Positions 1 to 64,000 of a stretch of DNA of 64,000 bases are shown piece after piece (position 1 is the stretch's first letter; each line of letters begins with the position of its first letter). Position numbers and translations under genes: made by a program. Below the pieces are notes generated by a model. It was not told the DNA's origin. It saw only the letters and a program-made list of their open reading frames with translations, and did no database searches. The DNA comes from Entophlyctis helioformis (taxonomy: Eukaryota; Chytridiomycota; Chytridiomycetes; Chytridiales; Chytriomycetaceae): the NCBI GenBank assembly GCA_025526915.1, contig JAHLKH010000001.1:372001-436000 (forward strand). The letters run 5' to 3'.

Positions 1-150
1 TGGGGTGACGGAGGATGCCAATGATACACGGGGACAGGAGAGTCGAGCGTGCGGGGGATTTGTGGATGTGCCCGAGCGGCCGCCATCCACGTGGGAATGG
101 CAGTGGCACAAGTCGCGGCACAAACGCGGAGGTGCCCGACAACGCCACCG

Positions 151-288
151 GCACAATGGTCGACACGACGTGGCGGCATCTGATTGGCTGGCGAGTGCAC
201 GTGGTTGGACGCTGTGCCCTGCCTCTCATCCATCATCACTCATGAGTCATCCCTCCTGTGTGTGCTGTCCGGTTGGACCGCATCTCTG
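151..288 (+). repeat. 138-bp direct repeat, copy 1
   Basis: Gapless match to 3400-3537 with about six substitutions. It includes a CCAAT-type ATTGG (inside TGATTGGCTGG) and a TGAGTCAT AP-1/Gcn4-like site. The two copies flank the C2H2 factor gene in the same orientation. The conserved motifs suggest a duplicated promoter-like segment; whether either copy is active is not visible. Confidence 0.85.
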
Positions 289-789
289 TCCTTCCCCTCC
301 GCAGCTGATGTCGACGCTTGCGATATCGCCGCAGACGCACAACGCCGTGCTCAGCACACCAGCCACGCAGCCGCCTGCACTCCTCACCTCGAGGCAACAC
401 AAATGTCCTGCCACCATCTTCACATGCATGGACAGAACAAGGAACAAGACGTTGACGGCCGTGATATGACGGCCGGTGTCAATCGAGATGCCTGGTACGT
501 GCGAGCTTGTCGGTGGGATGCCACTCGACACGATCTGACGCGGGACACTACTCAATGCTGATGCCCTGCCAGCCACAGTGGCATCCATTCCGAGCAGCCT
601 ACGAATCTCTGGCGGAACGTCGATCTTGGCAGCATCCAACTGGGCCACCACAGTCGGCCGGATAGCCATCCAAACGTAGTACACACCGCCGCCGAGCAAC
701 GCCAGCAGGATCAGTGCAGGAACAATGCCCGACGTTGCAGCGACCGCAAAGATCATCAAGAAGAGCTCGTCCAGACTCGTGTAGATCAT
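247..789 (-). CDS. Possible small membrane protein (hypothetical)
   Basis: I do not recognise this family. The first in-frame ATG is at 789; the open frame continues upstream to about 933 without an ATG, so a 5' exon may be missing. Near the N-terminus is a strongly hydrophobic stretch of about 30 residues (core TSGIVPALILLALLGGGVYYV), a plausible single membrane segment, followed by a polar region beginning RPTVVAQLDAAK. The last 60 residues are cysteine-rich, overlap the 138-bp repeat and do not look conserved, so the true end may lie earlier through an unseen intron. The frame could also be chance; the hydrophobic helix with its charged flank is the only support. Confidence 0.3.
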   Translation of the reverse strand: MIYTSLDELFLMIFAVAATSGIVPALILLALLGGGVYYVWMAIRPTVVAQLDAAKIDVPPEIRRLLGMDATVAGRASALSSVPRQIVSSGIPPTSSHVPGISIDTGRHITAVNVLFLVLSMHVKMVAGHLCCLEVRSAGGCVAGVLSTALCVCGDIASVDISCGGEGQRCGPTGQHTQEG

Positions 790-1066
790 GGCCGCAGTGT
801 CATTGCATTCAACCTTTGCGTTGCAGTTCTCTGGACACGATCGCACGTTTGTACGCAGCACTCGTTCGCTCTGGTATTGGACAAGACACAATGAAAAGGT
901 CCAGAACGAGGGATGGTAGTAAAGATATTTCAATCATCAAGTCAAGCTCCAATAAAACATCGAGTCACAAATAAGCACACAACGGCCGTCGAGTCGGGCC
1001 GTTGAGAATAGGTTGCAACCATCTATGGTATGTCACGCGGTCAAGTCGTCTTTGTGGCAAGCAGCA

Positions 1067-2152
1067 TCACGAACGAAGGTCCTCTTCGCTGCTAGAGTCA
1101 CCCCGACACCGGCTGTCCAACCGTATGTGTCTGTTGTAGGCATCGCCTCTCACAAACGAGAGATTGCAGGTCGAGCATGTGCCATACACGCGTCGCTCAT
1201 GCACGGTGGTCTCGTGTCGGTACAGATCGTTCTTGCGCGCAAACGACTTGGTGCACCCATCGTGCATGCAGACGTATGGTTTCATGTTGGTATGGGTGTG
1301 CATGTGCGCGTCGAGGTTGTACTTGCGAGTGTACACCTTGGTGCAGAGTGTGCAAGGGAAGTGGCGGCTGCGCGTGTAGTTGTTGATTGGGTTGTATCGT
1401 CGCTTGGGCTTGGCGACGGCCGCCGGTGTGGATCGTGTGCGGGATTCTTGCTTGACCAGAGTGGGTGTGTGGATGTAAACGCTGTCGTCATGGTCGCTGG
1501 CATGGGTTGAATCGGGAGATGTGCACTGCGAGGACGGAGCCAAGGAGGCGACGGGGCTCGCGATGGCTTGAACAGAGTATGCCGTAGAGCTATTGCCGAG
1601 ATCCGCGTTGTCAAAGAACGGGAGGGCGGGCGGAGGAGCAGGCGACGACAGCGCGTACACGGACATTGGCGACAGGAGTTGGGCAGGCGGAGGAGCAATG
1701 GTGTTGTTGTAGTTGAGATCGAAGCTCGCGAGGTCTGGAAGGAGCGGAAGCGGAAGGGGCGACAGACGCAGGTCTTGCATCGTGTCGATCTGAGAAAACG
1801 GCGGCAGTACTGGTGGGTTGGCGAGGGGGGTCCAAGGCGTCCACAGCGGCATGGTGGTGGTGTTGCTGCCCGAAGCAGTGGAGGCTGGCAGGTGGAATGT
1901 TCCGGCGAGCGAGTCGAGCGTGCTTGGCACGGGGATCCACTCGCCAAAAGGTGGTGGATCGAGGCATGGCGTGAGGCCGAACGAGTCTGTGGCCGCTACC
2001 AGAGGGAGATCGGCCTGTGAGGAGGGCCAGATGGATGGGTAGGCCGACAAAGAAGCGAGCAGCAGCGTGTCTTGCGCCAAGAGCGAGTCGAGACAGTCGC
2101 TTGCAGCTGCATTTGCTGCGGGACGGTGGCAGAGCGGGTCAAGCTGGTCCAT
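1067..2152 (-). CDS. C2H2 zinc-finger transcription factor
   Basis: About 361 residues from the ATG at 2152. The N-terminal two thirds is proline-, serine- and leucine-rich, like an activation domain. The C-terminus has tandem C2H2 fingers: CTLCTKVYTRKYNLDAHMHTH, then CMHDGCTKSF with the H of YRHETTVH, then an atypical CSTCNLSFVRGDAYNRHIR. This is a sequence-specific DNA-binding protein, presumably nuclear. An in-frame ATG at 2425 exists, but the intervening codons are mostly a Leu-Ser run encoded by a GA/CT microsatellite, better read as 5' UTR; hence the 2152 start. The direct target and orthologue are not recognisable. The gene is flanked by the 138-bp repeat copies. Confidence 0.75.
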   Translation of the reverse strand: MDQLDPLCHRPAANAAASDCLDSLLAQDTLLLASLSAYPSIWPSSQADLPLVAATDSFGLTPCLDPPPFGEWIPVPSTLDSLAGTFHLPASTASGSNTTTMPLWTPWTPLANPPVLPPFSQIDTMQDLRLSPLPLPLLPDLASFDLNYNNTIAPPPAQLLSPMSVYALSSPAPPPALPFFDNADLGNSSTAYSVQAIASPVASLAPSSQCTSPDSTHASDHDDSVYIHTPTLVKQESRTRSTPAAVAKPKRRYNPINNYTRSRHFPCTLCTKVYTRKYNLDAHMHTHTNMKPYVCMHDGCTKSFARKNDLYRHETTVHERRVYGTCSTCNLSFVRGDAYNRHIRLDSRCRGDSSSEEDLRS

Positions 2153-2196
2153 GAACAGCAGGTCGGAGCGGAGCGGCTGTGTGGATGCAGAGAGGG

Positions 2197-2200
<4 letters not shown>

Positions 2201-2253
<53 letters not shown>

Positions 2254-2290
2254 CACGAGATAGAGAGAGCAGGAGAGCAGGAGAGAGAGC
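2201..2290. repeat. GA/CT microsatellite
   Basis: Near-pure (GA)n with a few interruptions, upstream of the preferred start of the zinc-finger gene. On the minus strand one frame translates it as Leu-Ser repeats, which artificially lengthens that reading frame. Confidence 0.9.
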
Positions 2291-3938
2291 GAGGGGCGTC
2301 AGTGTGTTGGCCAGCAAGGTGCAGGCAGCGGAGCCGTGTGCACCACCGGGCGGGGCGGGCAGGCAGCAGCAGCGGCAGCAGGCGACGGCGGCAGAGGGCA
2401 GACTGACCAGTGTGGCGGACGGCATGTCGGCAGGGCAGGGCAGGGCTGGGCAGCGGGTGGGAGAGTGGGAGAGTGGGAGACGGGAGGGCGGGAGGGGAGC
2501 GCCGTGTCGAGTATTTGAGGGAAGCCCGATCCGTGCGCGGGCGAGGAGAGGGTCCCGCCGCAGAGTGCTTCAGGCTGTGCTTGCACGGCCCCTGTCCACG
2601 CCGCCGCCTCTGTGGCAGGACAGTGCTCCGCGTGGACGACGCGAGGAAGCACAAAAGGAGCGGGTCAAATTGTCAGCCGACGGCCCGACTCACAGCACAG
2701 CACACAGCACACTGCGCTGCGCTGCTCAACAGATTGCGCCAGATAGCGGATCATTGCACCGCTCTGGCGGGACCGTTGCGAGCGGCAATTCTTTGTTGGC
2801 CAGCTGGCCGGCCGGCCGTGTCGCACTGTCGGATGGCTCCGCCCGCAGTTGCGCCGACTTGATGCTTCAAGGAAGCAGCAGGTGTGTGCTGGCGCGAGGC
2901 CATTGGCCCGTTGGCTCTCCCTCCTTGGTCAGGGCTGCGCACTCGCGGCAGTCTTGGCGCTTCCCGGCTGTCCTCGCGGTGCACACGCTGCCTGCCCATA
3001 TCTGGGAGCTTACAGTGGGTGCTGCCCACAGCCAGTATCTCTGCACAGACACGCCGCGGTACGTTGCTGTCCAACGTCCACGGCTCAGACACCAAACCAA
3101 CCCCACACAGCCACTGGGTGGTCGACTGCCAGCCGTCACCCAAACCCAAACCACACACGCACACGCACAACCAGGCAAACAGGACACCGAGCAGGACACC
3201 CAACCGCCACCCAAAGCGGCTACCATCGAGCCTCCTCACACCACTCAACTACGCCGGCCCTGGCATTATTGCCTTGGACCCTGCACTTGTCTGAGCGCGG
3301 CCAATGCCCACCAACCAACGCCTCATTCTGCAAACAACCCTCCTCTCCTGCATCAACAGCGGCAGGCAATGTGCCGTGCTTGCCAACGGCACAAATGCGG
3401 CACAATGGTCGACATAACGTGGCAGCATCTGATTGGCTGGCGTGTGCACGTGGTTGGACGCTGTGCCCTGCCTCTCATCCATCATCACTCATGAGTCATC
3501 CCTCCTGTGTGTGCTGTCGAGTTGGACCGCATCTCTGCCAAGAGCCATTACGTAAGGGAACGGCCATGACGTGCTCTTCTGCCCATCGTCACGTATGGTG
3601 CACTTACGCAGGCGCGATAGCGTGGCAGTGAAGCTAAGATGTGTGGAGATGGAGAGCAAGAGGGCGGATGATGTTGGCCTTTCCTCAAGTCGGCCCATTA
3701 TCAACCGCCGCCACAGTCGTTCTGTTTGAGCAGCGCCGAGTCAACTCCCACCCGTACCCACCCTCAACCCCGACTCACAACAGGACTGCGTCACCATTCA
3801 TGGATATGTATGCGTACAGATCTGTGCGGCATGCTGGCTGTTCATTGTGCTGAGACTCGCGCAGATAACAAAGGGAGCAAGGCAACAGAGTGCGGCTACT
3901 GTATTAAGTGTTATGGAGAGAGGGGACATGGCGACAGA
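2291..3938. other. Long intergenic region
   Basis: About 1.6 kb between the zinc-finger gene and the 3' end of the LSD1-type gene. Open frames here are low-complexity and composition-driven, with no recognisable domain. It holds G-rich and CA/CCCAAA-rich tracts, repeat copy 2 (3400-3537) and nothing else I can support. It probably includes the zinc-finger gene promoter. Confidence 0.5.
3400..3537 (+). repeat. 138-bp direct repeat, copy 2
   Basis: Same length and orientation as 151-288, gapless, about 96% identical by eye. See copy 1. Confidence 0.85.
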
Positions 3939-6900
3939 CTACCCGCTGGTACTACTGCCACGACTGTTAGGACGAGTGTCCCCACCGCTGTTACCGCCAT
4001 TATACTGTACTAGTCTTGCAGGTGGCGGCGGCGGCTGGAATGGCTGGTCGTAAGGAGGCAGCGGCTGGAGAGGGAACGGCGACGATCTATGCGGGCCCAT
4101 GTGATAACTGCTGCTTCCAGAGGTCGGATAAGGCGGCAGATGCAGGTTCGGAGGAGGAGGTGCTGGATGATGGTGATGACTCTGAAAGCCGTGTTGAACT
4201 GGCGGCTGGTGGGCCTGTTGGTGTTGCGAATGCATTGGCGGATGTTGCTGCCGTTGCTGGTGATGCTCATCGTGCCTGATCTGCTGCGGCGGGCTTGGAT
4301 GATGGTAGGGGGGCGGTTGCTGCTGAGCGGAATGAATAGAGGAGCCAGACGAGCGGATCGACGCGCGATGTGAATCGTTGTTGACGCTGCTCGGTTTGCT
4401 GGCAGCGGAAGAGTCGGCGTGGTGTGTAGAAGCTGTGGGAGGCTCGTGCTGGCCTGGGAAAGGCGCGCTCGATCTCCCGTCGCGCTGGCCCGAGGTTGGC
4501 GAGCGATAATGCGAATCTGCTGTCGAATGAGACCTGTGGCTGCCTTGAGGCTCAAAGCCATAGAAGCGGCCAGATGGCGGCGCCTGGATGGGTGGTGGCG
4601 GAGCAGGCATGCTGGCTCTGTGAGGATGAGTGTCGTGGGGCGGATGCAGCTGCTGGACGTGTGGCCCTCCATTGAATCCAAAGTGCTGAGCACCATGTCC
4701 AGGAGGAGCGTATCCGCCATGGTCCATGCTGGCACTGTGAGAATGGAAGCCCATTTCAGGATGCTGACCCAGAGGTATATGGTGGGGAGGATGAGCAGGA
4801 GCACGCCTGTGCTGTTCCATCGTCGGATTCGGTGGGTGGCCATCAACGTAGTGTTGGCCGTAGGGAGGGTAGCCGTGAGGCTCGTAGGGATATGGCTCAG
4901 GATGGCGCGACGCATGGAACGGGCCGCTGCTGCCGTGATCGATTGGCCCTTGATGGTATGGGCTGGGTTGGTCGTATCCGTAGGCCTGTGGCGGTGCGTG
5001 CTGGTTTGGTGGATAGGGTGCATGCCGATACCCACTCGCAGCAGTGTCGGAATGAAGAGGGTACGCTTGATGATGGTGGTTTGGATGCTGTGGCTGCTGC
5101 GGCCAGGATTGGACCGGCGGCTCGTGTACGCTCGAATGACTACGATGACCGTGGTGTCCACTTTGATGGTTGTAGCCATCAGATCCAGTCGGCCATGCAG
5201 CCGGTGGGGGAAGACCATGGCCCTGCTCGTGATGCGGCTGTTTCCACATATACTGCTGATGCTCAGCGCGGTTCGATTGCGTGTCGTGGCCATGCTGCGG
5301 CTGTGCCAAGTGCTGCGGCGCAGGCTGTCCTGGATATGCTGTGTAGGCGGCATGCGACGATGCCGCGTCTTGCAACTGGCTCGTTCGAGAAGCACGATAA
5401 CTGGACGCCGGTTCATGCAGCTCATAAGGCGACTGCCACTTTTCACGCGCAAACTCTGCCGCGCTCGCCGCGTTTCCGATGGATGGCTTGGTAGCCGTTG
5501 GTGTCAATGCAGGACCCTGCCAATCATTTCCGTCTGCCACGCTTGTCAGCATCAAGCTGCGTGCCAACTTGCGCAATTGGAGCCACTCACCTGGTCGATC
5601 TGGCCTGCCAGATGGTCCAGCCAGCTGTACTCGCTTCGCTGGACGCGAATCAGCGTCATGAGCATCCACATACCGACCGCTCTCATCGCCAACTTGCGGT
5701 ACCAACGTGGCACCCGAGTCGTCGCGCAGAGCTCCAGCATCTGCCCCGTTGTCATGAGCTGCAAGGGACTGGCCAATGTTGCCGTTTGCAGTGCCATTCC
5801 CAGCCGAATAGGACGCCGCCGTCGGCCAATGAAGTAGTAGCTTGTTGGTCAATTCGACGTTGGGGTACCGTTGACGCATCATCTCTTTGTATGCTGCCAG
5901 CTTGGCCGTGTACTCTGCCGATTGCTTGAGCAACAGCCGGTCATAGCTATCCCGCACTTCTTGCGGAAGTGCATGCCAAACTTCGCCTTTGGTCAGTGGC
6001 TTGGTGCCGGCCTTTGCACTCGAGCGAGCCGACTCGAGCAAGTGGTTTCCGGGCATCATGCAAAAGAGCTGATAGCTGGAATTGGCCGGACGAGCTGGTG
6101 GGGGCGGTGCATCTGGCGGAAACCCACCGGGGGCCGATTGGCCAACTCGTGATGACCGACCAGCGGGGGATGCACCACCCAACCGCAAAGTCCCTGGTGC
6201 AGTTGACGGTGCAGATGAGGCTGCAGATGGCGCTGCAGATGAAGGTGTTGCTGATGCCGACGCTCTGCTCTCGCGACTGACAACGCGGCTTGGAGCAGTG
6301 GCCGCAGAAGGACGAGGCCCAAATGGCGTTTCCGAGCCGGTCGCCCGCGACAGTGCCCGGACCATATAGGTGTACCGGATGGTGCGGGTCATTTTCTCCC
6401 ATCTGGAGCGCAGCAGCGTTTCCGGCGAGGAATAGGGGCTCATGCTTGCTGCAATATCCGCTTGCGCCTGCTTGAGAGCCTCCTCGGCAAACAGCTCGTA
6501 GCCAAGCGCGTATCGCGCTGCCTCGCTCATGTTTGCCACGTCCAAGCGATGCATCCGAGGCTCGCCTTGATTTGGGGGTGCGGCAAGCCTTGGTCGCGAG
6601 GGCTGACTGGAAGCCGCAGGAATGTCGCTCCTGATAGACGCTGGAGCCCTTGTTCCAGAGGCAGGCGCTTTCGCCGGCTTTGAAGCCGACACTGATGCCT
6701 TTGCTCTGCCAGCTACCGTCGATACAGATGAGCTAGTGGTCGACGTCGAAACGAGCCTATCGCCCAACTGAGGTGAGTTGGCAGCCATTGAATCCGATCC
6801 GACCGCGACTTCTGGCGCAAGCACTTGCTTTCCGTGGCTGTGGTGCTTCTGAATGTGGTCCATGTACGACTCGCTGTGGCCAAACTGAATCGCGCATCCA

Positions 6901-9258
6901 GCTCGATGGCACGGAAGACCGGCCAGAGAAGCCGCGTTCGCCATGTTGCAGTCCAAATCGTGAACAGCCGGCTCTTTGTACGTCACTGGGCCGAGAAATG
7001 TGTCTGCGATCGCCGTCGCCACATGCTCGCCGCTGAGCATGGCACCTGTCCGAACAAACACGGGAAAATGTGAGCCAAGAGTCAAGGAAACAACAAGCGC
7101 CACTCGCCCGCTAACCATGCACACTGGACGGATAATAAGACGACGTGGCCTCGCCAGCCCAGAAGATTCTCTCCAAGCACGGGACCGCCATCATTCGATA
7201 GTCGTCTTTGGATGCACCGTTTGCCACGTACGAGCCACTGCCAAACGAAAACTCGCTCTGTCCCCACCGAGTGACATATGATTCGCGCGGCAGCGGCAGC
7301 GGCGCCTTGGTTGTAAACAGCCGCGTCAATTGCCGCATCACAAGAGCGATGATATCTTCGTTCGACATGCTCTCCATGTCAACGGCGGCTCGCCCGGAAA
7401 TGCCTGCGACCAATACCGGCAGCTTCGTGGTGGGATACAGATTCCAGAACATAAAGAATCGGCCGCGCGTGTTGGCATAGTCCCTTGGGTGCGGCTGAGC
7501 AACGTCCACGGATGGATTGTCATCACTTGGGTCGACCAGCGAGCCAAAGGAATCGATCGTTGCATCCCAGAAGCAGCTGGGAAACGTCAGCACGACCTTG
7601 TTGAACACTCCCATGCCAAGTCTCTTGATGGCACCGGCCTTCCATGCAGGCAGCTCAGGCTGGAACGTGATATGCCCTCTCTGCCCATTCGAAGCCAGAA
7701 TCGGGTTAACAACAAACCCCAGCAACAGTCGAGACATGCATGCAGCAAACAGAATGGCCCACCTTGAGGACCCCAAGAGGGACGGTCATCACTACAACAT
7801 CGGCATCGTATCGCGTGCCGTCTGCGCAATGAACAAGACAATGCCCAGCGGGTTGAAAGGAAGATGGATCGGCGTTCTTCGCCTGCGGCACCGTGACGTT
7901 GCAGACAGACTTGTTGTAGAGAATCTTGAACAGCCGGCTGTTGGTTGAGGTCATGCTCTCGGCATACGCGTCGGTGATCTGTGAAAGGCCGCCCGAGACA
8001 ATGTACGGCTTGCCACTGAACTCTTGGTTTTCGTTGCTCCAAAAGAGGGCAGACACCTTGCGCACGTCTGCCCCCTGCGAGCACTCCTCAGTCGCCAGGT
8101 GCCACTGGATGATGCGCATGTGTGCTGGCTTGAGCATGGGGTAGAGCGGATGCTGCTGCAGATGGTGGTCGAACAGCTGACCGAGTGAAGGCAGCTCAGG
8201 GCACTTGATCTTGCCGGCTTGCACGTCCAGCTTCCATCGACTGATCTCGTCGTCCTTGACAACCTCTTTTTTGCCGTTGCGAATGAGTGTCCGGGAAGCA
8301 ACATCGAGGACATTATTAAAGACGTTGTCCATGGCCGTGTCTGGCTCTCCGGCGATTTCCTTGCCATTGATGTCCACTAGGATGCATTCGTCTGAGCTGG
8401 CGAGCTGGTAGACTGGAAGCTGCAGCTGTGCGTTGATGACGACATCGAGAGGATTGCCGTTGCTGAAGCCCGTGAGAGCAAGGGGGCCGAGATCGACTGC
8501 AGATGGATGACTGGGGTCGTCTTTGCGTGTCGTGTGCAGCGAAGTCGTCAGGATGCGGCCGCCCACACGCTTGCTTGCCTCGAGAATGAGTATCTCTGGT
8601 GTTGCGAGATGCGGAAAGCTGCCATAGATGTTGAGAATCTCACGCGCCGTAGACAACCCAGCAATGCCTGCACCGACAATCAGAATCTTTGGACGACGCG
8701 CGTGCTGCAGCTGATAAGCCGACAAGGTGCTGGGCGGCATGTCCGAGATAAGGCCAAAGTTGATGTATCGGTGTCTGTCTAGAAAGCGGAAGGCATTGCC
8801 GACGATATGCAAGTCCCATTTCGCAGCATCCTCGAGCTCGTGCGCGTGCTGGTTGACCACGGCAAGCGACAGATACGATTGCGCGTTGGACAGCCACAGG
8901 GCAAGAATCCAGTTGCGAGCGCGCAGATAGGCGTATTTGGACATGGAGGTTGCATACGAGGGAAATGCAGCCGCTTCTGTGTCGGTCAGGCTGTCAGGAG
9001 CCAGCCTGGATGCGGCTGCTGCGCGTTCATGCTCGACATGCAGCGCATAGACGCGATGTGACGGCGTCCTATGTGGCTGAGGCTGGCGCTTCCCAGACGG
9101 CGTGAGCGACAAGGATGAGGATGGCGGCTGTGCCAAAGGGGTTTTTGCTGCCTGTGGAGATGGCTGCTGTGTGGATTGTGCGGCTGCCGATGATCCAAGC
9201 GTTCTTGTTGGAGTGGCGATGGCATTGGCGGGTGTCGACGTTGCGTCTAAGGCTTGAA

Positions 9259-9307
<49 letters not shown>

Positions 9308-10049
9308 AGGATCTGCCCGGCGAGGCTGCTTGGGATGCGATGAATTCCCAACAGGTGGTGCTGGCGTTGGCTGCGCAAGGGCAGCCGCTTTTGGAGGCGA
9401 TGCTTCGGACACGAACGGCGACACGGTTTTTGCTTTGATCGGCTTGTCCGGCTGGGCAGGCGGCTGGCGCAGTGGCATTGTGGCCAGCGACATGCGGCGC
9501 AGCTGCTGTGGTTGCTGTTGCTGCTGTTGCTGCTGCTGTTGCTGTGAATGCGGCGAGAGCTGGCTGCTGGGCCACGGCGACACGGGCAGGTGCATGTGCG
9601 AGAGCGAGGCGGCCGACACCGGCTTCAACTCTGGCGAGCGGCCAGATCCAGCAGCACAGGCGTGAAATGGCAGGCGCAGCGTTAGTCTGCAGGGCCGTCA
9701 CAGCCGCATGGACGGCAAGCAAAGACGCACTCTCCGGGATGGGCTCTGTGGGTATGGACGCAGACGACTGCTGCAGTTCGTGTGGCTGTTGCTGCTGAGA
9801 GCCTCGGCGGGTCAGCAACGTCGGCCATCTTCCACTTGCATCCTGGTCTTGCGCTGGCGCTGGGCTGGATGTGCTCGCTGCAGTCATCGTTGCGGCTGCG
9901 GCTGCGGCTTCGGCTGTGGGGGCGGACAGTGGCGGGAGGCTGGGTATGGGAAGCGCTGCGTCTGTGGGCGGCAGCGGCGGCGACAGCAACGGCGAGGGTG
10001 CGGCAGTCATTGCTTGCGCTGGGTGGGCAAGTCGCTTGTGCGAGACCAT
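3939..10049 (-). CDS. LSD1-type lysine demethylase: SWIRM + amine oxidase + HMG box
   Basis: FAD-dependent histone lysine demethylase of the fungal LSD1 family (compare S. pombe Lsd1/Lsd2), nuclear. Proposed exons: 10049-9702, 9628-7763, 7680-7116 and 7045-3939. All junctions are GT-AG and keep frame, giving about 1,961 aa. After a polyQ N-terminus comes SWIRM (around RNWILALWLSNAQSYL), then the FAD-binding GxGxxG in ILIVGAGIAGLSTAREI and LILEASKRVGGRI, then the C-terminal amine-oxidase motif GEATSSYYPSSVHGA, which spans the third intron. Exon 4 adds a C2H2-like segment (CHRAGCAIQF, H-x4-H) and an HMG box (SSYQLFCMMPGN to KLAAYKEMM), then about 500 residues rich in His, Pro and Gln. The first exon is the least certain; a start inside exon 2 is possible. 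It diverges from ADE8 over 132 bp. Confidence 0.85.
9255..9309. repeat. CAG/CTG trinucleotide run (polyQ)
   Basis: Pure CTG repeats on the plus strand encode about 17 glutamines in the N-terminus of the LSD1-type protein. A second, mixed CAG/CAA glutamine tract lies at about 9500-9545. Confidence 0.9.
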
Positions 10050-10181
10050 CTGTCATGCCGGGCACGTGACCGCACGTGTCATGGCACGTGTCTGACTGCA
10101 TGTCCTGGCCGACATTCATTGACTCGACTTGGCACACGCACACACACAGGCACAGTCACACACACACACACACACACAGGC
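10050..10181. promoter_or_regulatory. Bidirectional promoter with CA repeat
   Basis: A 132-bp gap between the divergent start codons of the LSD1-type gene and ADE8. It contains two CACGTG E-boxes (GGGCACGTGACC and GGCACGTGTC, around 10060-10092) and a (CA)n run at about 10136-10178. Confidence 0.6.
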
Positions 10182-10858
10182 ATGCACAACATCGTCGTCC
10201 TCATCTCGGGCAACGGCTCGAACCTGCAGGCCATCATCGACGCTGTGGCGGCCGGCCGCCTGCCCACCGCCCGCGTCTCGCTCGTCGTCTCCAACAAGGC
10301 CGGCGCCTTTGGCCTGGAGCGTGCCAAGAAGGCCGCCATCCCAACGCTGGTCAAGACGCTCAAGTCGGTCAAGGACCAAGGCAAGACCCGGGTCGACTAC
10401 GACATCGAGCTTGCCGCAGACATCAAGGCCACCCTGGGCCGTCTGGCCGCCTCGTCCTCGTCCTCGTCCTCTGCTGCGGGCGACTCGGCTGCTCTGCCAG
10501 TCACGCCCGACCTCGTTGTGCTTGCCGGATTCATGCACATCCTCTCGCCCGACTTCATCTCCAGCTTCCCGCAGGGCCGCATCATCAACCTGCATCCGCG
10601 CTGCCTGGCGCATTCGACGGCGCGCATGCCATTGACCGCGCCTTTGACAGCTTCAAGCGCGGCGAGATCACCCACACGGGCATCATGGTGCACAAGGTCA
10701 TTCCCGAAGTCGACCGTGGCGAGGTCATTGTGCAGCGGGTTGTGCCCATCATCGAGTCCGACACGCTCGAGACGCTCGAGGAGCGCATTCATTCCAATGA
10801 GCACACACTGCTCATTGAGGGCATCCAGTCGATGCTGGCCACCATTCCTTTGTTGTGA
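10182..10858 (+). CDS. ADE8: GAR transformylase (purine synthesis), with one frameshift
   Basis: Phosphoribosylglycinamide formyltransferase, third step of de novo purine synthesis, cytosolic. It transfers a formyl group from 10-formyl-THF to GAR. The start MHNIVVLISGNGSNLQAII is the family's phosphate-binding N-terminus. Later come VVLAGFMHILSPDF and the catalytic INLHP. Directly after HP the frame moves: the expected ALPGAFDGAHAIDRAF and the C-terminal half (GIMVHKVIPEVDRGEVIV) are read in another frame. One base is missing near 10596-10598 and no splice sites can explain it. The total length (about 225 aa) fits the stand-alone fungal enzyme. Two explanations fit: an assembly indel in a GC-rich stretch, or a real inactivating mutation. 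A serine run (TCG/TCC repeats) sits mid-protein. Confidence 0.85.
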
Positions 10859-11225
10859 TTTCCCAGCCAGCCATTTCTATAAAACCCAGCGGCTCTGCCT
10901 GGATCTCTCGTCTGCAGGCATGAGCCCTATTTACAGTCTGGAGTCATTCCGTCGCTTGATTCGAGCGACAGCTGCCAATCAGTCATCGGGCTGCGCTTGC
11001 AACAAACGACCTAGTATTGGATTTGCGTCTTGAGGAGTCCAGCGTCCTGCTGCTCTTGACCGCCCACCTGTAAATGCTGTCTCTTGTACGCATCCTCCTC
11101 CATGTCGCGCCTTCCATCACCCATCTTTACGGCAAGAGCGTCATCCCGATCTGGCAGCAGTTGATGTCCACTTTCCTTTGCTCAGCATTCGCTGCAGCTG
11201 ACGGCCAAGCCCCACAGCTGTCGTT
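10859..11225. other. Intergenic, convergent 3' ends
   Basis: Between the convergent ADE8 and the 7-TM-like gene. No conserved open frame; presumably 3' UTRs. Confidence 0.5.
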
Positions 11226-12357
11226 TCAGGAGGGTCTGGCTCGTCCAGTGGCACAAGCCGTCTCAAGGGCTGCTGGCTGCTGCTGCTGCTGTTGTTGTTG
11301 TTGTTGTTGTGGCGAGTCTTGCATCAGATCCTTGCTATCACGCCCATTGCCGTCTGCCGCATGGCGATGTTTGCTCAGACCAGTCGATCCAGTATCCTGC
11401 TGTGCCTCAAACACCATCTCCTTGAGCATCTGCATGTAGTAGGCCGACATGGCAACATGCAGCGCAGCCATCGACGGCCCCATGTTTGCCAATGCGACTG
11501 TTGTGCGGTACTCGATGCTGTCCGGTGTACCAGAGACGGTAACAAACATGGCCAGCACAATCCCGACCGTGTCGACTATAGCCACAAAGAGCAGCGATGC
11601 GAGGATGGTGATGTACTTGCGTCTGAGAATGGCTTGCACGCGGACACTGCCTTGCTTTTGAAGCAGCGCGGTGAAGACGCGCCAAGAGAGGAACACGCTC
11701 AATGTGTGGTAGATTGAGACCAGGTAAACGTACCACACCAAGCGGCCATACTTGATGTGCTGGGCATAGGTGTCAGGTGAAAAAGCCCAGTCTGTATGGA
11801 TGACCAGTAAGGAATCTTGCGTACCTTCACCATCCAAGATCCAGACAGTGTTGGCGCTGGTATTGGCGTCAGTAGCAAGCTCGGCGGTTTTACAAGCCAT
11901 CATACCGCGGTCAAGACGATATCTGCTCACCAATGCGGCTAAAGTATAGGGGGCCCATGGCGCTAAAGTGTAGCACAATCGAAGCGATCTTGATACAGCG
12001 AAACAGAGGCCCCAGCTTATGGTTCCACAGCATCACAAACAGCGCCACCGTCTCGATGGTCTGCACGAAATAGTACAGCGAGAACACGCCGACAGCCACG
12101 GTCGTGATGCTCCTGAGTGTCTGGTCGGCTGGAAACGCAAGGTTTTGGATCATGAGCAGGACTTGCGTGCAGAAGACGCAGACGTTGCATATGAGGAGGT
12201 GGCGGACACTGGCACCCATCCGACCCGACGCGACCATTCGGCTAAACACCGACACCGAGTAGACGAGGCCAAGGGTAACCGCCACGTCGAGGACAAGCTG
12301 GGCAATTTCGGCTGGGATGTCGTAGCGCGGCACGAGCGACCGCCTGTATCTGTTCAT
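11226..12357 (-). CDS. Seven-transmembrane-like protein, unknown family
   Basis: Proposed exons 12357-11931 and 11815-11226 (frame closes at 338 aa). Exon 1 starts MNRYRRSLVPRYD and has four hydrophobic helices (around IAQLVLDVAVTLGLVYSV, LLICNVCVFCTQVLLMI, VAVGVFSLYYFVQTIETVAL and IASIVLHFSAMGPLYF). Exon 2 has three more (around LVWYVYLVSIYHTLSVFL, ITILASLLFVAIVDTVGIVL and MGPSMAALHVAMSAYYM). The cytosolic-looking tail ends in polyQ encoded by a CTG/TTG run. A seven-helix receptor-like topology is inferred from the helix count; no ligand-binding or rhodopsin-type lysine motif is identified. The intron acceptor (GCAAG) is the only one that keeps frame but is weak. It diverges from the next gene across 47 bp. 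Confidence 0.6.
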
Positions 12358-12404
12358 GTCGATCTGCTTAAGTAGACTTGCTCACGATTCTGCATTTCAG
12401 TGCG

Positions 12405-13163
12405 ATGGAACGGTCTCTCTCCACCAAGCCTCGTTGGCGCATGGAGCTGCTGGCGATGGGAGCAAGTCTGCTGTCGAGCTCATGCTGCGTCATCCAGCTC
12501 GTCATGAACTACCTGTCGCTGGGCTGTGCGGGGTTTGCGGTGCTCACGCCATACCGCCCTCACTTTACGGCTCTCGCCGTGCTGCTGCTGTCCATGTCAG
12601 TCGTGGCCGGCGGATGGTCTCGACGCACGGTGGCGACGGCCGCAGTGTGTGGCCTGCTGATGGTCAGCCAAGACGTTGTTGCAGCGCACAACGATGGCCG
12701 GCTTGATGCGGTCTGGCGAGATGCGTCTGCAAGGATTGGTGGCATGGCAGACATGGCGGCTCTGGTCTCGGGGATCCAGAGACGAGTAAATCCGCAGGAC
12801 AGCGACACCAGCAAGAGTCTACATATGCAGCAGGTCCAACAGCAGCTCGACGAATGCCGATCGATGGTGCAGGTGCAGACATTCTCGTTCCACGTACACG
12901 GGATCAAGTGCGAGGGATGTGCGGCACGGCTCAAGGACGCCATTGCGCGGCATCCAGGCGTCTATGATGTCCAAGTGCTGTTTGCAGACAAGTCGGCCGT
13001 TGTGACGCGACGGCAACCAGCAACAGCAGCATCGATCACAGACGACAGCGAGGATCGCTTTGCAAGAGCCATCATGCAAACAATCGCACAGGTCGACTTT
13101 GCATACACAACGCAGCTCATACGCGTCGATAGTAGAGAAGAGATAGGAGGCTGTGAAGATTAA
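12405..13163 (+). CDS. MerT-like membrane segment fused to an HMA metal-binding domain
   Basis: 252 aa from the ATG at 12405. The N-terminal third is hydrophobic and has a paired cysteine in a helix (LLSSSCCVIQLVMNYLSLGC), reminiscent of MerT-type mercuric transport proteins. It is followed by two further hydrophobic stretches. The C-terminus is a heavy-metal-associated domain: FSFHVHGIKCEGCAARLKDA carries the CxxC metal site, then GVYDVQVLFADKSAVV. Role by inference: metal-ion capture and membrane transfer. It is a single exon in a region of multi-exon genes. Convergent with RRP42. Confidence 0.65.
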   Translation: MERSLSTKPRWRMELLAMGASLLSSSCCVIQLVMNYLSLGCAGFAVLTPYRPHFTALAVLLLSMSVVAGGWSRRTVATAAVCGLLMVSQDVVAAHNDGRLDAVWRDASARIGGMADMAALVSGIQRRVNPQDSDTSKSLHMQQVQQQLDECRSMVQVQTFSFHVHGIKCEGCAARLKDAIARHPGVYDVQVLFADKSAVVTRRQPATAASITDDSEDRFARAIMQTIAQVDFAYTTQLIRVDSREEIGGCED

Positions 13164-13211
13164 AAGTCGACTTTTGTTGTTGTTGTTTGCTGATGGGCCA
13201 GAGTATGTACA

Positions 13212-14475
13212 TCATCGGAAACCCAGAGGCTCAATGTCGCGCAGACGGTCGTGCTCTTCCCTTTCCAGCATCTTGTCCATAGCAGCAAGCGTCTTGGCGC
13301 CGGTCTTGACGCCGGTCTGTAACGGCAAACACATCGCGTCAGCACCAAAGATGTGCAGGCATAAGTATGGCCTGCATTGGCACAAACCTCGATCATGTCC
13401 ACAAGGATGCTGGGCTCCAGGCTCCCCTTGCCGCTCTTTTGCAAGCCGCAGACGTGCCCAGCGCGGTTGACAAACACGGTCAGTCTTGCAGACGAGCACA
13501 GGTCCTCCAGTGGCGTCGCGTCCACAATGCGTCCTGATCCGATCTTGCACAGCGTCTGGGCAACAGGCACCATGTCGCGGCCAGACAGCGTCTCGGTCTC
13601 GTCATCGGCAATGTCAAACTCGTAGTGTCCGTCCGTCTGCTCGACAGTCGCTTTGGGCAGCCGAGTGTTGTGAAGAGCGCCACGCACCGCCATGGCGATC
13701 GTGTCAAGCACGTTGCCGCCATAGTCGAGGATGAGCACATCGACACTGACAATCCAGCACGTGGCACCTGGGATGATGCACAGCTTGCCCAGGTCCAGAC
13801 CGCCGTGTGGGCCGTTGAGAATGCGGTTGAGGATCTGCGAGTAGTCGTTGCACATTTGCTCGACATCGCGCGGATCTGCGAATGGCATGGCTGACGGCGA
13901 ACTGTCCAAGCAAGCAAGCAAGCAAGCCAACAGGCAGGCAGACAAGCGCCGGCGTGAGCATTGCATGCGGCTAGATCTCAGGCTCCGTCCACGGCTGATG
14001 GCAGCGGTACGCTTACCATTCAACAGAGCACACCACACGGCCAACATTGGCCCTTGAGCCAGCACCAGCAACTCCGTCGTCCAGCACATCGCCACCATCC
14101 ACAGCAGTGTCTGCGCCAGCCGCACCGGCATCCAGCAGCATGTCCTCGCCGGCCACACGGTCACTCTCAACACGGCCTTCGACGTCGCCGACCTGCACCT
14201 TGACACCCGCCAGCACGTCGGTGCCGTCGTCAATGGCGACACGGCACGACCCAGACGCCTGAGTGATCATGCCCGTCTCGAGCACGACTTTGCGGCAGTC
14301 GAGCGGGCTGCGGCCGTCGGCTCGGATACCGGCCTCGACGCCCTTTGTGATATAGTCACTGTTGCATGGCCGTAGCATTGCTGTCAGCATGCATGGCACG
14401 CTCTGCTGCTCTGTCGTTGCAGCAGACTGGAGGCAGCTCGCCTTACCGTTCTGATGCGCCGACGCCGCTTGACAT
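13212..14475 (-). CDS. RRP42: Exosome core subunit Rrp42 (EXOSC7-like)
   Basis: RNase PH-fold subunit of the RNA exosome ring, nuclear and cytoplasmic 3'-5' RNA decay and rRNA processing. Exons 14475-14447 (29 nt), 14358-14017, 13901-13388 and 13316-13212, all GT-AG, total 329 aa (family about 265-300). Motifs in order: ADGRSPLDCRKV, SGSCRVAI, VLAGVKVQVG, then LCIIPGATCWIVSVDVLILD, GGNVLDTIAMAVRGALHNT and the end of exon 3, GKGSLEPSILVDMIE. The C-terminus is LEREEHDRLRDIEPLGF. A stretch of about 40 residues after the VQVG motif (rich in Gly, Ala and Asp) is longer than usual. Rrp42 subunits are catalytically inactive in eukaryotes. Confidence 0.9.
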
Positions 14476-14927
14476 ATTCTGGCCAGCGAATCAAGCCATG
14501 ACCCGAGAGTCAGCTGCCTGCATGGACGGCGAGTGGACAACACACATCCGCGAGCATGCCACCCACAAGTATGCGACTGTTGGGGTCGATCAGGAGGGTC
14601 TTGGTTCAATGCATCGACACGGGCCATGGCCGGATAGAATGCGGATCACGTGTATAGCACGTGACTGAGTGGCAGGCCAATCAGCGTCGCACTCTCAAGT
14701 GGAATTCCAATCTTTAATAGGCCCGATATTCATACAATTACCAAGGATTTTGGAATTGGATTCGTCGCAAGAGGCGTCGAATAGATGCCCGCATATCACA
14801 CGATGGCAGGTTCGAGTCAGCAACGAGCATGCGACGACAGGTGGGCGAGGCACATCCACATGCATGAGGGTCTCACCTTTATCCTTAGAAAAAGTGACCC
14901 GTTAGGTCGATCGGGAGGTGCCCCGAT
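14476..14927. other. Intergenic region with E-boxes and CCAAT
   Basis: Between RRP42 and the 3' end of the split nuclease gene. Two CACGTG sites about 17 bp apart (around 14645-14668) and a CCAAT (about 14676) probably belong to the RRP42 promoter. A short AT-richer patch lies at 14700-14770. A tRNA-like GGTTCGAGTC at about 14811 lacks a T-stem and is not a tRNA. Confidence 0.5.
14910..14927 (-). other. Perfect 6-bp hairpin abutting the nuclease stop codon
   Basis: ATCGGG and CCCGAT arms around a 6-nt loop, immediately downstream of the TGA at 14928-14930. TnpB/Fanzor guide RNAs usually come from structured sequence at this end of the gene, so it is worth noting. Chance or a 3'-end processing signal is equally possible. 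Confidence 0.4.
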
Positions 14928-17510
14928 TCAAAGTTGGTAGTCAAACAAGTCACTGTGTGGGATGCAGGTCAAGTGACTTGAGGGCAGGCTGTCTGCGTGT
15001 TGGTCGCTGCTGGATGACGGATGGACCGTGTCTTGAACGCCACAGGACGGCAGGCTGATCTGGTCCCATGAGGCCACATGCGACTTGAAGTGTTTCCGCG
15101 TTTGAGGCTGTGGGACAACAGGCGGAGCATTTCGTGCACGCAGCTGGATGGAGATATGCAATGCCGCGATGTCTGCAAGGTACTCTGACATGGCTGGATT
15201 GCTGTCGGCTTTGGTGTGCGTCAAGTAGAGCGGCCGGTGTCCAAAGAGCAGATGCCACAGTGCGACCATCCCGATGTTGGTGGCTCCAAGCACATCGCGG
15301 TGGTAGACGGTCGTGCATGGTATGCACTCGTAGCGTCGCAGGTTGGTGCGGTTCTTGTATGGGATCCGCTGCTTGCACTGCGGGCACATCTGGCTGGTCA
15401 GGTTCTCGTTGCAGCGGTAGATCTGTGTGTGTGTGTGTGTGTGCATGATCGTGTGGTCAGTTGGTGCACAGATGGATGGATGGACAGTGTGGCATCAGAC
15501 GCACATAGGCATATCCAGAAGACCGCAGATGCCTGATGAGAAACCTCTCAAACACAGCGTGCCGGCCACCTTGGCCTGTAAAGTCGATGCCAAATGCCCA
15601 CACAACGGGAATGTTGTCCTCTGTCAACTTTGTTCGGTCGACAGGGAGGCCTTGAGATGCAGCAGATGCGCGCTTTCCAGTGGTCGATCCTGCCAGCTTC
15701 ATGATGCCCTCAAGAGCGTTTCCGCGATCAGACGTGCGGCTGCTGCGCATGGTGAACCGCTTGGCCTTGACCTTCTGTGGAATGCCACGCCATGCCATGC
15801 CATCCAGTGCAATCAGCAGGCGATCAAGCAGCATGGCGGCCGTGTCAATGGGCATCCAGAACCAGAGAAAACGTACCCGTGCATTCAGGAATGGCGAGCA
15901 GTACGCATGGCAGCGCAGATCCCAAAAGGCTCTCTCGCCAGGCTTGACGTTTGGATCGGCATGCTTTGCTGTCTTGAATGCAATGGCCGCCTGGATGTCG
16001 GCTGCCTTGGCATATCGATTGTTGAGCCTGGCACAAGAGGCAGGCACTGTGAGTTGATCTGGTCAAGAGTGCGCATGGCAGAGTCATTGCATGCATACCA
16101 CCGCTGAAGGTCGCGCTCAGCTTGAAACATGCCAGAGGAGAGCACATAGTTGGACTCGAGCGTATACGAAAAGTCTCTGAGATCAACCAGGATACTGGAC
16201 GCGCCATACAGGTACCGCTGGCCCCAATCAAAGCTGACAACGCGAACAGTCTGGTAGCCTTGGTCAGTGAACAGATTGTTGGCGTTGATGATGTCGCGCA
16301 GTCGCTGCGAGGCGTAAAAGTTGAGCTTGCCCTGTCATGCCATGGCATGAGTGAGGAATGTGCAATGCATGTGCACCAAAGTGCGAGGTTGGCATGCAAG
16401 TGGCTTACAGGATTGGGCGTGTATGGCTTGGTGGCTGATGGGTTGGCTGGATTGGTGGCTGTGGATGGCATGTCAGTTGGTGTGGTCAACAAGTGCGCGT
16501 CTGGATTGGCACAGCAACTCACATTCGCCGTTAATGTAATCAGGCTTGCCATCAGCCTCGTCAACAAGCCACGGCTGCTCGCCTGAAGACGCCGCGTTGG
16601 GATCTGCAGATCAAGGCGGCAGTCAGAACCAATGTGTGCACCATCGCATTCAAGCACGCCACATACTGCGAGGTGACTCTGGACGGTTTGTGCGGCAGTC
16701 CAGTGCCAGCTGGTAGATGCTGTATCCATCCGTCATGATGCTGCCAAGTAGGATCGCCTTGGCTGGTCTTGCTGGACGCACAGCATCAATCGCAGCCTTG
16801 ATATGCTTCTCGCGCTCCTTGCCAACCAGACCCTGCTCATCGGCCTCTCGCGTCACCTTGGCTGTGGCATCGGCAACCGCGTCCATCTCATCTTTGGCTT
16901 CTGAAGGTGTCTGGCAGCGACCTTTCTTGGGGCGGAGACCTGGGAGAAGGATGTCAAAGATGCAAACCTCGCGACTTGCGCTGAATGCGTCTTGGATGTC
17001 CTTGTTGGATGACGCAAGAGCTGACTCGGCATCTTCATAGCCTTGGAGAAAAGTGCAGAGTCAGCATCAAATTGTGTACACATGGCATATACAGGCAGTG
17101 CGACCAACCGAGTGCAGCCAGAAGCTTTAGTCTCAATGCCTGCAAAGCAGGATTGTTAGATTATTGTCTGTTGGCTTTTCCAATTCCGTGTCTTGCAACT
17201 CTCCCTTTCCCTTGCTGTTCTATTCAATTGCCTGCCACAGACACTGTCGCCTGACAGCTCCTCTTCCTTTTGTCTGTGCCTCAGGTACTTCTTAGAATAC
17301 ACATTCAATTGCCTGCCACAGACACTGTCGCCTGACAGCTCCTCTTCCTTTTGTCTGTGCCTCAGCCAAACCCGCAGTTCCCTGTGCCTTCGCCGCACTC
17401 AAGCAGGAACTCTGACAAGGATCCTGATTGCCATGGATGCGCTCATCCTTTGTCCTCATCACCGCCCAAAAGAGCGTTGTCTCAGTGATGAGGACAAACG
17501 GATCGCGGCC
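14928..17510 (-). pseudogene. Split nuclease gene, C-terminal part: TnpB/Fanzor-like RuvC and zinc ribbon
   Basis: 3' part of the gene that starts at 35058; the frame runs straight on across the 17511-30365 insertion. Exons: 17510-17418, 17153-17109 (around a solo LTR), 17041-16667, 16603-16523, 16458-16409, 16331-16099, 16027-15505 and 15422-14928. RuvC-I is likely VVSFDWGQRYLYGAS. Later comes VVWAFGIDFTGQGGRHAVF, then CPQC ... RRYECIPC (zinc ribbon) and the RuvC-III-like YHRDVLGATNIGMVALWHLL. This order matches TnpB and eukaryotic Fanzor nucleases, which cut DNA guided by an RNA encoded beside them. The RuvC-II glutamate was not assigned. Exons are otherwise open, which argues for recent disruption. 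The tail ends in a Ser/His-rich stretch. Confidence 0.75.
17154..17417 (+). mobile_element. Solo LTR of the element-B (chromovirus) family
   Basis: 264 bp, TGTTAG...CTGACA ends, flanked by a 5-bp target duplication AGGAT (17149-17153 and 17418-17422). It is similar to the 258-bp LTRs at 20661 and 26735 but visibly diverged. It holds the same internal duplication of about 60 bp. It lies inside a coding exon of the split nuclease gene, reading opposite to that gene, and brings an in-frame stop. Confidence 0.9.
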
Positions 17511-17515
17511 TGCAG

Positions 17516-17688
17516 TGTAACGGATGCCGCCGCAGTCCCGTGGTCACGTGACCTGCTGGCATTGATCTGGACGCGCCTCGCCCGGACTTGGCTTGGCCCT
17601 GTTGTTGTAGTTGTATCCAGCCGTAAGCCTGTATACTCACTGCCCTCTGCCACCAGACGGCCAGCCGCTCTCGACGAGGACAGTTACA
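17516..17688 (+). repeat. Element A 5' LTR
   Basis: 173 bp. It contains a perfect 12-bp palindrome GGTCACGTGACC (about 17542-17553), an E-box likely to bind a bHLH factor. The internal region starts ACAACAACCAACGCC; I could not match a primer-binding site to a tRNA. Confidence 0.95.
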
Positions 17689-17754
17689 ACAACAACCAAC
17701 GCCACCGACGCCGCCAGCCGCCGTTACCTGCGGCGTCGAATTTTTTGTGCGACT

Positions 17755-19338
17755 ATGGGCCTGTCTCGCACGCCCACCCCTGGCGCCGGCCCTGCCGGCG
17801 CTGCGGCCGACGCCGACCCGGACGCCAACAGTGCCTTGTTTGTCTCGCCAGACTCCTCATTCGCCGACGAGCCGTCACACCTCCTGCATGGGTTTACGGG
17901 TAACTCTACCATCTGGGCTGATAGCCACACGCGTGATTCTGGGCTTGGCTCCATGGCCAGCGGCATGTCTGCATCCCGCCTCCCTCAGGCTGGCTCTCGT
18001 GGCCGCCAGGGTGCTCCATCGGGCAATGCAACCTCTGCAGTGGCCTCCAGCACGCCCGCGTTTCGCCACTCCTCTGCCGCGCCTCGGGGCGGCGGAGGTG
18101 CTCTGTTGGGCAGCGCGGGCGGCTCGCATGCCTTTCCCGTCCACTCTGTTGGCGCCGCGTCCGCTTCTGTGCACCAGCTGCAGGATTCGGCCAGCGAGGA
18201 CGTCCGGATCACACTGGATGACCACGCCGCATCGCTGTCTGCGGTTCAGGTCTCCATCGAGGACCTGCAGACCCGTCTGCATGACACCCACGAGCTGCTA
18301 GTCCAGCAGGCGGACTCTTTCACCACGTCTGCCGCGTCCAATGAGGAGCGTCTGGCCGCTCTGTTCAACTCGGTGTCAGCCAACACGGCAGCCGTGCGAA
18401 ACTTGCAGACGCAGGCCACCAAGACCGTGGAATCGATGATCGCCCTTAGCAAGCAAGTTGCCTTGGCCCAGCAGTCTGCAGACAAGGCCGTTGCAGCCAC
18501 AGCTGCCTTGCAGGCGTCGCGTTCGGCCCTCACGATTGGGTCCTCGGTGGACGCACGCCTGCCAGCAGCCGCGGACGCCCGTGCACCAAACCTCGCCAAG
18601 GTTTTCACAGACTGCTTGGGTGCCAAGCAGGTACCATTCAGCGGATTTGTGATGACCAAAGGCCCGGCTCCCTCAGTCGACTGGAACGCCACTCACAAGA
18701 ACCTCAAGCCATTTGTCATTGCAGTCGGCGGAGCATACAAGGAAGCCTGCACCACTGCCGGCGTCGACGCGATCCCATTAGGCGCCATCTTCTCGCTACT
18801 GCTGCCTTATTTCTCTGGCCGCGCACTCGAGTTTGTCACCGCATGGCACGAGTCGCATTCTGCCGACGATGATCTGTTCACGTTCCCTCAGTTCCTCGCC
18901 GACCTCCAATCGCTCCACCGCAACCCAGAGCGGATTCGCAACCAAGCCGAAGGGAAGCTGGCAAGCCAGTTCAAGCCGACGCTGTGCCATGGCCGCGCCC
19001 CGCAGGATTGGATTCTGGAGGCCGAACCGCTGTTCAGCGACGCGGGATACACGGATGACCAGAAGCTCAGATTCCTCCGTGCCCGCATCAAGGATCTGCC
19101 CCCAGGGAAGTTCAAGACGTATGCCGCCCTCCGCGACGCGTTCTTTGAGGATCACTCAGAGGCAGCCGAGCACGCCCTGGAGACTGCCGCCGCCACCGCT
19201 CTGGCAGATGCCCACAAGGCCCTCGAGGCCCAGTCAAAGCCCAGCTCTGGCAAGACAGCTGCCGCGTCGCCGCGTTCTTGGAGTTCCTCGTCGCCCAAGG
19301 CTGCCACCCCGCGCCTTCAGGCACAACAGCGCGTCTGA
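17755..19338 (+). CDS. Element A gag
   Basis: 527 aa capsid-type protein starting MGLSRTPTPGAG. The N-terminus is low-complexity (Gly, Ala, Ser). A predicted coiled coil follows (LSAVQVSIEDLQTRLHDTHE onward), then a Ty3 gag-like core around GAIFSLLLPYFSGRALEFV and FPQFLADLQS. No CCHC zinc knuckle is visible. The gag frame overlaps pol, which is read in the +1 frame, so pol expression probably needs +1 frameshifting near 19.3 kb. A longer upstream frame from 17611 begins inside the LTR with a non-ATG start and is rejected. Confidence 0.85.
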   Translation: MGLSRTPTPGAGPAGAAADADPDANSALFVSPDSSFADEPSHLLHGFTGNSTIWADSHTRDSGLGSMASGMSASRLPQAGSRGRQGAPSGNATSAVASSTPAFRHSSAAPRGGGGALLGSAGGSHAFPVHSVGAASASVHQLQDSASEDVRITLDDHAASLSAVQVSIEDLQTRLHDTHELLVQQADSFTTSAASNEERLAALFNSVSANTAAVRNLQTQATKTVESMIALSKQVALAQQSADKAVAATAALQASRSALTIGSSVDARLPAAADARAPNLAKVFTDCLGAKQVPFSGFVMTKGPAPSVDWNATHKNLKPFVIAVGGAYKEACTTAGVDAIPLGAIFSLLLPYFSGRALEFVTAWHESHSADDDLFTFPQFLADLQSLHRNPERIRNQAEGKLASQFKPTLCHGRAPQDWILEAEPLFSDAGYTDDQKLRFLRARIKDLPPGKFKTYAALRDAFFEDHSEAAEHALETAAATALADAHKALEAQSKPSSGKTAAASPRSWSSSSPKAATPRLQAQQRV

Positions 19339-20660
19339 GACGCGTAAGGCTGCCTCGCCCGCTGCGACAGCCGACCATGCCAGCCGATCGCCTAGCCAGC
19401 GCCCGCCCCACTCTAAGGTCGGGCGCATCGCGGCAAAGGCCAAGGCACCCGGGTACGTTCGCTCGCCCCCTCTGGCTCCTCCTGCTCCTGCGGCTAAGCA
19501 CGCTTCGGCGGCTAAGCCTGCAGCCGTGCGTAAGCCCAATGCTGACACCGAATCCCCATCGGTCCCTGCCCGTGACGACGGCGCACCAGCAATGGCTCCG
19601 GCTCGCGGTCGCTCGAAACCGTCTCGTCGTTCTCAGACGACGGGACCCAGTACAGCGACGCAGATGAAGAAGAGTGACCCATTGGGTGGTGTTGCGAATA
19701 AAAAGATGCCCTCCGCGGCCCCTGATCACCCTGTTTGTCCTGTGATGCCGCCGTCGCGACTGAAGGAGGGGCACCTGGCTCCCGTGAAGCCTATCACGGA
19801 GAACCGGTGCACCTTCCCAGTGTTCCTAGACAACCGCAGCGCCAGTGTCCTGGTGGACACTGGCAGCAGCGCGAATCTAGTGGCTCGCCATTGGTTGGAT
19901 GCCAACGGCCTGCTTGCCGCTGCCCGGCCGTTCACCCGGCAGGCGGTGACTCTCGAGTTTGCCAACGGCAACTTGCAGAGACTAGATTCAGAGGTCTACC
20001 TCACGCTCGCGGACAGATCAAATGCTGTCAGCCAGGTGCGGTTCCTCGTCTATGACGGTGTGGATGAGGTCATCCTGGGCATGCCGTGGCTGCGCACGAC
20101 CGCGAAGGCGTCATTCAACTTCCGTCGCGGCGTTTTCCGCTTCTCAACTGAGTCGCGCCCCGACGTGCACCACGTCTGGCAGCACGAAGACGCTCCGCCG
20201 TCTGCTGCACCCCACAACCGGCCGCACTCTGACATCGTGGTTACCATGTCGGACATCCTCGCCCACCCAGACGAGTACGCGGAGCTGGTTTATGTGGATG
20301 ACCTGCCCGAGGACCGTGCGGCAGCTGCTGATGCGCGCCTTCGCGTCGCGGCTGCAAACGGCCTCACCCCGGACGAGCTGAAGGAGAAGTACCCCTACCT
20401 TCCAGTCTGCCCGGACGAGGAGACGCAGAAGGCATTCATCGACTACTACGAGGTCTGCTGCCCGCCGCAAGGCCGTGCGCACGACTCGGAGTTCGAGATT
20501 GCGATCCCTTTCATTAAGGATGCGCAGCTGCCGCCGCGTCGTGGCCTCAAGAGACTGAATCAGGATGCATCCATAGCGCTCAAGAAGCAGCTGGACGAGT
20601 GGTACACCAAAGGTTACATCCGCCGCTCGTCATCGCCTTTGGGCGCCAGCACGCTCTTTG
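19300..20660 (+). CDS. Element A pol, 5' part (protease and start of RT)
   Basis: Read in +1 relative to gag. Aspartic protease motif VLVDTGSSANLVARHWLD, flap/second motif around VDEVILGMPWLRT. The linker leads to the RT entry region (EFEIAIPFIKDAQLPPRRGL, KKQLDEWYTKGYIRRSSSPLG). The frame is cut after ...STLFV by the nested element and resumes at 26998, with the duplicated CTTTG counted once. The exact start of the pol frame is not marked by an ATG. Confidence 0.85.
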
Positions 20661-20918
20661 TGTCAGAGTTCCTGCTCGAGTGCAGCGAAGGCACAGGGAA
20701 CTGCGGGTCTGCAACACAGACAGAGGGAGAGGAGCTGTCAGGCGACAGCGTCTGAGGCAGGCAAATGAATATGTATTGTAAGAAGTACCTGCAACACAGA
20801 CAGAGGGAGAGGAGCTGTCAGGCGACAGCGTCTGAGGCAGGCAAATGAATAGAACAGCAAGGGAAAGGCAGAGACGCGAGACATAGAGTTGGAAAAGCCA
20901 ACAGACGATAATCTAACA
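20661..20918 (-). repeat. Element B 3' LTR (in element orientation)
   Basis: 258 bp, TGTTAG...CTGACA in element sense. It contains an internal direct duplication of about 60 bp (starting GCAACACAGACAGAGGG on the plus strand), separated by 20 bp. Confidence 0.95.
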
Positions 20919-20996
20919 CCCCCCCTAGCCGAGGAGGCCAAGAGGACCCAAGGCGGCAGAAGAAGAGAAAAATTTTTAGCCTCGTCATCCCCCAGA

Positions 20997-23900
20997 TCAT
21001 CCGTGGCGGGCCTCGAAGGCATTGAGCATCTGGAGGGAGCCAGTGAACGACGCGTGCGGTTCCCATGTGTTGTCGGACTCAGGGTAGCCTTCCCACTTGA
21101 CGAGCCAGCGGCGGCGGTTGCCTCTGCCCTTGACGTCGCGGATGGCTTCAATGACGTAGATGTTACCCTCGGGGGCGACTTCAAGAGGAGCAGGACGGGC
21201 GTGAGCAGGGCGATCCGGGAAAGCAGCGACTGGGTCTACGTAAGGACGAAGGAGGTCGACATGGAACCAGGGATGCACGCGTGCAAGAGCAGGAGGTAGA
21301 TCCAGACAACGGTTGAGATTTGTAGCATCGTCATCAATGGCAGTGATGCGGAAGGGACCGAGCCAGGGAACACGGACGAGATCAGGACGCTGAGCATCGG
21401 CCGGCCAGGTGAGACCATTCGAGGACAACCAGACAAGAGAACCGACGGGGAGAGGTGCAGGTGCACGGCGTGACATGTTGGCTTGAACGCGAGCCTCCTC
21501 CTGAGCATCCGCAAGGTGAGTGGTAGCGACACCAGAGGCCGCGGCCACGCGTGAAACGAGATCGGCCACAGCAGGGGCAGCATCGGCAGGAGAGATAGAG
21601 GGAAGCATGGATGGGTTGTGACCAAAAGCCAGGTAGTACGGGGCAAAGCCAGTCGACGCATTGGGCGAGCTGTTGATCGAGAAGGCGACGGTGTGCAGGA
21701 GGTCAGGCCAGTTCTTGCCCGAGTAGTCCGCGTACTTGGAGAGAATTTGCTTGGTGGTCTGGATGGTGCGTTCCGACTGGCCATCGGTCTGCTGATGGCG
21801 AGCCGTGGCAAGGTGCATGTCAATGTTGAGCGTGGCCATGAGTGACGTCCAGAAGGCCGAAGCAAAGCGAGGATCGCGGTCCGAGACAACAGAGGAGGGC
21901 ACTCCCATGCCAGCACAGACCCAGTGCTTGCAGAAGAGCTCAGCCAGAGTGGCCGCGGATGCGGTGCGGGTGGTAGGTGCAAAGGCGACCAGCTTGGTGA
22001 GCCGATCAACAATGACAAGCACCGCATCCAAGCCTGAGTCAGTCATGGGCAGGAAGGCAATGTCGTAGGAGACGTCTGTGAAGCGGTCCTCAGGGATCAG
22101 CAGAGGATGGAGCAGACCCTGAGAGCGACGGCGATCAACAAAGTGGCGCTGGCAGATCTCGCACGAGGTAGCAAACTGGGCGGCGTCCTCACGCAGGGAA
22201 GGCCAGAAGAATGCGTTGAGCAGTCGGCTGGCGGTGTTGAGGCTGCCAAAGTGACCGGCCAAGGGCTTGTCGTGGTAGTTGGAAAGCAGACGCGTGCGTA
22301 GCTCGCCGTCAGGAACGTAGAGGCGGCCGGAGTGGTACCAGAGGCCGTCGGAGAGGACCATGTGCTTGAAGATCCTGGCTTCGGAAGGGGAAGGACTGGT
22401 CAGACCGGAGCGCCAGTCGAGCATCTGCAGAGCGTAAGGGTCGGTAGCGAGCAGAGGGCGGATGGTGTCCTTGAGCGACGCGGCAGACGTGATGGCACTG
22501 ACAGAGGCAGCGGCAGTGGCCGGTGGGTCGAGGTTGCGCTCAAAAACAGCATGGCAGGACGAGCAACGAGGCTGGTGGGCAGGGTGGCGGGAGAGGAAGT
22601 CAGTGAGCACGTTGGTGGGCCCTGGGACGTACTCAATGGTGGCGTGGAACTCCTGGAGCGCCATGACCCAGCGAACCTGGCGCGGCGTCAGGTTGGGCTG
22701 ACGTGGAAGCCAGATGAGGGCACGGTGGTCGGTGCAGATAACAAACTGGCAGCTGGACAGGTAGTGATGGAACACACGGCAGACTTCGACGAGGGCCAGG
22801 AGCTCGCGCTCATGGACTGGGTAGTTGACCTCGGCCGGGACCATCTTGCGACTGTAGTAGGCCACTGGGTGCCACCCGTCGGCATGCTCCTGAGCGATCC
22901 AGCCACCGATTGCATAATCCGACGCATCCGTGTAGACGCGAGTTGGCAGTTTCGCATCAAAGAAGCAGAGGACTGGGGCAGTGGTGATGGCATGGATCAG
23001 ATAGTGGACCGCCTGCTGCTCGCGGGCGCCCCAGACAAACGGTGCGGCGGCGAGTGTCAAGGCGTACAGCGGTCGGGCGAGCTCGGCAAAGTACGGGATG
23101 AAGTCCTTCAGCCAGACAACATGGCCCAGGAGGGTGAGGACGCCATCGCGGTTGGTGCAGGTAGTGTGCTCCAACACTTTGTCGATGCTGTGCTGAGCGA
23201 TGGAGTAGCCAGTGGGCGAGACCATATGGCCGCAGAACTCGACAGACGGCTCGAGGAAGGAACACTTTGAGCCTTTGGCGAAGATGCGGTTGTCGCGGAG
23301 GACCTGCAGGACGTGCGTGACATGCTGGCAGTGCTCGTCCAAGGAGTGCGAGTAGATGAGCAGGTCGTCGACGTAGACACCCATGAAGACGTCATGAGCG
23401 CCGGCGAACAAGCGGTTGGACAGTGCCATCATCGTAGCAGGGGCATTGACAAGGCCGTATGGCATGACGCGAAACTCAAAGTGCCCGTACCGTGTCACGA
23501 ACGCGGTCTTGTGCACGTCCTTGTCAGCCACACGGATGTTCATGAAGCCGTCGCGGAGGTCGATGGACGAGATGAACTTGCAGCCAGCCACCTGGTCGCG
23601 GAGGGCCGGGATGGTGGGCAGGGTCGTCTTGTCCTTGACCGAGATGGCATTGAGGCCACGGTAGTCGACGCAGAGGCATAGGGTGCCGTCCTTCTTGCCA
23701 GCAAACAGCATAGATGCCGCGTACTGAGATGTGGATCGGCGGATGTAGCCGAGGTCGAACCAGGTCTGGATCTGCTTGCGGAGGATCTCGAGCTCAGCGT
23801 TGTTGAGACGAGGCAGAGGGCGGCGAGGTGGAACACGCGCGTCCGGGATGAGTGGGATGGCGTGGTCCTCTGGGCGATGGGGTGGGATGCCGGTTGGCTT

Positions 23901-24940
23901 CTGGAAGACATCGGCATACTCCAGCAGAATGGCGTTGATGCGCGGCTCGTGGCATGTGGGGACCAGATCAAAGTCAATAGGCGTGCTGGAAGCAGGAGCC
24001 GAGACAGAGGAAACCGTTGGCGTGTAGTGGTGGTGCTCGCAAATCGCGGCAATGTGGTCGGTAAGGGAGTCGACGGTCCAGCCGCCAGCCGGCTCGTTGG
24101 CCTCAATGGCGAAAACGATGTCGTCCGAGCTGCGGAGATCCGCAGGGGAGATGAGGTTGACCATGAATGGAGCCGGATCGACGGGGTTGGATAGCAATGA
24201 CCAGGTGACGGGGCAGTTGGAGTGCCGCGGCGTGAAGCGGAGCGTGCCGGCCGAAGCGTCCCAAAGGTTGATTGTGACCTTGTCAAACCAGGGAGTGCCA
24301 ATGATGATGTCGGACGTGATGTCGGCAATGAAGAAAGGCAGAGAGGCCTGGTAGTCGCCGGACAAGAACAGGCCGTGCAGCATCTCGGACACCACCACGC
24401 GTTCGCCACCTGCATAGGCAATATCAAACGGCGAGATGCGTGTGGGCGTGAGGTGCCATCTGTTGGCCCACTGACGAGAGACAATCATGGCCGAGCTGCC
24501 GCTGTCGATGGTAGCGGTGCAGGGAGCCCCCATGAAGGTGCCCGCAATGTGGGAGACAGTAGGCGAGACGAGAGATGGGGGGGCAACGTCTTCGACGGAT
24601 TCATTCCGGCAAGGCACATCATCGGCGGCATCTCCACTGCTTGGAATAGCAGGCGTTGCCACTGGCACGGACTCAGGCAGTAGTGGAGCTGGCGGTACCG
24701 GCGGGGGCAGGGGCACCACCGGCGGCTGCGGCTCTAAAGGTATGCCAGGTGGGGGATGAGTCGGGTGCACGGGAGTGGCAACAGGAGTGCGACGAGAGTG
24801 ACGAGCAGGGACGAACCTTGGATCGATGACGGTCGCCTTGTAGGTGGGGCAGTCCGAGGACTGGTGGGACGGGTTGCGGCAGCGAACGCAACCGCCGCGG
24901 GAGATGATCCAAGCGTAACCCTCGGAGTGAGCGACTTCAT
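20997..24940 (-). CDS. Element B pol: zinc knuckle, protease, RT, RNase H, integrase, chromodomain
   Basis: About 1,300 residues and open throughout. Order: CCHC knuckle CVRCRNPSHQSSDC (about 24890-24850), protease TIDSGSSAMIVSRQW, RT VDYRGLNAISVKDKTTLP and active site MGVYVDDLLIYS, RNase H YTDASDYAIGGWIAQ, integrase zinc motif ending CEICQRHF, DDE residues in DVSYDIAFL, VVSDRDPRF and ARHQQTDGQSERT, and a C-terminal chromodomain RRRWLVKWEGYPESDNTWEP. The chromodomain marks it as a chromovirus, whose integrase can be steered to marked chromatin. The zinc knuckle is in the pol frame, unlike usual gag placement. The frame relation to gag is -1. Confidence 0.9.
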
Positions 24941-26011
24941 GGCCGTGAGCGAGACATCGTTGTAAGAATTGATGGGACGCGACGATGCCAGAGGCGGGGC
25001 CGAGACCTGCCGGACAGGAACGGGGACGCGTTGGGTGGGAGCAGGGGTCGCGTTTGCAGGCTTGGGAACGCGGAGGGCCTCTTCAGTGTAGCCGGCCTCG
25101 CGAAGCTCTGTGTGTTTCTTGGCAGTGTGATCCACGAGTAACCTCATGGAGTCGAACTTTTTCCAGTCTGTGACAATGTGGGCCCTGAGTAGAGGGTCAA
25201 AGAGCTTGGCGAAGGAGAGGACGTTCTGCTTGTTGTACCCGTGGTCAGCATCCTTCATGAGAGTAGGGTACTCGGCAATCAGCGACGTGAATGGTGGGGC
25301 TGTCCATGGAGACTTGTGCCACAACTCGAGACGGTTGGACGCGTTGAACTGGACAGAGTGGGAGGTGAATCGGGTCTTGCCAGCGTCGCGAAGGGCGGTC
25401 CATGTCTGGGATTCAGGAGGTACCGAATCGAACCACTCGTTGGCCCACATGTGGGCTATGTCCTCGAGGCGGCTGATGACAAGGCCGACAATCTGGGAAG
25501 GGAGGAGAGTGGTTGAGGGGTAGCAGCGGAATGCATTGTTGACTTGTGAGACAAACTTAAGCCAATCGGTGTGGACAACGTCGGGATTCTTGTCGCTGTT
25601 GGTACCGGAGAAGAAGGGGATCTTGCCGATCTGGGATTGGAAACTGCGGTTCTGGTTGTCAGGGTCCGAAGCTGGGGCGGTGATACCGCGTCCTTCGAGC
25701 GCCTCGATACGGACCAGCAGGGCAGCGTTGAGCTCTTCCGCGTAGGTGAGAGATTGTGAAAGACCGTTGAAGAGCTTGGCAAAGTGGGACGCGGACTGAG
25801 TGGTCAGGTCGGCGTTTTGGTTGACGATATGTACGAGGCTGTCATGGTGACGTTTGAGCTTGGTATTCTCGTCGATCAGGTGGTTGATAAAGGCCACTAT
25901 GTGTCGGGCTTCCGAGTCGAGAGCGCTCCGTGTGTTTAGCAAACGCTGCCAGGACGGGCGCAAGGGCCCCACGGAGGTTGGCGACGGTCTTGGTCTCGCT
26001 ACTTTTGGCAT
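24734..26011 (-). CDS. Element B gag
   Basis: 425 aa starting MPKVARPRPSPTS. There is a coiled-coil-like region (HIVAFINHLIDENTKLKRH onward), then a retrotransposon gag core (PFFSGTNSDKNPDVVHTDWL, WANEWFDSVPPESQTWTAL, KTRFTSHSVQF). The C-terminal residues after about 24960 are out of frame with the zinc knuckle, so the functional product probably shifts -1 into pol before its own stop. Antisense to element A. Confidence 0.85.
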   Translation of the reverse strand: MPKVARPRPSPTSVGPLRPSWQRLLNTRSALDSEARHIVAFINHLIDENTKLKRHHDSLVHIVNQNADLTTQSASHFAKLFNGLSQSLTYAEELNAALLVRIEALEGRGITAPASDPDNQNRSFQSQIGKIPFFSGTNSDKNPDVVHTDWLKFVSQVNNAFRCYPSTTLLPSQIVGLVISRLEDIAHMWANEWFDSVPPESQTWTALRDAGKTRFTSHSVQFNASNRLELWHKSPWTAPPFTSLIAEYPTLMKDADHGYNKQNVLSFAKLFDPLLRAHIVTDWKKFDSMRLLVDHTAKKHTELREAGYTEEALRVPKPANATPAPTQRVPVPVRQVSAPPLASSRPINSYNDVSLTAMKSLTPRVTLGSSPAAVAFAAATRPTSPRTAPPTRRPSSIQGSSLLVTLVALLLPLPCTRLIPHLAYL

Positions 26012-26422
26012 GGGTGATATTGATGTCCCTGGTTGCCTGTGTATCGGCCCTCTGGGGGGGCTCGTCGAGGTACCTGAGCGCCATCTTGTCGAAGGAGAAG
26101 ATTGGGGGGTCGTTGCTTGGATGGTCGCTTGGAGGAGGAGGTGAGAACAGGGACTCTGGTTTCTTGTCGTCGGTGGGGACGGTTGAGGGGTCCTTGGCTG
26201 GGAGTGCCGGGGAGCTCAAGGACGTCGTTGGTCGGCTGTGCAGGCTGGGGCGGCCTGCTGGGGAAGAGGCTGTAGATAGCGTCCATTTGACGCGTTGGTC
26301 GAATTGACCAATCAGAAACGAGATGTCAAGGAAGTGGGTCGGAGTTGTGTCGCGTTTGGTTGGCGTGTTGTTTGGGTAGATCAGAAGGTGCGAGACAACA
26401 GAGAGAGATGGTGGACGCCGAG

Positions 26423-26652
26423 CGCAACGAGAAGGACGTTGAGGACGGTGTGGAGGGCCGGAGAACCGGTGGGCACTGAGCTCGACGAGAAGGACGACGA
26501 GGGCAGTGTGGGGACTGGAGGACCAGTGGACACCAAACGCAACGAGAAGGACGTTGAGAACGGTGTGGAGGGCCGGAGAACCGGTAGGCACTGAGCTCGA
26601 CGAGAAGGACGACGAGGGCAGTGTGGGGGCTGGAAGACCAGTAGGCGTCGCG
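26423..26652. repeat. 115-bp tandem duplication in the element B leader
   Basis: Two imperfect copies, each starting CGCAACGAGAAGGACGTTGA, between the 5' LTR and gag of element B. The rest of the leader (26012-26734) shows no clear protein. Confidence 0.75.
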
Positions 26653-26734
26653 AGCGACGAGGGGGATGTCAGAAGGGATGTGAGGGCCAGGCGGGTGCCG
26701 CGAGCGGCGAGATTGCTGTTTCTAGGGCTGTTCT

Positions 26735-26992
26735 TGTCAGAGTTCCTGCTCGAGTGCAGCGAAGGCACAGGGAACTGCGGGTCTGCAACACAGACAGAGG
26801 GAGAGGAGCTGTCAGGCGACAGCGTCTGAGGCAGGCAAATGAATATGTATTGTAAGAAGTACCTGCAACACAGACAGAGGGAGAGGAGCTGTCAGGCGAC
26901 AGCGTCTGAGGCAGGCAAATGAATAGAACAGCAAGGGAAAGGCAGAGACGCGAGACATAGAGTTGGAAAAGCCAACAGACGATAATCTAACA
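26735..26992 (-). repeat. Element B 5' LTR (in element orientation)
   Basis: Identical by eye to 20661-20918, followed by the right TSD CTTTG. Confidence 0.95.
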
Positions 26993-26997
26993 CTTTG

Positions 26998-29900
26998 TCC
27001 GCAAGAAGGATGGTTCGCTGCGGTTGGTCATTGACTACCGCGGCTTGAACAACATCTCGGTGAAGTTCCACAGTGCGATCCCGGAGATTGAGACCCTCCG
27101 CGATAACTTGGCAAACAAACCCTTCCGCTCGATGCTTGACATCCGCGAGGGCTTCCTTAACATCCGTGTTAAGGCGGAGGACCAGTGGAAAACTGCGTTC
27201 TCCACCCAGTTTGGTCACTTTGAGTTCACGGTCATGCCTTTTGGGCTGACCAATGCTCCGGCTGTGTTTACACAAGCCATCCAGTCGACACTCAATGAGC
27301 TGCTGGGCACGTGCGTCTCGGTGTACATGGACGACATCTACATCTACAGCGCGACGTACGAGGAGCATATCAAACACCTACGCACTGTTCTCAAGCTGCT
27401 ACTGAAGGCTCAATTGTATATTAAGCCGTCCAAGTGCATGATCCTGCAGCAGGACATTGAGTTCTGCGGTCACGTGCTCTCGCCCACTGGTTATTCCATT
27501 GCGCCAAAGCACTTGCAGGACATGGCAGCTGCCCCCCACATCTCCAACACAACCACTCTGGCAACTTGGCTAGGTAAGCTTGTGTGGTTAAAGTCATTCA
27601 TTGGTGGGCCGAACCCTGCAAAGGCGTACGCCACCATGTGCCTGCCACTATACAAGCTACTGGCCAAAAATGCCAAGTGGGAGTGGGGCCCTGCTCAAAA
27701 GCAGGCTGTGGAAGACCTGCGACAGGCAGTGCTGAAAGCAACCGAGCTGCGGTTCTTTGACCCGGCTCTGGAAACGCATGTCTACACTGATGCCAGCAAC
27801 TACGTCATTGCCGGCTACCTGTCGCAGATCCACCCAGATGGCGAGAAGCTGGTGGCCTGCTGGTCACGTAAGCTTAGCCCGGCCGAGATGAACTATCCAA
27901 CCCATGAACGCGAGTTGCTCGCCATCGTGGAGTTCTTCTCGCGTTTCCGTCATCTGTTGTCCAGTGTGCGCTCTGTCACGCACACTGACCACAAGGCGCT
28001 GGTCTGGTTGGCCACGCAGCCCCACCTGTCGGATCGGCAGGCTCGATGGGTCCTGTCTCTGCAGGAATTTGATACATCCATTGAGTACGTGCCTGGCGAG
28101 CTCAACTCGCTGGCTGATCTGCTGTCCCGCGATCCCTCAAAGGCCCCTCTCTGCACAAACTGTCGCTCGCCTGTCCCAATCCGTGCTGCCAATCTGCGCA
28201 CTGACTCTGACTGGGCGAAAGACGTGCGTGCGGCGTTGCCGGCCGACCCATTCGCCTCCAGACTGCCTGGCTGGAAGGCCGACCCGTCGTCGGCCACGCC
28301 GGCCGACCGCAAGGTCGTAGTGCACATGGAGTGCTTGGATGGTGCGTGGTGGTACAAAGGCAACCGCTTGTATGTGCCGCAGTCGCTGCGCGCGGATCTG
28401 CTCGCCCACTACCACGACTCTCCCTTTGGCGCGCACCAGGGACGTCAGCGGACCACCAGCCGCTTGTCGAACCGGTACTTCTGGCCCAGAATGTCTGAGG
28501 ACATTGCTGCCTATGTCGCCTCCTGCGACATGTGCCAGCGCCACCGCACGCCCAACCACCGGCCCGACGGCCTGCTGCATCCACTCGCGATCCCAGACGA
28601 CTGCTTCTCGAGCGTCGCCATGGACGTCATGTTCCTGCCTGCGGGCGGACAAGACGATGTGTTTGATGCTGCTCTGGTTGTGGTCGATCGCCTGTCCGGT
28701 CTCTGCGACGCGTTCCCGTGCTGCCGCTTGTCGTCGGCCCAGGAGCTGGCCGAGCTCTTCCTGACTCGCTGGGTCTGCTCGGGCAAGGGCTTCCCGGTCG
28801 ACATCGTCTCGGACCGCGACGCCCGCTGGCTGTCGGCTTTCTGGTCGAGCCTCTGCACTGCTGCCCGGATCAAGCAGAACCTCAGCACGGCTCGCCACCA
28901 GCAGACTGACGGCTTGGCCGAACGCAGCATCTGCACCATCAAGGATGCGCTCGCCAAGGCGGCCGATTACCACGGCTCTGACTGGCCGCTGCTGCTCGGT
29001 CCCACCTGCTTTGGCCTCAACTGCGCGCCGTCTGCGTCGTCTGGCTTTGCCCCCCTCTTCCTGGCGTTTGGCCGCCACCCGCGGTCCTTCCCGTCCGAGC
29101 CGGCCCTGGCACCGTCTGCCGCGGCCCGCGACCTGCTGCTGGACATGGCCGCTGCCCGCGACTCGGCCATTTTGAATCGGCGCAAAGCCCAGGCAGCCAT
29201 GACCGTTCAGGCAAACAAGCGTCGCCGCCGTCACCCTGCGTACAAGATCGGCGACATGGTGCTCCTCAACGCTGAGGGCATCTCCTGGCCGGCGGACTCG
29301 CACCGCCCGCCGCTCACGGCCGCCAAGTGGCTCGGCCCTTTTGCCATCACCAGCCTGGACTCTGGTGAATCTGGCCTCAACTACACGCTTGCACTGCCTG
29401 CCTCGCTGCACCGCGTCCACAACGTGTTCCATGCCGACCGGATCTGCCCGTATGTCGACCCTCTGTCTGCGCCCACCGGCTGCAAGGACGTGCCCTCCCG
29501 GCCTGACCCCGAGTACCACGCCGACGACGGCACGTCGGACAACTACAAGGTCGAGCGGATCGTTGACTCGCGCACTTATCGCGGCAAGATCGAGTATCTG
29601 GTCAAGTGGGTCGGTTATCCAGCCGACGACAACACATGGGTCCCAGCCGCCGACATGCGCAAGGCCCAGGACCTCGTCAAGGCGTTCCATGCTCGGCCGA
29701 CCAAGGCGCCTAAGGGCAAGGCGTCCAAACCGGCTCAGCCCACGCACGCGGCTCCTGCTCCGGCTGCTCCTGCTCCAGCCGCGGCGCCTGCTCCCACGCA
29801 GCCCAAGGCATCCAAGCCCTCTCGCCGCAAGCGCACTGCGCCTGCTCCTGCACCAGTGGCCCCTGCTCCAGCAGCAGCCACGCCCGCGGCACCTGCTCCG

Positions 29901-30134
29901 GCTGACGAGCCGATCGCACCTGCTGCACCCGCATCTCCCTCTCTCTCTCCATCTTTCCCTCCTCTCCCTCCTCCCTCTCCTCCTCCTTCCTTCTCTCTCT
30001 CTTCTCTTCCCCCTCTCAACCATCCCGCCCCACCTCGTCGCTCTGAGCGCACGGTTCCCCGTCCTGTGTCCTATGCGTCCATTGCTGCCCGCACTTCTGC
30101 CTCTCGTGTGTGCAACGCCCCTGCATCCTCCTAG
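26998..30134 (+). CDS. Element A pol, 3' part (RT, RNase H, integrase, chromodomain, Pro/Ala tail)
   Basis: Continues the RT frame from 20660. Motifs: RKKDGSLRLVIDYRGLNNIS, VYMDDIYIYS (YMDD), RNase H YTDASNYVIAGYLSQ, integrase zinc region (HYHDSPFGAHQG to CDMCQRH), DDE core in DVMFLPAGG, DIVSDRDARWL and ARHQQTDGLAERS, and chromodomain KIEYLVKWVGYPADDNTWVP. After the chromodomain is an unusual tail of about 150 residues made of Pro/Ala repeats, then Ser/Pro-rich sequence encoded by a CTC-rich stretch. Fully open, so element A was probably competent before element B landed in it. Confidence 0.95.
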
Positions 30135-30187
30135 TCGCTGTTCATCCACTCTTCTTTCTTATAAGTGGCTGTCTACGCTGGGGGGAG

Positions 30188-30360
30188 TGTAACGGATGCC
30201 GCCGCAGTCCCGTGGTCACGTGACCTGCTGGCATTGATCTGGACGCGCCTCGCCCGGACTTGGCTTGGCCCTGTTGTTGTAGTTGTATCCAGCCGTAAGC
30301 CTGTATACTCACTGCCCTCTGCCACCAGACGGCCAGCCGCTCTCGACGAGGACAGTTACA
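30188..30360 (+). repeat. Element A 3' LTR
   Basis: 173 bp, matches 17516-17688, ends GTTACA, followed by TSD TGCAG (30361-30365). Confidence 0.95.
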
Positions 30361-30365
30361 TGCAG

Positions 30366-33300
30366 GCTGCGGACACAACTTGAGGGATGAGCCTGCGAGA
30401 TCACACAACTGCTTGAACTTGCCGGCCTCTGACAGCAACTTGTTGCGCACGACCGCCGTGAGCCTGTGCAGTGCTTGTGGGATCTCAACAATGCGTCCGT
30501 CTTGTCTGGTCAACAGTGGTGTGCCAGACGTGGCATCCCCGGTGGCTGTATCCATTGCCTTGGCAAATTCCGCTGCCTTGTCAGCAGATAAACCAGGAAT
30601 CAGTCGGTGGATTGCCCAGTCAATGAGCATCGACTGGTGGGTCATGAAGTGCACAGCAAGCATGCCACAGATGCCCCGTGCCAGATTTTTGTAGATGTCG
30701 TTCCGAGCAGCTGTACACAAACTGTCGTCAAGCCTGCCAGGCAAAACGGCATGCATCATGCTTGCGTCCATGTGCACAATGGCTGACAGCAATGAGCCGG
30801 CCTGCATCGCGTCCATCTTGGCTGCCCGCGCCACACCAGCCTGCATCTTGGTCATGCTGTCCCGGATCATCTGCTGTGTCCATTCGCGGTTGATGATCAT
30901 CTGCATGATGGTCACAATCCACGAGTGGGCCACATGCTTTGTCGCCCGCGGCATGACCGACTCCTGACCGGTGAGAATGTAGCCCAGGTATCGCAGAAGC
31001 ATCGTGACGGCTCCCTCGCCACTAGAGGTACTGTTTGTGAGCACCTTGAGCAGATCATTTGCCGATGGTACTGCCCGTTGTAGTGGTGGCTTGATGGCTG
31101 GTGGTTGGGCATTGGTGCTGCTGGATGCGGCGGCTACTGCTGCTGGTGCTGCTGTTGCTACTGCTGGTGCTGTGTCGTCGGTGAAGGTGCAGATCTTGAC
31201 CATTGTGCCCGCCTCAAGTCTCACCAAGTCGCCATAGTGAGCAATGTCGGTGTTGCTGCAGAGCGGGCCCTCGCCGTACATGCGCCGGGCATTAACTGGC
31301 CATCTGAGGACGCATCCAGCAGCGTAGAGCCACGCGCTCTTGTCCTTGAAGTGATCAGGATCAATATAGACATATTCCATCTCACCATTCCTCCTGGCCT
31401 CCATGACGCAGAACTTGAGTGGCAGTGGTGCATATGCGTCGAGCACGACGAGCTCTTCAACGATGGCGCCGATCATAGTGATGCATGCACGCCGCACATC
31501 GGCTGTGTATCGGTACACGCCATTGAAGATGCTTTCTGAAAGTGAACCGCGGGTCTGTGTTGCCGGCGCTGTCTTGGCCTGGTGTCCAAAATACTTTGCA
31601 AGCATTGGATCTCCAGAGAGCATTTCCTGTATGTAGCACAAGTCAACATACACAAAGCCAGACATGCAGAGCGACATGGCAATCCAAACTCATACCTCCA
31701 TTTTGACGATCTGCTCAGGGCAATCGTATGTGCTCTCCACTGGCCTTGCCTCATTGCCATGGATGGCAGCAGCAGCTGTCATGACTGGCAATGCCATCAT
31801 GCGGTGGATCTTTTCAAGCATCTGCTCTATCGCCGATCTTTCACCACGCTCATATCTGTCAAAGAACGCACCGGTCAGCACACACACTCAAGGCACATGC
31901 CATGCCATATGCCACTTACGCCCGTGTCTCGTCCTCAGATGGAGCCTGGCGGGCTTGCCTGCTCGCATCCTTCTTGTGCTCCTGGATGAACTTCTTGGTC
32001 TTGGCCTTCTCAGCTTGCTCAGCTCGCTCCTTATCACGCTCAGCCTGCATGGCCGGTGTGACCAGGTATGGATCCTGCTGTGGTTGAATGCAATGTTAGG
32101 CATGCATCTTGAATGTGCACAAGATGCTCGCAATCACAAGCCTGCAGTTCAACTCACAGTCTGTAACGGATGCTCGGTCGCGGTCACGTGATCCACGTGA
32201 CCGGACAGACATCGCCCGGCCGCGTCCCCTGCTCTGGTTGCCCCCGTTCTTGCAGTCGTCTGCCCGCCCTTCCTCGCGTGCATACTCACTGCCCCTGCAA
32301 CCAGCCGGCAAGTCCGCCTGGAGGCCCAGTGCTACACAGTCGTCCTTGTGTCTTGAAGCACACCAATGTGAAAGACCTTGTCGCAATCTGTGCCTCTATC
32401 ATCTGCGGCTCGAGGTGGCAGCAGCATCTTGCATGGTTTTGGTGGCTTGCCGGCCTGTTGAGTGGAAGGATAAGCAATCGCAGCAAGCCATCACATGCAA
32501 ACAGAGCCAGCAAATGCAAAGACTCACCGGTACTCGATTGATAATCGACTGCAGTATCTGCTTTGCTTGGTCATAACACTCGCCAAATTCTGATGCTCGG
32601 AAATCAGCATGCCTGACATCCGTTGGGTTTGTCAGGGAGTTGAGCGTCTTTATGGCCGTTTCGCGAATATCAGCAACAGCTTCTGGGGTCGCGATCCGTG
32701 TGCTCCTTCTGAGAGGCTGCTTTGTCTTTATACCCTTGACTGTCACACAAATGCCGTGATCAGTGGTGAATACACAATGTCGCACTGTGTCAACCCGTGC
32801 AGAGCAAACCTGGCTTCTTTAGACGCCTGAAAGATGCGCATTTCAAGCCTGGATACTTCTTGAGCCGCTCATTCAGTCTTGCTATCACATTCTGCTCGCC
32901 CAGTAATGGATCAAGCCGGCAGCATTGAAGATCAGCAACAGCATGCAGTGGACAGCCAAGACACGCATCCAAGCCTCACAAAACCCACCAATGCATGATA
33001 AAGAATCTTGCCAGCCGCACTGAGCCTTGCATATGCTTCTTTAGCGATACGCCAGTCATGCACAGCCTGCAGCAGCTGCTTGCTTGCATTCTCGCAGATA
33101 TCAGCAAGGATGTTGCGGCCATTGAGAATGTCGTCGGTGAGGAGGTCTGCCGTGCATCGGAGAATGCAGCTAAACACGACACGGCAGCTGTTGAATTCGT
33201 CAAAAACGCCGTCCATCCGCCTTGTGCTGACAGTGTGGTTGGCGAGCTCTGTGACTGCGTCCCGTGTGATGTGCCAAACCGCACCACTGGCATTGCCCTT

Positions 33301-35058
33301 CAGCTGCTGTGCCATGTGGCTCAAGCAGCAGCCACTGCGGGCCGTGCATGCAGAGGCAGATCTGCCAGTGGCATCCATCAGAGTCAGTGCCATGAGAATC
33401 CTCCAGAGATCACAAGCACGCCTACTTTTTTCGAGCCGAGGCGGCCCTGTTGGCAGTCCTGCTGTTGCCATTGGATGATGCATGCATTCATGTCAATGCC
33501 ATGCTGTCCAAGTGCATCCAAAGCAAGACTTACAGCGGTATCATTTGAGCAAAAACATCCCCATAACAACCATGGCTTTGGTCTGTGAACTCTCCAATAT
33601 CCGCTCCAGTTTCGTCACGGTCGAGAAACACCGCAAAGGCATTGCTGAACGATTGAGCAAGAGGCTTGCTGCCGATCTTGTACATCTGCAACATAAATGA
33701 GGCCTTGAAGACGTCCACAAACATCCTGGCAAGGTCTGGGTCTTGCAGGCGTTGACAGAACTCTGCGACAGTGATCCCTGCCCATGTTGCCTCAAAACGA
33801 ATGCATGCCATAATGCACTTTGCAGCCGTGACAATCCCTTGCAAGTCATCATTGCAGCATCACGAGTAAGTCAAGGTCACAGCGCATGGCATCCAAAATT
33901 GCAAAGCAGGCAAGCCAACATACCAATCTCATCACAATGAAAATAGTCATTTCTCGCTGCGGCTGCCGCCAACCGGCAGATGTCAAGAATCTCTGGCAAG
34001 TCAAAGGTGGCTGCAATAGATGCTACACCTGGGTGGTTGTACGATCTCATCTGTGCAATCTGTCTGCCGCGCATTTGCAGCAGCAGGACAGGGCAATAGC
34101 TGGCACAATGAAAGATGAGGTCGGTATCACCACTGATGACAATGACTGGCACATTGCTGTCAAGAAAGGCGCGTGAGCCATGGATTGGAGAAGCATGCAG
34201 AAGACAAACCAACCTTGCTTTGCGCACACAGCATGCAATGCAAACATCCACCTTGTTTTTACAAAGGCACACAGACGACCCTTCCCCAAAGTATCCAAGA
34301 AGACCCCAATGGCCCCACAGATTGCCGCCTTACACTCGCATGTCAATGGAAACGCCCACTGGAGTGACTGGATCTCGTCCCTGGAAAGGCACTCAGTCAG
34401 CACGGCATGCAAATCAACAGCAGCAAGTGGCATACTTTGTGAGCCTGTTGCCTTTCTGGTCTGCTTTTCGCTTGGCCACCATTGTCTGGATCGACAATGC
34501 TGCTTCCAAATTTACCCGTGCCTGCTCAGTGCGGACAGCCTTGATATTGGTGTTGAGAAGCGAGCCATCGACATGGAGCCGGACCGTGTGGAGCTTTCCA
34601 ATTGATGCTGCGAGGCTGGCAATGAGCGGCTCGAGTGTCGGCGTCCAGTTTTCCTCTGGCTGTGCCAGCAGTATTGGTGCTGCTTTGTAGATATCGCCGG
34701 CAAAAAGACTGAGAACGTCCACATGCACAACACACTGGATGGGCGGACGCTCTGTGTTGTGCTGCTGCAGTGTTTGAGGGGGCTGTACCACGACCTGAAT
34801 TGCACCCGAGAGAGGGTTTGTGGGATCAAGGGTTTTGCTACCACCTGCTTTGTCAATGGGAGGAGTCGCGCTGACGACCCCCATGCGTGTTGGGCGTGCT
34901 TGTTGGTTTGTTGTTGCGTGTTGTTGTGTGTCGTGGCAAGTCGCGATCTGGTGTTTGTTTGCATTGACATGCTCTGATTGTTTGGCAGCAACACATGGAG
35001 CACTGGTCTGTGTGTGTGGAATGGCATGCTCCTCAGAGAGAGAGAGAGCGTTGCACAT
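30366..35058 (-). pseudogene. Split nuclease gene, N-terminal part with XPG-like region
   Basis: 5' part of the gene ending at 14928. Exons: 35058-34436, 34380-about 34280, about 34156 (or 34214)-33924, 33837-33534, 33400-32980, 32891-32810, 32739-32528, 32454-about 32337, 32077-31920, 31855-31696, 31626-30361. The N-terminus is low-complexity. Then VVHVDVLSLFAGDIYKAAPI and TVRLHVDGSLLNTNIKAVR, followed by NVPVIVISGDTDLIFHCASY, resemble the N and I regions of XPG/FEN1 nucleases (D-G-x-x-x-x-K-x-x-R and S-x-D-x-D). That assignment is inference. The large last exon (LSGDPMLAKYFGHQAK onward) is helical and unfamiliar. Transcription would start from the 35.06-35.32 kb region shared with TFIIS. 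Disrupted here by element A and a solo LTR. Confidence 0.7.
32162..32336 (+). mobile_element. Solo LTR of the element-A family, at an exon/intron junction
   Basis: 175 bp, TGTAACGGATG...GCTACA, flanked by TSD CAGTC (32157-32161 and 32337-32341). Clearly related to the 173-bp element A LTR but diverged. It keeps two CACGTG sites (GGTCACGTGATCCACGTGACC). It sits exactly at a splice donor of the split nuclease gene; see findings. Confidence 0.9.
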
Positions 35059-35324
35059 GACTATGCATTCGCCCCTCTTTATTCATGGAGGACACACACG
35101 CACCGCCCAGCGAGACAGCAGGCGCTGCTGCCTGCACCACTGCCGTTGCTGGACTCGCATCGCGCAGTGTCAGCACTTCTCAAGGGCTCTCTAGATCGAC
35201 CAATCATAGCGATTCCACCAGGATCGACCAATCACAGCGATTCCACCAGGATTGACCAATCAGGAATATTCCACCAGGGGTAATGGTATGAGAACCGGGC
35301 AAACTTTTCTTGCTCCACCACACG
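35059..35324. promoter_or_regulatory. Divergent promoter with three 28-bp CCAAT repeats
   Basis: Between the split nuclease gene start (35058, minus) and TFIIS (35325, plus). Three tandem 28-bp units at 35192-35219, 35220-35247 and 35248-35275 each carry GACCAATCA, a CCAAT/HAP-complex-type site, and end TTCCACCAG. Confidence 0.75.
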
Positions 35325-37024
35325 ATGCAGCCGGAAGAGCTGGCCAAGATAAAAGAGTCGCTGAGCAAGTCGCTCGCCAGTGCCCAAGAGTCGGTGGGTG
35401 CTCTGTGCTGTCTGCCCGCACTCGGTCTGGCATAAAGGCGATGCGCTGGCCGGCCGTCCCGCAGCCGCCCCCATCTTGCCGCATGCCTGCCGCTTGGCGG
35501 GCCGTTTTGCAGTCCATGTCCTCGTGCTGCTGAACTCGATTCATGCAGATTCGTGCGGCCTGCACATGGCTGTCGATGCATCGCAGCAAGCCGGCAGCAC
35601 AACGTGCCTTGACGGCAGGCGTCTGGCGCAGTGGGCTGCGCCTCCACCTGGACTGCTCTGCAGCTGCTGACGCTTATCTCTCTGTGCCCACAGCGCACCA
35701 TCGACTTGCTCCAGCGTCTGAAGGCATTCAAGGCCTCGACCGACTCGCTCAAGGTAAGGAGAATGGCGCAGCAAAGCAACGTGCAGGACAGCAGTATCAG
35801 TAGCAGCAGTAGCAGTAGCAGCAGCACCTGAGTTGTTTTGCAGTCTGGCTGAGTGGCTGACGGCATCGGAATGCGACAGAGCACCCGCATTGGAGTGTAT
35901 GTGACAGAGCTGCGAAAGCATGCGAATGCAACAGACCGTGTCAAGGAGCTGTCCAAAGAACTGATCGCCAAATGGAAGTCGGACATTGGACAGCCTGGAC
36001 AGCCTGCACAGCCTGCACAGAGCACCACCAGCAGCACCGCATCGTCTCGCAACGGGTCCATCTCATCGCCAGCCGGCGTCTCACTCGCAGCAGCACGAGC
36101 AGCGTCAGCGGCCGCCAATGGCGGCAAGGGTCTTCCTACCGAGCTGAGGCGGCGTGATTCCGACGGCGTGTCGGTGCCTGGCACTCCCACTACACCGACT
36201 GGCCCGCCTGCTATGGAGCGCACAGTGTCGTCCGATAACGTGAACCTAAAGTCGCTCGGCGACAAGGTGCGCGAAAAGTGCGCGTCGCTTCTCTACTCAG
36301 CGTTGGCGACCGGCACATCTGCACGTAAGCCGCGATGTTGTGACTTGAGCCAGCTTTGGATATTCTGACGATCCTGGCTGACTCACCGAATGACATACTT
36401 GCGCTTGATGGGGCTGCAGCCGGTAGCATGATTGCGAAGCTAGTGGCTGTGATTGAGCAGACGGTCCACAAAGAAAACCCGACGCCTGACAAGTACAAGA
36501 GCCGCATCAGATCACTCGTGTCCAATCTCAAGGACAAGTCAAATACCGAGCTGCGTGAGAGCATCGTGTCTGGCGATATCCGGCCAGAGCATTTTGCAGT
36601 CATGACCACAGAGGTGCGGCGGCCTGCTCTCGCCCCGGTATTGCTTGCTATCCAAAGCGATTCGGTGCTGACTCTCATGGACTGGATTGGATTGGATTGG
36701 ATTGGCACGGCAGGAAATGATGTCCAAGAACCGCAAGGCAGAGGTCGACCAGGCATTCAAGAGCATCATGCATGACGCAGTGTCCGCACCAGAGAGCCAG
36801 GCGGAGACGGACATGTTCAAGTGTGGAAAATGCCATCAGCGCAAGACGCGGTACTACCAGATGCAGACGCGCAGTGCAGACGAGCCCATGGTGCGATTTT
36901 GCCACTTGTATCATCCAACTGTGGCTTGAGTGATGTTGTTTGGACTGACGCGGCCCCCTGCTTGTGACGGCAGACGACCTTTGTGACGTGTGTAAACTGC
37001 GGCAACAAGTGGAAGTTTTGCTGA
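35325..37024 (+). CDS. DST1: Transcription elongation factor TFIIS
   Basis: RNA polymerase II elongation factor that stimulates transcript cleavage in backtracked complexes; nuclear. Exons: 35325-35393, 35694-35753, 35880-36324, 36354-36613, 36714-36890, 36974-37024. The N-terminal LW domain (LLQRLKAFKASTDSL, STRIGVYVTELRKHA) is followed by a Ser/Thr/Pro linker, the central three-helix domain (LADSPNDILALDG is the start of exon 4, then NPTPDKYKSRIRSLVSNLKD) and the zinc ribbon CGKCHQRKTRYYQMQTRSAD ... TFVTCVNCGNKWKFC. The acidic D-E pair of the catalytic hairpin (RSADEP) is present and intact. Intron 4 contains a GGATT tandem run. Confidence 0.93.
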
Positions 37025-37151
37025 CGCGTTCCAGCCAGTACGCATCACATACACGCTTCTTATTACCATCCCTTCGAAATGAACCCATCTCACTCATTTG
37101 GCCGTCAGCGGCACTCCCATTATACATCCAAGGTTCATTCGAGGGCCCCGA

Positions 37152-38531
37152 TCAGCAGTTGACAACAGGATACAGCTGGTTGTGTGCAACAGCCTGCCGA
37201 CAGAGCGGGCACTCTGGCTTGTTGCGACACCAGTCCGCGATACATTTCCAGCAAAACAAGTGACCGCACGGCGCCGATGTGGTTGTCTTGCGTTTGCTGA
37301 GGCACAGCATGCATTTCTGCGATTCGTCTTCATCGTCGTCTTGCCCCTCCGCGTCGCCATCGCCCGTCGCGTTGTCCAGATGGCTGTCACTATTGAACCG
37401 TACAGATCAGCAGGCCATGGGAGGGCATGGGCAGACAAACACAAGCGACACTCACTCGTAGTCGATTGTTGCGCCAGAGGCAGCAGAATCGCCGCCCTGA
37501 GACGCGCGCCACTTGGCCAACGCCAGCACAACCATTTGCACGTAAATGAGCACAGCAAGCACCTCGTATCCTGTGCCTTCCTGCCCATCTTGCTGCTGTT
37601 GCTGCTGCTGCTGGCGTGTGAGCATCATGTAGCGCACGCCAGTCAACCGCTTGGACGCGTGATAGTATGCGCCAAAGAGATAAAAGTTGGCCAGATGCAT
37701 CGACGAGAGCGTCGTCTTGCAGAAGCGTACGGCTCGTTGCAGAATCTGCTTAGCAGCTAGAGGGATCTGCTGAAGGTTTCCTTCTGCCAAGGAAACCATT
37801 AGACTGGAGCAAAGCACAAATGGAGAGAGAGAGAGGCCTTGCCTGTCTCGGATCTCTTGAGGGCGACCATGCTGCGATCGATGGTGTATGGCCCAAGTAT
37901 CCGCAATGCAACGGCCATCAGCCGGCGCTGTTTGCCAAGCGTGAGATATGGATCACGCAGCCGCTGCAATCGCCACGTGGACTTACTGGAGTGGAGGCTA
38001 CGCGCTCGTTGGACACTTGGATGATGTCGCAGTACTCTTCGCCAAGCGTCTGTGGTCCTGCCGGCCACAACGGGTGGACAGTCAGGCACACGCAATCTCG
38101 TGCACATGCCAGACGCCAGATGCACTCACCGACGATCGCCAACAGAGCGTAGTAGAGCCCCTCGGCCAGCAGCTTTATCTCACGAGCATACTTGAGCTGT
38201 GTTCTGCTGCCTGCATCGCAGTCAGCCATGTCAGCAACTGTAGGAGATGCCAAGCCAGGCCAAGCCAGGCCATGTCATGCCATGCCAAGCCAGGCCATGT
38301 CATGCTGCACAGCGCCAGAGACTCACCGAGCAGGCTGCCACAGATGTCGTCCACGGCCGAGTGCAGCTTGAACAGATAGTAGGCGTCCTTCTGGGTCGAC
38401 CGTATGATTTCGGGCGGTGCCGCAGACGGAAACATGGTCTTGGGCCTCTGCTTCCCTGCTGCCGCCGCTCGCCTGTCCGTCGGAGCGCCGCCCGCACCTC
38501 CCGAACCGTTCGCAGTTGCCACCGTCGTCAT
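37152..38531 (-). CDS. PEX10: Peroxisomal RING E3 ligase Pex10
   Basis: Peroxisome membrane ubiquitin ligase subunit (with Pex2 and Pex12) for receptor recycling. Exons begin 38531-38327, 38210-38130 and 38057 onward, ending with the RING exon to 37152. Motifs: APPEIIRSTQKDAYY, YAREIKLLAEGLYYALLAIV, TLGEEYCDIIQ, then membrane-associated segments (MHLANFYLFGAYYHASKRL, EVLAVLIYVQMVVLAL) with a polyQ loop. The C-terminal RING is complete: CMLCLSKRKTTTSAPCGHLF, CWKCI and CPLCR. One intron (about 37.8 kb) appears to start AG|GCAAGG, a GC-AG intron. An intron of about 54 bp near 37.98 kb is the least certain. Start codons of PEX10 and MAP1 are only 38 bp apart. Confidence 0.88.
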
Positions 38532-38569
38532 GCTCGGGTCACCTTCCCTTCGTACCAGCAATCTCACCA

Positions 38570-40079
38570 ATGGCCGTTTGTGGAGCCTGTGGCAAGCCAG
38601 CAAAGCTCAAGTGCCCGACATGTCTGCAGAAGGGCCTGCCCGACTCGCACTTTTGCTCGCAAGAGTGCTTCAAGGGCTCGTGGGCCAGCCACAAGGCCGT
38701 CCACCAGTCTGCCCCTGCCGAGCGTACGTCTGCTCATGCCTGCTGCTGCTGCTGCTGCTGCTGCTGTCGCCACCATGTCGTGCGTCCCGGCCGACTTTTC
38801 TTTTGTGGCAAGCCGGCCAGTCAGCCGGCCATGTGTGCGTGCGTGCGAGCAAGCGAGTGCACAACTGACCCTGTGCGACGGCGTGGACATACAGAGGCAC
38901 CGTTCAACCCATGGCCCAACCACAAGTACACAGGAAAGCTGAGGCCCATCTACCCGCTGTCTGCTAAGCGGGTGGTGCCTGCCCACATTGCTCGTCCCGA
39001 CTACGCCGACGACCCGCAGGGTACGTTTGCGACTCTGGCTGCCTTGGCCAACGATCGCTGCTGACGCACATGCGACAGGCTACCCTTACAGCGAGGCGGC
39101 TCAGCGTGGCAGCAACGCCATTGCCGTGCTCAAGCCTGCCGAGATTGAGAAGATGCGCAAGGTCTGCCGTGTAAGTTTCCCGTCTCGTTTGCCGGATGAT
39201 CCGGCCCGGCCGCACCAACTCATGCCTGTGGATGGCCCAGATTGGCCGCGAGGTGCTCGAGGCCGGCGCCAAGGCCATCAAGGCCGGCGTCACCACAGAC
39301 GAGATTGACCGTATTGTCCACGAGGCCTGTATCGGTAAGCCGCCCATCGGATCGTCTGCAGCGTCTGCATTCTGGCTCTCTTACCTCCGGCTGTGACCCG
39401 CCAGAACGCGACGCATACCCGTCGCCGCTCAACTACTTCAAGTTCCCAAAGTCCTGCTGCACGTCGGTCAACGAAGTCATCTGCCACGGTGCGAGCATGT
39501 CCATGGTGTTTTCTACAAGGCCGTTCTGTCCATGCGTGCTAACTACCGAGTCTGGCGACAGGCATTCCCGACAAGTACGAGATCCAGGACGGCGATATCG
39601 TCAACCTGGACATTTCCGTCTTCCACGACGGTTTCCATGCCGACCTCAACGAGACGTACATGGTCGGCAACGTGGACGATGCGGGCAAGAAGCTGGTTGC
39701 GACCACGCGCAAGTGTCTTGACGAGGCCATCAAGCTCGTGCGTCCCGGCGCGCTCTACCGCGATCTCGGCAACACCATTGAGCGTCTGGCCAATGCCGAC
39801 GGCTTCTCTGTCGTCCGCACGTACTGCGGCCACGGTATTGGTCGCGAGTTCCACTCGACACCCAACGTGCCACACTATGCAAAGAACAAGGCCGTGGGCA
39901 CGATGAAGGTTGGACACACGTTCACGATCGAGCCCATGATCTCCGAGGGCGACTGGAGGGACGAGCAGTGGCCAGACCGCTGGACTGCAGTCACCAAGGA
40001 CGGCAAGCGGTCGGCACAGTTTGAGGAGACGTTGCTCGTGACAGAGACGGGTGTCGAGATTCTCACCAAGAAGTTCTAA
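38570..40079 (+). CDS. MAP1: Methionine aminopeptidase 1 with N-terminal zinc finger
   Basis: Removes initiator Met from nascent proteins, cytosolic and ribosome-associated. Exons: 38570-38723, 38895-39020, 39079-39170, 39241-39334, 39405-39488, 39562-40079. The N-terminal zinc-finger pair starts [18 protein letters not shown] and continues [18 protein letters not shown], typical of eukaryotic type 1. The catalytic pita-bread domain shows the metal ligands: two Asp in [19 protein letters not shown], His in [10 protein letters not shown], Glu in FTIEPMI and the final Glu in [10 protein letters not shown]. Length about 355 aa, as in the family. The first intron contains CTG repeats. Confidence 0.93.
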
Positions 40080-40286
40080 CAAGTCCATTGAACACCCATC
40101 TGTCGTGTTGGTTAATGTGTGTATGCGCAATGTAGTTCATTGTCTGTGAGAGAGATGGCGATGGTCGTGGTGGTGCTGGTAAACAAGAAAAGAAAAGAGT
40201 CCGGCTGCCCTGATTCCCAGATGGTCTGCGGCATGGAGCCCATCCAGACGAAGGGCCGCTGGAATACAAAAGAGAGCGGATCCAGC

Positions 40287-40326
40287 TCAGGCGGCAATCG
40301 GTGCAGCCTGCATGGACAGGTTGACA

Positions 40327-40361
<35 letters not shown>

Positions 40362-41369
40362 GGACGAAGAGGACGAGGCTGAGGATGCAGCACGACCGCC
40401 AGCACTGCCAACGCTGCTCGTTTGCGCAGGTGAGCCCCACAGACGCGACCGCACCGCGTCCATGACACCGTATGCAGACACGACAGACGCGAGCATGCTG
40501 CCCGTGATGAGCGCCGGACGCAGGCCAGCCGTCGACTTGAAAAACGCACCAGAGATGAATGCAGCCGAGATGTGGTTGATGTAGTCCGACTCGCCGCGGA
40601 TCGAGCCCAGGACGTTGTCGACCATGGCCCACACCATGGCTGCAGAGCACAAAGGTTGTGCACCGGTTGTCAGTCAAAGGTTGAGGCGTGCGCAAAGTGC
40701 AGAGCACACAGAAACGGGAGAAACAGACGGCGTGGACGTACTCATGGCACCCATGGAGTTGGCAGCCCAGGGACCGTAGCGGGTCGTTTGGTTGAGCACG
40801 CTGTTCATGCGGACCTTGAAGTTGGGCAGCTGCGCCGTCTGCAGGCCGCGGATCGTGCCATAGACAAAGCCGTACGACAGACCTGGGATCAGCGTATGTG
40901 CATGTCAGCAGCATGCGGAGACGTCTTGCTTGCTTGCTTGCTTGCGAGTGCAGTATGCTGGCTCGCAGCGGATGGGCGAGCAGTGCATGCATGCAAGGGA
41001 TTACCTCCCATGTATGCGATGCCAGTGCCGTAGAGCACCTTGTCCCAGCCGGTGCGCATAGGAACCGGGCCAAACGTGCCCTGCGGACGCTTCTCGGCCT
41101 TGTGGAACGGGTTCATGGGGTTCTCGTCAATGAACAGCATCTCCACAGGCTCGGGCTCCTTCTTGCTGCGTGATGCCCTCTTGGCCGTCGTCGACGACGC
41201 TCCTGCTGCTCCTGCTGCGGGTTGGACTTGTGCGAAAGGATCGGCCGAAGCGGCGAGATCAGCCTGCGCCGAGGCAAACGGGGCGGGAGAAGCGGCGGCA
41301 GAGAGGTCTGCAAAGGAGGACGAGTGGTTGTCGGGCTGGGCATCCGCCACAAACTCTGACACTGGTGCC

Positions 41370-41401
<32 letters not shown>

Positions 41402-41437
41402 CTGCTGCTTGCTTCCGCCGAACCCAAAGAAGGACAT
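40287..41437 (-). CDS. TIM23: Mitochondrial inner-membrane translocase subunit Tim23
   Basis: Channel subunit of the presequence translocase. Exons 41437-41005, 40882-40742, 40639-40287 sum to 308 aa. A long low-complexity N-terminal intermembrane-space region (polyQ, then Ala/Ser) replaces the usual shorter one. The Tim17/22/23 core is GWDKVLYGTGIAYMGG, SYGFVYGTIRGLQ, NFKVRMNSVLNQTTRYGP and SDYINHISAAFISGAFFKST, with glycine-rich helices. The C-terminus has an unusual run of about 16 serines encoded by AGC/GCT repeats (around 40325-40380). Divergent from the next gene with 40 bp between ATGs. Confidence 0.9.
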
Positions 41438-41477
41438 TGCCGCTGTGTTAAAAAAGTTTTAGCCTGGTTCGCAAAAT

Positions 41478-42603
41478 ATGCCGGGCGACGACGATGACCT
41501 TGATTTTATGAGCGATGCGTTCCTCAAGGAGCTCGAGACTCTGCCAGCCAAGGCCAGGCCGACAACCTACTCTGAGCGACGGAAACAGCAGCTGCAGCGC
41601 CAGCAAGCCAAGGGCCACACCAAGTCCAAGGCAGAAACAGGTGCCGCCATCTGTGTGAATCGGATCTGGCACACTGGACAGGCATTCGGCTGACGCTTGC
41701 ACGGCCCATTCGCAGAGCATGAGCAGCGAACCCAGGGTCTGCAGACGGCAATCAGCCAGGAGAGCGTTGGGTTCAGGCTGATGGCCAAGATGGGCTACAA
41801 GGCCGGCACTGCACTAGGCGCCTCATCGTCCGGTCTCATTGAGCCCATATCCGTGACGATCAAGTCAGGCACGTCACCAGCGCAGCATTCACTGTCCGCT
41901 TGTTTGCTGGCTTGCTGCTGACGTCCGAGAGTGGACAGATCGGCTGGGTGTCGGGCATAGGGAGCAAGAGCAGCCACACGGCCGCAAACGCACTCAGGGC
42001 GAGGTGGAGGCGCTCGAGGCGCAACACGCGATCGCTGCAGACGAGTACCGCCGAGCACTTGTGGCGCGGTTTGATGGCCGGCGTGTGGAGAGCGACCTTG
42101 CCAAAGCAAGGAAGGCGTGCAGGGATATGGACGAGCGGGCCGGCATTCCCGAGAACGCGTTCTGGCCGCGTGTGCGCGTCGTGGCACCAGCTGGTTACGA
42201 CGACGAGAATGACGAGACGGGCATTGCGATGGATGCCGGCCATGCACCCATCGTGATTGGCGATGATGATGACAGTGAGGAGGACGGGACGGGCAGCAAG
42301 ACGAAAGGATATGCGGCGGAAGTACAGGACGTTGATGACGAGGGTGGTGACAAGGACGGATCCGCAGAGACTGAACCCACGTTCAATGATATGGATGTAA
42401 GTGCACTGGCTGGCTGCGACGTAGGAGGCCTTGCCACTGACAAGCGTCGCCATCAACAGCCGCGAGACCAGCTGCGACTGGTGAATGCATATCTGCGTGA
42501 AAAGTACAACTACTGTGTCTGGTGCGGCAGCGTGTACAGCAGCGCCGAGGAAATGGCGTCGCAATGTCCAGGCGACACTGCAGGCGACCATGAAGACATG
42601 TGA
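41478..42603 (+). CDS. G-patch protein with C-terminal DUF4187 (GPATCH11-like)
   Basis: Exons 41478-41640, 41716-41868, 41939-42396, 42460-42603. G-patch in exon 2: SVGFRLMAKMGYKAGTALG, continuing into exon 3. The central part is coiled and acidic (IVIGDDDDSEEDG). The C-terminal DUF4187 zinc-like motif is complete: LRLVNAYLREKYNYCVWCG then SQCPG near the end. The G-patch implies a partner DEAH-box RNA helicase; human GPATCH11 is kinet­ochore/splicing-associated. The second intron starts AG|GCACGT, the only way to keep frame, so it is probably a GC-AG intron. Confidence 0.85.
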
Positions 42604-42696
42604 GCCTGGACAGCCGCCCAAAGGGCTTGAATAAATGTGCTCGCGTGATGTTCTGTTTACTCGCCGGTGCTGTGTCGCCACCTACTACTACTGTAA

Positions 42697-44670
42697 CTAC
42701 TCCTCATCGTCATCGTCATCGCCGCTGCTTCCATAGCCCGACACAAGGGCCGATGCAGCAGCGGGAGCAGCAGCGGGCGTGTGTGGCTTGCTGTTGCTGC
42801 TGTTGTTGCTGGTTGATGCTGCTTCTGCTCCTGCTGCTGCAGTTTTGGCTGGCGGACTGTCTTGCTTGGTTGCCTCGCTTGTGCCATTGGAAGGCGCGGC
42901 CACGGCTGCGCTTGCCGTCTTGGGCAGGGGTATCGCATAGGCAGAGCTCGCACTCTCGTGCACCGGCGGACCAGCAGGCAGCGGTGCAGGAGCAGGGTAC
43001 GCCATGCCAGGATACACGGCGCCGTACACGCCTGCAGCGCGCGTTGGATCGTACACAAAGCTCTTGCCATCCGCAGCAGGCACGTACCCGTACTGCGCAT
43101 AGTACGAGTAGTACGCCGCCATCGCGTCGTTAGTATACATGGGGCCGGCGCCTTGGATCTGCAGCGCTTGTTGCTGTTGCTGGTGCGCGACTTGTCCAGA
43201 GGTCGGTGCGTTGGCGTCCAGGCGTTGGTGCTTGAATGATTTTTCGTAGTCGGCAATGGTGCCTTCCTGGCCAATCACGGGCAGCTTGGCCTTGATGGCC
43301 TCTTCGACAATGCGCTCAGCCTTGCGCTTATTCTTGGCGATGATGCCTGGGTTGGGATCTTCGGTTGCCCAGCGCACATTCAGAACCTGTTTGTTTGATC
43401 GGCCGTGCCAGTCAGCCGTCCGCCCATAAAATAGCTGCGTGGGTAACCAAATGGGAACCAAGGGCCAAAGCGAAGACGCACCTCTCCTGAGTCGAGCGTC
43501 TGGCCGTACATGGCCTCTTTGGCAAACTCGGCACTGGATATGGTCTTGTACTGAACAAATGCGACGCCCTTGTCGTAGAGAATGTTGACTACAAAGCAGC
43601 CGCAAAGCGAGGCGGTGTTAGATGGATATCGAGCAGTCTGGCGAAATGAATGTGTGTTTGCAACACGTACTGCGGTCGATCTCGCCCCACTCGCTGAAAT
43701 GCTTCCGGACGCGGACCTGCGAAAGCATGAACATGCGATCAGCATGGAATGTGCCGTGCCACAGAGGACGAGCCAACCGACCTCCATGTCATCGCCAATG
43801 CTAACATGTCCGACGTAGAGCGTCGTGTTGAGACGCTCAAACGAGCCAATGCCGCCCATGTCCTCGCGATCAACTCTGTCGTCAAGGCCGAAACAACGTC
43901 AGCCAGATACATGCGAGAAAAGGCATGCGGTCTGCAATACATGCCTGTGCTTGTCACGGCCAAAGATATCCACCGTGGTCTCGCTGCGATCACCCGCCAT
44001 TGGGATCCGATGCAAGAACTGCCGCCATGCAAGCCCAGACCAGACGGACGAACGAACAAGGGTCAGCAGGCTGAGCAGAGCTGAGCCGAGCAGGCAAGAG
44101 CGAGCCAGACTCACGGTGCAATCCTTGCCCTTTGAGCAGCAGCCTCGTGCAAAGTGGACGCAGAACATGCTCTTCTTGCCGGCCTTTGTGCGTCCGGCAT
44201 CACGGGCAAGCACACAGCGGGTTGTTGCCTTTTCGGTTCTGCAGTGCGGCCAAGGGTCAGCGGCATGGCACGGTATGGGCATGGGTATGGGCAGCAGCCA
44301 GAGATGGACAGACGAGAAAGAGCAGCAACGCACCCCTTGCCAAACTTGCTGCCGTCGCCCGACCACTTGCTGTACCAGATGTTGTATGTGCCGGCATTCT
44401 CGACCGACTGCGACTGCGAGTACTCGACCTGCAGGACAGACACCGAGTGTCAGCGGAGCTGTACCAGCGGGCACGCATGGGCAGCAGTGCAGACACGGGC
44501 CAGTGGCCGGCTTGCCCGCTCGCCAGACAGACAAGCAAACAGCCAAACGAGCAGCAGCAAGGGCGGCGTGCCTGTTTGCGGGCGGGCCTGTCCTGGTAGT
44601 CCTTGGTGTAGTCGCGCTTGGGGCCCTTGGACTGGACCGTCCGTGACGCCTTGGCAGCTTCAAACGACAT
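42697..44670 (-). CDS. CWC2: Pre-mRNA splicing factor Cwc2 (RBM22-like)
   Basis: NTC-related factor that contacts U6 snRNA at the spliceosome catalytic core. Eight exons are inferred. Exon 1 (MSFEAAKASRTVQSKGPKRD) ends at AAACAG|GCACGC, again a GC-type donor. Then come the torus segment (TYNIWYSKWSGDGSKFGKG), the CCCH finger (MFCVHFARGCCSKGKDC and FLHRIPMAGDRSETTVDIFG), RRM RNP motifs (LNTTLYVGHVSIG, KGVAFVQYKTISSAEFAKEA) and LRFG-flanking VLNVRWATEDPNPG. The C-terminal 200 residues are Ala/Pro/Tyr-rich with an acidic end. The order of torus, zinc finger and RRM is diagnostic. Its ATG is 50 bp from that of MCEE. Confidence 0.88.
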
Positions 44671-44720
44671 GATCTGAGCGGCGGGAGTTTGCCTTTGTCG
44701 CCAACCCGCCAACCGCCAAC

Positions 44721-45749
44721 ATGATTCTGGGCCGCTCGCTGCTCGCTGCGTCTGCCGCTGCGTCTGCCCGCTCTGCCGGCACCAAGACGTCGCTGGCTGC
44801 CACTGCTGCCACTGCCGCATCTGTGTACGCCCAGTCCAAGCCGCTGTGTCGCTCGCTTGCATCGGTGCCCAATCCTGCCGTCAGTATCCATGCCTGCCTT
44901 GTCTGCCCTGCCTGCCTTGCCTGCCTTGCCACCGACTGCATCTCACACTCGCACTACTCGGGCCACTCGCACCACTCGGACTGCAGAGCCCTATCTGGAA
45001 CCTCGGCCACCTCAACCACGTTGCCATTGCCGTGCCCGACATTGACAAGACCGCAGAGTTCTACCGCACCGTCCTCAACGCCAAAGTCAGCGCCAAAGTG
45101 GTGCGTGCTCTTGGCCGTCTTGTCCGGCTTGACTCATGATGGGTCACGGCAAGGTCACCAGACCATCGCATGAGCGCCTGGGCATCTGGACTGACACGAG
45201 AGCGTGACTTGCATGCAACGCTTTCCAGCCGCTGCCCGAGCACGGCGTGTACACCGTCTTTGTCGATCTCGGCAACACCAAGTTTGAGCTGCGTAAGCCG
45301 ACGGTCATTGGGACTGCCGTCGCAGAAGCAGCATCGTCTGACAGTGCACATGCAATGCAGTTCACCCGTACGGCGACAAGAGCCCCATTGCCAACTTTTT
45401 GAAAAAGAACCCAGCCGGCGGTATCCACCACGTGTGCATCGAGGTATGGGCCAAGCCTTGGCGCATCATCCCGCCTGCATCCCATCTCACTGAATGTGCG
45501 TTCCGCGGTTGATCAGGTCGACAATATCAAGAACGCCATGGCCGTGCTGACTGCCAACAAGGTGCGCGCTCTGGACCCTGAGCCCAAGATCGGTGCTCAC
45601 GGCAAGCCTGTCGTCTTCTTCCACCCCAAGGACTTTAACGGTGTCTTGGTAAGAGCCTGCTTTCGCCGTTTACAGACGCGCATACATGCATGCATGCATG
45701 CATGCATCAACTGACACCGTGTTGCTAGCTCGAGCTCGAGCAAAAGTAA
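44721..45749 (+). CDS. MCEE: Methylmalonyl-CoA epimerase, mitochondrial
   Basis: Interconverts (R)- and (S)-methylmalonyl-CoA in propionate metabolism. Exons 44721-44879, 44987-45100, 45229-45292, 45361-45443, 45517-45648, 45729-45749; the last coding exon is only 21 nt. The N-terminus (MILGRSLLAASAAASARSAG) is a clear mitochondrial presequence. The two-half glyoxalase/VOC fold has metal-ligand regions LNHVAIAVPDIDKTAEFY, GNTKFELLHPYG, GIHHVCIEV and GVLLELEQK. It implies a B12-dependent methylmalonyl-CoA pathway, which most Dikarya lack; this supports an early-diverging fungal host. Confidence 0.88.
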
Positions 45750-45896
45750 GAGAGTGCTGCGCAAACACGACGCCTTGCGGCACCATCTGGCATTACCAAC
45801 AGTAACAAAACGCAACATCACCATCATTCAGAGCCTTTTTATCCATTGTGAAAGAGTAAACGTGGGGAGCACTGGCTTGGCAGTAGAGGGTAGGAT

Positions 45897-46546
45897 TTAC
45901 ATGCCAAGAGCACGCTCCATGGTCAAGTGCACGTCCATCATCTGCGTGGGCATCTTGGCCTCTGTACAACGCATTGATTCGCACCATGGCAGATGAGTAA
46001 ACCGGCAGCGATCCGCCAGCGATCCGGCAGGGCAGCGATCAGGCACGAACACATACCTCCAAGGAAGTCCTCAAACTCAATGTCGTCATCCTTGCCGTTG
46101 AGAATGTCAAGCGCCACATTGTGTGTGTGTAGGACGGGAATGGCGCGCATGTGCTGTTGATCCCGCCCCATCCATTCGCTGCAGTCAGTCCCTAGCTCCC
46201 ATGGCCAGATACCTCCGCGCACGCTCTTACACACCTGCTTGATGAGCGCGCGCTCCATCTGGATGCGGAGCGGGGCAGCAACGCCGTAGACGTTGCGGAG
46301 GATGCCCAGACGCAGCTGGTCGCGAGTCTGGTCCCAGTTCTCCAGACGCGCCTCGAGCGGGTGGCCCTGGACGATTTCAGAGCGCAAGGTGCGCAGACCG
46401 TTGCGGAACGAGTCGTGGACACCGTACTCTGCGTTGTCGCGGCCGAGGGCCGCGGGCCCCTGGACGGGCAGAGCGGCTGGAACCATGCGGAGCGTAGACG
46501 ACTGTTGGTGGTGCGTTGGTGGTGCGTTGCGTTGAGGTTGCGACAT
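45897..46546 (-). CDS. UMP1: Proteasome maturation factor Ump1 (POMP)
   Basis: Chaperone for 20S proteasome assembly; it is degraded by the completed particle. Exons 46546-46235, 46153-46057, 45961-45897 give 157 aa, the family size. Motifs: YGVHDSFRNGLRTLRSE, HPLEARLENWDQTRDQLRLG, ILRNVYGVAAPLRIQMERAL, then HNVALDILNGKDDDIEFEDF and the C-terminus MDVHLTMERALGM. The N-terminus is short and Gln/Pro-rich. Confidence 0.9.
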
Positions 46547-46840
46547 GTCCAGGGTTTCGGGTGTTAGTCGACAGGGACATCTGCACGGCAGCGAGCCGAT
46601 GGCATGCAGCAGTCTGTGCAGTCTGTGCAGCATGTGCAGCATGTGCAGCATGTGCAGCATGGCGGGCTGGACGCTGCTGCTGGCAAGGGGCAGGCCGCGA
46701 GAGGCAAGCGAGACGGATGCGCGGCAGACGGACCATGCTGAGCTGACAAGGGTGCTGTTGACGACTTCAAGGCGAGATTCGCTGGCGCGAGTTTGCCCAC
46801 CGACTGCCGACACCGTCCAACCGCACGGCCACGACGAGCA

Positions 46841-48594
46841 ATGGGCAAGGTGGGCAGCCGCACGCACACACGCACACACGCACACAGGCCCGCTGCAGAT
46901 GCACCTCTGCCAGACAGACATGCAAGAGCCGCTCGCCAGTCACTAACACAACACTGGCTGGTACCGACTGCAACGACTGCAACGACTGCGACGACTGCGA
47001 CGACGGACGGAGAGCAGAAGAAGAAGAAGGTCGAATACAAGCCATGGTGCTGGTGAGTCGCAGAGACGGAGGGGTGCGCAGGCTGCACAGAGCAGCAGGC
47101 GGCAGCAGCCTGCTGGTCGGCATGCGCTGCTGTGTCTGCCGCTGCTGGGCTGTGCCCAGCCGCACGCTGTCGCCAGCCTATCTGGGCTTCGTGACGGCCC
47201 GTTGCAACCAAGATCAGCAATCGCCCCATCGATGCCTGGCGACGACGGACTGACGACATCCGGCCCACGTCCGGCCCATGCATGTACAGGTACTGCGACC
47301 GCGAGTTTGACGACGAAAAGGTGCTCATCGACCACCAAAAGGCCAAGCACTTCAAGTGCCATCTCTGCACCAAGAAACTCAACACTGCGGGCGGTCTCGT
47401 TATCCACGTGCAGCAAGTCCACAAGGAGACGCTAAGGCTGTACGTTGTCTGCTGGCAGATCTGCAGTGGGTCGTTGGTGACGGCGACGACTGACGCTTGC
47501 TGGATGCTGTTTTACAGGCTGCAGAACACGCTGCCGGGGCGAGACTCGGTCGACATTGAGATCTTTGGAACTGAGGGCGTGCCGCCAGAGGATCTGGAGA
47601 AGCACTACGAAGACGTGGACATGCGGAGCGGCGTGGTGAAGAAGGCACGCGTCGAGTCGCAAGTGGATCCAGATGCGCTTATGCGGCAGCTCGAGTCGTT
47701 CAGACAGGCACAGGGCCACGGCGCAAATGGGCTGGGCGGTGTCGGGGCTGGGATGCAGGGGCAGCAGGCACCGATGGGCATGGGCCAGCAGCACTATGGC
47801 ATGCACCAGCCGCACCAGCCCCCACAGCACGGATATGGACAGTATGGCCAGCATGGCGCGCCAGGGATACCGGGAATGCCGGGAATGCCTGGGATGCCCG
47901 TGGTGCCTGGGATGCCTGGAATGCCCGGGATGCCTCCCGCCCAGCATTTCTATCCTGGCATGCCACACCAGCCATACGGCCAGCAGTATCCTGGCGCTCC
48001 ATAGTATGTTTCGCACTGCCTGATGTCCGAGTGCCCGACGGTCTGTGAGATGAGGCGAGCCGCTAACACGATCTGCGGTGGACAAGCAGCGGACCGCCGC
48101 CTCCATACGGTGCATGGCCACCACAAGGACACCCAGGAGCCCACGGCGCACCAAACGGCGTTCCGCTGCCCATGCCGCCATACGGAGCTGCTGCAGGCAT
48201 CCCGCCCCCGCATGCGCCAATGCCAGCCCCGCCGCCAGGCGCCACTGCTGGTGCACCATCGCCAGCACCACCGTCAGTCGCCCCAACTGCTGCTGCGCCA
48301 ATGCCAATGCCAGCCGCCGTCCCGCCCTATGCACAACCACCGCCATCATTGGCAGGACTGGCCCCGCCGCCTGTTCCACCGGCGACAGCGCCATCGGCGC
48401 CAGTGCCTGCTGCGACGGCTGCACCAAGTGCGGCGGGTGCCAAGAAGACGCATATGGTCTGCGTCAATCTGGATGTGTCGATGGTGCGTCTCTCCTTTGT
48501 CGTGTGACGCAGGAAAATAGTTACTGACGCCGCTGCATGGAAACAGGAGGAGATCAGAGCCGCGCATCCAAGGCATCAGTACAGAGCCCAGTGA
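46841..48594 (+). CDS. BuGZ/ZNF207-like zinc-finger protein
   Basis: Mitotic Bub3-binding, microtubule-associated zinc-finger family. Exons: 46841-46849 (only ATG GGC AAG), 47018-47052, 47290-47439, 47518-48003, 48090-48483, 48547-48594. The conserved start [20 protein letters not shown] runs through two C2H2 fingers ([20 protein letters not shown]) and [17 protein letters not shown]. The middle is Gly/Pro/Met-rich, with [10 protein letters not shown] repeats. The C-terminus [16 protein letters not shown] matches the GLEBS-type motif that binds Bub3. The nine-base first coding exon is inferred from the donor AAG|GTGGGC, a CACTAACAC branch site and the family start. Confidence 0.85.
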
Positions 48595-49291
48595 ATGAAT
48601 GTGGTGGTCTGCCTTTTGTTGCAACGCAGTCGGTGGTGCAGTGGACCAGTTGTCCAGTGGCTTACATGAACGCAGGCAGGCAGGCAGGCAGGCACCCTTT
48701 GGCCCAATGTGTGCGGCAGAATTGCTGAGTCAGCGGAACGGAGTGGCTTTTGATTCCCTCGGCTGCGGCCCGGAGGGCTGTGCTTGATTGTGAGGTCTGG
48801 TGACTCACGATCATGAGCCTCCCGACGTTTGTGACATGGAGGTGGGAAGGGGGACGGCGGGCAGTCGAGTGCAGTCCCGTGCAGTCCAGTGCAGTGCAAG
48901 AGTCCAGCAGGGCCTGTCCATGGGGGTTAGCGGAGCGACGGCAGCCGAGGGCAGTGGAGGGCATGGCAGGGCTGTGCTGTGCTGTCGGCCACCTGGCCGC
49001 AGAGCGACGGCGGAGTTTTCTGGCGGGCAGCGAGCGCAATAAAGGAGATAACGAAGGGTGGATAAGAGAGCTGGCTGGCTGGCTGGCTGGCTGATAAGGG
49101 GGGTGTTTATAGAGTGCGTATGTACAGTGAAGCAGAGCAAGGAGAGAGAGATGGGGAAGAGAGGGAGGGAGAGGAGCGACTGGCAGGCTGCTTGGGTGTG
49201 CTATTGTAGGGTTTTTGGGGTGGAGCTGCGCAGGAAGAGGCGGCGGGTGTTGCTAGTGCCATATCATCAGCGTCACAGAGGGTCACCGGCA
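48595..49291. other. Intergenic, convergent, repeat-rich
   Basis: About 700 bp of 3' flanking sequence between BuGZ and the Ecl1-like gene. It holds GGCA (48677-48694) and GGCT (about 49070-49091) tetranucleotide runs and GTGCAGTC near-repeats (about 48870-48900). No coding signal. Confidence 0.5.
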
Positions 49292-49690
49292 TCACAAGAT
49301 GAACGGCGGCGGCGCGGCCACGGACGAGCGCTTGTGGTGGTGCGAGTGGTGGTGGTGGTGGTGGTGCGAATGGGAGCGGTTGCGGAACTCGAGCGAGAAG
49401 GAGCTGGAGCTGGAGCCGGCGCCCAAGACGAACGGCGACGGCGGCGAGGCGATGTGGTTGGAGCCAAAGGCCGAGAGGGCCGGCGATGGCGGCAGCGAGG
49501 GCGATGCATTGAGCGCATGACGCATGATTGCGCCGCTGGACGAGCCCGACGGCGAGATGGACAGCGAGCCCATGGCGGACGACAGCTGGTCGTGGGCGTA
49601 GGCCGAGTGCAGGCAGAGCGAGCTGCAGTACATGGAGCCCGGCGAGCAGGACTTGCCGCATCCGTTCAGGCAAAAGTCGAGGGCGTCCAT
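49292..49690 (-). CDS. Ecl1-like zinc-binding small protein
   Basis: 132 aa, single exon. The N-terminus MDALDFCLNGCGKSCSPGSM then YCSSLC has the C-x3-C ... Y-C-S-x2-C arrangement of the fungal Ecl1/life-span regulatory family, named for extending chronological lifespan in S. pombe. The rest is Ser/Pro-rich and ends with a His run (RSHSHHHHHHHSHHHKR), perhaps also metal-binding. Function beyond family membership is inference. Confidence 0.7.
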   Translation of the reverse strand: MDALDFCLNGCGKSCSPGSMYCSSLCLHSAYAHDQLSSAMGSLSISPSGSSSGAIMRHALNASPSLPPSPALSAFGSNHIASPPSPFVLGAGSSSSSFSLEFRNRSHSHHHHHHHSHHHKRSSVAAPPPFIL

Positions 49691-50240
49691 TGTGATGTGA
49701 TGTGTGTGTGTGTGGGTGCGGGTGGGTGCGGGTCTGTTTCTGTGTGCTTCCGTGCGGACGAGCTTTTTGGCTTTGAAAGGAAAGTGCGCGGAACCAGCGA
49801 GCGTTTTAATGGCTGGCTGGCTGGCTGGCTGGCTGGGAGGCCGATTCCAAAACGATCCACGGCGGGACGGCCGGCCAATCAGCGCTGTCGGCTGGGCACG
49901 AGCTGGACACGTGCCCAAGCAGACCGCTCGAGAGGCTGCAGGCGCCATTGTGTGTAGGGCCACGCCCTGGTGGCCTGTGATTGCCTGGCCACAGCAGCCG
50001 CACGTTCGCCCACGACATTATCCGCCGACGGGCTACGTAAAGCAACGCTGCGCTGCGCAACGCTACGCAATGCAAGCAGCAATGCAATGCAACCGTGCCC
50101 ACCACACCGCCACGCACACCGCACAGCACAGCACGCCGCCGCCGGCTGCCAGCTGGCATCAGCAGACCGCATTGCATTGCCTCCGCCGTCGCCTTTCAGT
50201 GACCGAAAAATTCTAGAATTTTCGACGGCGCACAAACAAA
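49691..50240. promoter_or_regulatory. Divergent intergenic region with heat-shock element
   Basis: 550 bp between the Ecl1-like gene and PAN6. A GGCT run (about 49810-49833), a CCAAT (about 49876) and GCA-rich stretches are visible. A perfect three-unit heat-shock element TTCtaGAAttTTC lies at 50211-50223, about 20 bp before the PAN6 start region, within the palindrome AAAATTCTAGAATTTT. Confidence 0.6.
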
Positions 50241-51574
50241 CATGTTTCATTGCGCCTCTTGCGCGCTGTGTCAACAAGGCGATTCAGCACTGGGGCGGCG
50301 GCGTTGGCTCGGGCGTTGGCTCGGGAGGCGCCGGCTCGGGAGGCGCTGGCCCTCGCATTATCCGCACGGTTGCAGAGTATCGCTCCCTGAGAGAGTCTTG
50401 GTTCCGTGAGGGCCTGACTGTTGGCTTTGTGCCGACAATGGTGCGCTGTCTGCCTTGAACGACCAAGTGTCTGAGAGCCTGTCATCTGGCATCTGCTGAC
50501 TGCATCTGCTGACATGGCATGGCATGCATGGCATGGCTGGCATGGCTGGCATGGCTTGACAGGGTGCGCTACACGAAGGCCACACGACCCTTGGTATGCA
50601 TGTGCGTGTCCGTTGCCTTGTCCGGCACTGACATGCAGACTGACGTTGACAACAACAACAACAACAACAACAACAACGACGCACCAGCTCGCGAGGCACG
50701 CAAGACTTGCGATCGCGTCGTTGCCAGCATCTTTGTGAACCCTGCTCAGTTCGCCCCCACCGAAGATCTGGCAAAGTACCCTCGCACCGAGGAGCAGGAC
50801 GTCCGCATGCTTGGCGCCGAGCGTGTCGATGTCGTTTTTGCACCAAGCGTGACGGAAATGTACCCTGCCGGCATCACCCTGCAAGTCAAGGAGCAGTTTG
50901 GCACCTTTGTCGAGGTCAAGGGCAAGTCGCACCAAATGTAAGCACGTTGTCTGCGATCATCCATCCATCCATCCATCCATACCTCTAGACTGGGCTGGGC
51001 TGGGCTGGGCTGGACTGGAACGCTCACTCGTCACAATAATGGCGGGCCGTCTAGGGAGGGATCCATTCGCCCACACTTTTTCCGCGGCGTTGCAACCGTC
51101 GTGTCCAAGCTGTTCAACATCATGCAGCCCACGCACGCCTACTTTGGCCAAAAGGACGTGCAGCAGTGCTCGGTCATCCGCAGCATGGTGCGCGACCTCT
51201 TCTACCCGCTGCAGGTTGTCGTCGTGCCCACCATCCGCGAGAGCGACGGCCTTGCCATGAGCTCGCGCAACCGATACCTGTCCCCCTCAGAGCGTGCCAT
51301 CGCGCCTGTTCTATACCGTGCCCTCCAAGCATCCACACGTGCCTTTGAGGCTGGCACCACGTCCCGCGACGAGCTGGTTGCCGTTGCTGAAAAGGTTATT
51401 GCAGAAGAGCCCGGCGTCAAGCTCGAGTACATCAGCATTGCCGATCCGTATCTGCTCGAAGAAGTTGGCCACGTGGACCGCAAGGCCGGTGCGATTCTTT
51501 CCGGCGCCATCCGTGTCGGCACGACCCGCATCATTGACAATGTGCTCCTTGGCCTCGACCCCAAGGGTCTCTAA
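50241..51574 (+). CDS. PAN6: Pantothenate synthetase
   Basis: Joins pantoate and beta-alanine using ATP (vitamin B5 and CoA synthesis). Exons: to 50440, 50563-50593, 50688-50937, 51055-51574. Motifs: [10 protein letters not shown] joined to [68 protein letters not shown] and [14 protein letters not shown], all PanC signatures. The second intron carries an (AAC)n run. The start is unclear: the ATG at 50241 is out of frame with the rest of exon 1, where the frame reads [14 protein letters not shown] without an ATG. A missed upstream exon or a one-base error in the GGC-rich repeat (50290-50350) would explain this. Confidence 0.85.
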
Positions 51575-51651
51575 TCAATGAAGCTGGCTGCACTCTCTTC
51601 AACGCGACGAGACCAAACTTTTCTTTTGCCAACTCTTGGACCCGACTTCAG

Positions 51652-52767
51652 ATGGCATTCGACAGGAACGACGACTTTACCGACGAGTCTGACGCAGGCG
51701 GTGCCGGCTTCAACAGCGACGACGAAGAGGTCGAGCTGCGCCAGGCCAAGGGCCGTCGGCCTGCCAAGGGCCGTCGGCCTGCCAAGAAGACTGCAAAGGT
51801 CACCGACGGCTCCGAGTCTGATGCATCCTACGACAACGTCAACGGCAACGTCAACGACAACGACAACATCGGCGACGATGACCAAGAGGAAAGCGGCGAA
51901 GAGGACGACGAAGAGGACGATGATGGAGAGGACGACGACGATGAGGACGATGAAGATCTCAACACTGTCGAGCGGGGCAACGCCAAGCCGCTGACGCTCG
52001 CGACATTGAAAAAGTTCCAGGACAAGGTCGACTCCACAGGCGTCGTGTACCTCTCCCGCGTCCCGCCGTTCATGAAGCCTCAAAAGGTGCGATCCCTCCT
52101 CTCCCGCTACGGCGAGCTGGGCCGCATCTACCTCAACCCAGAAGACGCCAAGGTAGCCGCACGCCGCCGCAAGTACAAGCACAACAAGCGCACCAACTAC
52201 ACCGAGGGCTGGGTCGAGTTTCTCGACAAGGGCGTCGCGCGCCGCACGGCCGAGCTCCTCAACAACTCGACCATTGGCGGCAAGAAGCGGTCGTTCTACT
52301 ACGATGACATCTGGAACATCAAGTACCTGCCGCGGTTCAAGTGGAACCATCTCACGGAACAGCTGGCGTACGAGCTCAAGGTCAAGGAGCAGCGGTTGCG
52401 CACGGAAATGAGCCAGGCCAAGCGCGAGAACAAGATGTATCTGGGCAATGTGGCCAAGGCCAAGATGATCGAGGCCATCCAGGAGCGTCGGACAAGCAAG
52501 AAACGCGAGCGTGACGACGAGGATGGGGGCGATGCCAAGGCTGCCGCTTCTGCCTCCTCGGCCTCGGCTGCGGCGGCTGCTGGAAGCGCGGACGCCGCCT
52601 CGAGCATCCGTCGCACATTCAAGCAACGCCGTGTGGTCGACGTTGAGCAGTCCAATCCATCCGCAGCGCCATCCAAGACGACGAAACCGTCGTCCAGCTC
52701 ATCGGCGAGCAGTGCGCCTGCTGCAAAGACCAAAAAGTCGTCGATGCTCTCCAAGATCTTTTCATAA
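51652..52767 (+). CDS. ESF2: Nucleolar 18S rRNA processing factor Esf2 (ABT1-like)
   Basis: 371 aa, single exon. SSU-processome protein that stimulates the helicase Dbp8 in yeast. The N-terminus has two RRPAKG repeats and a long Asp/Glu tract. The RRM-like core is GVVYLSRVPPFMKPQKVRSL, LSRYGELGRIYLNPED, GWVEFLDKGVARRTAELLNN and YDDIWNIKYLPRFKWNHLTE, strongly family-specific. The C-terminus is basic, then Ser/Ala-rich. It follows PAN6 in tandem with 77 bp between. Confidence 0.92.
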   Translation: MAFDRNDDFTDESDAGGAGFNSDDEEVELRQAKGRRPAKGRRPAKKTAKVTDGSESDASYDNVNGNVNDNDNIGDDDQEESGEEDDEEDDDGEDDDDEDDEDLNTVERGNAKPLTLATLKKFQDKVDSTGVVYLSRVPPFMKPQKVRSLLSRYGELGRIYLNPEDAKVAARRRKYKHNKRTNYTEGWVEFLDKGVARRTAELLNNSTIGGKKRSFYYDDIWNIKYLPRFKWNHLTEQLAYELKVKEQRLRTEMSQAKRENKMYLGNVAKAKMIEAIQERRTSKKRERDDEDGGDAKAAASASSASAAAAAGSADAASSIRRTFKQRRVVDVEQSNPSAAPSKTTKPSSSSSASSAPAAKTKKSSMLSKIFS

Positions 52768-52824
52768 ACAACGGCTCGCCGTCTCTTATTCACATGAATG
52801 GTAGTTTGTGCTCGTTTGGCACGG

Positions 52825-53258
52825 TCATGCACCGGCAGATGCGCCGGCAGCGTTGGCGTCGGCAGAATCCTTGAGAAAGTAGCCGTCCGTGTCGGCCCAC
52901 TTGTCCTGGTCCGTCTTGACGTATGCTGTCGCATCAGGCCCGTCAGTATCCGCTCTCGATCCACTTTCTGTGCGGCACCTTGGCATGGACTGCGGGCCAA
53001 CTTACTGTCGTTGTCGTTGAGGTCCATGTGGCTCGGCGGTGGTACAAGGGCTGCGGGCACCAGAATGTCTGCATAGCAGTGTGAGCGGGGTGTGCAGAAA
53101 AGAGCTGCTACTGCTACTGCTACTGCTACTCGAGTGTGTGTGTGTGTGGCTGGCTCACCGTCGTCGCAAAGCGTCTCGCTGGCCCACTCGTCGTCAACCA
53201 TGTCCAGCAGCCGTGGGTCGCCGTGCAGCACCAGCGAGAATCCAGAATCCGCACTCAT
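52825..53258 (-). CDS. APC13: Anaphase-promoting complex subunit Apc13 (Swm1-like)
   Basis: Small APC/C subunit. Exons 53258-53159, 53068-53006, 52925-52825 give 87 aa, the family size. Signature LLDMVDDEWASETLCDD followed by ILVPAALVPPP, as in APC13 (D-D-E-W and acidic-I-x-V-P). The C-terminus is Asp/Ala-rich. Intron 1 holds CA and TAC/GTA repeats. Convergent with ESF2 with 57 bp between stops. Confidence 0.8.
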
Positions 53259-53396
53259 CGCGATTTGACGGTAAGTCCAGATCTGCTCGGCATTCTCTCT
53301 TATGCGCACTGGTACACCTGCGGATACAAGCCGTTTCATTTGGGTCGATATAAATACAAGAAAGCATTAAGAGATGTGTAAGTGGTGATGGGGCAA

Positions 53397-54467
53397 TCAG
53401 AAGCGCTCCTTCATGCGCGAACTGATGGACCGCAGGTTCGAGTACACCTTGCCGGGCGATGCACCCAGAATGAGCGACACGATCGCATCTCTTGCAATCT
53501 TGATGTTCTGGAACGATCCGAGAATGTGAATCTTGGTGTCGGCAATGACAACCCGTGTCCGCGACACGTTCTCAATCGTAAACTTGGTCTTGCCGTCCTT
53601 GCCGACAATGCGGCCCACCGCACGCGACAGGTTGTCGTTGTGCAGCGTCTTGACGTCCTTGATCTCAAATGTGTCCACGTAGATGTCGTCGAGACGGAGG
53701 AGCGCCAGCGCATCGTCAACCTCAAAGCCAAGACCGTACGCGCGCACAAAGTCGGCCGCCTTCTGGACCGAGCCAATGTCTTCCGTCTCGTCGCAGGACT
53801 GGCAGCGGGCAAGCAAGCAGCGGTCGACAAGCATGGTCAGTAACCACAGCAGCATGGCGACAACAAAGGCAGGAGAAGACGTACTCTGATCTCGACAGCC
53901 TTGCTCTTGAGGTTCATGCGGACCTGCAGCTTCAGGTTCTCGACAAGCGGCGTGTAGATCTTGAGCCAGTCCTTCTTGAGCGGCGTGAGTCTGTGCGGAG
54001 GGACGGGCACTCTGCGGAACTCGGACTTGCCCGTCTATGGTCGCCAACGCCGCATTCGTTTGTGCACACACAGGAGCGAGCCGAAAAAAAAAAAAAGTCA
54101 GCGCAACCGAGCAGAGCAAACAACACAGTCGACAGCGAGCGGTGGTGGGACAAGGAGCGAGAGGTGGGTTGTCTCAGGAACAAAGGTATGCATCAATAGC
54201 GGCTAGCCCGCAGGCTGCCACAAGTCAGGGCTTGACTCTATGTTGGAAATCATCACCGACGGCCGCACTCGACTCGACCCGTCTCCACACCGCACACAGA
54301 AAGCACATGAAACAAGCAGGCGGTGTGCTGCAACAACGTACACCCATGTCCTTGGCCTTGAGGGGAGCAAAGTCAGGCTTGGCAGCAGCAGCAGCAGGGC
54401 CGCTGGACGTGTCCATGGGAGCAGCAGGAACAAGGTCGCTGACGTCGATGGTGACGACTTGTGCCAT
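53397..54467 (-). CDS. PNO1: Ribosome assembly KH protein Pno1/Dim2
   Basis: Pre-40S factor that recruits Dim1 and guards the 18S 3' end; nucleolar and cytoplasmic. Exons 54467-about 54342, 54034-53885, 53798-53397 give about 225 aa. The N-terminus is [20 protein letters not shown]. Exon 2 carries [20 protein letters not shown] and [11 protein letters not shown]; exon 3 carries [20 protein letters not shown], the KH core [20 protein letters not shown] and the conserved end SRMKERF. Intron 1 ends after a 13-A run on the plus strand (about 54083). Confidence 0.92.
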
Positions 54468-54533
54468 CGTGTGCAGTGGTGGGAATGTGACTGCGGAAAG
54501 AAAAATGTGTGCGCAGCTGGAAATATGAATGGC

Positions 54534-54603
54534 GGGTCACGTGACGCCAAGACAAATGGCAACAGTCGCGTTGACGCAGACCGCCGAACCGCCACTGCCC
54601 TGG
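54534..54603 (+). repeat. CACGTG-containing upstream element, copy 1
   Basis: Starts GGGTCACGTGAC, then CAAGAC, GGCAACAGTCG, GTTGA and CCGCCACTG. Closely matched in order by 55862-55921, with a 10-bp gap. This copy lies upstream of PNO1; the other is at the start of the Crinkler-like gene. Confidence 0.8.
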
Positions 54604-54770
54604 CCACGCAACAGCGATGCAGATGCATCGCTCATTGACTCATTCGCTCATGCAAAGCCTGCTTCAACCATTCATCAGCATCTCATGTCATCATTGGCAG
54701 GATCCGCCGCCTTTGAATCTCACTTAAATAGACACACTGGCATGCTGATGCAATGTGCTTACTCAGCGCA

Positions 54771-55875
54771 CTAGTGCAGACGGTCCAAGTGGATGGACAT
54801 GCTGTACACGAGCGTGTCAGCAAGTGCGGCTGCCAGGTTGGCGATGGCCGCCTCATCAAGACCGAGTGTTGCTGCTGCTGCTGCATCCACAAAATCGTCC
54901 AGACGCGGGTGGTCGGCATACACGACGCGGACAATGTCGCAGAGCGTGACAAATGGGATGCTGGGAATGTCGTCATGCTGGTGGCGGAAGCTGCCAAGCC
55001 GATCGACCAGCTCATCATTGGCCGTGTTGGTGCTGGTGGTCGCCAAGGTGCTGGCCAGGCTGACCAAGGCCAAGCCAGCTGGATTGACAGAGGCGACGCT
55101 TGGCATGCTGTCGCGCAGCATCGATGCTGGCCGCTTGACCTCACAGACGCACATCCAGGCTGGATTGCCACCAGTGTTGAGCTGGAAGCCAATATCGCAG
55201 TGCATGCTGGGATTGATGGACACCTCCAGCTCAATCGTGTAACGACCGGCATACTGCCCGCTGCATATGTCGTCAACATTGACTGAAAGCAGCAAGATCA
55301 ATGCCGTGATGGCGCTTTCGTGGTCAACCTCAGTGGTTGCAATGTTGTTGTCTGTATCAATTGTGCCCACGATGCTCCTTAGAAGTCAAAAATGAGGATA
55401 GTTAGCATGGCAACAAGTATGGCATGACGCATGGACGATTGCAACGCAGCTTACACGAGCTCGTCAAGGTCAGGGCGTTGGTTGATTGTGCCATTGACAC
55501 GAGCTTCAAAAGCCGTGTCTGGCCAGCGCGAGACACTATGTGGGAACACGGTGGATTGCTGGTTGCTTGCCGAGGAGCGTGTCCAGCAGATGCTGTCCAC
55601 GCTCGCCGACCAAGGAACGATGCGTTCCAAAAACTGAGCTCTGGCTGTTGAGGACTGAGCGTCAGTGGCTGCTTGACGCTTGAAACGACAAAGAAGCGGA
55701 CGAACCTGCGGCGAGATGCTGCATGAGTGGCCGGCGTCGCTGGAGCAGCCTCAGATGCTTGAGCCTGAGCTGTCTCCTCGCCATGGGCAGCACATGCTGC
55801 AGCTGAAAGCTTTTTGAGTGAGACGATCGAACGGCCATCGCTGAATGCGCTTTGAATGCATGGGTCACGTGACAT
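54771..55875 (-). CDS. Crinkler-like candidate with REase-fold motif
   Basis: The C-terminal exon (from about 55376 to 54771) is clear: it runs SIVGTIDTDNNIATTEVDHE, then MHCDIGFQLN and AWMCVCEVKRPASML. The D ... E-x-K spacing is that of PD-(D/E)xK nucleases, and the style fits REase domains of Crinkler-RHS-type effectors. Upstream, an ATG at 55875 (MSRDPCIQSAF) and exons at about 55875-55709 and 55650-55452 are proposed, but their joining frame is uncertain and a stop appears in one option. The family is often expanded and degenerate in chytrids. This copy may be a pseudogene. Confidence 0.45.
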
Positions 55876-55921
55876 CAAGACGGTGGCAACAGTCGTGTTG
55901 AACCGGCCGCCACTGTCTTGG
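55862..55921 (+). repeat. CACGTG-containing upstream element, copy 2
   Basis: Counterpart of 54534-54603. The proposed ATG of the adjacent Crinkler-like gene lies inside it (GTGACAT read on the minus strand). Confidence 0.8.
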
Positions 55922-55996
55922 TGAGTGCATGGCTGCATGGCATTGCGTTCATTTGCAAACCCCCCATCTTGGCAGCAGTCGGCATGCTCAAGTCCA

Positions 55997-57510
55997 TCAG
56001 CCAGACACAGTCGACATGCCAAAGTCAATCAGCCAGTGCTTTCCATCGTCATCAACCAGCACATTGTCCGGCCGGTAGTCCCCGTGCTCAACGCCATACT
56101 GTGCAAGCTTGCCCTTGAACGAGGCAACAATGTCGTCAGGAAGGGGTTCGACTGCCGTGCCAGAGATCTTGGTGGTTGCAAGCACAAAGATGCCATCACA
56201 GTGGCCGTAGAAATGCAGTCTGGGGATGCAGTCGCCCTGCAGTGGCGACAGGCGGCGGTAGATGTCGACCTCGTTCAGGATCATTTCGTACCCGTCCGTG
56301 TCGTTGTTCACATCGCAGCACTTGAGGGCGAGTACTTGGCCGGATGTGGTCTGGTACTCGAAAACCTCGCCAGACGTTCCAGAACCCAGCAAGGCGCCGT
56401 GCTGGCCAAGGTCGAGATCAGCCGGAAGGGCATACTGGTCGGCGTCGCCATCAGAGCCTTGGGCGATGCCGTCGCTGGCTGGTGGTGGAGTCGCATCAGA
56501 CAGAGACACGTTTGTTGTGGGTGGTATGATGGATGTGTGGCCTTGCTCAACCAGCGAGATGAAGTAGTAGAGCGCGCGGAACAGTGTCGGGTTGTCGCCT
56601 GTGATCCAAACAGGCGGCGATATGAGCAGCTGAGATCGGCGTTCGGGATGGTTGGGCCTGGACAGGAACCAGAACACCTCGCCGTTCGTGAGTATCCCGT
56701 ACTTGAGCGCGTTGTGGGCCAGGTAGCCGTACACTTGGACAACCGTGTTCACGATGTTTGGTTGCTTGGGACTGCCGCCATCTCGCCACCATCCTCCAAT
56801 GCTCTCGCTGCCGTGTGGCGTGGGCACGTCCCACACCGTCTTGGTCTCAAGGAACGACATGAGTGTGCCGCCACTGAGGACACATGATCTGGCCGGCCAA
56901 CCATTCCCTCGTCAATCATGATGACGGACGAGAAGCCAAGCGGTGAGCCACAGTGGCGCAGCAGGTCGTTCATCATGTTGAGAATGTTGATCTGGATGAC
57001 TGCCTCCAAGGACTTCTCGTCGGCTACCACAGTCTGATCATTGAAGACTGGCGGCTCGATGGCAGCCGAGTGCTCGAGTCGGAAAGAAGCAGCAGCGTCT
57101 GTAAAGCCCTCCCAATCTGCCACGATCCTTGGGTTCTTTGGATTGGGTCTTGGCGTCGAGTCTTGGCTGGTTCTTGGCCGCTTTCTGGACACATAGTCCG
57201 AGAAGCGTGCAGCGGGCGGCTTGCAGCCAAGGAAATCGTTGGCGGTGATGGCATCCTCGGCGATCCTGATGACCAGTGGGCGATCCCTCGTTCCCAGACG
57301 TGGAGGGAGGAAGCGAGAAGGTTCTGCCTGGCAGAGCGTTGGCAGCCAAGCCGGCATGAACGGAGATGCGGCTGGCATCAACCTCGTTGAGAAGTGGAGC
57401 AAACGCCTGCTTGACTGCCACAACAAAGTCGGTGATGTTGTGGCAGCCAGGTCGGTACACGAGCTGGTTGAAGCTGGCCAGCTGACAACGAGCTTGCTGC
57501 GTGATGCCAT
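55997..57510 (-). pseudogene. Crinkler-like REase/protein-kinase gene, frame-disrupted
   Basis: Reading from 57510: a header-like region in two alternating frames (NITDFVVAVKQAFAPLLNEV in one, RDRPLVIRIAEDAI in the other), then VVADEKSLEAVIQINILNMM and a nuclease-type GRPDHV. FLETKTVWDV with the E-x-K follows in another frame. From about 56860 the frame is open: a kinase-like domain with a glycine loop (LLGSGTSGEVFEYQT), ALKCCDVN, catalytic HGDYRPDN and a C-terminal LIDFGMS. The pairing of REase fold and kinase resembles Crinkler-RHS effectors. At least three single-base frame changes without splice sites point to decay or assembly indels. I do not reconstruct it. Confidence 0.55.
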
Positions 57511-57919
57511 TGTTGAGTGGTGACGATTGATGTCAGTGTGTTTGACGGCCATGGATGTGCACCGCGATCCTTTTATATCCCAGGGTGGCGCTCTACACAC
57601 TATTTCTGTGGTGGGTCCTGTTCCCGCCAACTCTTTGTTCACAATGGCTGTGTCTATTCCAGGCAGCGGCAATGGTGCGCTCAACCAATGCAGCCCTTCA
57701 AAGGCACGAGGATGATGCCATGTGCGTCGTGTCATTGTGAGAGTCACTGGCTGTCAACCACAAGCCACCACTTTCAGCTCGCATCAACCGCGTCCGACAC
57801 TGGCATGAATGCCAGCTGGTGTTCCCATTCAACACGATCTGGCCATCGTCCTCCAACAGCATCGTGAAACCAATGACAGCCGGCAATGAACAGGCACCGC
57901 ATGCCACAAGTATACAGTT
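57511..57919. other. Intergenic, no clear gene
   Basis: A short minus-strand frame around 57700-57900 (ending near TASDSHNDTTHM) has no recognisable feature. Nothing else is supported. Confidence 0.4.
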
Positions 57920-58440
57920 CTATATTGGACGATCACCCCCATCCACAAGATCCCAGGCACCGTCGCCATCTTCAGCGCTCTCATTGCCGACATGCGTGCC
58001 TAGTCCGTCTGCTGAGTGTGTTGGAGGAGGCATGCTCACAAGCTCCCATGGCTTTCCCGTCGTCCAGCACGCTGCATGCATCTGTACAACCCGCATCAAC
58101 TCAATCCCAAACACCTTGCTGTCAGCCGCTGTGGACTGCCGCGTATCCGTCATCTCCCTGCATAGCCGCACACCGTCAGTGCCTTGTTCAAGCGCAAGCG
58201 TGCTCACAGAGAGGATCATGACCCCCCACCTGCCAAGACCAGGTGCCTGGCAACACGCGGCAATGTTTTCCAAGAGGTACACGGTCTGCTCAACGGGTAT
58301 GATCACATCCTGCGAGAAGCACAGGTATGCAACGTTGTAGGCGAGGAGCGCCAAGGCAGCCACAAACGCCTCGGTGTTGCGGTTGGTCGAGACCAGCGAC
58401 CGTAGCCTGTCGCGCGCGCGTGGGCTTTACTGCACTTTGG
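57920..58440 (-). CDS. Unrecognised open frame, 5' end unclear
   Basis: Open frame of about 147 residues ending with a stop at 57920, with no convincing ATG (it runs back to about 58440). It contains a hydrophobic, helical stretch LLAYNVAYLCFSQDVIIPVE and an acidic end (ESAEDGDGAWDLVDGGDRP). There is a faint resemblance to the C-terminal helices of UVRAG/Atg14-type proteins, not enough to name it. It could equally be part of the decayed effector cluster. Confidence 0.35.
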
Positions 58441-58515
58441 TTCATCAGCATTCGGTAAAACAATGTGTTTGATATTTGGAAAGACAAGGAGCGGGATACA
58501 GCCAGCAGCATGCGA

Positions 58516-61090
58516 TCAGTACGGCGAGTTGACGACGTTCGACCGCGACTTGAGCATCTTGGTGGGAGTCTGGAGCGTACGCTGCGCAACCATCTCGACA
58601 TTTTCAGGAAGCGCCACAATAATGGACCGATCCGCGCCGTATCGGAAGTTGTCAGACACCACATTCTCAGAGTACTTCTTGATCTTGTAGTCATACAGGT
58701 GGCCGTTCTTGACGCGGCGGAAGTTCCACGTGATGACATACGGTCCGGTAGACGTCACAATCGACTTTTCGAGGCCCTCGCCCGTGTTGAAACGTGCTGG
58801 CGTGAACGACACTTGCTCGCCGATCCATGCCACATGCTCGGGCTTGAGCTGAAGCCGCTTCGGCACAGGCTTCTCGCTGCCCATGCCCTTCTTGTAGCCG
58901 CTCGTGCCGTCGCCCATCTCGGTGTCGATGAGAAGCAAGTAGTTGCTGCACGTCGCGAGCAAAAACTTGCCATTCTCAGTCGAGTCAATGCCCACAATCG
59001 GATCGCCCAGACCGGGAAGCGACGTCTTGGCGCGGATGTTGAGCTTGTTGTACAGGCCAATGTCGCCCTTCTCCGATGCCACTGCAAGCTCGCCGCTGCC
59101 CGTCGTGCAGGCAACATTGAATTTGCGCGGTGCCTTGTAAAGGTACGACTCCGAGTCCACGCGCTTCTTGCCAGACAGACGAGGATCGACTCGGAAGATG
59201 GCGTTGCGGCCCATGCCCACAAACGTCTTGGACGGCGTCATCTGCGCGTACTTGGTTTCGGGCAGGATCTCGGTCACGTCCATGTCGTCGTCAATCTTCC
59301 ATTCCTCAACCACCTTGCCGCGCTCAAGATCCATCTTGAACACCTTCTGGCCGTCGTTGGGTGCCATCAGAAGCAGCGACGAGTCTTGCTCGTGAAGCAT
59401 CACGCGGCGGGGCGAGAAAGTCGTGCCGTCGAGACCGCCAACGTTCTTGATCGTGGTGGCAAACTGCAGCTCGTCGTCGTCCGTGTGGCGGAACACACCA
59501 ATGCGGTTGCCGCGGACAACAAACGAGCGGTTGTGCTTGTAGCCGACCGTCAGCTGGCTGTTCTTGCTCGTGTCGCCACGCTCTGGAGCTGCGTCGGGCT
59601 CGCCAAATGCCGCGCTAGAGACCCCGTTCTGCGCGTCTTCTTCCTCCTCCGCCTCTTCCTCTTCCGCCTCGTCTTCGTCGTCACGGTCGGCCATCTCGAC
59701 ATCCTCGTACGTGTCGACAATGTACTGCTGGTCATCTGCCTTGGCGGCCGAAAAGAGACCGCCGCTGCTGGCGTTGTACATGCACTGCGACAGAGTGCGC
59801 TGGAACTCGCGGTACTGCTCGAAGCCCGTGATGGGGAAGCGGAGCGACCACGAGTATGTCGGGCGTTGCTGGGCATCCATCCACACCCACACAAACGACA
59901 GGTGCTCCTTGCTGAAGACGGCGTTCATGTGCGAGTCGATGTTCTGCACAATGTACGGGCCGTTCTCGTCGTTGACCACCAGCTTGTACGTGAACGACTC
60001 GGCAGCAAGGATGTCAACGTTGACGTGGTCGCGCACCACAAGAAACTCGCTCTTGGCGCCATCGTAGATGAACAGCTCGGCAGCCACGGACAGGATCGGG
60101 CTTCCGGCCGGGGCAGCCACGGCTGGCATGTGAGGGCCGCGGGGTGGGCTCAGGGGCGATGCGGCTGGCACCGCGGCAGGAGCAGCAGCGGCAAGAGGCG
60201 CCGTGGACGTGGGCACGCCGACCAGGCCAGAGAGACCAGCAGGCGAAGGCGTGGACGGGGCAGTGGGGCCAACGGACATGGGCTGCGGCGACGTGACGGA
60301 GCCAGGCGTGGCGAATCTGGCGTCGGCACCCTTGCCCTTGACGGGCGTCTGTGGAAGCAGCCAAGTGGCGGCGGGATCGAGCGAGACACGATGGTGAGAT
60401 GGCCGCGACACGTCCGTGCACTGGACAGACAGACAGACGGACAGACGGACGTACCTGGACAGACGCGGCAGCAGGAGCAGCAGGAGCAGCAGCGGCAGCC
60501 GAGGGAGGACGCCAGACGCCGACGCTCGACTCGGCAGCCGCGCGCTGCACACGGGCCACAAAGGCCTGCAGGTCGGCGTCGGTGGCCTCGGCCTTGCTCT
60601 TCAGATGGGCACGCTCGAACATGCAGGTGAACACAATCTCCTCAAACAGCTGCACGGTGACGTCGTTGGTGGCGGCCGCGTCCGGCACAAACTCCCAGCC
60701 GCAGGTGCCGGTGTCGTCGGTGGTGTCGGCCCAGATGAGGCTGGGCAGCTGCATCTTGGGCTTGGACAGCGCCGCAATGGCCGACACGGGCGCCGGCGGC
60801 TTGTTGCGCAGCAGCAGCACCGAGTCGATGAGGAACGTGTGCTCGTCGTCGTCGACCGCCTCGTCGTCCAGCTCGGCCTCGCCCTCCTCGAAGATGCGGG
60901 TGACCACGAGCTGGTAGTTGTGCTTGGAGGGGGTGCGGCGCACGGCAGCGCGGGCGTCGCGGAACACCAGCGAGCGGGTGGCCGTGGGGTTGGACGGGTC
61001 CAGGAAGAACAGCTGGCCGGACGGCAGCTCGATGAGGTTGCCGTCGGCCGAGCCAAAGACGATGTTGCCCAGCGAGCGAAGAAGGAACAT
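58516..61090 (-). CDS. VID27: Vid27 family protein
   Basis: Exons 61090-60455 and 60348-58516 give 822 aa. Vid27 is a conserved fungal/plant protein named from yeast vacuole import and degradation; the biochemical role is unsettled. The N-terminus is MFLLRSLGNIVFGSADG, followed by LPSGQLFFLDPSNPTATRSL and a PH-like middle. The acidic stretch is ADRDDEDEAEEEEAEEEED. The C-terminal VID27 propeller-like domain includes GVFRHTDDDELQF, LLMAPNDGQKVFKMDLERGK, GELAVASEKGDIGLYNKL, NGKFLLATCSNYLLLIDTEM and VTSTGPYVITWNFRRVKNG. The single intron is a GTCC/GTCTGTC tandem repeat for much of its length. Confidence 0.92.
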
Positions 61091-61276
61091 GCGTGCGTGC
61101 GGTGGTGTGCAGTTGTGTTGTGTGGTGTGCGTAGCGCAGAAGGGCCTGTCGAGCTGTGGTGTGCGTTGTGCAGAAGGGCCTGTCGGTGATCGTCGTGCAG
61201 GCAAGCGTTCGCGTCCGACCGTCGCGCGACTTCCCTCCTCCGCCCAACGAGTCCTTGTGTGTGCGATCCCACGAGC

Positions 61277-63433
61277 ATGCTGGCCTCGGGTGCACCGCCG
61301 CCCGCTGCGGGGCCCGCCCGCCGTCTGGGCGTCGAAGCGTCGCTCGCCAGAACGATTGGCCTGTGGGACAGCTGGGCCGGCGACGGCAACGCCAACGCCG
61401 GCAGCAACACCACCAGCGATGCCGACGCCGACGCCGACGATGTGCGTGCGATGCTGCGCTCGGCCACCAGCAGCATGCTCGCCATCCACGCTGCGGCGCT
61501 CGGCGGCAATCACCAGCCGCAGCAACCGCACACGGGCGACTCGTCTCCATCGCTGGCGGTCCATCTGTGGTTGCGGTCGTTCAACGACACTCTCGACCAT
61601 CTCGAGCGTCTTGCTGCCGACAGCCGCAGTCGCAGTCGCAGTCGTGGCCGCAGCGAGCCAGGCAGCGACGGCCGCACTCCCCGCTCGCTCCGATCGCACC
61701 AGATCTCTCGCCAGACCCCGCCCCCGCAGTCTCAGTCGCGGCTGTTTTCCTGCTGCTCGTCTGGCCGTCGGCCCGCCCCGACATCTGCGCCAGATCCAGG
61801 TGCACAGCGAGTGTCGCTTTGGCTCATGCTCGACGAAGTGGCTGGCACCGCCGCTGCTCTGGCTCGCAGCATGTCCAATGCATCTGGCAACCACAGCTCA
61901 CTCACGGCACCGTCACCGCCACCAACGCCACTGGTGTACCCATCCCAGCAGCAGATGCACTCTGCCCCGTCCATCACCCTCACACCTCCCGAAATGGCCT
62001 TTGTCGGTCCATCCGCCTCTGCACGATCGGCTGGCCGTGCTGCAGTCCCACCTCTGCGGGAAACTGGGTCTCTGCGGCCCATGCCCGATCAGGGGCCGCA
62101 GGCACAGGCTCCAGACCTCTCCAACGACGACACGACTGCATCGCTGCGATCCAGCATGGAGACCTGCTCGTCGGAAGACGCGCACATTGATGTGGCTGTG
62201 CGCATGCAGAGACAACAGTCTGTTGGTAGCCCGTCCAGGAGTGTTGCGTTGCCCCCAAGCCCACCGCAGTCGCCAGTATCCCACGTTCCCGACCTTGACC
62301 CGCCGCTCCAACTTGCACCGGGTCCGTCCGCACCGCGCATCCGACTGACGGTCGATCTGCTCGACGATTGGATGTACCCCGACGAGCCGTTCTCGCTGCT
62401 CTTCGTCGACCGATCGGCGTGTCTGCTTCTGCGCGGATCCAACGAGCTGCGTCTGCTTGAACGCAATCCCGCGGGCGAGGTCGTGTTTGCACAGCATGTC
62501 ATGCACATTAGCTTGCTGTCACATGCTGCCGATCCCTGGCTCGGTCTGCACGTCATCAAGGCAATGACGTACGCCAATGGCGATGTACTTGCTTGGGTCA
62601 TGGTGCACAATGCAAGTGCCAGCAGCAGTGCCAACAACAGGGCCAGTCTCATGGCGCGGATATCGCCATCCACCGGCAATGTCATTGGCCAGTGGTTCCT
62701 TGATCCACGGATTGTGGACGTGGCTCTGATGGGCCGCGGTCCACATGGCGCGATTGCGGCCGTGATGCCAGGCGCTCTTGTTCGCTTTGACACACCCGAT
62801 ACGCCATCTGCCACGGCATCCTCAGCCCTCACCCCCAGCCGTGTGATCGCGTTCAAGAAACAACGTCCTGGCATGTCATACATGGCGGTCGCCAAAACAG
62901 GCGGCATGGTACTTCTCTCGCAAGTTGATGTTCGTCTCTTCCGATCTTTAGATGCGCGGGCGTCCACAACGCTCCATCTCCCGCGCACCGACTGCAGTCT
63001 CGCAATTGACATCACAGCCAACGGACACCTCATCCTCGCCACGCTGTCTGCCTCTCTCCTCCTGTGGGATATCGGCATCCCAGGTCTTGCAAACGGCTTT
63101 GACTTGGGCCTGAGCACAAGTGATGCCAAGCGGATCCCCAAAGAAATCGTGCCTGCGCTGGACCTTGGGCTGCCCTCTGGATTTGCTCTGACACCGGCCC
63201 GCTTTAGCGCCAACACGCACGATATTCCGCCGCGGTTCATGGTCACGTCGGCCGGGCCGCATCTCATTGTACTCGATGTGCAGAGCGTCAAGAGCGGGAG
63301 TCCTGACGCGTGGACAGCGACCCTCGATGCCCGCATTCTGTCTGCATCGTTTGTGCCGGGATCTGAGGAAGCGGTTGTCGCCGTCATGGCATCCAGCATC
63401 CGCATTGTGCTGATGGGCGACTTGTACTCTTAA
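61277..63433 (+). CDS. Divergent Vid27 paralogue
   Basis: 718 aa from the ATG at 61277, single exon. The first 390 residues are disordered (Ser, Pro, Ala, with an RSRSRSRGRS run). The C-terminal 330 follow the Vid27 propeller plan: PFSLLFVDRSACLLLRGSNE, VAKTGGMVLLSQVDVRLFRS, ITANGHLILATLSASLLLWD, FALTPARFSAN and VTSAGPHLIVLDVQSVKSG, each aligning with a block of the neighbouring VID27. It lacks the acidic linker and the N-terminal domain. It lies head-to-head with VID27, 186 bp between start codons, which suggests an inverted duplication followed by fast divergence. Confidence 0.75.
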   Translation: MLASGAPPPAAGPARRLGVEASLARTIGLWDSWAGDGNANAGSNTTSDADADADDVRAMLRSATSSMLAIHAAALGGNHQPQQPHTGDSSPSLAVHLWLRSFNDTLDHLERLAADSRSRSRSRGRSEPGSDGRTPRSLRSHQISRQTPPPQSQSRLFSCCSSGRRPAPTSAPDPGAQRVSLWLMLDEVAGTAAALARSMSNASGNHSSLTAPSPPPTPLVYPSQQQMHSAPSITLTPPEMAFVGPSASARSAGRAAVPPLRETGSLRPMPDQGPQAQAPDLSNDDTTASLRSSMETCSSEDAHIDVAVRMQRQQSVGSPSRSVALPPSPPQSPVSHVPDLDPPLQLAPGPSAPRIRLTVDLLDDWMYPDEPFSLLFVDRSACLLLRGSNELRLLERNPAGEVVFAQHVMHISLLSHAADPWLGLHVIKAMTYANGDVLAWVMVHNASASSSANNRASLMARISPSTGNVIGQWFLDPRIVDVALMGRGPHGAIAAVMPGALVRFDTPDTPSATASSALTPSRVIAFKKQRPGMSYMAVAKTGGMVLLSQVDVRLFRSLDARASTTLHLPRTDCSLAIDITANGHLILATLSASLLLWDIGIPGLANGFDLGLSTSDAKRIPKEIVPALDLGLPSGFALTPARFSANTHDIPPRFMVTSAGPHLIVLDVQSVKSGSPDAWTATLDARILSASFVPGSEEAVVAVMASSIRIVLMGDLYS

Positions 63434-63498
63434 TGCTGCTGCGTGGCTACATTAGGCCATGTGTGCCAATACATATAAGATATCTTCTCATTAAATGT
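63434..63498. other. Convergent 3' gap
   Basis: 65 bp between the Vid27 paralogue and the next minus-strand gene; AT-rich, probably shared 3' processing signals. Confidence 0.4.
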
Positions 63499-64000
63499 TC
63501 AGGTCGTGAGTGCTCCAGCTCGAGCTGCCGTTGACCGTGCTTGGCCAGGAGGTGGCCGCAGCGGGACAATGCCGTTCTGCACATCTCTGTGGACACGGGT
63601 CGACAATGTGCTGTCGAGCACAGGCCCAAGATCGGCCGCGTCTTGCAGACACAGATACTTGATAAGCAGATGCTCGGGATACGTAAAGAACGCACGCGCC
63701 AGGATCTTGACAATGTGCTGCCGAACTCGTGGCAAGATGGTCGCCAGCAGCAATCGCTGGTTGGCTGACGCGGCGTTCCATTGCCGTGACAGGGCAAGGT
63801 AGTCTGCGTCGCACCGCAGCGCAGCCAACGTCCGCATTGCAAACTGGACGTCTGGCGTCTTGCGGATGCTGGGAGGCAGCTGTTCAAAGGCACGCTGGAT
63901 TGCGCGTGTTTCTCCGTGGCATTTGGGTCTGCTCTTTCCCGATGATGCCTCTGGCTGCTGTTCGGCATTTGCTGCTGTTGCTGATCCAGAGCCCGATGGC
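63499..64000 (-). CDS. SAC3/GANP-family protein, C-terminal part
   Basis: Runs off the right edge of the window (167 residues visible). The pattern AIQRAFEQLPPSIRKTPDVQ, FAMRTLAALRCDADYLALSR, LLLATILPRVRQHIVKILAR and YPEHLLIKYLCLQDAADL matches the helical end of the SAC3/GANP/THP3 (PCI-like) fold, with its alternating tract of residues after 'pdVqfAL'. These proteins act in mRNA export or RNA processing. The N-terminal part is needed to choose between SAC3, THP3 and LENG8 types. The tail is Pro/Ala-rich. Confidence 0.55.
   Translation of the reverse strand, partial: PSGSGSATAANAEQQPEASSGKSRPKCHGETRAIQRAFEQLPPSIRKTPDVQFAMRTLAALRCDADYLALSRQWNAASANQRLLLATILPRVRQHIVKILARAFFTYPEHLLIKYLCLQDAADLGPVLDSTLSTRVHRDVQNGIVPLRPPPGQARSTAARAGALTT

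Follow-up and report, generated by a model that had tools for sequence, protein, structure and literature searches.

An inverted-repeat transposon family of the chytrid Entophlyctis helioformis that pairs an XPG-like region with a Fanzor-like nuclease

Introduction

TnpB has a role in the retention of the element that carries it. Among eukaryotes, Fanzor1 is exemplified by SPu-1, also called SpuFz1, of Spizellomyces punctatus (PMC3627910; Saito et al. 2023, PMC10432273). Its protein SPu-1-1p is given as 633 aa in one ORF in the text on that element by Bao and Jurka (2013, PMC3627910), where the Fanzor motif is written D-X(125,275)-[TS]-[TS]-X-X-C4 zinc finger-X(5,50)-RD. For the TnpB/Fanzor group with a rearranged RuvC-II glutamate, the pattern set out in the relevant part of Yoon et al. 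(2023, PMC10711439) is D{P}G-x(120,160)-E-x6-CxxC. A literature search returned no paper on a protein that combines a Fanzor with an XPG-like nuclease.

The window of this study is a stretch of 64,000 nucleotides from E. helioformis (assembly GCA_025526915.1, contig JAHLKH010000001.1, positions 372,001 to 436,000), for which an earlier note had proposed one giant gene made of an XPG-like region and a TnpB/Fanzor-like nuclease. Present in the window is a single damaged copy of an inverted-repeat transposon that occurs many times in the genome.

Results

The window copy

Matches to 19 of the 19 family exons lie on the minus strand of the window, spanning 34884-30361 and 17515-14928 (Table 1), so that the two exon sets previously assigned to one gene do belong to one element. 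The element that interrupts them is bounded by two identical copies of a 175-nt repeat (17514-17688 and 30186-30360). Two bases of this repeat appear, by eye, to be common by chance, hence the shorter LTR limits of 17516-17688 and 30188-30360, with CTGCA flanking each side. The codon junction read earlier across the insertion point is correct, because the uninterrupted paralogues L024, L025, L026, and L029 read straight through the same point as ...SLKLCPQPA GRDPFVLITETTLFW....

In-frame closure to the end of the gene, which had also been claimed, fails in the window copy. Its lesions are three inserts in total, two of them additional to the LTR element, a 1-nt deletion in exon 2 that shifts the frame, and NKVDV in place of the XPG motif NEADV, with loss of an XPG acid. 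As it stands, the copy does not look functional. The former gene start at 35058 is ruled out by the family start codon at 34884, and the published models P0005 and P0007 begin likewise. The C-terminal motifs named in the earlier note (zinc ribbon, RuvC-I with DWG, and HRD) are all present in the window.

Table 1. Features of the transposon copy, numbered from the first letter of the window.
Feature	Position	Strand	Basis or remark
Complete transposon copy, TIR to TIR, including later inserts	14720..35301	-	20,582 bp; TIR matches, pairing, lengths, boundaries
5' terminal inverted repeat TGCCCGGTTCTCATACCATTACC	35279..35301	-	TIR match C1:407279-407301
3' terminal inverted repeat GGTAATTGTATGAATATCGGGCC	14720..14742	-	TIR match C1:386720-386742
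Exon 1, start MGVVS, XPG-like D56 (HVD) and D106 (VDG)	34436..34884	-	acid numbering taken from paralogues
Exon 2, XPG-like EAD motif	34214..34380	-	1-nt deletion, frameshift; NEADV to NKVDV
Exon 3, XPG-like SGDTD and NDY motifs	33924..34156	-	exon match and paralogue acids
Exon 4, end of XPG-like region	33534..33837	-	exon match
Exons 5-11 together	31696..33461	-	exon match; stop-free
Exons 5-8	33461-33426, 33361-32989, 32891-32810, 32739-32528	-	exon match
Exons 9-11	32454-32338, 32074-31920, 31855-31696	-	exon match
Exon 12, part 1, middle region without Pfam match	30361..31626	-	stops at LTR element
Exon 12, part 2, flanked by two inserts	17418..17515	-	exon match
Exon 12, final part, past second insert	17111..17153	-	exon match
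Exons 13-15	17041-16667, 16603-16523, 16458-16409 (overall 16409..17041)	-	exon match
Exon 16, RuvC-I motif VVSFDWG	16099..16331	-	exon match
Exon 17, aligned part, query bases 11-151	15877..16017	-	exon match
Exon 18, RuvC region ...GIDFTGQGGRHAVFERFLIRHL	15505..15774	-	exon match
Exon 19, rearranged Glu (NEN), zinc ribbon CPQC/CIPC, HRD, stop	14928..15422	-	exon match
Conserved 3' non-coding stretch, expected place of an omega RNA scaffold	14720..14927	-	structure not significant
LTR retrotransposon in exon 12	17516..30360	.	identical LTRs, TSD CTGCA
Second insert, exon 12	17154..17417	.	matches, inverted, the nested retroelement's 267-nt repeat; bounded by a 5-nt repeat
Third insert, 175 nt, solo-LTR-like (TG...CA ends)	32162..32336	.	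at intron 9 donor; repeat GACTG

An unbroken paralogue and the transposon family

The uninterrupted paralogue L029, located elsewhere in the same genome, reads as a single stop-free gene of 19 exons and 1777 aa with GT-AG introns, the exon borders being read from conserved splice sites and set partly to keep the frame open. Eight of the nine scored subfamily A copies are broken (scoring covered 9 of 11 loci, all except L030 and L031). Across the genome, 69 of 141 XPG matches have a TNB match on their own strand 3-9 kb downstream, against 1 with strands flipped and 0 in reverse order, which is more than chance. This count used 141 of the 149 XPG rows, after eight short fragment rows were dropped, and all 150 TNB rows; the middle rows, part of 146, served for annotation only. 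Introns directly past the XPG exons have, by eye, identical place and phase in subfamilies A, B, and C. The proposal of a single gene is supported by the 19-exon reading, the shared introns, and the linkage at 69 of 141 loci. The halves are not always separate genes in the DNA; nonetheless, all models in the published annotation are short and separate (P0001-P0007, 187-397 aa). A search with the full-length protein gave no match at E 1e-3 among 7992 candidates scored.

Inverted repeats together with repeats resembling target-site duplications (TSDs) mark the family as a TIR DNA transposon. The terminal inverted repeats (TIRs) are imperfect and 23 bp long, and subfamily A copies L021-L029 measure 7,225-7,304 bp. 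TIR places number 86 (5') and 170 (3') in the genome and 0 for reversed-pattern controls; pairing took in 77 of the 86 and 83 of the 170 and gave 40 pairs. Of 13 insertions, 5 carry inexact TSD-like repeats of 7-11 bp. Matched flanks of the 13 resemble each other more than shuffled ones do (p=5e-5), although L022 and L030 have a common 5' flank and are not independent. No clear repeat of this kind flanks the window copy. L046 is a 1,052-bp deletion derivative that retains both TIRs, with AGATCGC flanking each side.

The Fanzor/TnpB-like C-terminus

Judged by its sequence, the C-terminus is Fanzor/TnpB-like, with a predicted RuvC Asp, a rearranged Glu, a zinc ribbon, and an Arg-Asp. The Pfam TNB zinc ribbon (PF07282) is found in the L029 protein at 1.7e-9, with 38.2 bits over a curated cut-off of 26.3, and in 3 of 3 aligned rows. 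Three of three rows also match the NCBIfam models guided_TnpB and IS200_TnpB (best 6.8e-7), with scores far under the curated cut-offs (first row 21-23 bits vs 100 and 425). The motif of Bao and Jurka occurs in the L029 protein, with its leftmost match at 1369-1656, and in 0 of 2000 shuffles. L029 exceeds the Asp-to-Glu distance of the strict Yoon pattern and so matches it with relaxed spacing only; the gap is 183 by hand count from DWG and 195 in the leftmost relaxed match. An AlphaFold model of P0001 from four sequences shows, past the DWG region, three strands followed by a long helix, at low confidence (pLDDT 37). With an E threshold of 1, the matches of the L029 protein are TNB and one weak FAD_binding_4, with no transposase domain among them. 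Outside the genome, 34 pattern matches to the Fanzor end in viral contigs gave 0 confirmed, and 4 phage records reached a best E of 1e-2.

The XPG-like N-terminus

The earlier note had also described XPG/FEN1-like motifs at the N-terminus. Comparable columns contain 34 acidic residues of L026. In 8 of these columns each row present is acidic, and six of the 8 hold one identical residue (D56, D106, E193, D195, D216, and D218). Their order and rough spacing follow the XPG/FEN1 metal-binding acids, at 50, 87, 2, 21, and 2 against 53, 72, 2, 19, and 2 in host FEN1. These columns match in all rows present, which are six rows of about four independent lineages, two of them partial, with D56 seen in four rows only. 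At the seventh acid position (NDY), one row, L037, has N.

The fold is unconfirmed by Pfam, PDB, hhalign, or AlphaFold. The Pfam family XPG_I_2 matches 4 of 6 rows below its cut-off (best E 0.021), and a PDB profile search with the XPG part found nothing at E up to 10. A comparison by hhalign against a two-sequence host FEN1/XPG profile scored 14.8, out of catalytic register, where 40 shuffled controls reach 19.0, and the AlphaFold model, built from three sequences, has a pLDDT of 33. Six-frame searches of the genome with PF00867 and PF12813 match at C1, C2, C43, and C38 and at none of the XPG exon places. Our own FEN1-spacing pattern misses L029 because it required the first Asp to be preceded by two hydrophobic residues drawn from a set that lacks His. 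The XPG assignment of the N-terminal half is a putative one, drawn from motifs rather than from a proven fold.

The 3' end, dN/dS, and exchange

The 3' non-coding stretch is conserved in 14 sequences (14 of the 20 three-prime ends were aligned). Double changes occur in 2 of its 49 predicted pairs, folding of the RNA is no stronger than that of shuffled sequences (z -1.25), and Rfam gave no match at gathering score.

In both halves dN/dS is mostly below 1. Between subfamilies it is below 1 for the XPG exons and the middle, and it exceeds 1 in 2 of 30 values for the Fanzor segments (1.09 and 1.03, both involving L040); one within-A pair reaches 1.38 in these segments. Between A and C, synonymous divergence runs from 1.8 to saturated in the XPG exons and is 0.10-0.17 in exons 18-19. 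From 5' to 3', dS of L026 against L035 is 1.84, 2.40, saturated, 2.38, 1.32, 0.99, 0.55, 0.16, 0.10, and 0.17. The 3' introns are mostly 93-99% identical between lineages, and trees of different element regions conflict (the middle-region tree holds 17 of 20 loci, subfamily B falling under the coverage cut). The low 3' dS and the near-identical 3' introns therefore mean that the Fanzor end was exchanged between subfamily lineages, and the drop in dS that the exchange is centred on this end rather than spread over the element. The exchanged end is not seamless, with L026 8100-8400 only 12-34% identical to L033.

Discussion

The observations are probably best explained together by a decayed copy of a TIR transposon family whose intact form encodes one XPG-like plus Fanzor protein and may be copied under RNA guidance. 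The intact protein, 1,777 aa in L029, would begin with a FEN1/XPG-like metal nuclease, continue through a long middle, and end in a Fanzor-type RuvC nuclease that carries a zinc ribbon. RNA from the conserved 3' end and its flank would guide the Fanzor half, which would cut DNA at element-related sites. Repair of the break off another copy would keep or spread the element and convert the 3' ends of paralogues. The XPG-like half may act on the break by trimming branched ends or 5' flaps, or may process RNA, and joining of the TIR ends to a new target could be performed by a trans-acting enzyme or by the fused protein itself. This scheme is modelled on the role of TnpB in element retention. It is improbable, in our judgement, that the two-nuclease protein is the element's entire machinery, with the Fanzor half steered by RNA from the element's 3' end to cut at empty or related sites, the XPG-like half processing strands, and repair copying the element or its Fanzor end.

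Sharing of the Fanzor end may be ordinary unequal recombination among dispersed repeats, with no bearing on nuclease-driven conversion; dense, similar repeats recombine in many genomes, and we give this reading slightly less than even chances, the 5'-to-3' fall in dS between L026 and L035 speaking against it by centring the exchange on one end. Somewhat less probable, though a serious possibility, is that a DDE-type TIR transposon captured the Fanzor protein as a passenger, its copies being moved in trans by an unrelated transposase and the XPG-like half being irrelevant to mobility. The TIRs and TSD-like repeats fit such a history, as do a deletion derivative that keeps its ends and flanking repeat without the full gene, an L029 protein without a transposase domain, and the placement of Fanzor1 in Mariner, IS4, Sola, MuDr, and Helitron elements in the account of Bao and Jurka (PMC3627910). 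The mostly low dN/dS of both halves is not something that a pure passenger needs.

A large Fanzor whose N-terminal extension is unrelated to XPG and resembles it only superficially would agree with the profile, hhalign, and AlphaFold results for that half, but is unlikely given six identical acid columns spaced roughly as in host FEN1 across about four lineages. We regard as very improbable that an XPG-like and a Fanzor gene adjoin within one TIR pair and are expressed separately, the fusion being a gene-model artefact. The short, split published models agree with this: P0001 (332 aa) begins within the Fanzor half, and P0005 (397 aa) stops at a TAG past exon 5, inside what is here called intron 5. 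That stop is rejected as a gene end since it arises from read-through of a donor whose place and phase equal, by eye, those of the B and C introns, and in L029 the frame stays open across exons 1 to 19, every intron being GT-AG.

If the fusion is expressed, Fanzors are built into larger two-nuclease machines, and a natural system exists in which cutting and end-processing are possibly coupled. The use of a Fanzor to its transposon would then be testable in one genome, with its many copies, short derivatives, and exchanged 3' ends. Should the protein be the whole machinery, the family would be a eukaryotic RNA-guided mobile system without a DDE transposase that rewrites its own relatives.

Comparison with known systems

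The N-terminal MG and the order and rough spacing of six acids resemble FEN1/XPG/EXO1 and Asteroid (XPG_I_2) nucleases, and NDY lies near the position of GCDYC in FEN1. Unlike those nucleases, this half has no significant profile match, is joined to a RuvC-type nuclease, and is multi-copy and mobile. The TNB domain and weak TnpB NCBIfam matches are shared with TnpB of IS200/IS605 and IS607, from which the family differs in being eukaryotic and spliced, with an additional nuclease-like half and no TnpA seen. As in the rearranged-glutamate group, where the text of PMC10711439 on its pattern is the reference, the Glu precedes the first CxxC by six residues, 16 residues separate the CxxC pairs, and an Asp follows 6 residues past the second (hand counts), whereas the Asp-to-Glu distance of 183 (195 relaxed) exceeds the 120-160 published there. 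With Fanzor1 the family shares the RuvC Asp, the Fanzor motif, the C4 zinc ribbon, the RD, and a place between TIRs in a chytrid. As SPu-1 is presented in the entry of Bao and Jurka, it has 33-bp TIRs, putative TA TSDs, and a 633-aa protein in one ORF; the present family has imperfect 23-bp TIRs, longer and inexact TSD-like repeats, and, in L029, a protein of 1,777 aa from 19 exons with an XPG-like N-terminus.

Gene structure and genomic copies

The family gene is open across 19 exons in L029, an uninterrupted subfamily A copy, which encodes 1777 aa with no internal stop and with GT-AG at 18 of 18 introns. Its exon borders were read from conserved splice sites, and the open frame helped to choose them. 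The other eight scored A copies retain 14–17 of the 19 exons, and an automatic model, less certain than that of L029, gives one subfamily C copy a stop-free reading of 1893 aa. The short published protein model P0005 corresponds by eye to exons 1–4 of the A copy L027, and its terminal TAG is read as falling just within intron 5; subfamilies B and C carry introns at the place and phase of A intron 5. Also by eye, intron 4 in C has a GC donor, and a second published model, P0001, fits the joins around exons 15–18.

The genome holding the window spans 29.57 Mb in 482 contigs. Searches with single exons give lower bounds. The middle exon has at least 146 matches, from 92 scored candidates out of 490; the zinc-ribbon exon has at least 150, from 150 out of 358; and the XPG-like exon has at least 149, from 150 out of 158. 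PF07282 scores above its cut-off at a minimum of 150 places (150 of 205 candidates scored). With an allowed distance of 3–9 kb, 69 of the 141 XPG matches used have a zinc-ribbon match 5.3–8.5 kb downstream on the same strand, compared with 1/141 when the strand is flipped and 0/141 in reverse order. Among word-sharing candidates in the protein database, all four matches of the Fanzor end and all three of the XPG region are from the chytrid Entophlyctis helioformis, with no other species matched.

The window copy

The earlier note had read minus-strand exon sets at 35058–30366 and 17510–14928 as a single gene interrupted by an insertion. All 19 family exons have a match in the window, and an LTR element sits where the two sets were joined. 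The copy is also damaged by two further inserts, a 1-nt deletion in exon 2, and a change of the XPG motif NEADV to NKVDV.

Features of the window copy and its surroundings
Feature	Position	Strand	Description
LTR retrotransposon	17516-30360	+	Insert in exon 12, at the junction of the two exon sets; RT, RNase H, integrase, chromodomain
Nested LTR retrotransposon	20653-26993	-	Interrupts the preceding element; 267-nt repeats, 99% identical
Second insert	17154-17417		Exon 12, same exon as the LTR element
Third insert	32162-32336		Intron 9 donor (read from sequence)
LSD1-like gene	7706-9628	-	SWIRM and amine oxidase domains
VID27-like gene	61259-63433	+	

Element ends and insertion sites

Twenty loci (L021–L040) were compared. 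Subfamily A copies L021–L029 are 97–98% identical to the A copy L026 across 7,225–7,304 bp, and likeness ends at both element ends in most copies; L026 and L028 have a common 3′ flank. The two termini, GGCCCGGTTCTCATACCATTACC and GGTAATTGTATGAATATCGGGCC, form an inverted repeat that matches at 19 of 23 positions by hand count. With up to three mismatches, these patterns occur at 86 and 170 places in the genome; the reversed patterns, searched as a control in the same way, occur at none. Part of the terminal repeat matches gave 40 pairs, of which 27 span 7.2–9.8 kb, 10 are longer (the window copy among them), and three are short (989, 1,052, and 2,169 bp). The one short derivative read of these three, L046, retains ~100 bp from the 5′ terminus plus ~870 bp from the 3′ terminus, and is flanked on both sides by AGATCGC.

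For 13 insertions, matched flanks are more alike than shuffled pairs (score 68 vs 49.9, p=5e-5). A flanking repeat of 7–11 bp is present in five, and the remainder, including the window copy, have matches of 3–5 bp. AAAG or AAGNTCG-like words are frequent in subfamily A and B flanks and are a possible target preference. L022 and L030 have a 30-nt 5′ flank in common and different 3′ flanks, which suggests either that copies have recombined or that the target is itself repeated. Subfamily C copies reach further at both ends. At the 3′ end (L032–L036, L038), ~50 nt are added, ATTTGCCGGCGG..., with only the first bases in common in L034; on the 5′ side (positions 1–900 of L033–L036), at least ~1 kb is added, with minus-strand open frames of no assigned kind.

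Evolution and proposed mechanism

In comparisons between subfamilies, the XPG exons and the middle give dN/dS values below 1, and across five Fanzor-half segments the ratio exceeds 1 in 2 of 30 values (1.09, 1.03); one value within A is 1.38. Between L026 and the C copy L035, XPG exons 1–4 have dS values of 1.84, 2.40, saturation, and 2.38; the middle has 1.32 and the segments continuing 3′ have 0.99, 0.55, 0.16, 0.10 (exon 18), and 0.17 (exon 19). Introns of the 3′ part of L026 are 96, 93, 95, and 78% identical to those of L033 and 96, 93, 99, and 98% to those of L038, and the intron ahead of RuvC is 80–81% identical to both. Protein constraint does not explain such near-identical introns. 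The C-terminal tail (L026 8100–8400) has 12–34% identity to L033, so the shared end has a break in it. The XPG tree resolves A, B, and C as three monophyletic groups; B and C lose monophyly in the exon 18–19 tree, where L039 (B) and L038 are placed inside C. Old lineages have thus exchanged the Fanzor end.

TnpB plays a role in element retention. In our proposal, a Fanzor-driven cut, made either in a related copy close to its 3′ end or at an empty site, would be repaired from another copy; the element would thereby be retained and its 3′ end converted. Such conversion fits the polar exchange, and the XPG-like nuclease could trim flaps at these breaks. A search of the L029 protein found no transposase domain. 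The conserved 3′ stretch folds no better than shuffles (z -1.25) and has little covariation (2 of 49 pairs). L030, L034, L036, L038, and L039 carry a longer hairpin-like stretch in place of a short one in the 3′ non-coding stretch, with a paired change in L038 (CATTGTT...AACAATG vs CATTATT...AATAATG or AATAATA in others).

Comparison with known nucleases

No description of Fanzor together with XPG was found in the literature searched (subscription papers lie mostly outside it). The XPG/FEN1-like motifs noted earlier at the gene's start hold as an ordered set of acids. Across six rows from A, B, C, and L038 (two partial, two near-identical A copies), 8 of the 34 columns acidic in L026 are acidic in every row present, and six are identical: D56, D106, E193, D195, D216, and D218. 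Their gaps are 50, 87, 2, 21, and 2, vs 53, 72, 2, 19, and 2 in the host FEN1. Since profile, PDB, and hhalign tests of this half gave no significant match and its AlphaFold model, built from three sequences only, is uninformative (pLDDT 33), the N-terminal half is described as XPG-like by motif, short of a proven XPG domain.

Fanzor is an RNA-guided cutter (PMC10432273). The TnpB/Fanzor motifs claimed at the gene's end are borne out by a TNB domain (1.7e-9) and by the Bao-Jurka motif, which L029 carries and which is absent from all 2000 shuffles; TnpB NCBIfam models match in three of three rows, all far under the models' cut-offs. The Asp-Glu spacing of the L029 protein exceeds what the strict Yoon expression allows, so this expression does not match. 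Like L029, a Fanzor/TnpB group described by Yoon et al. (PMC10711439) has a Glu six residues ahead of the first CxxC.
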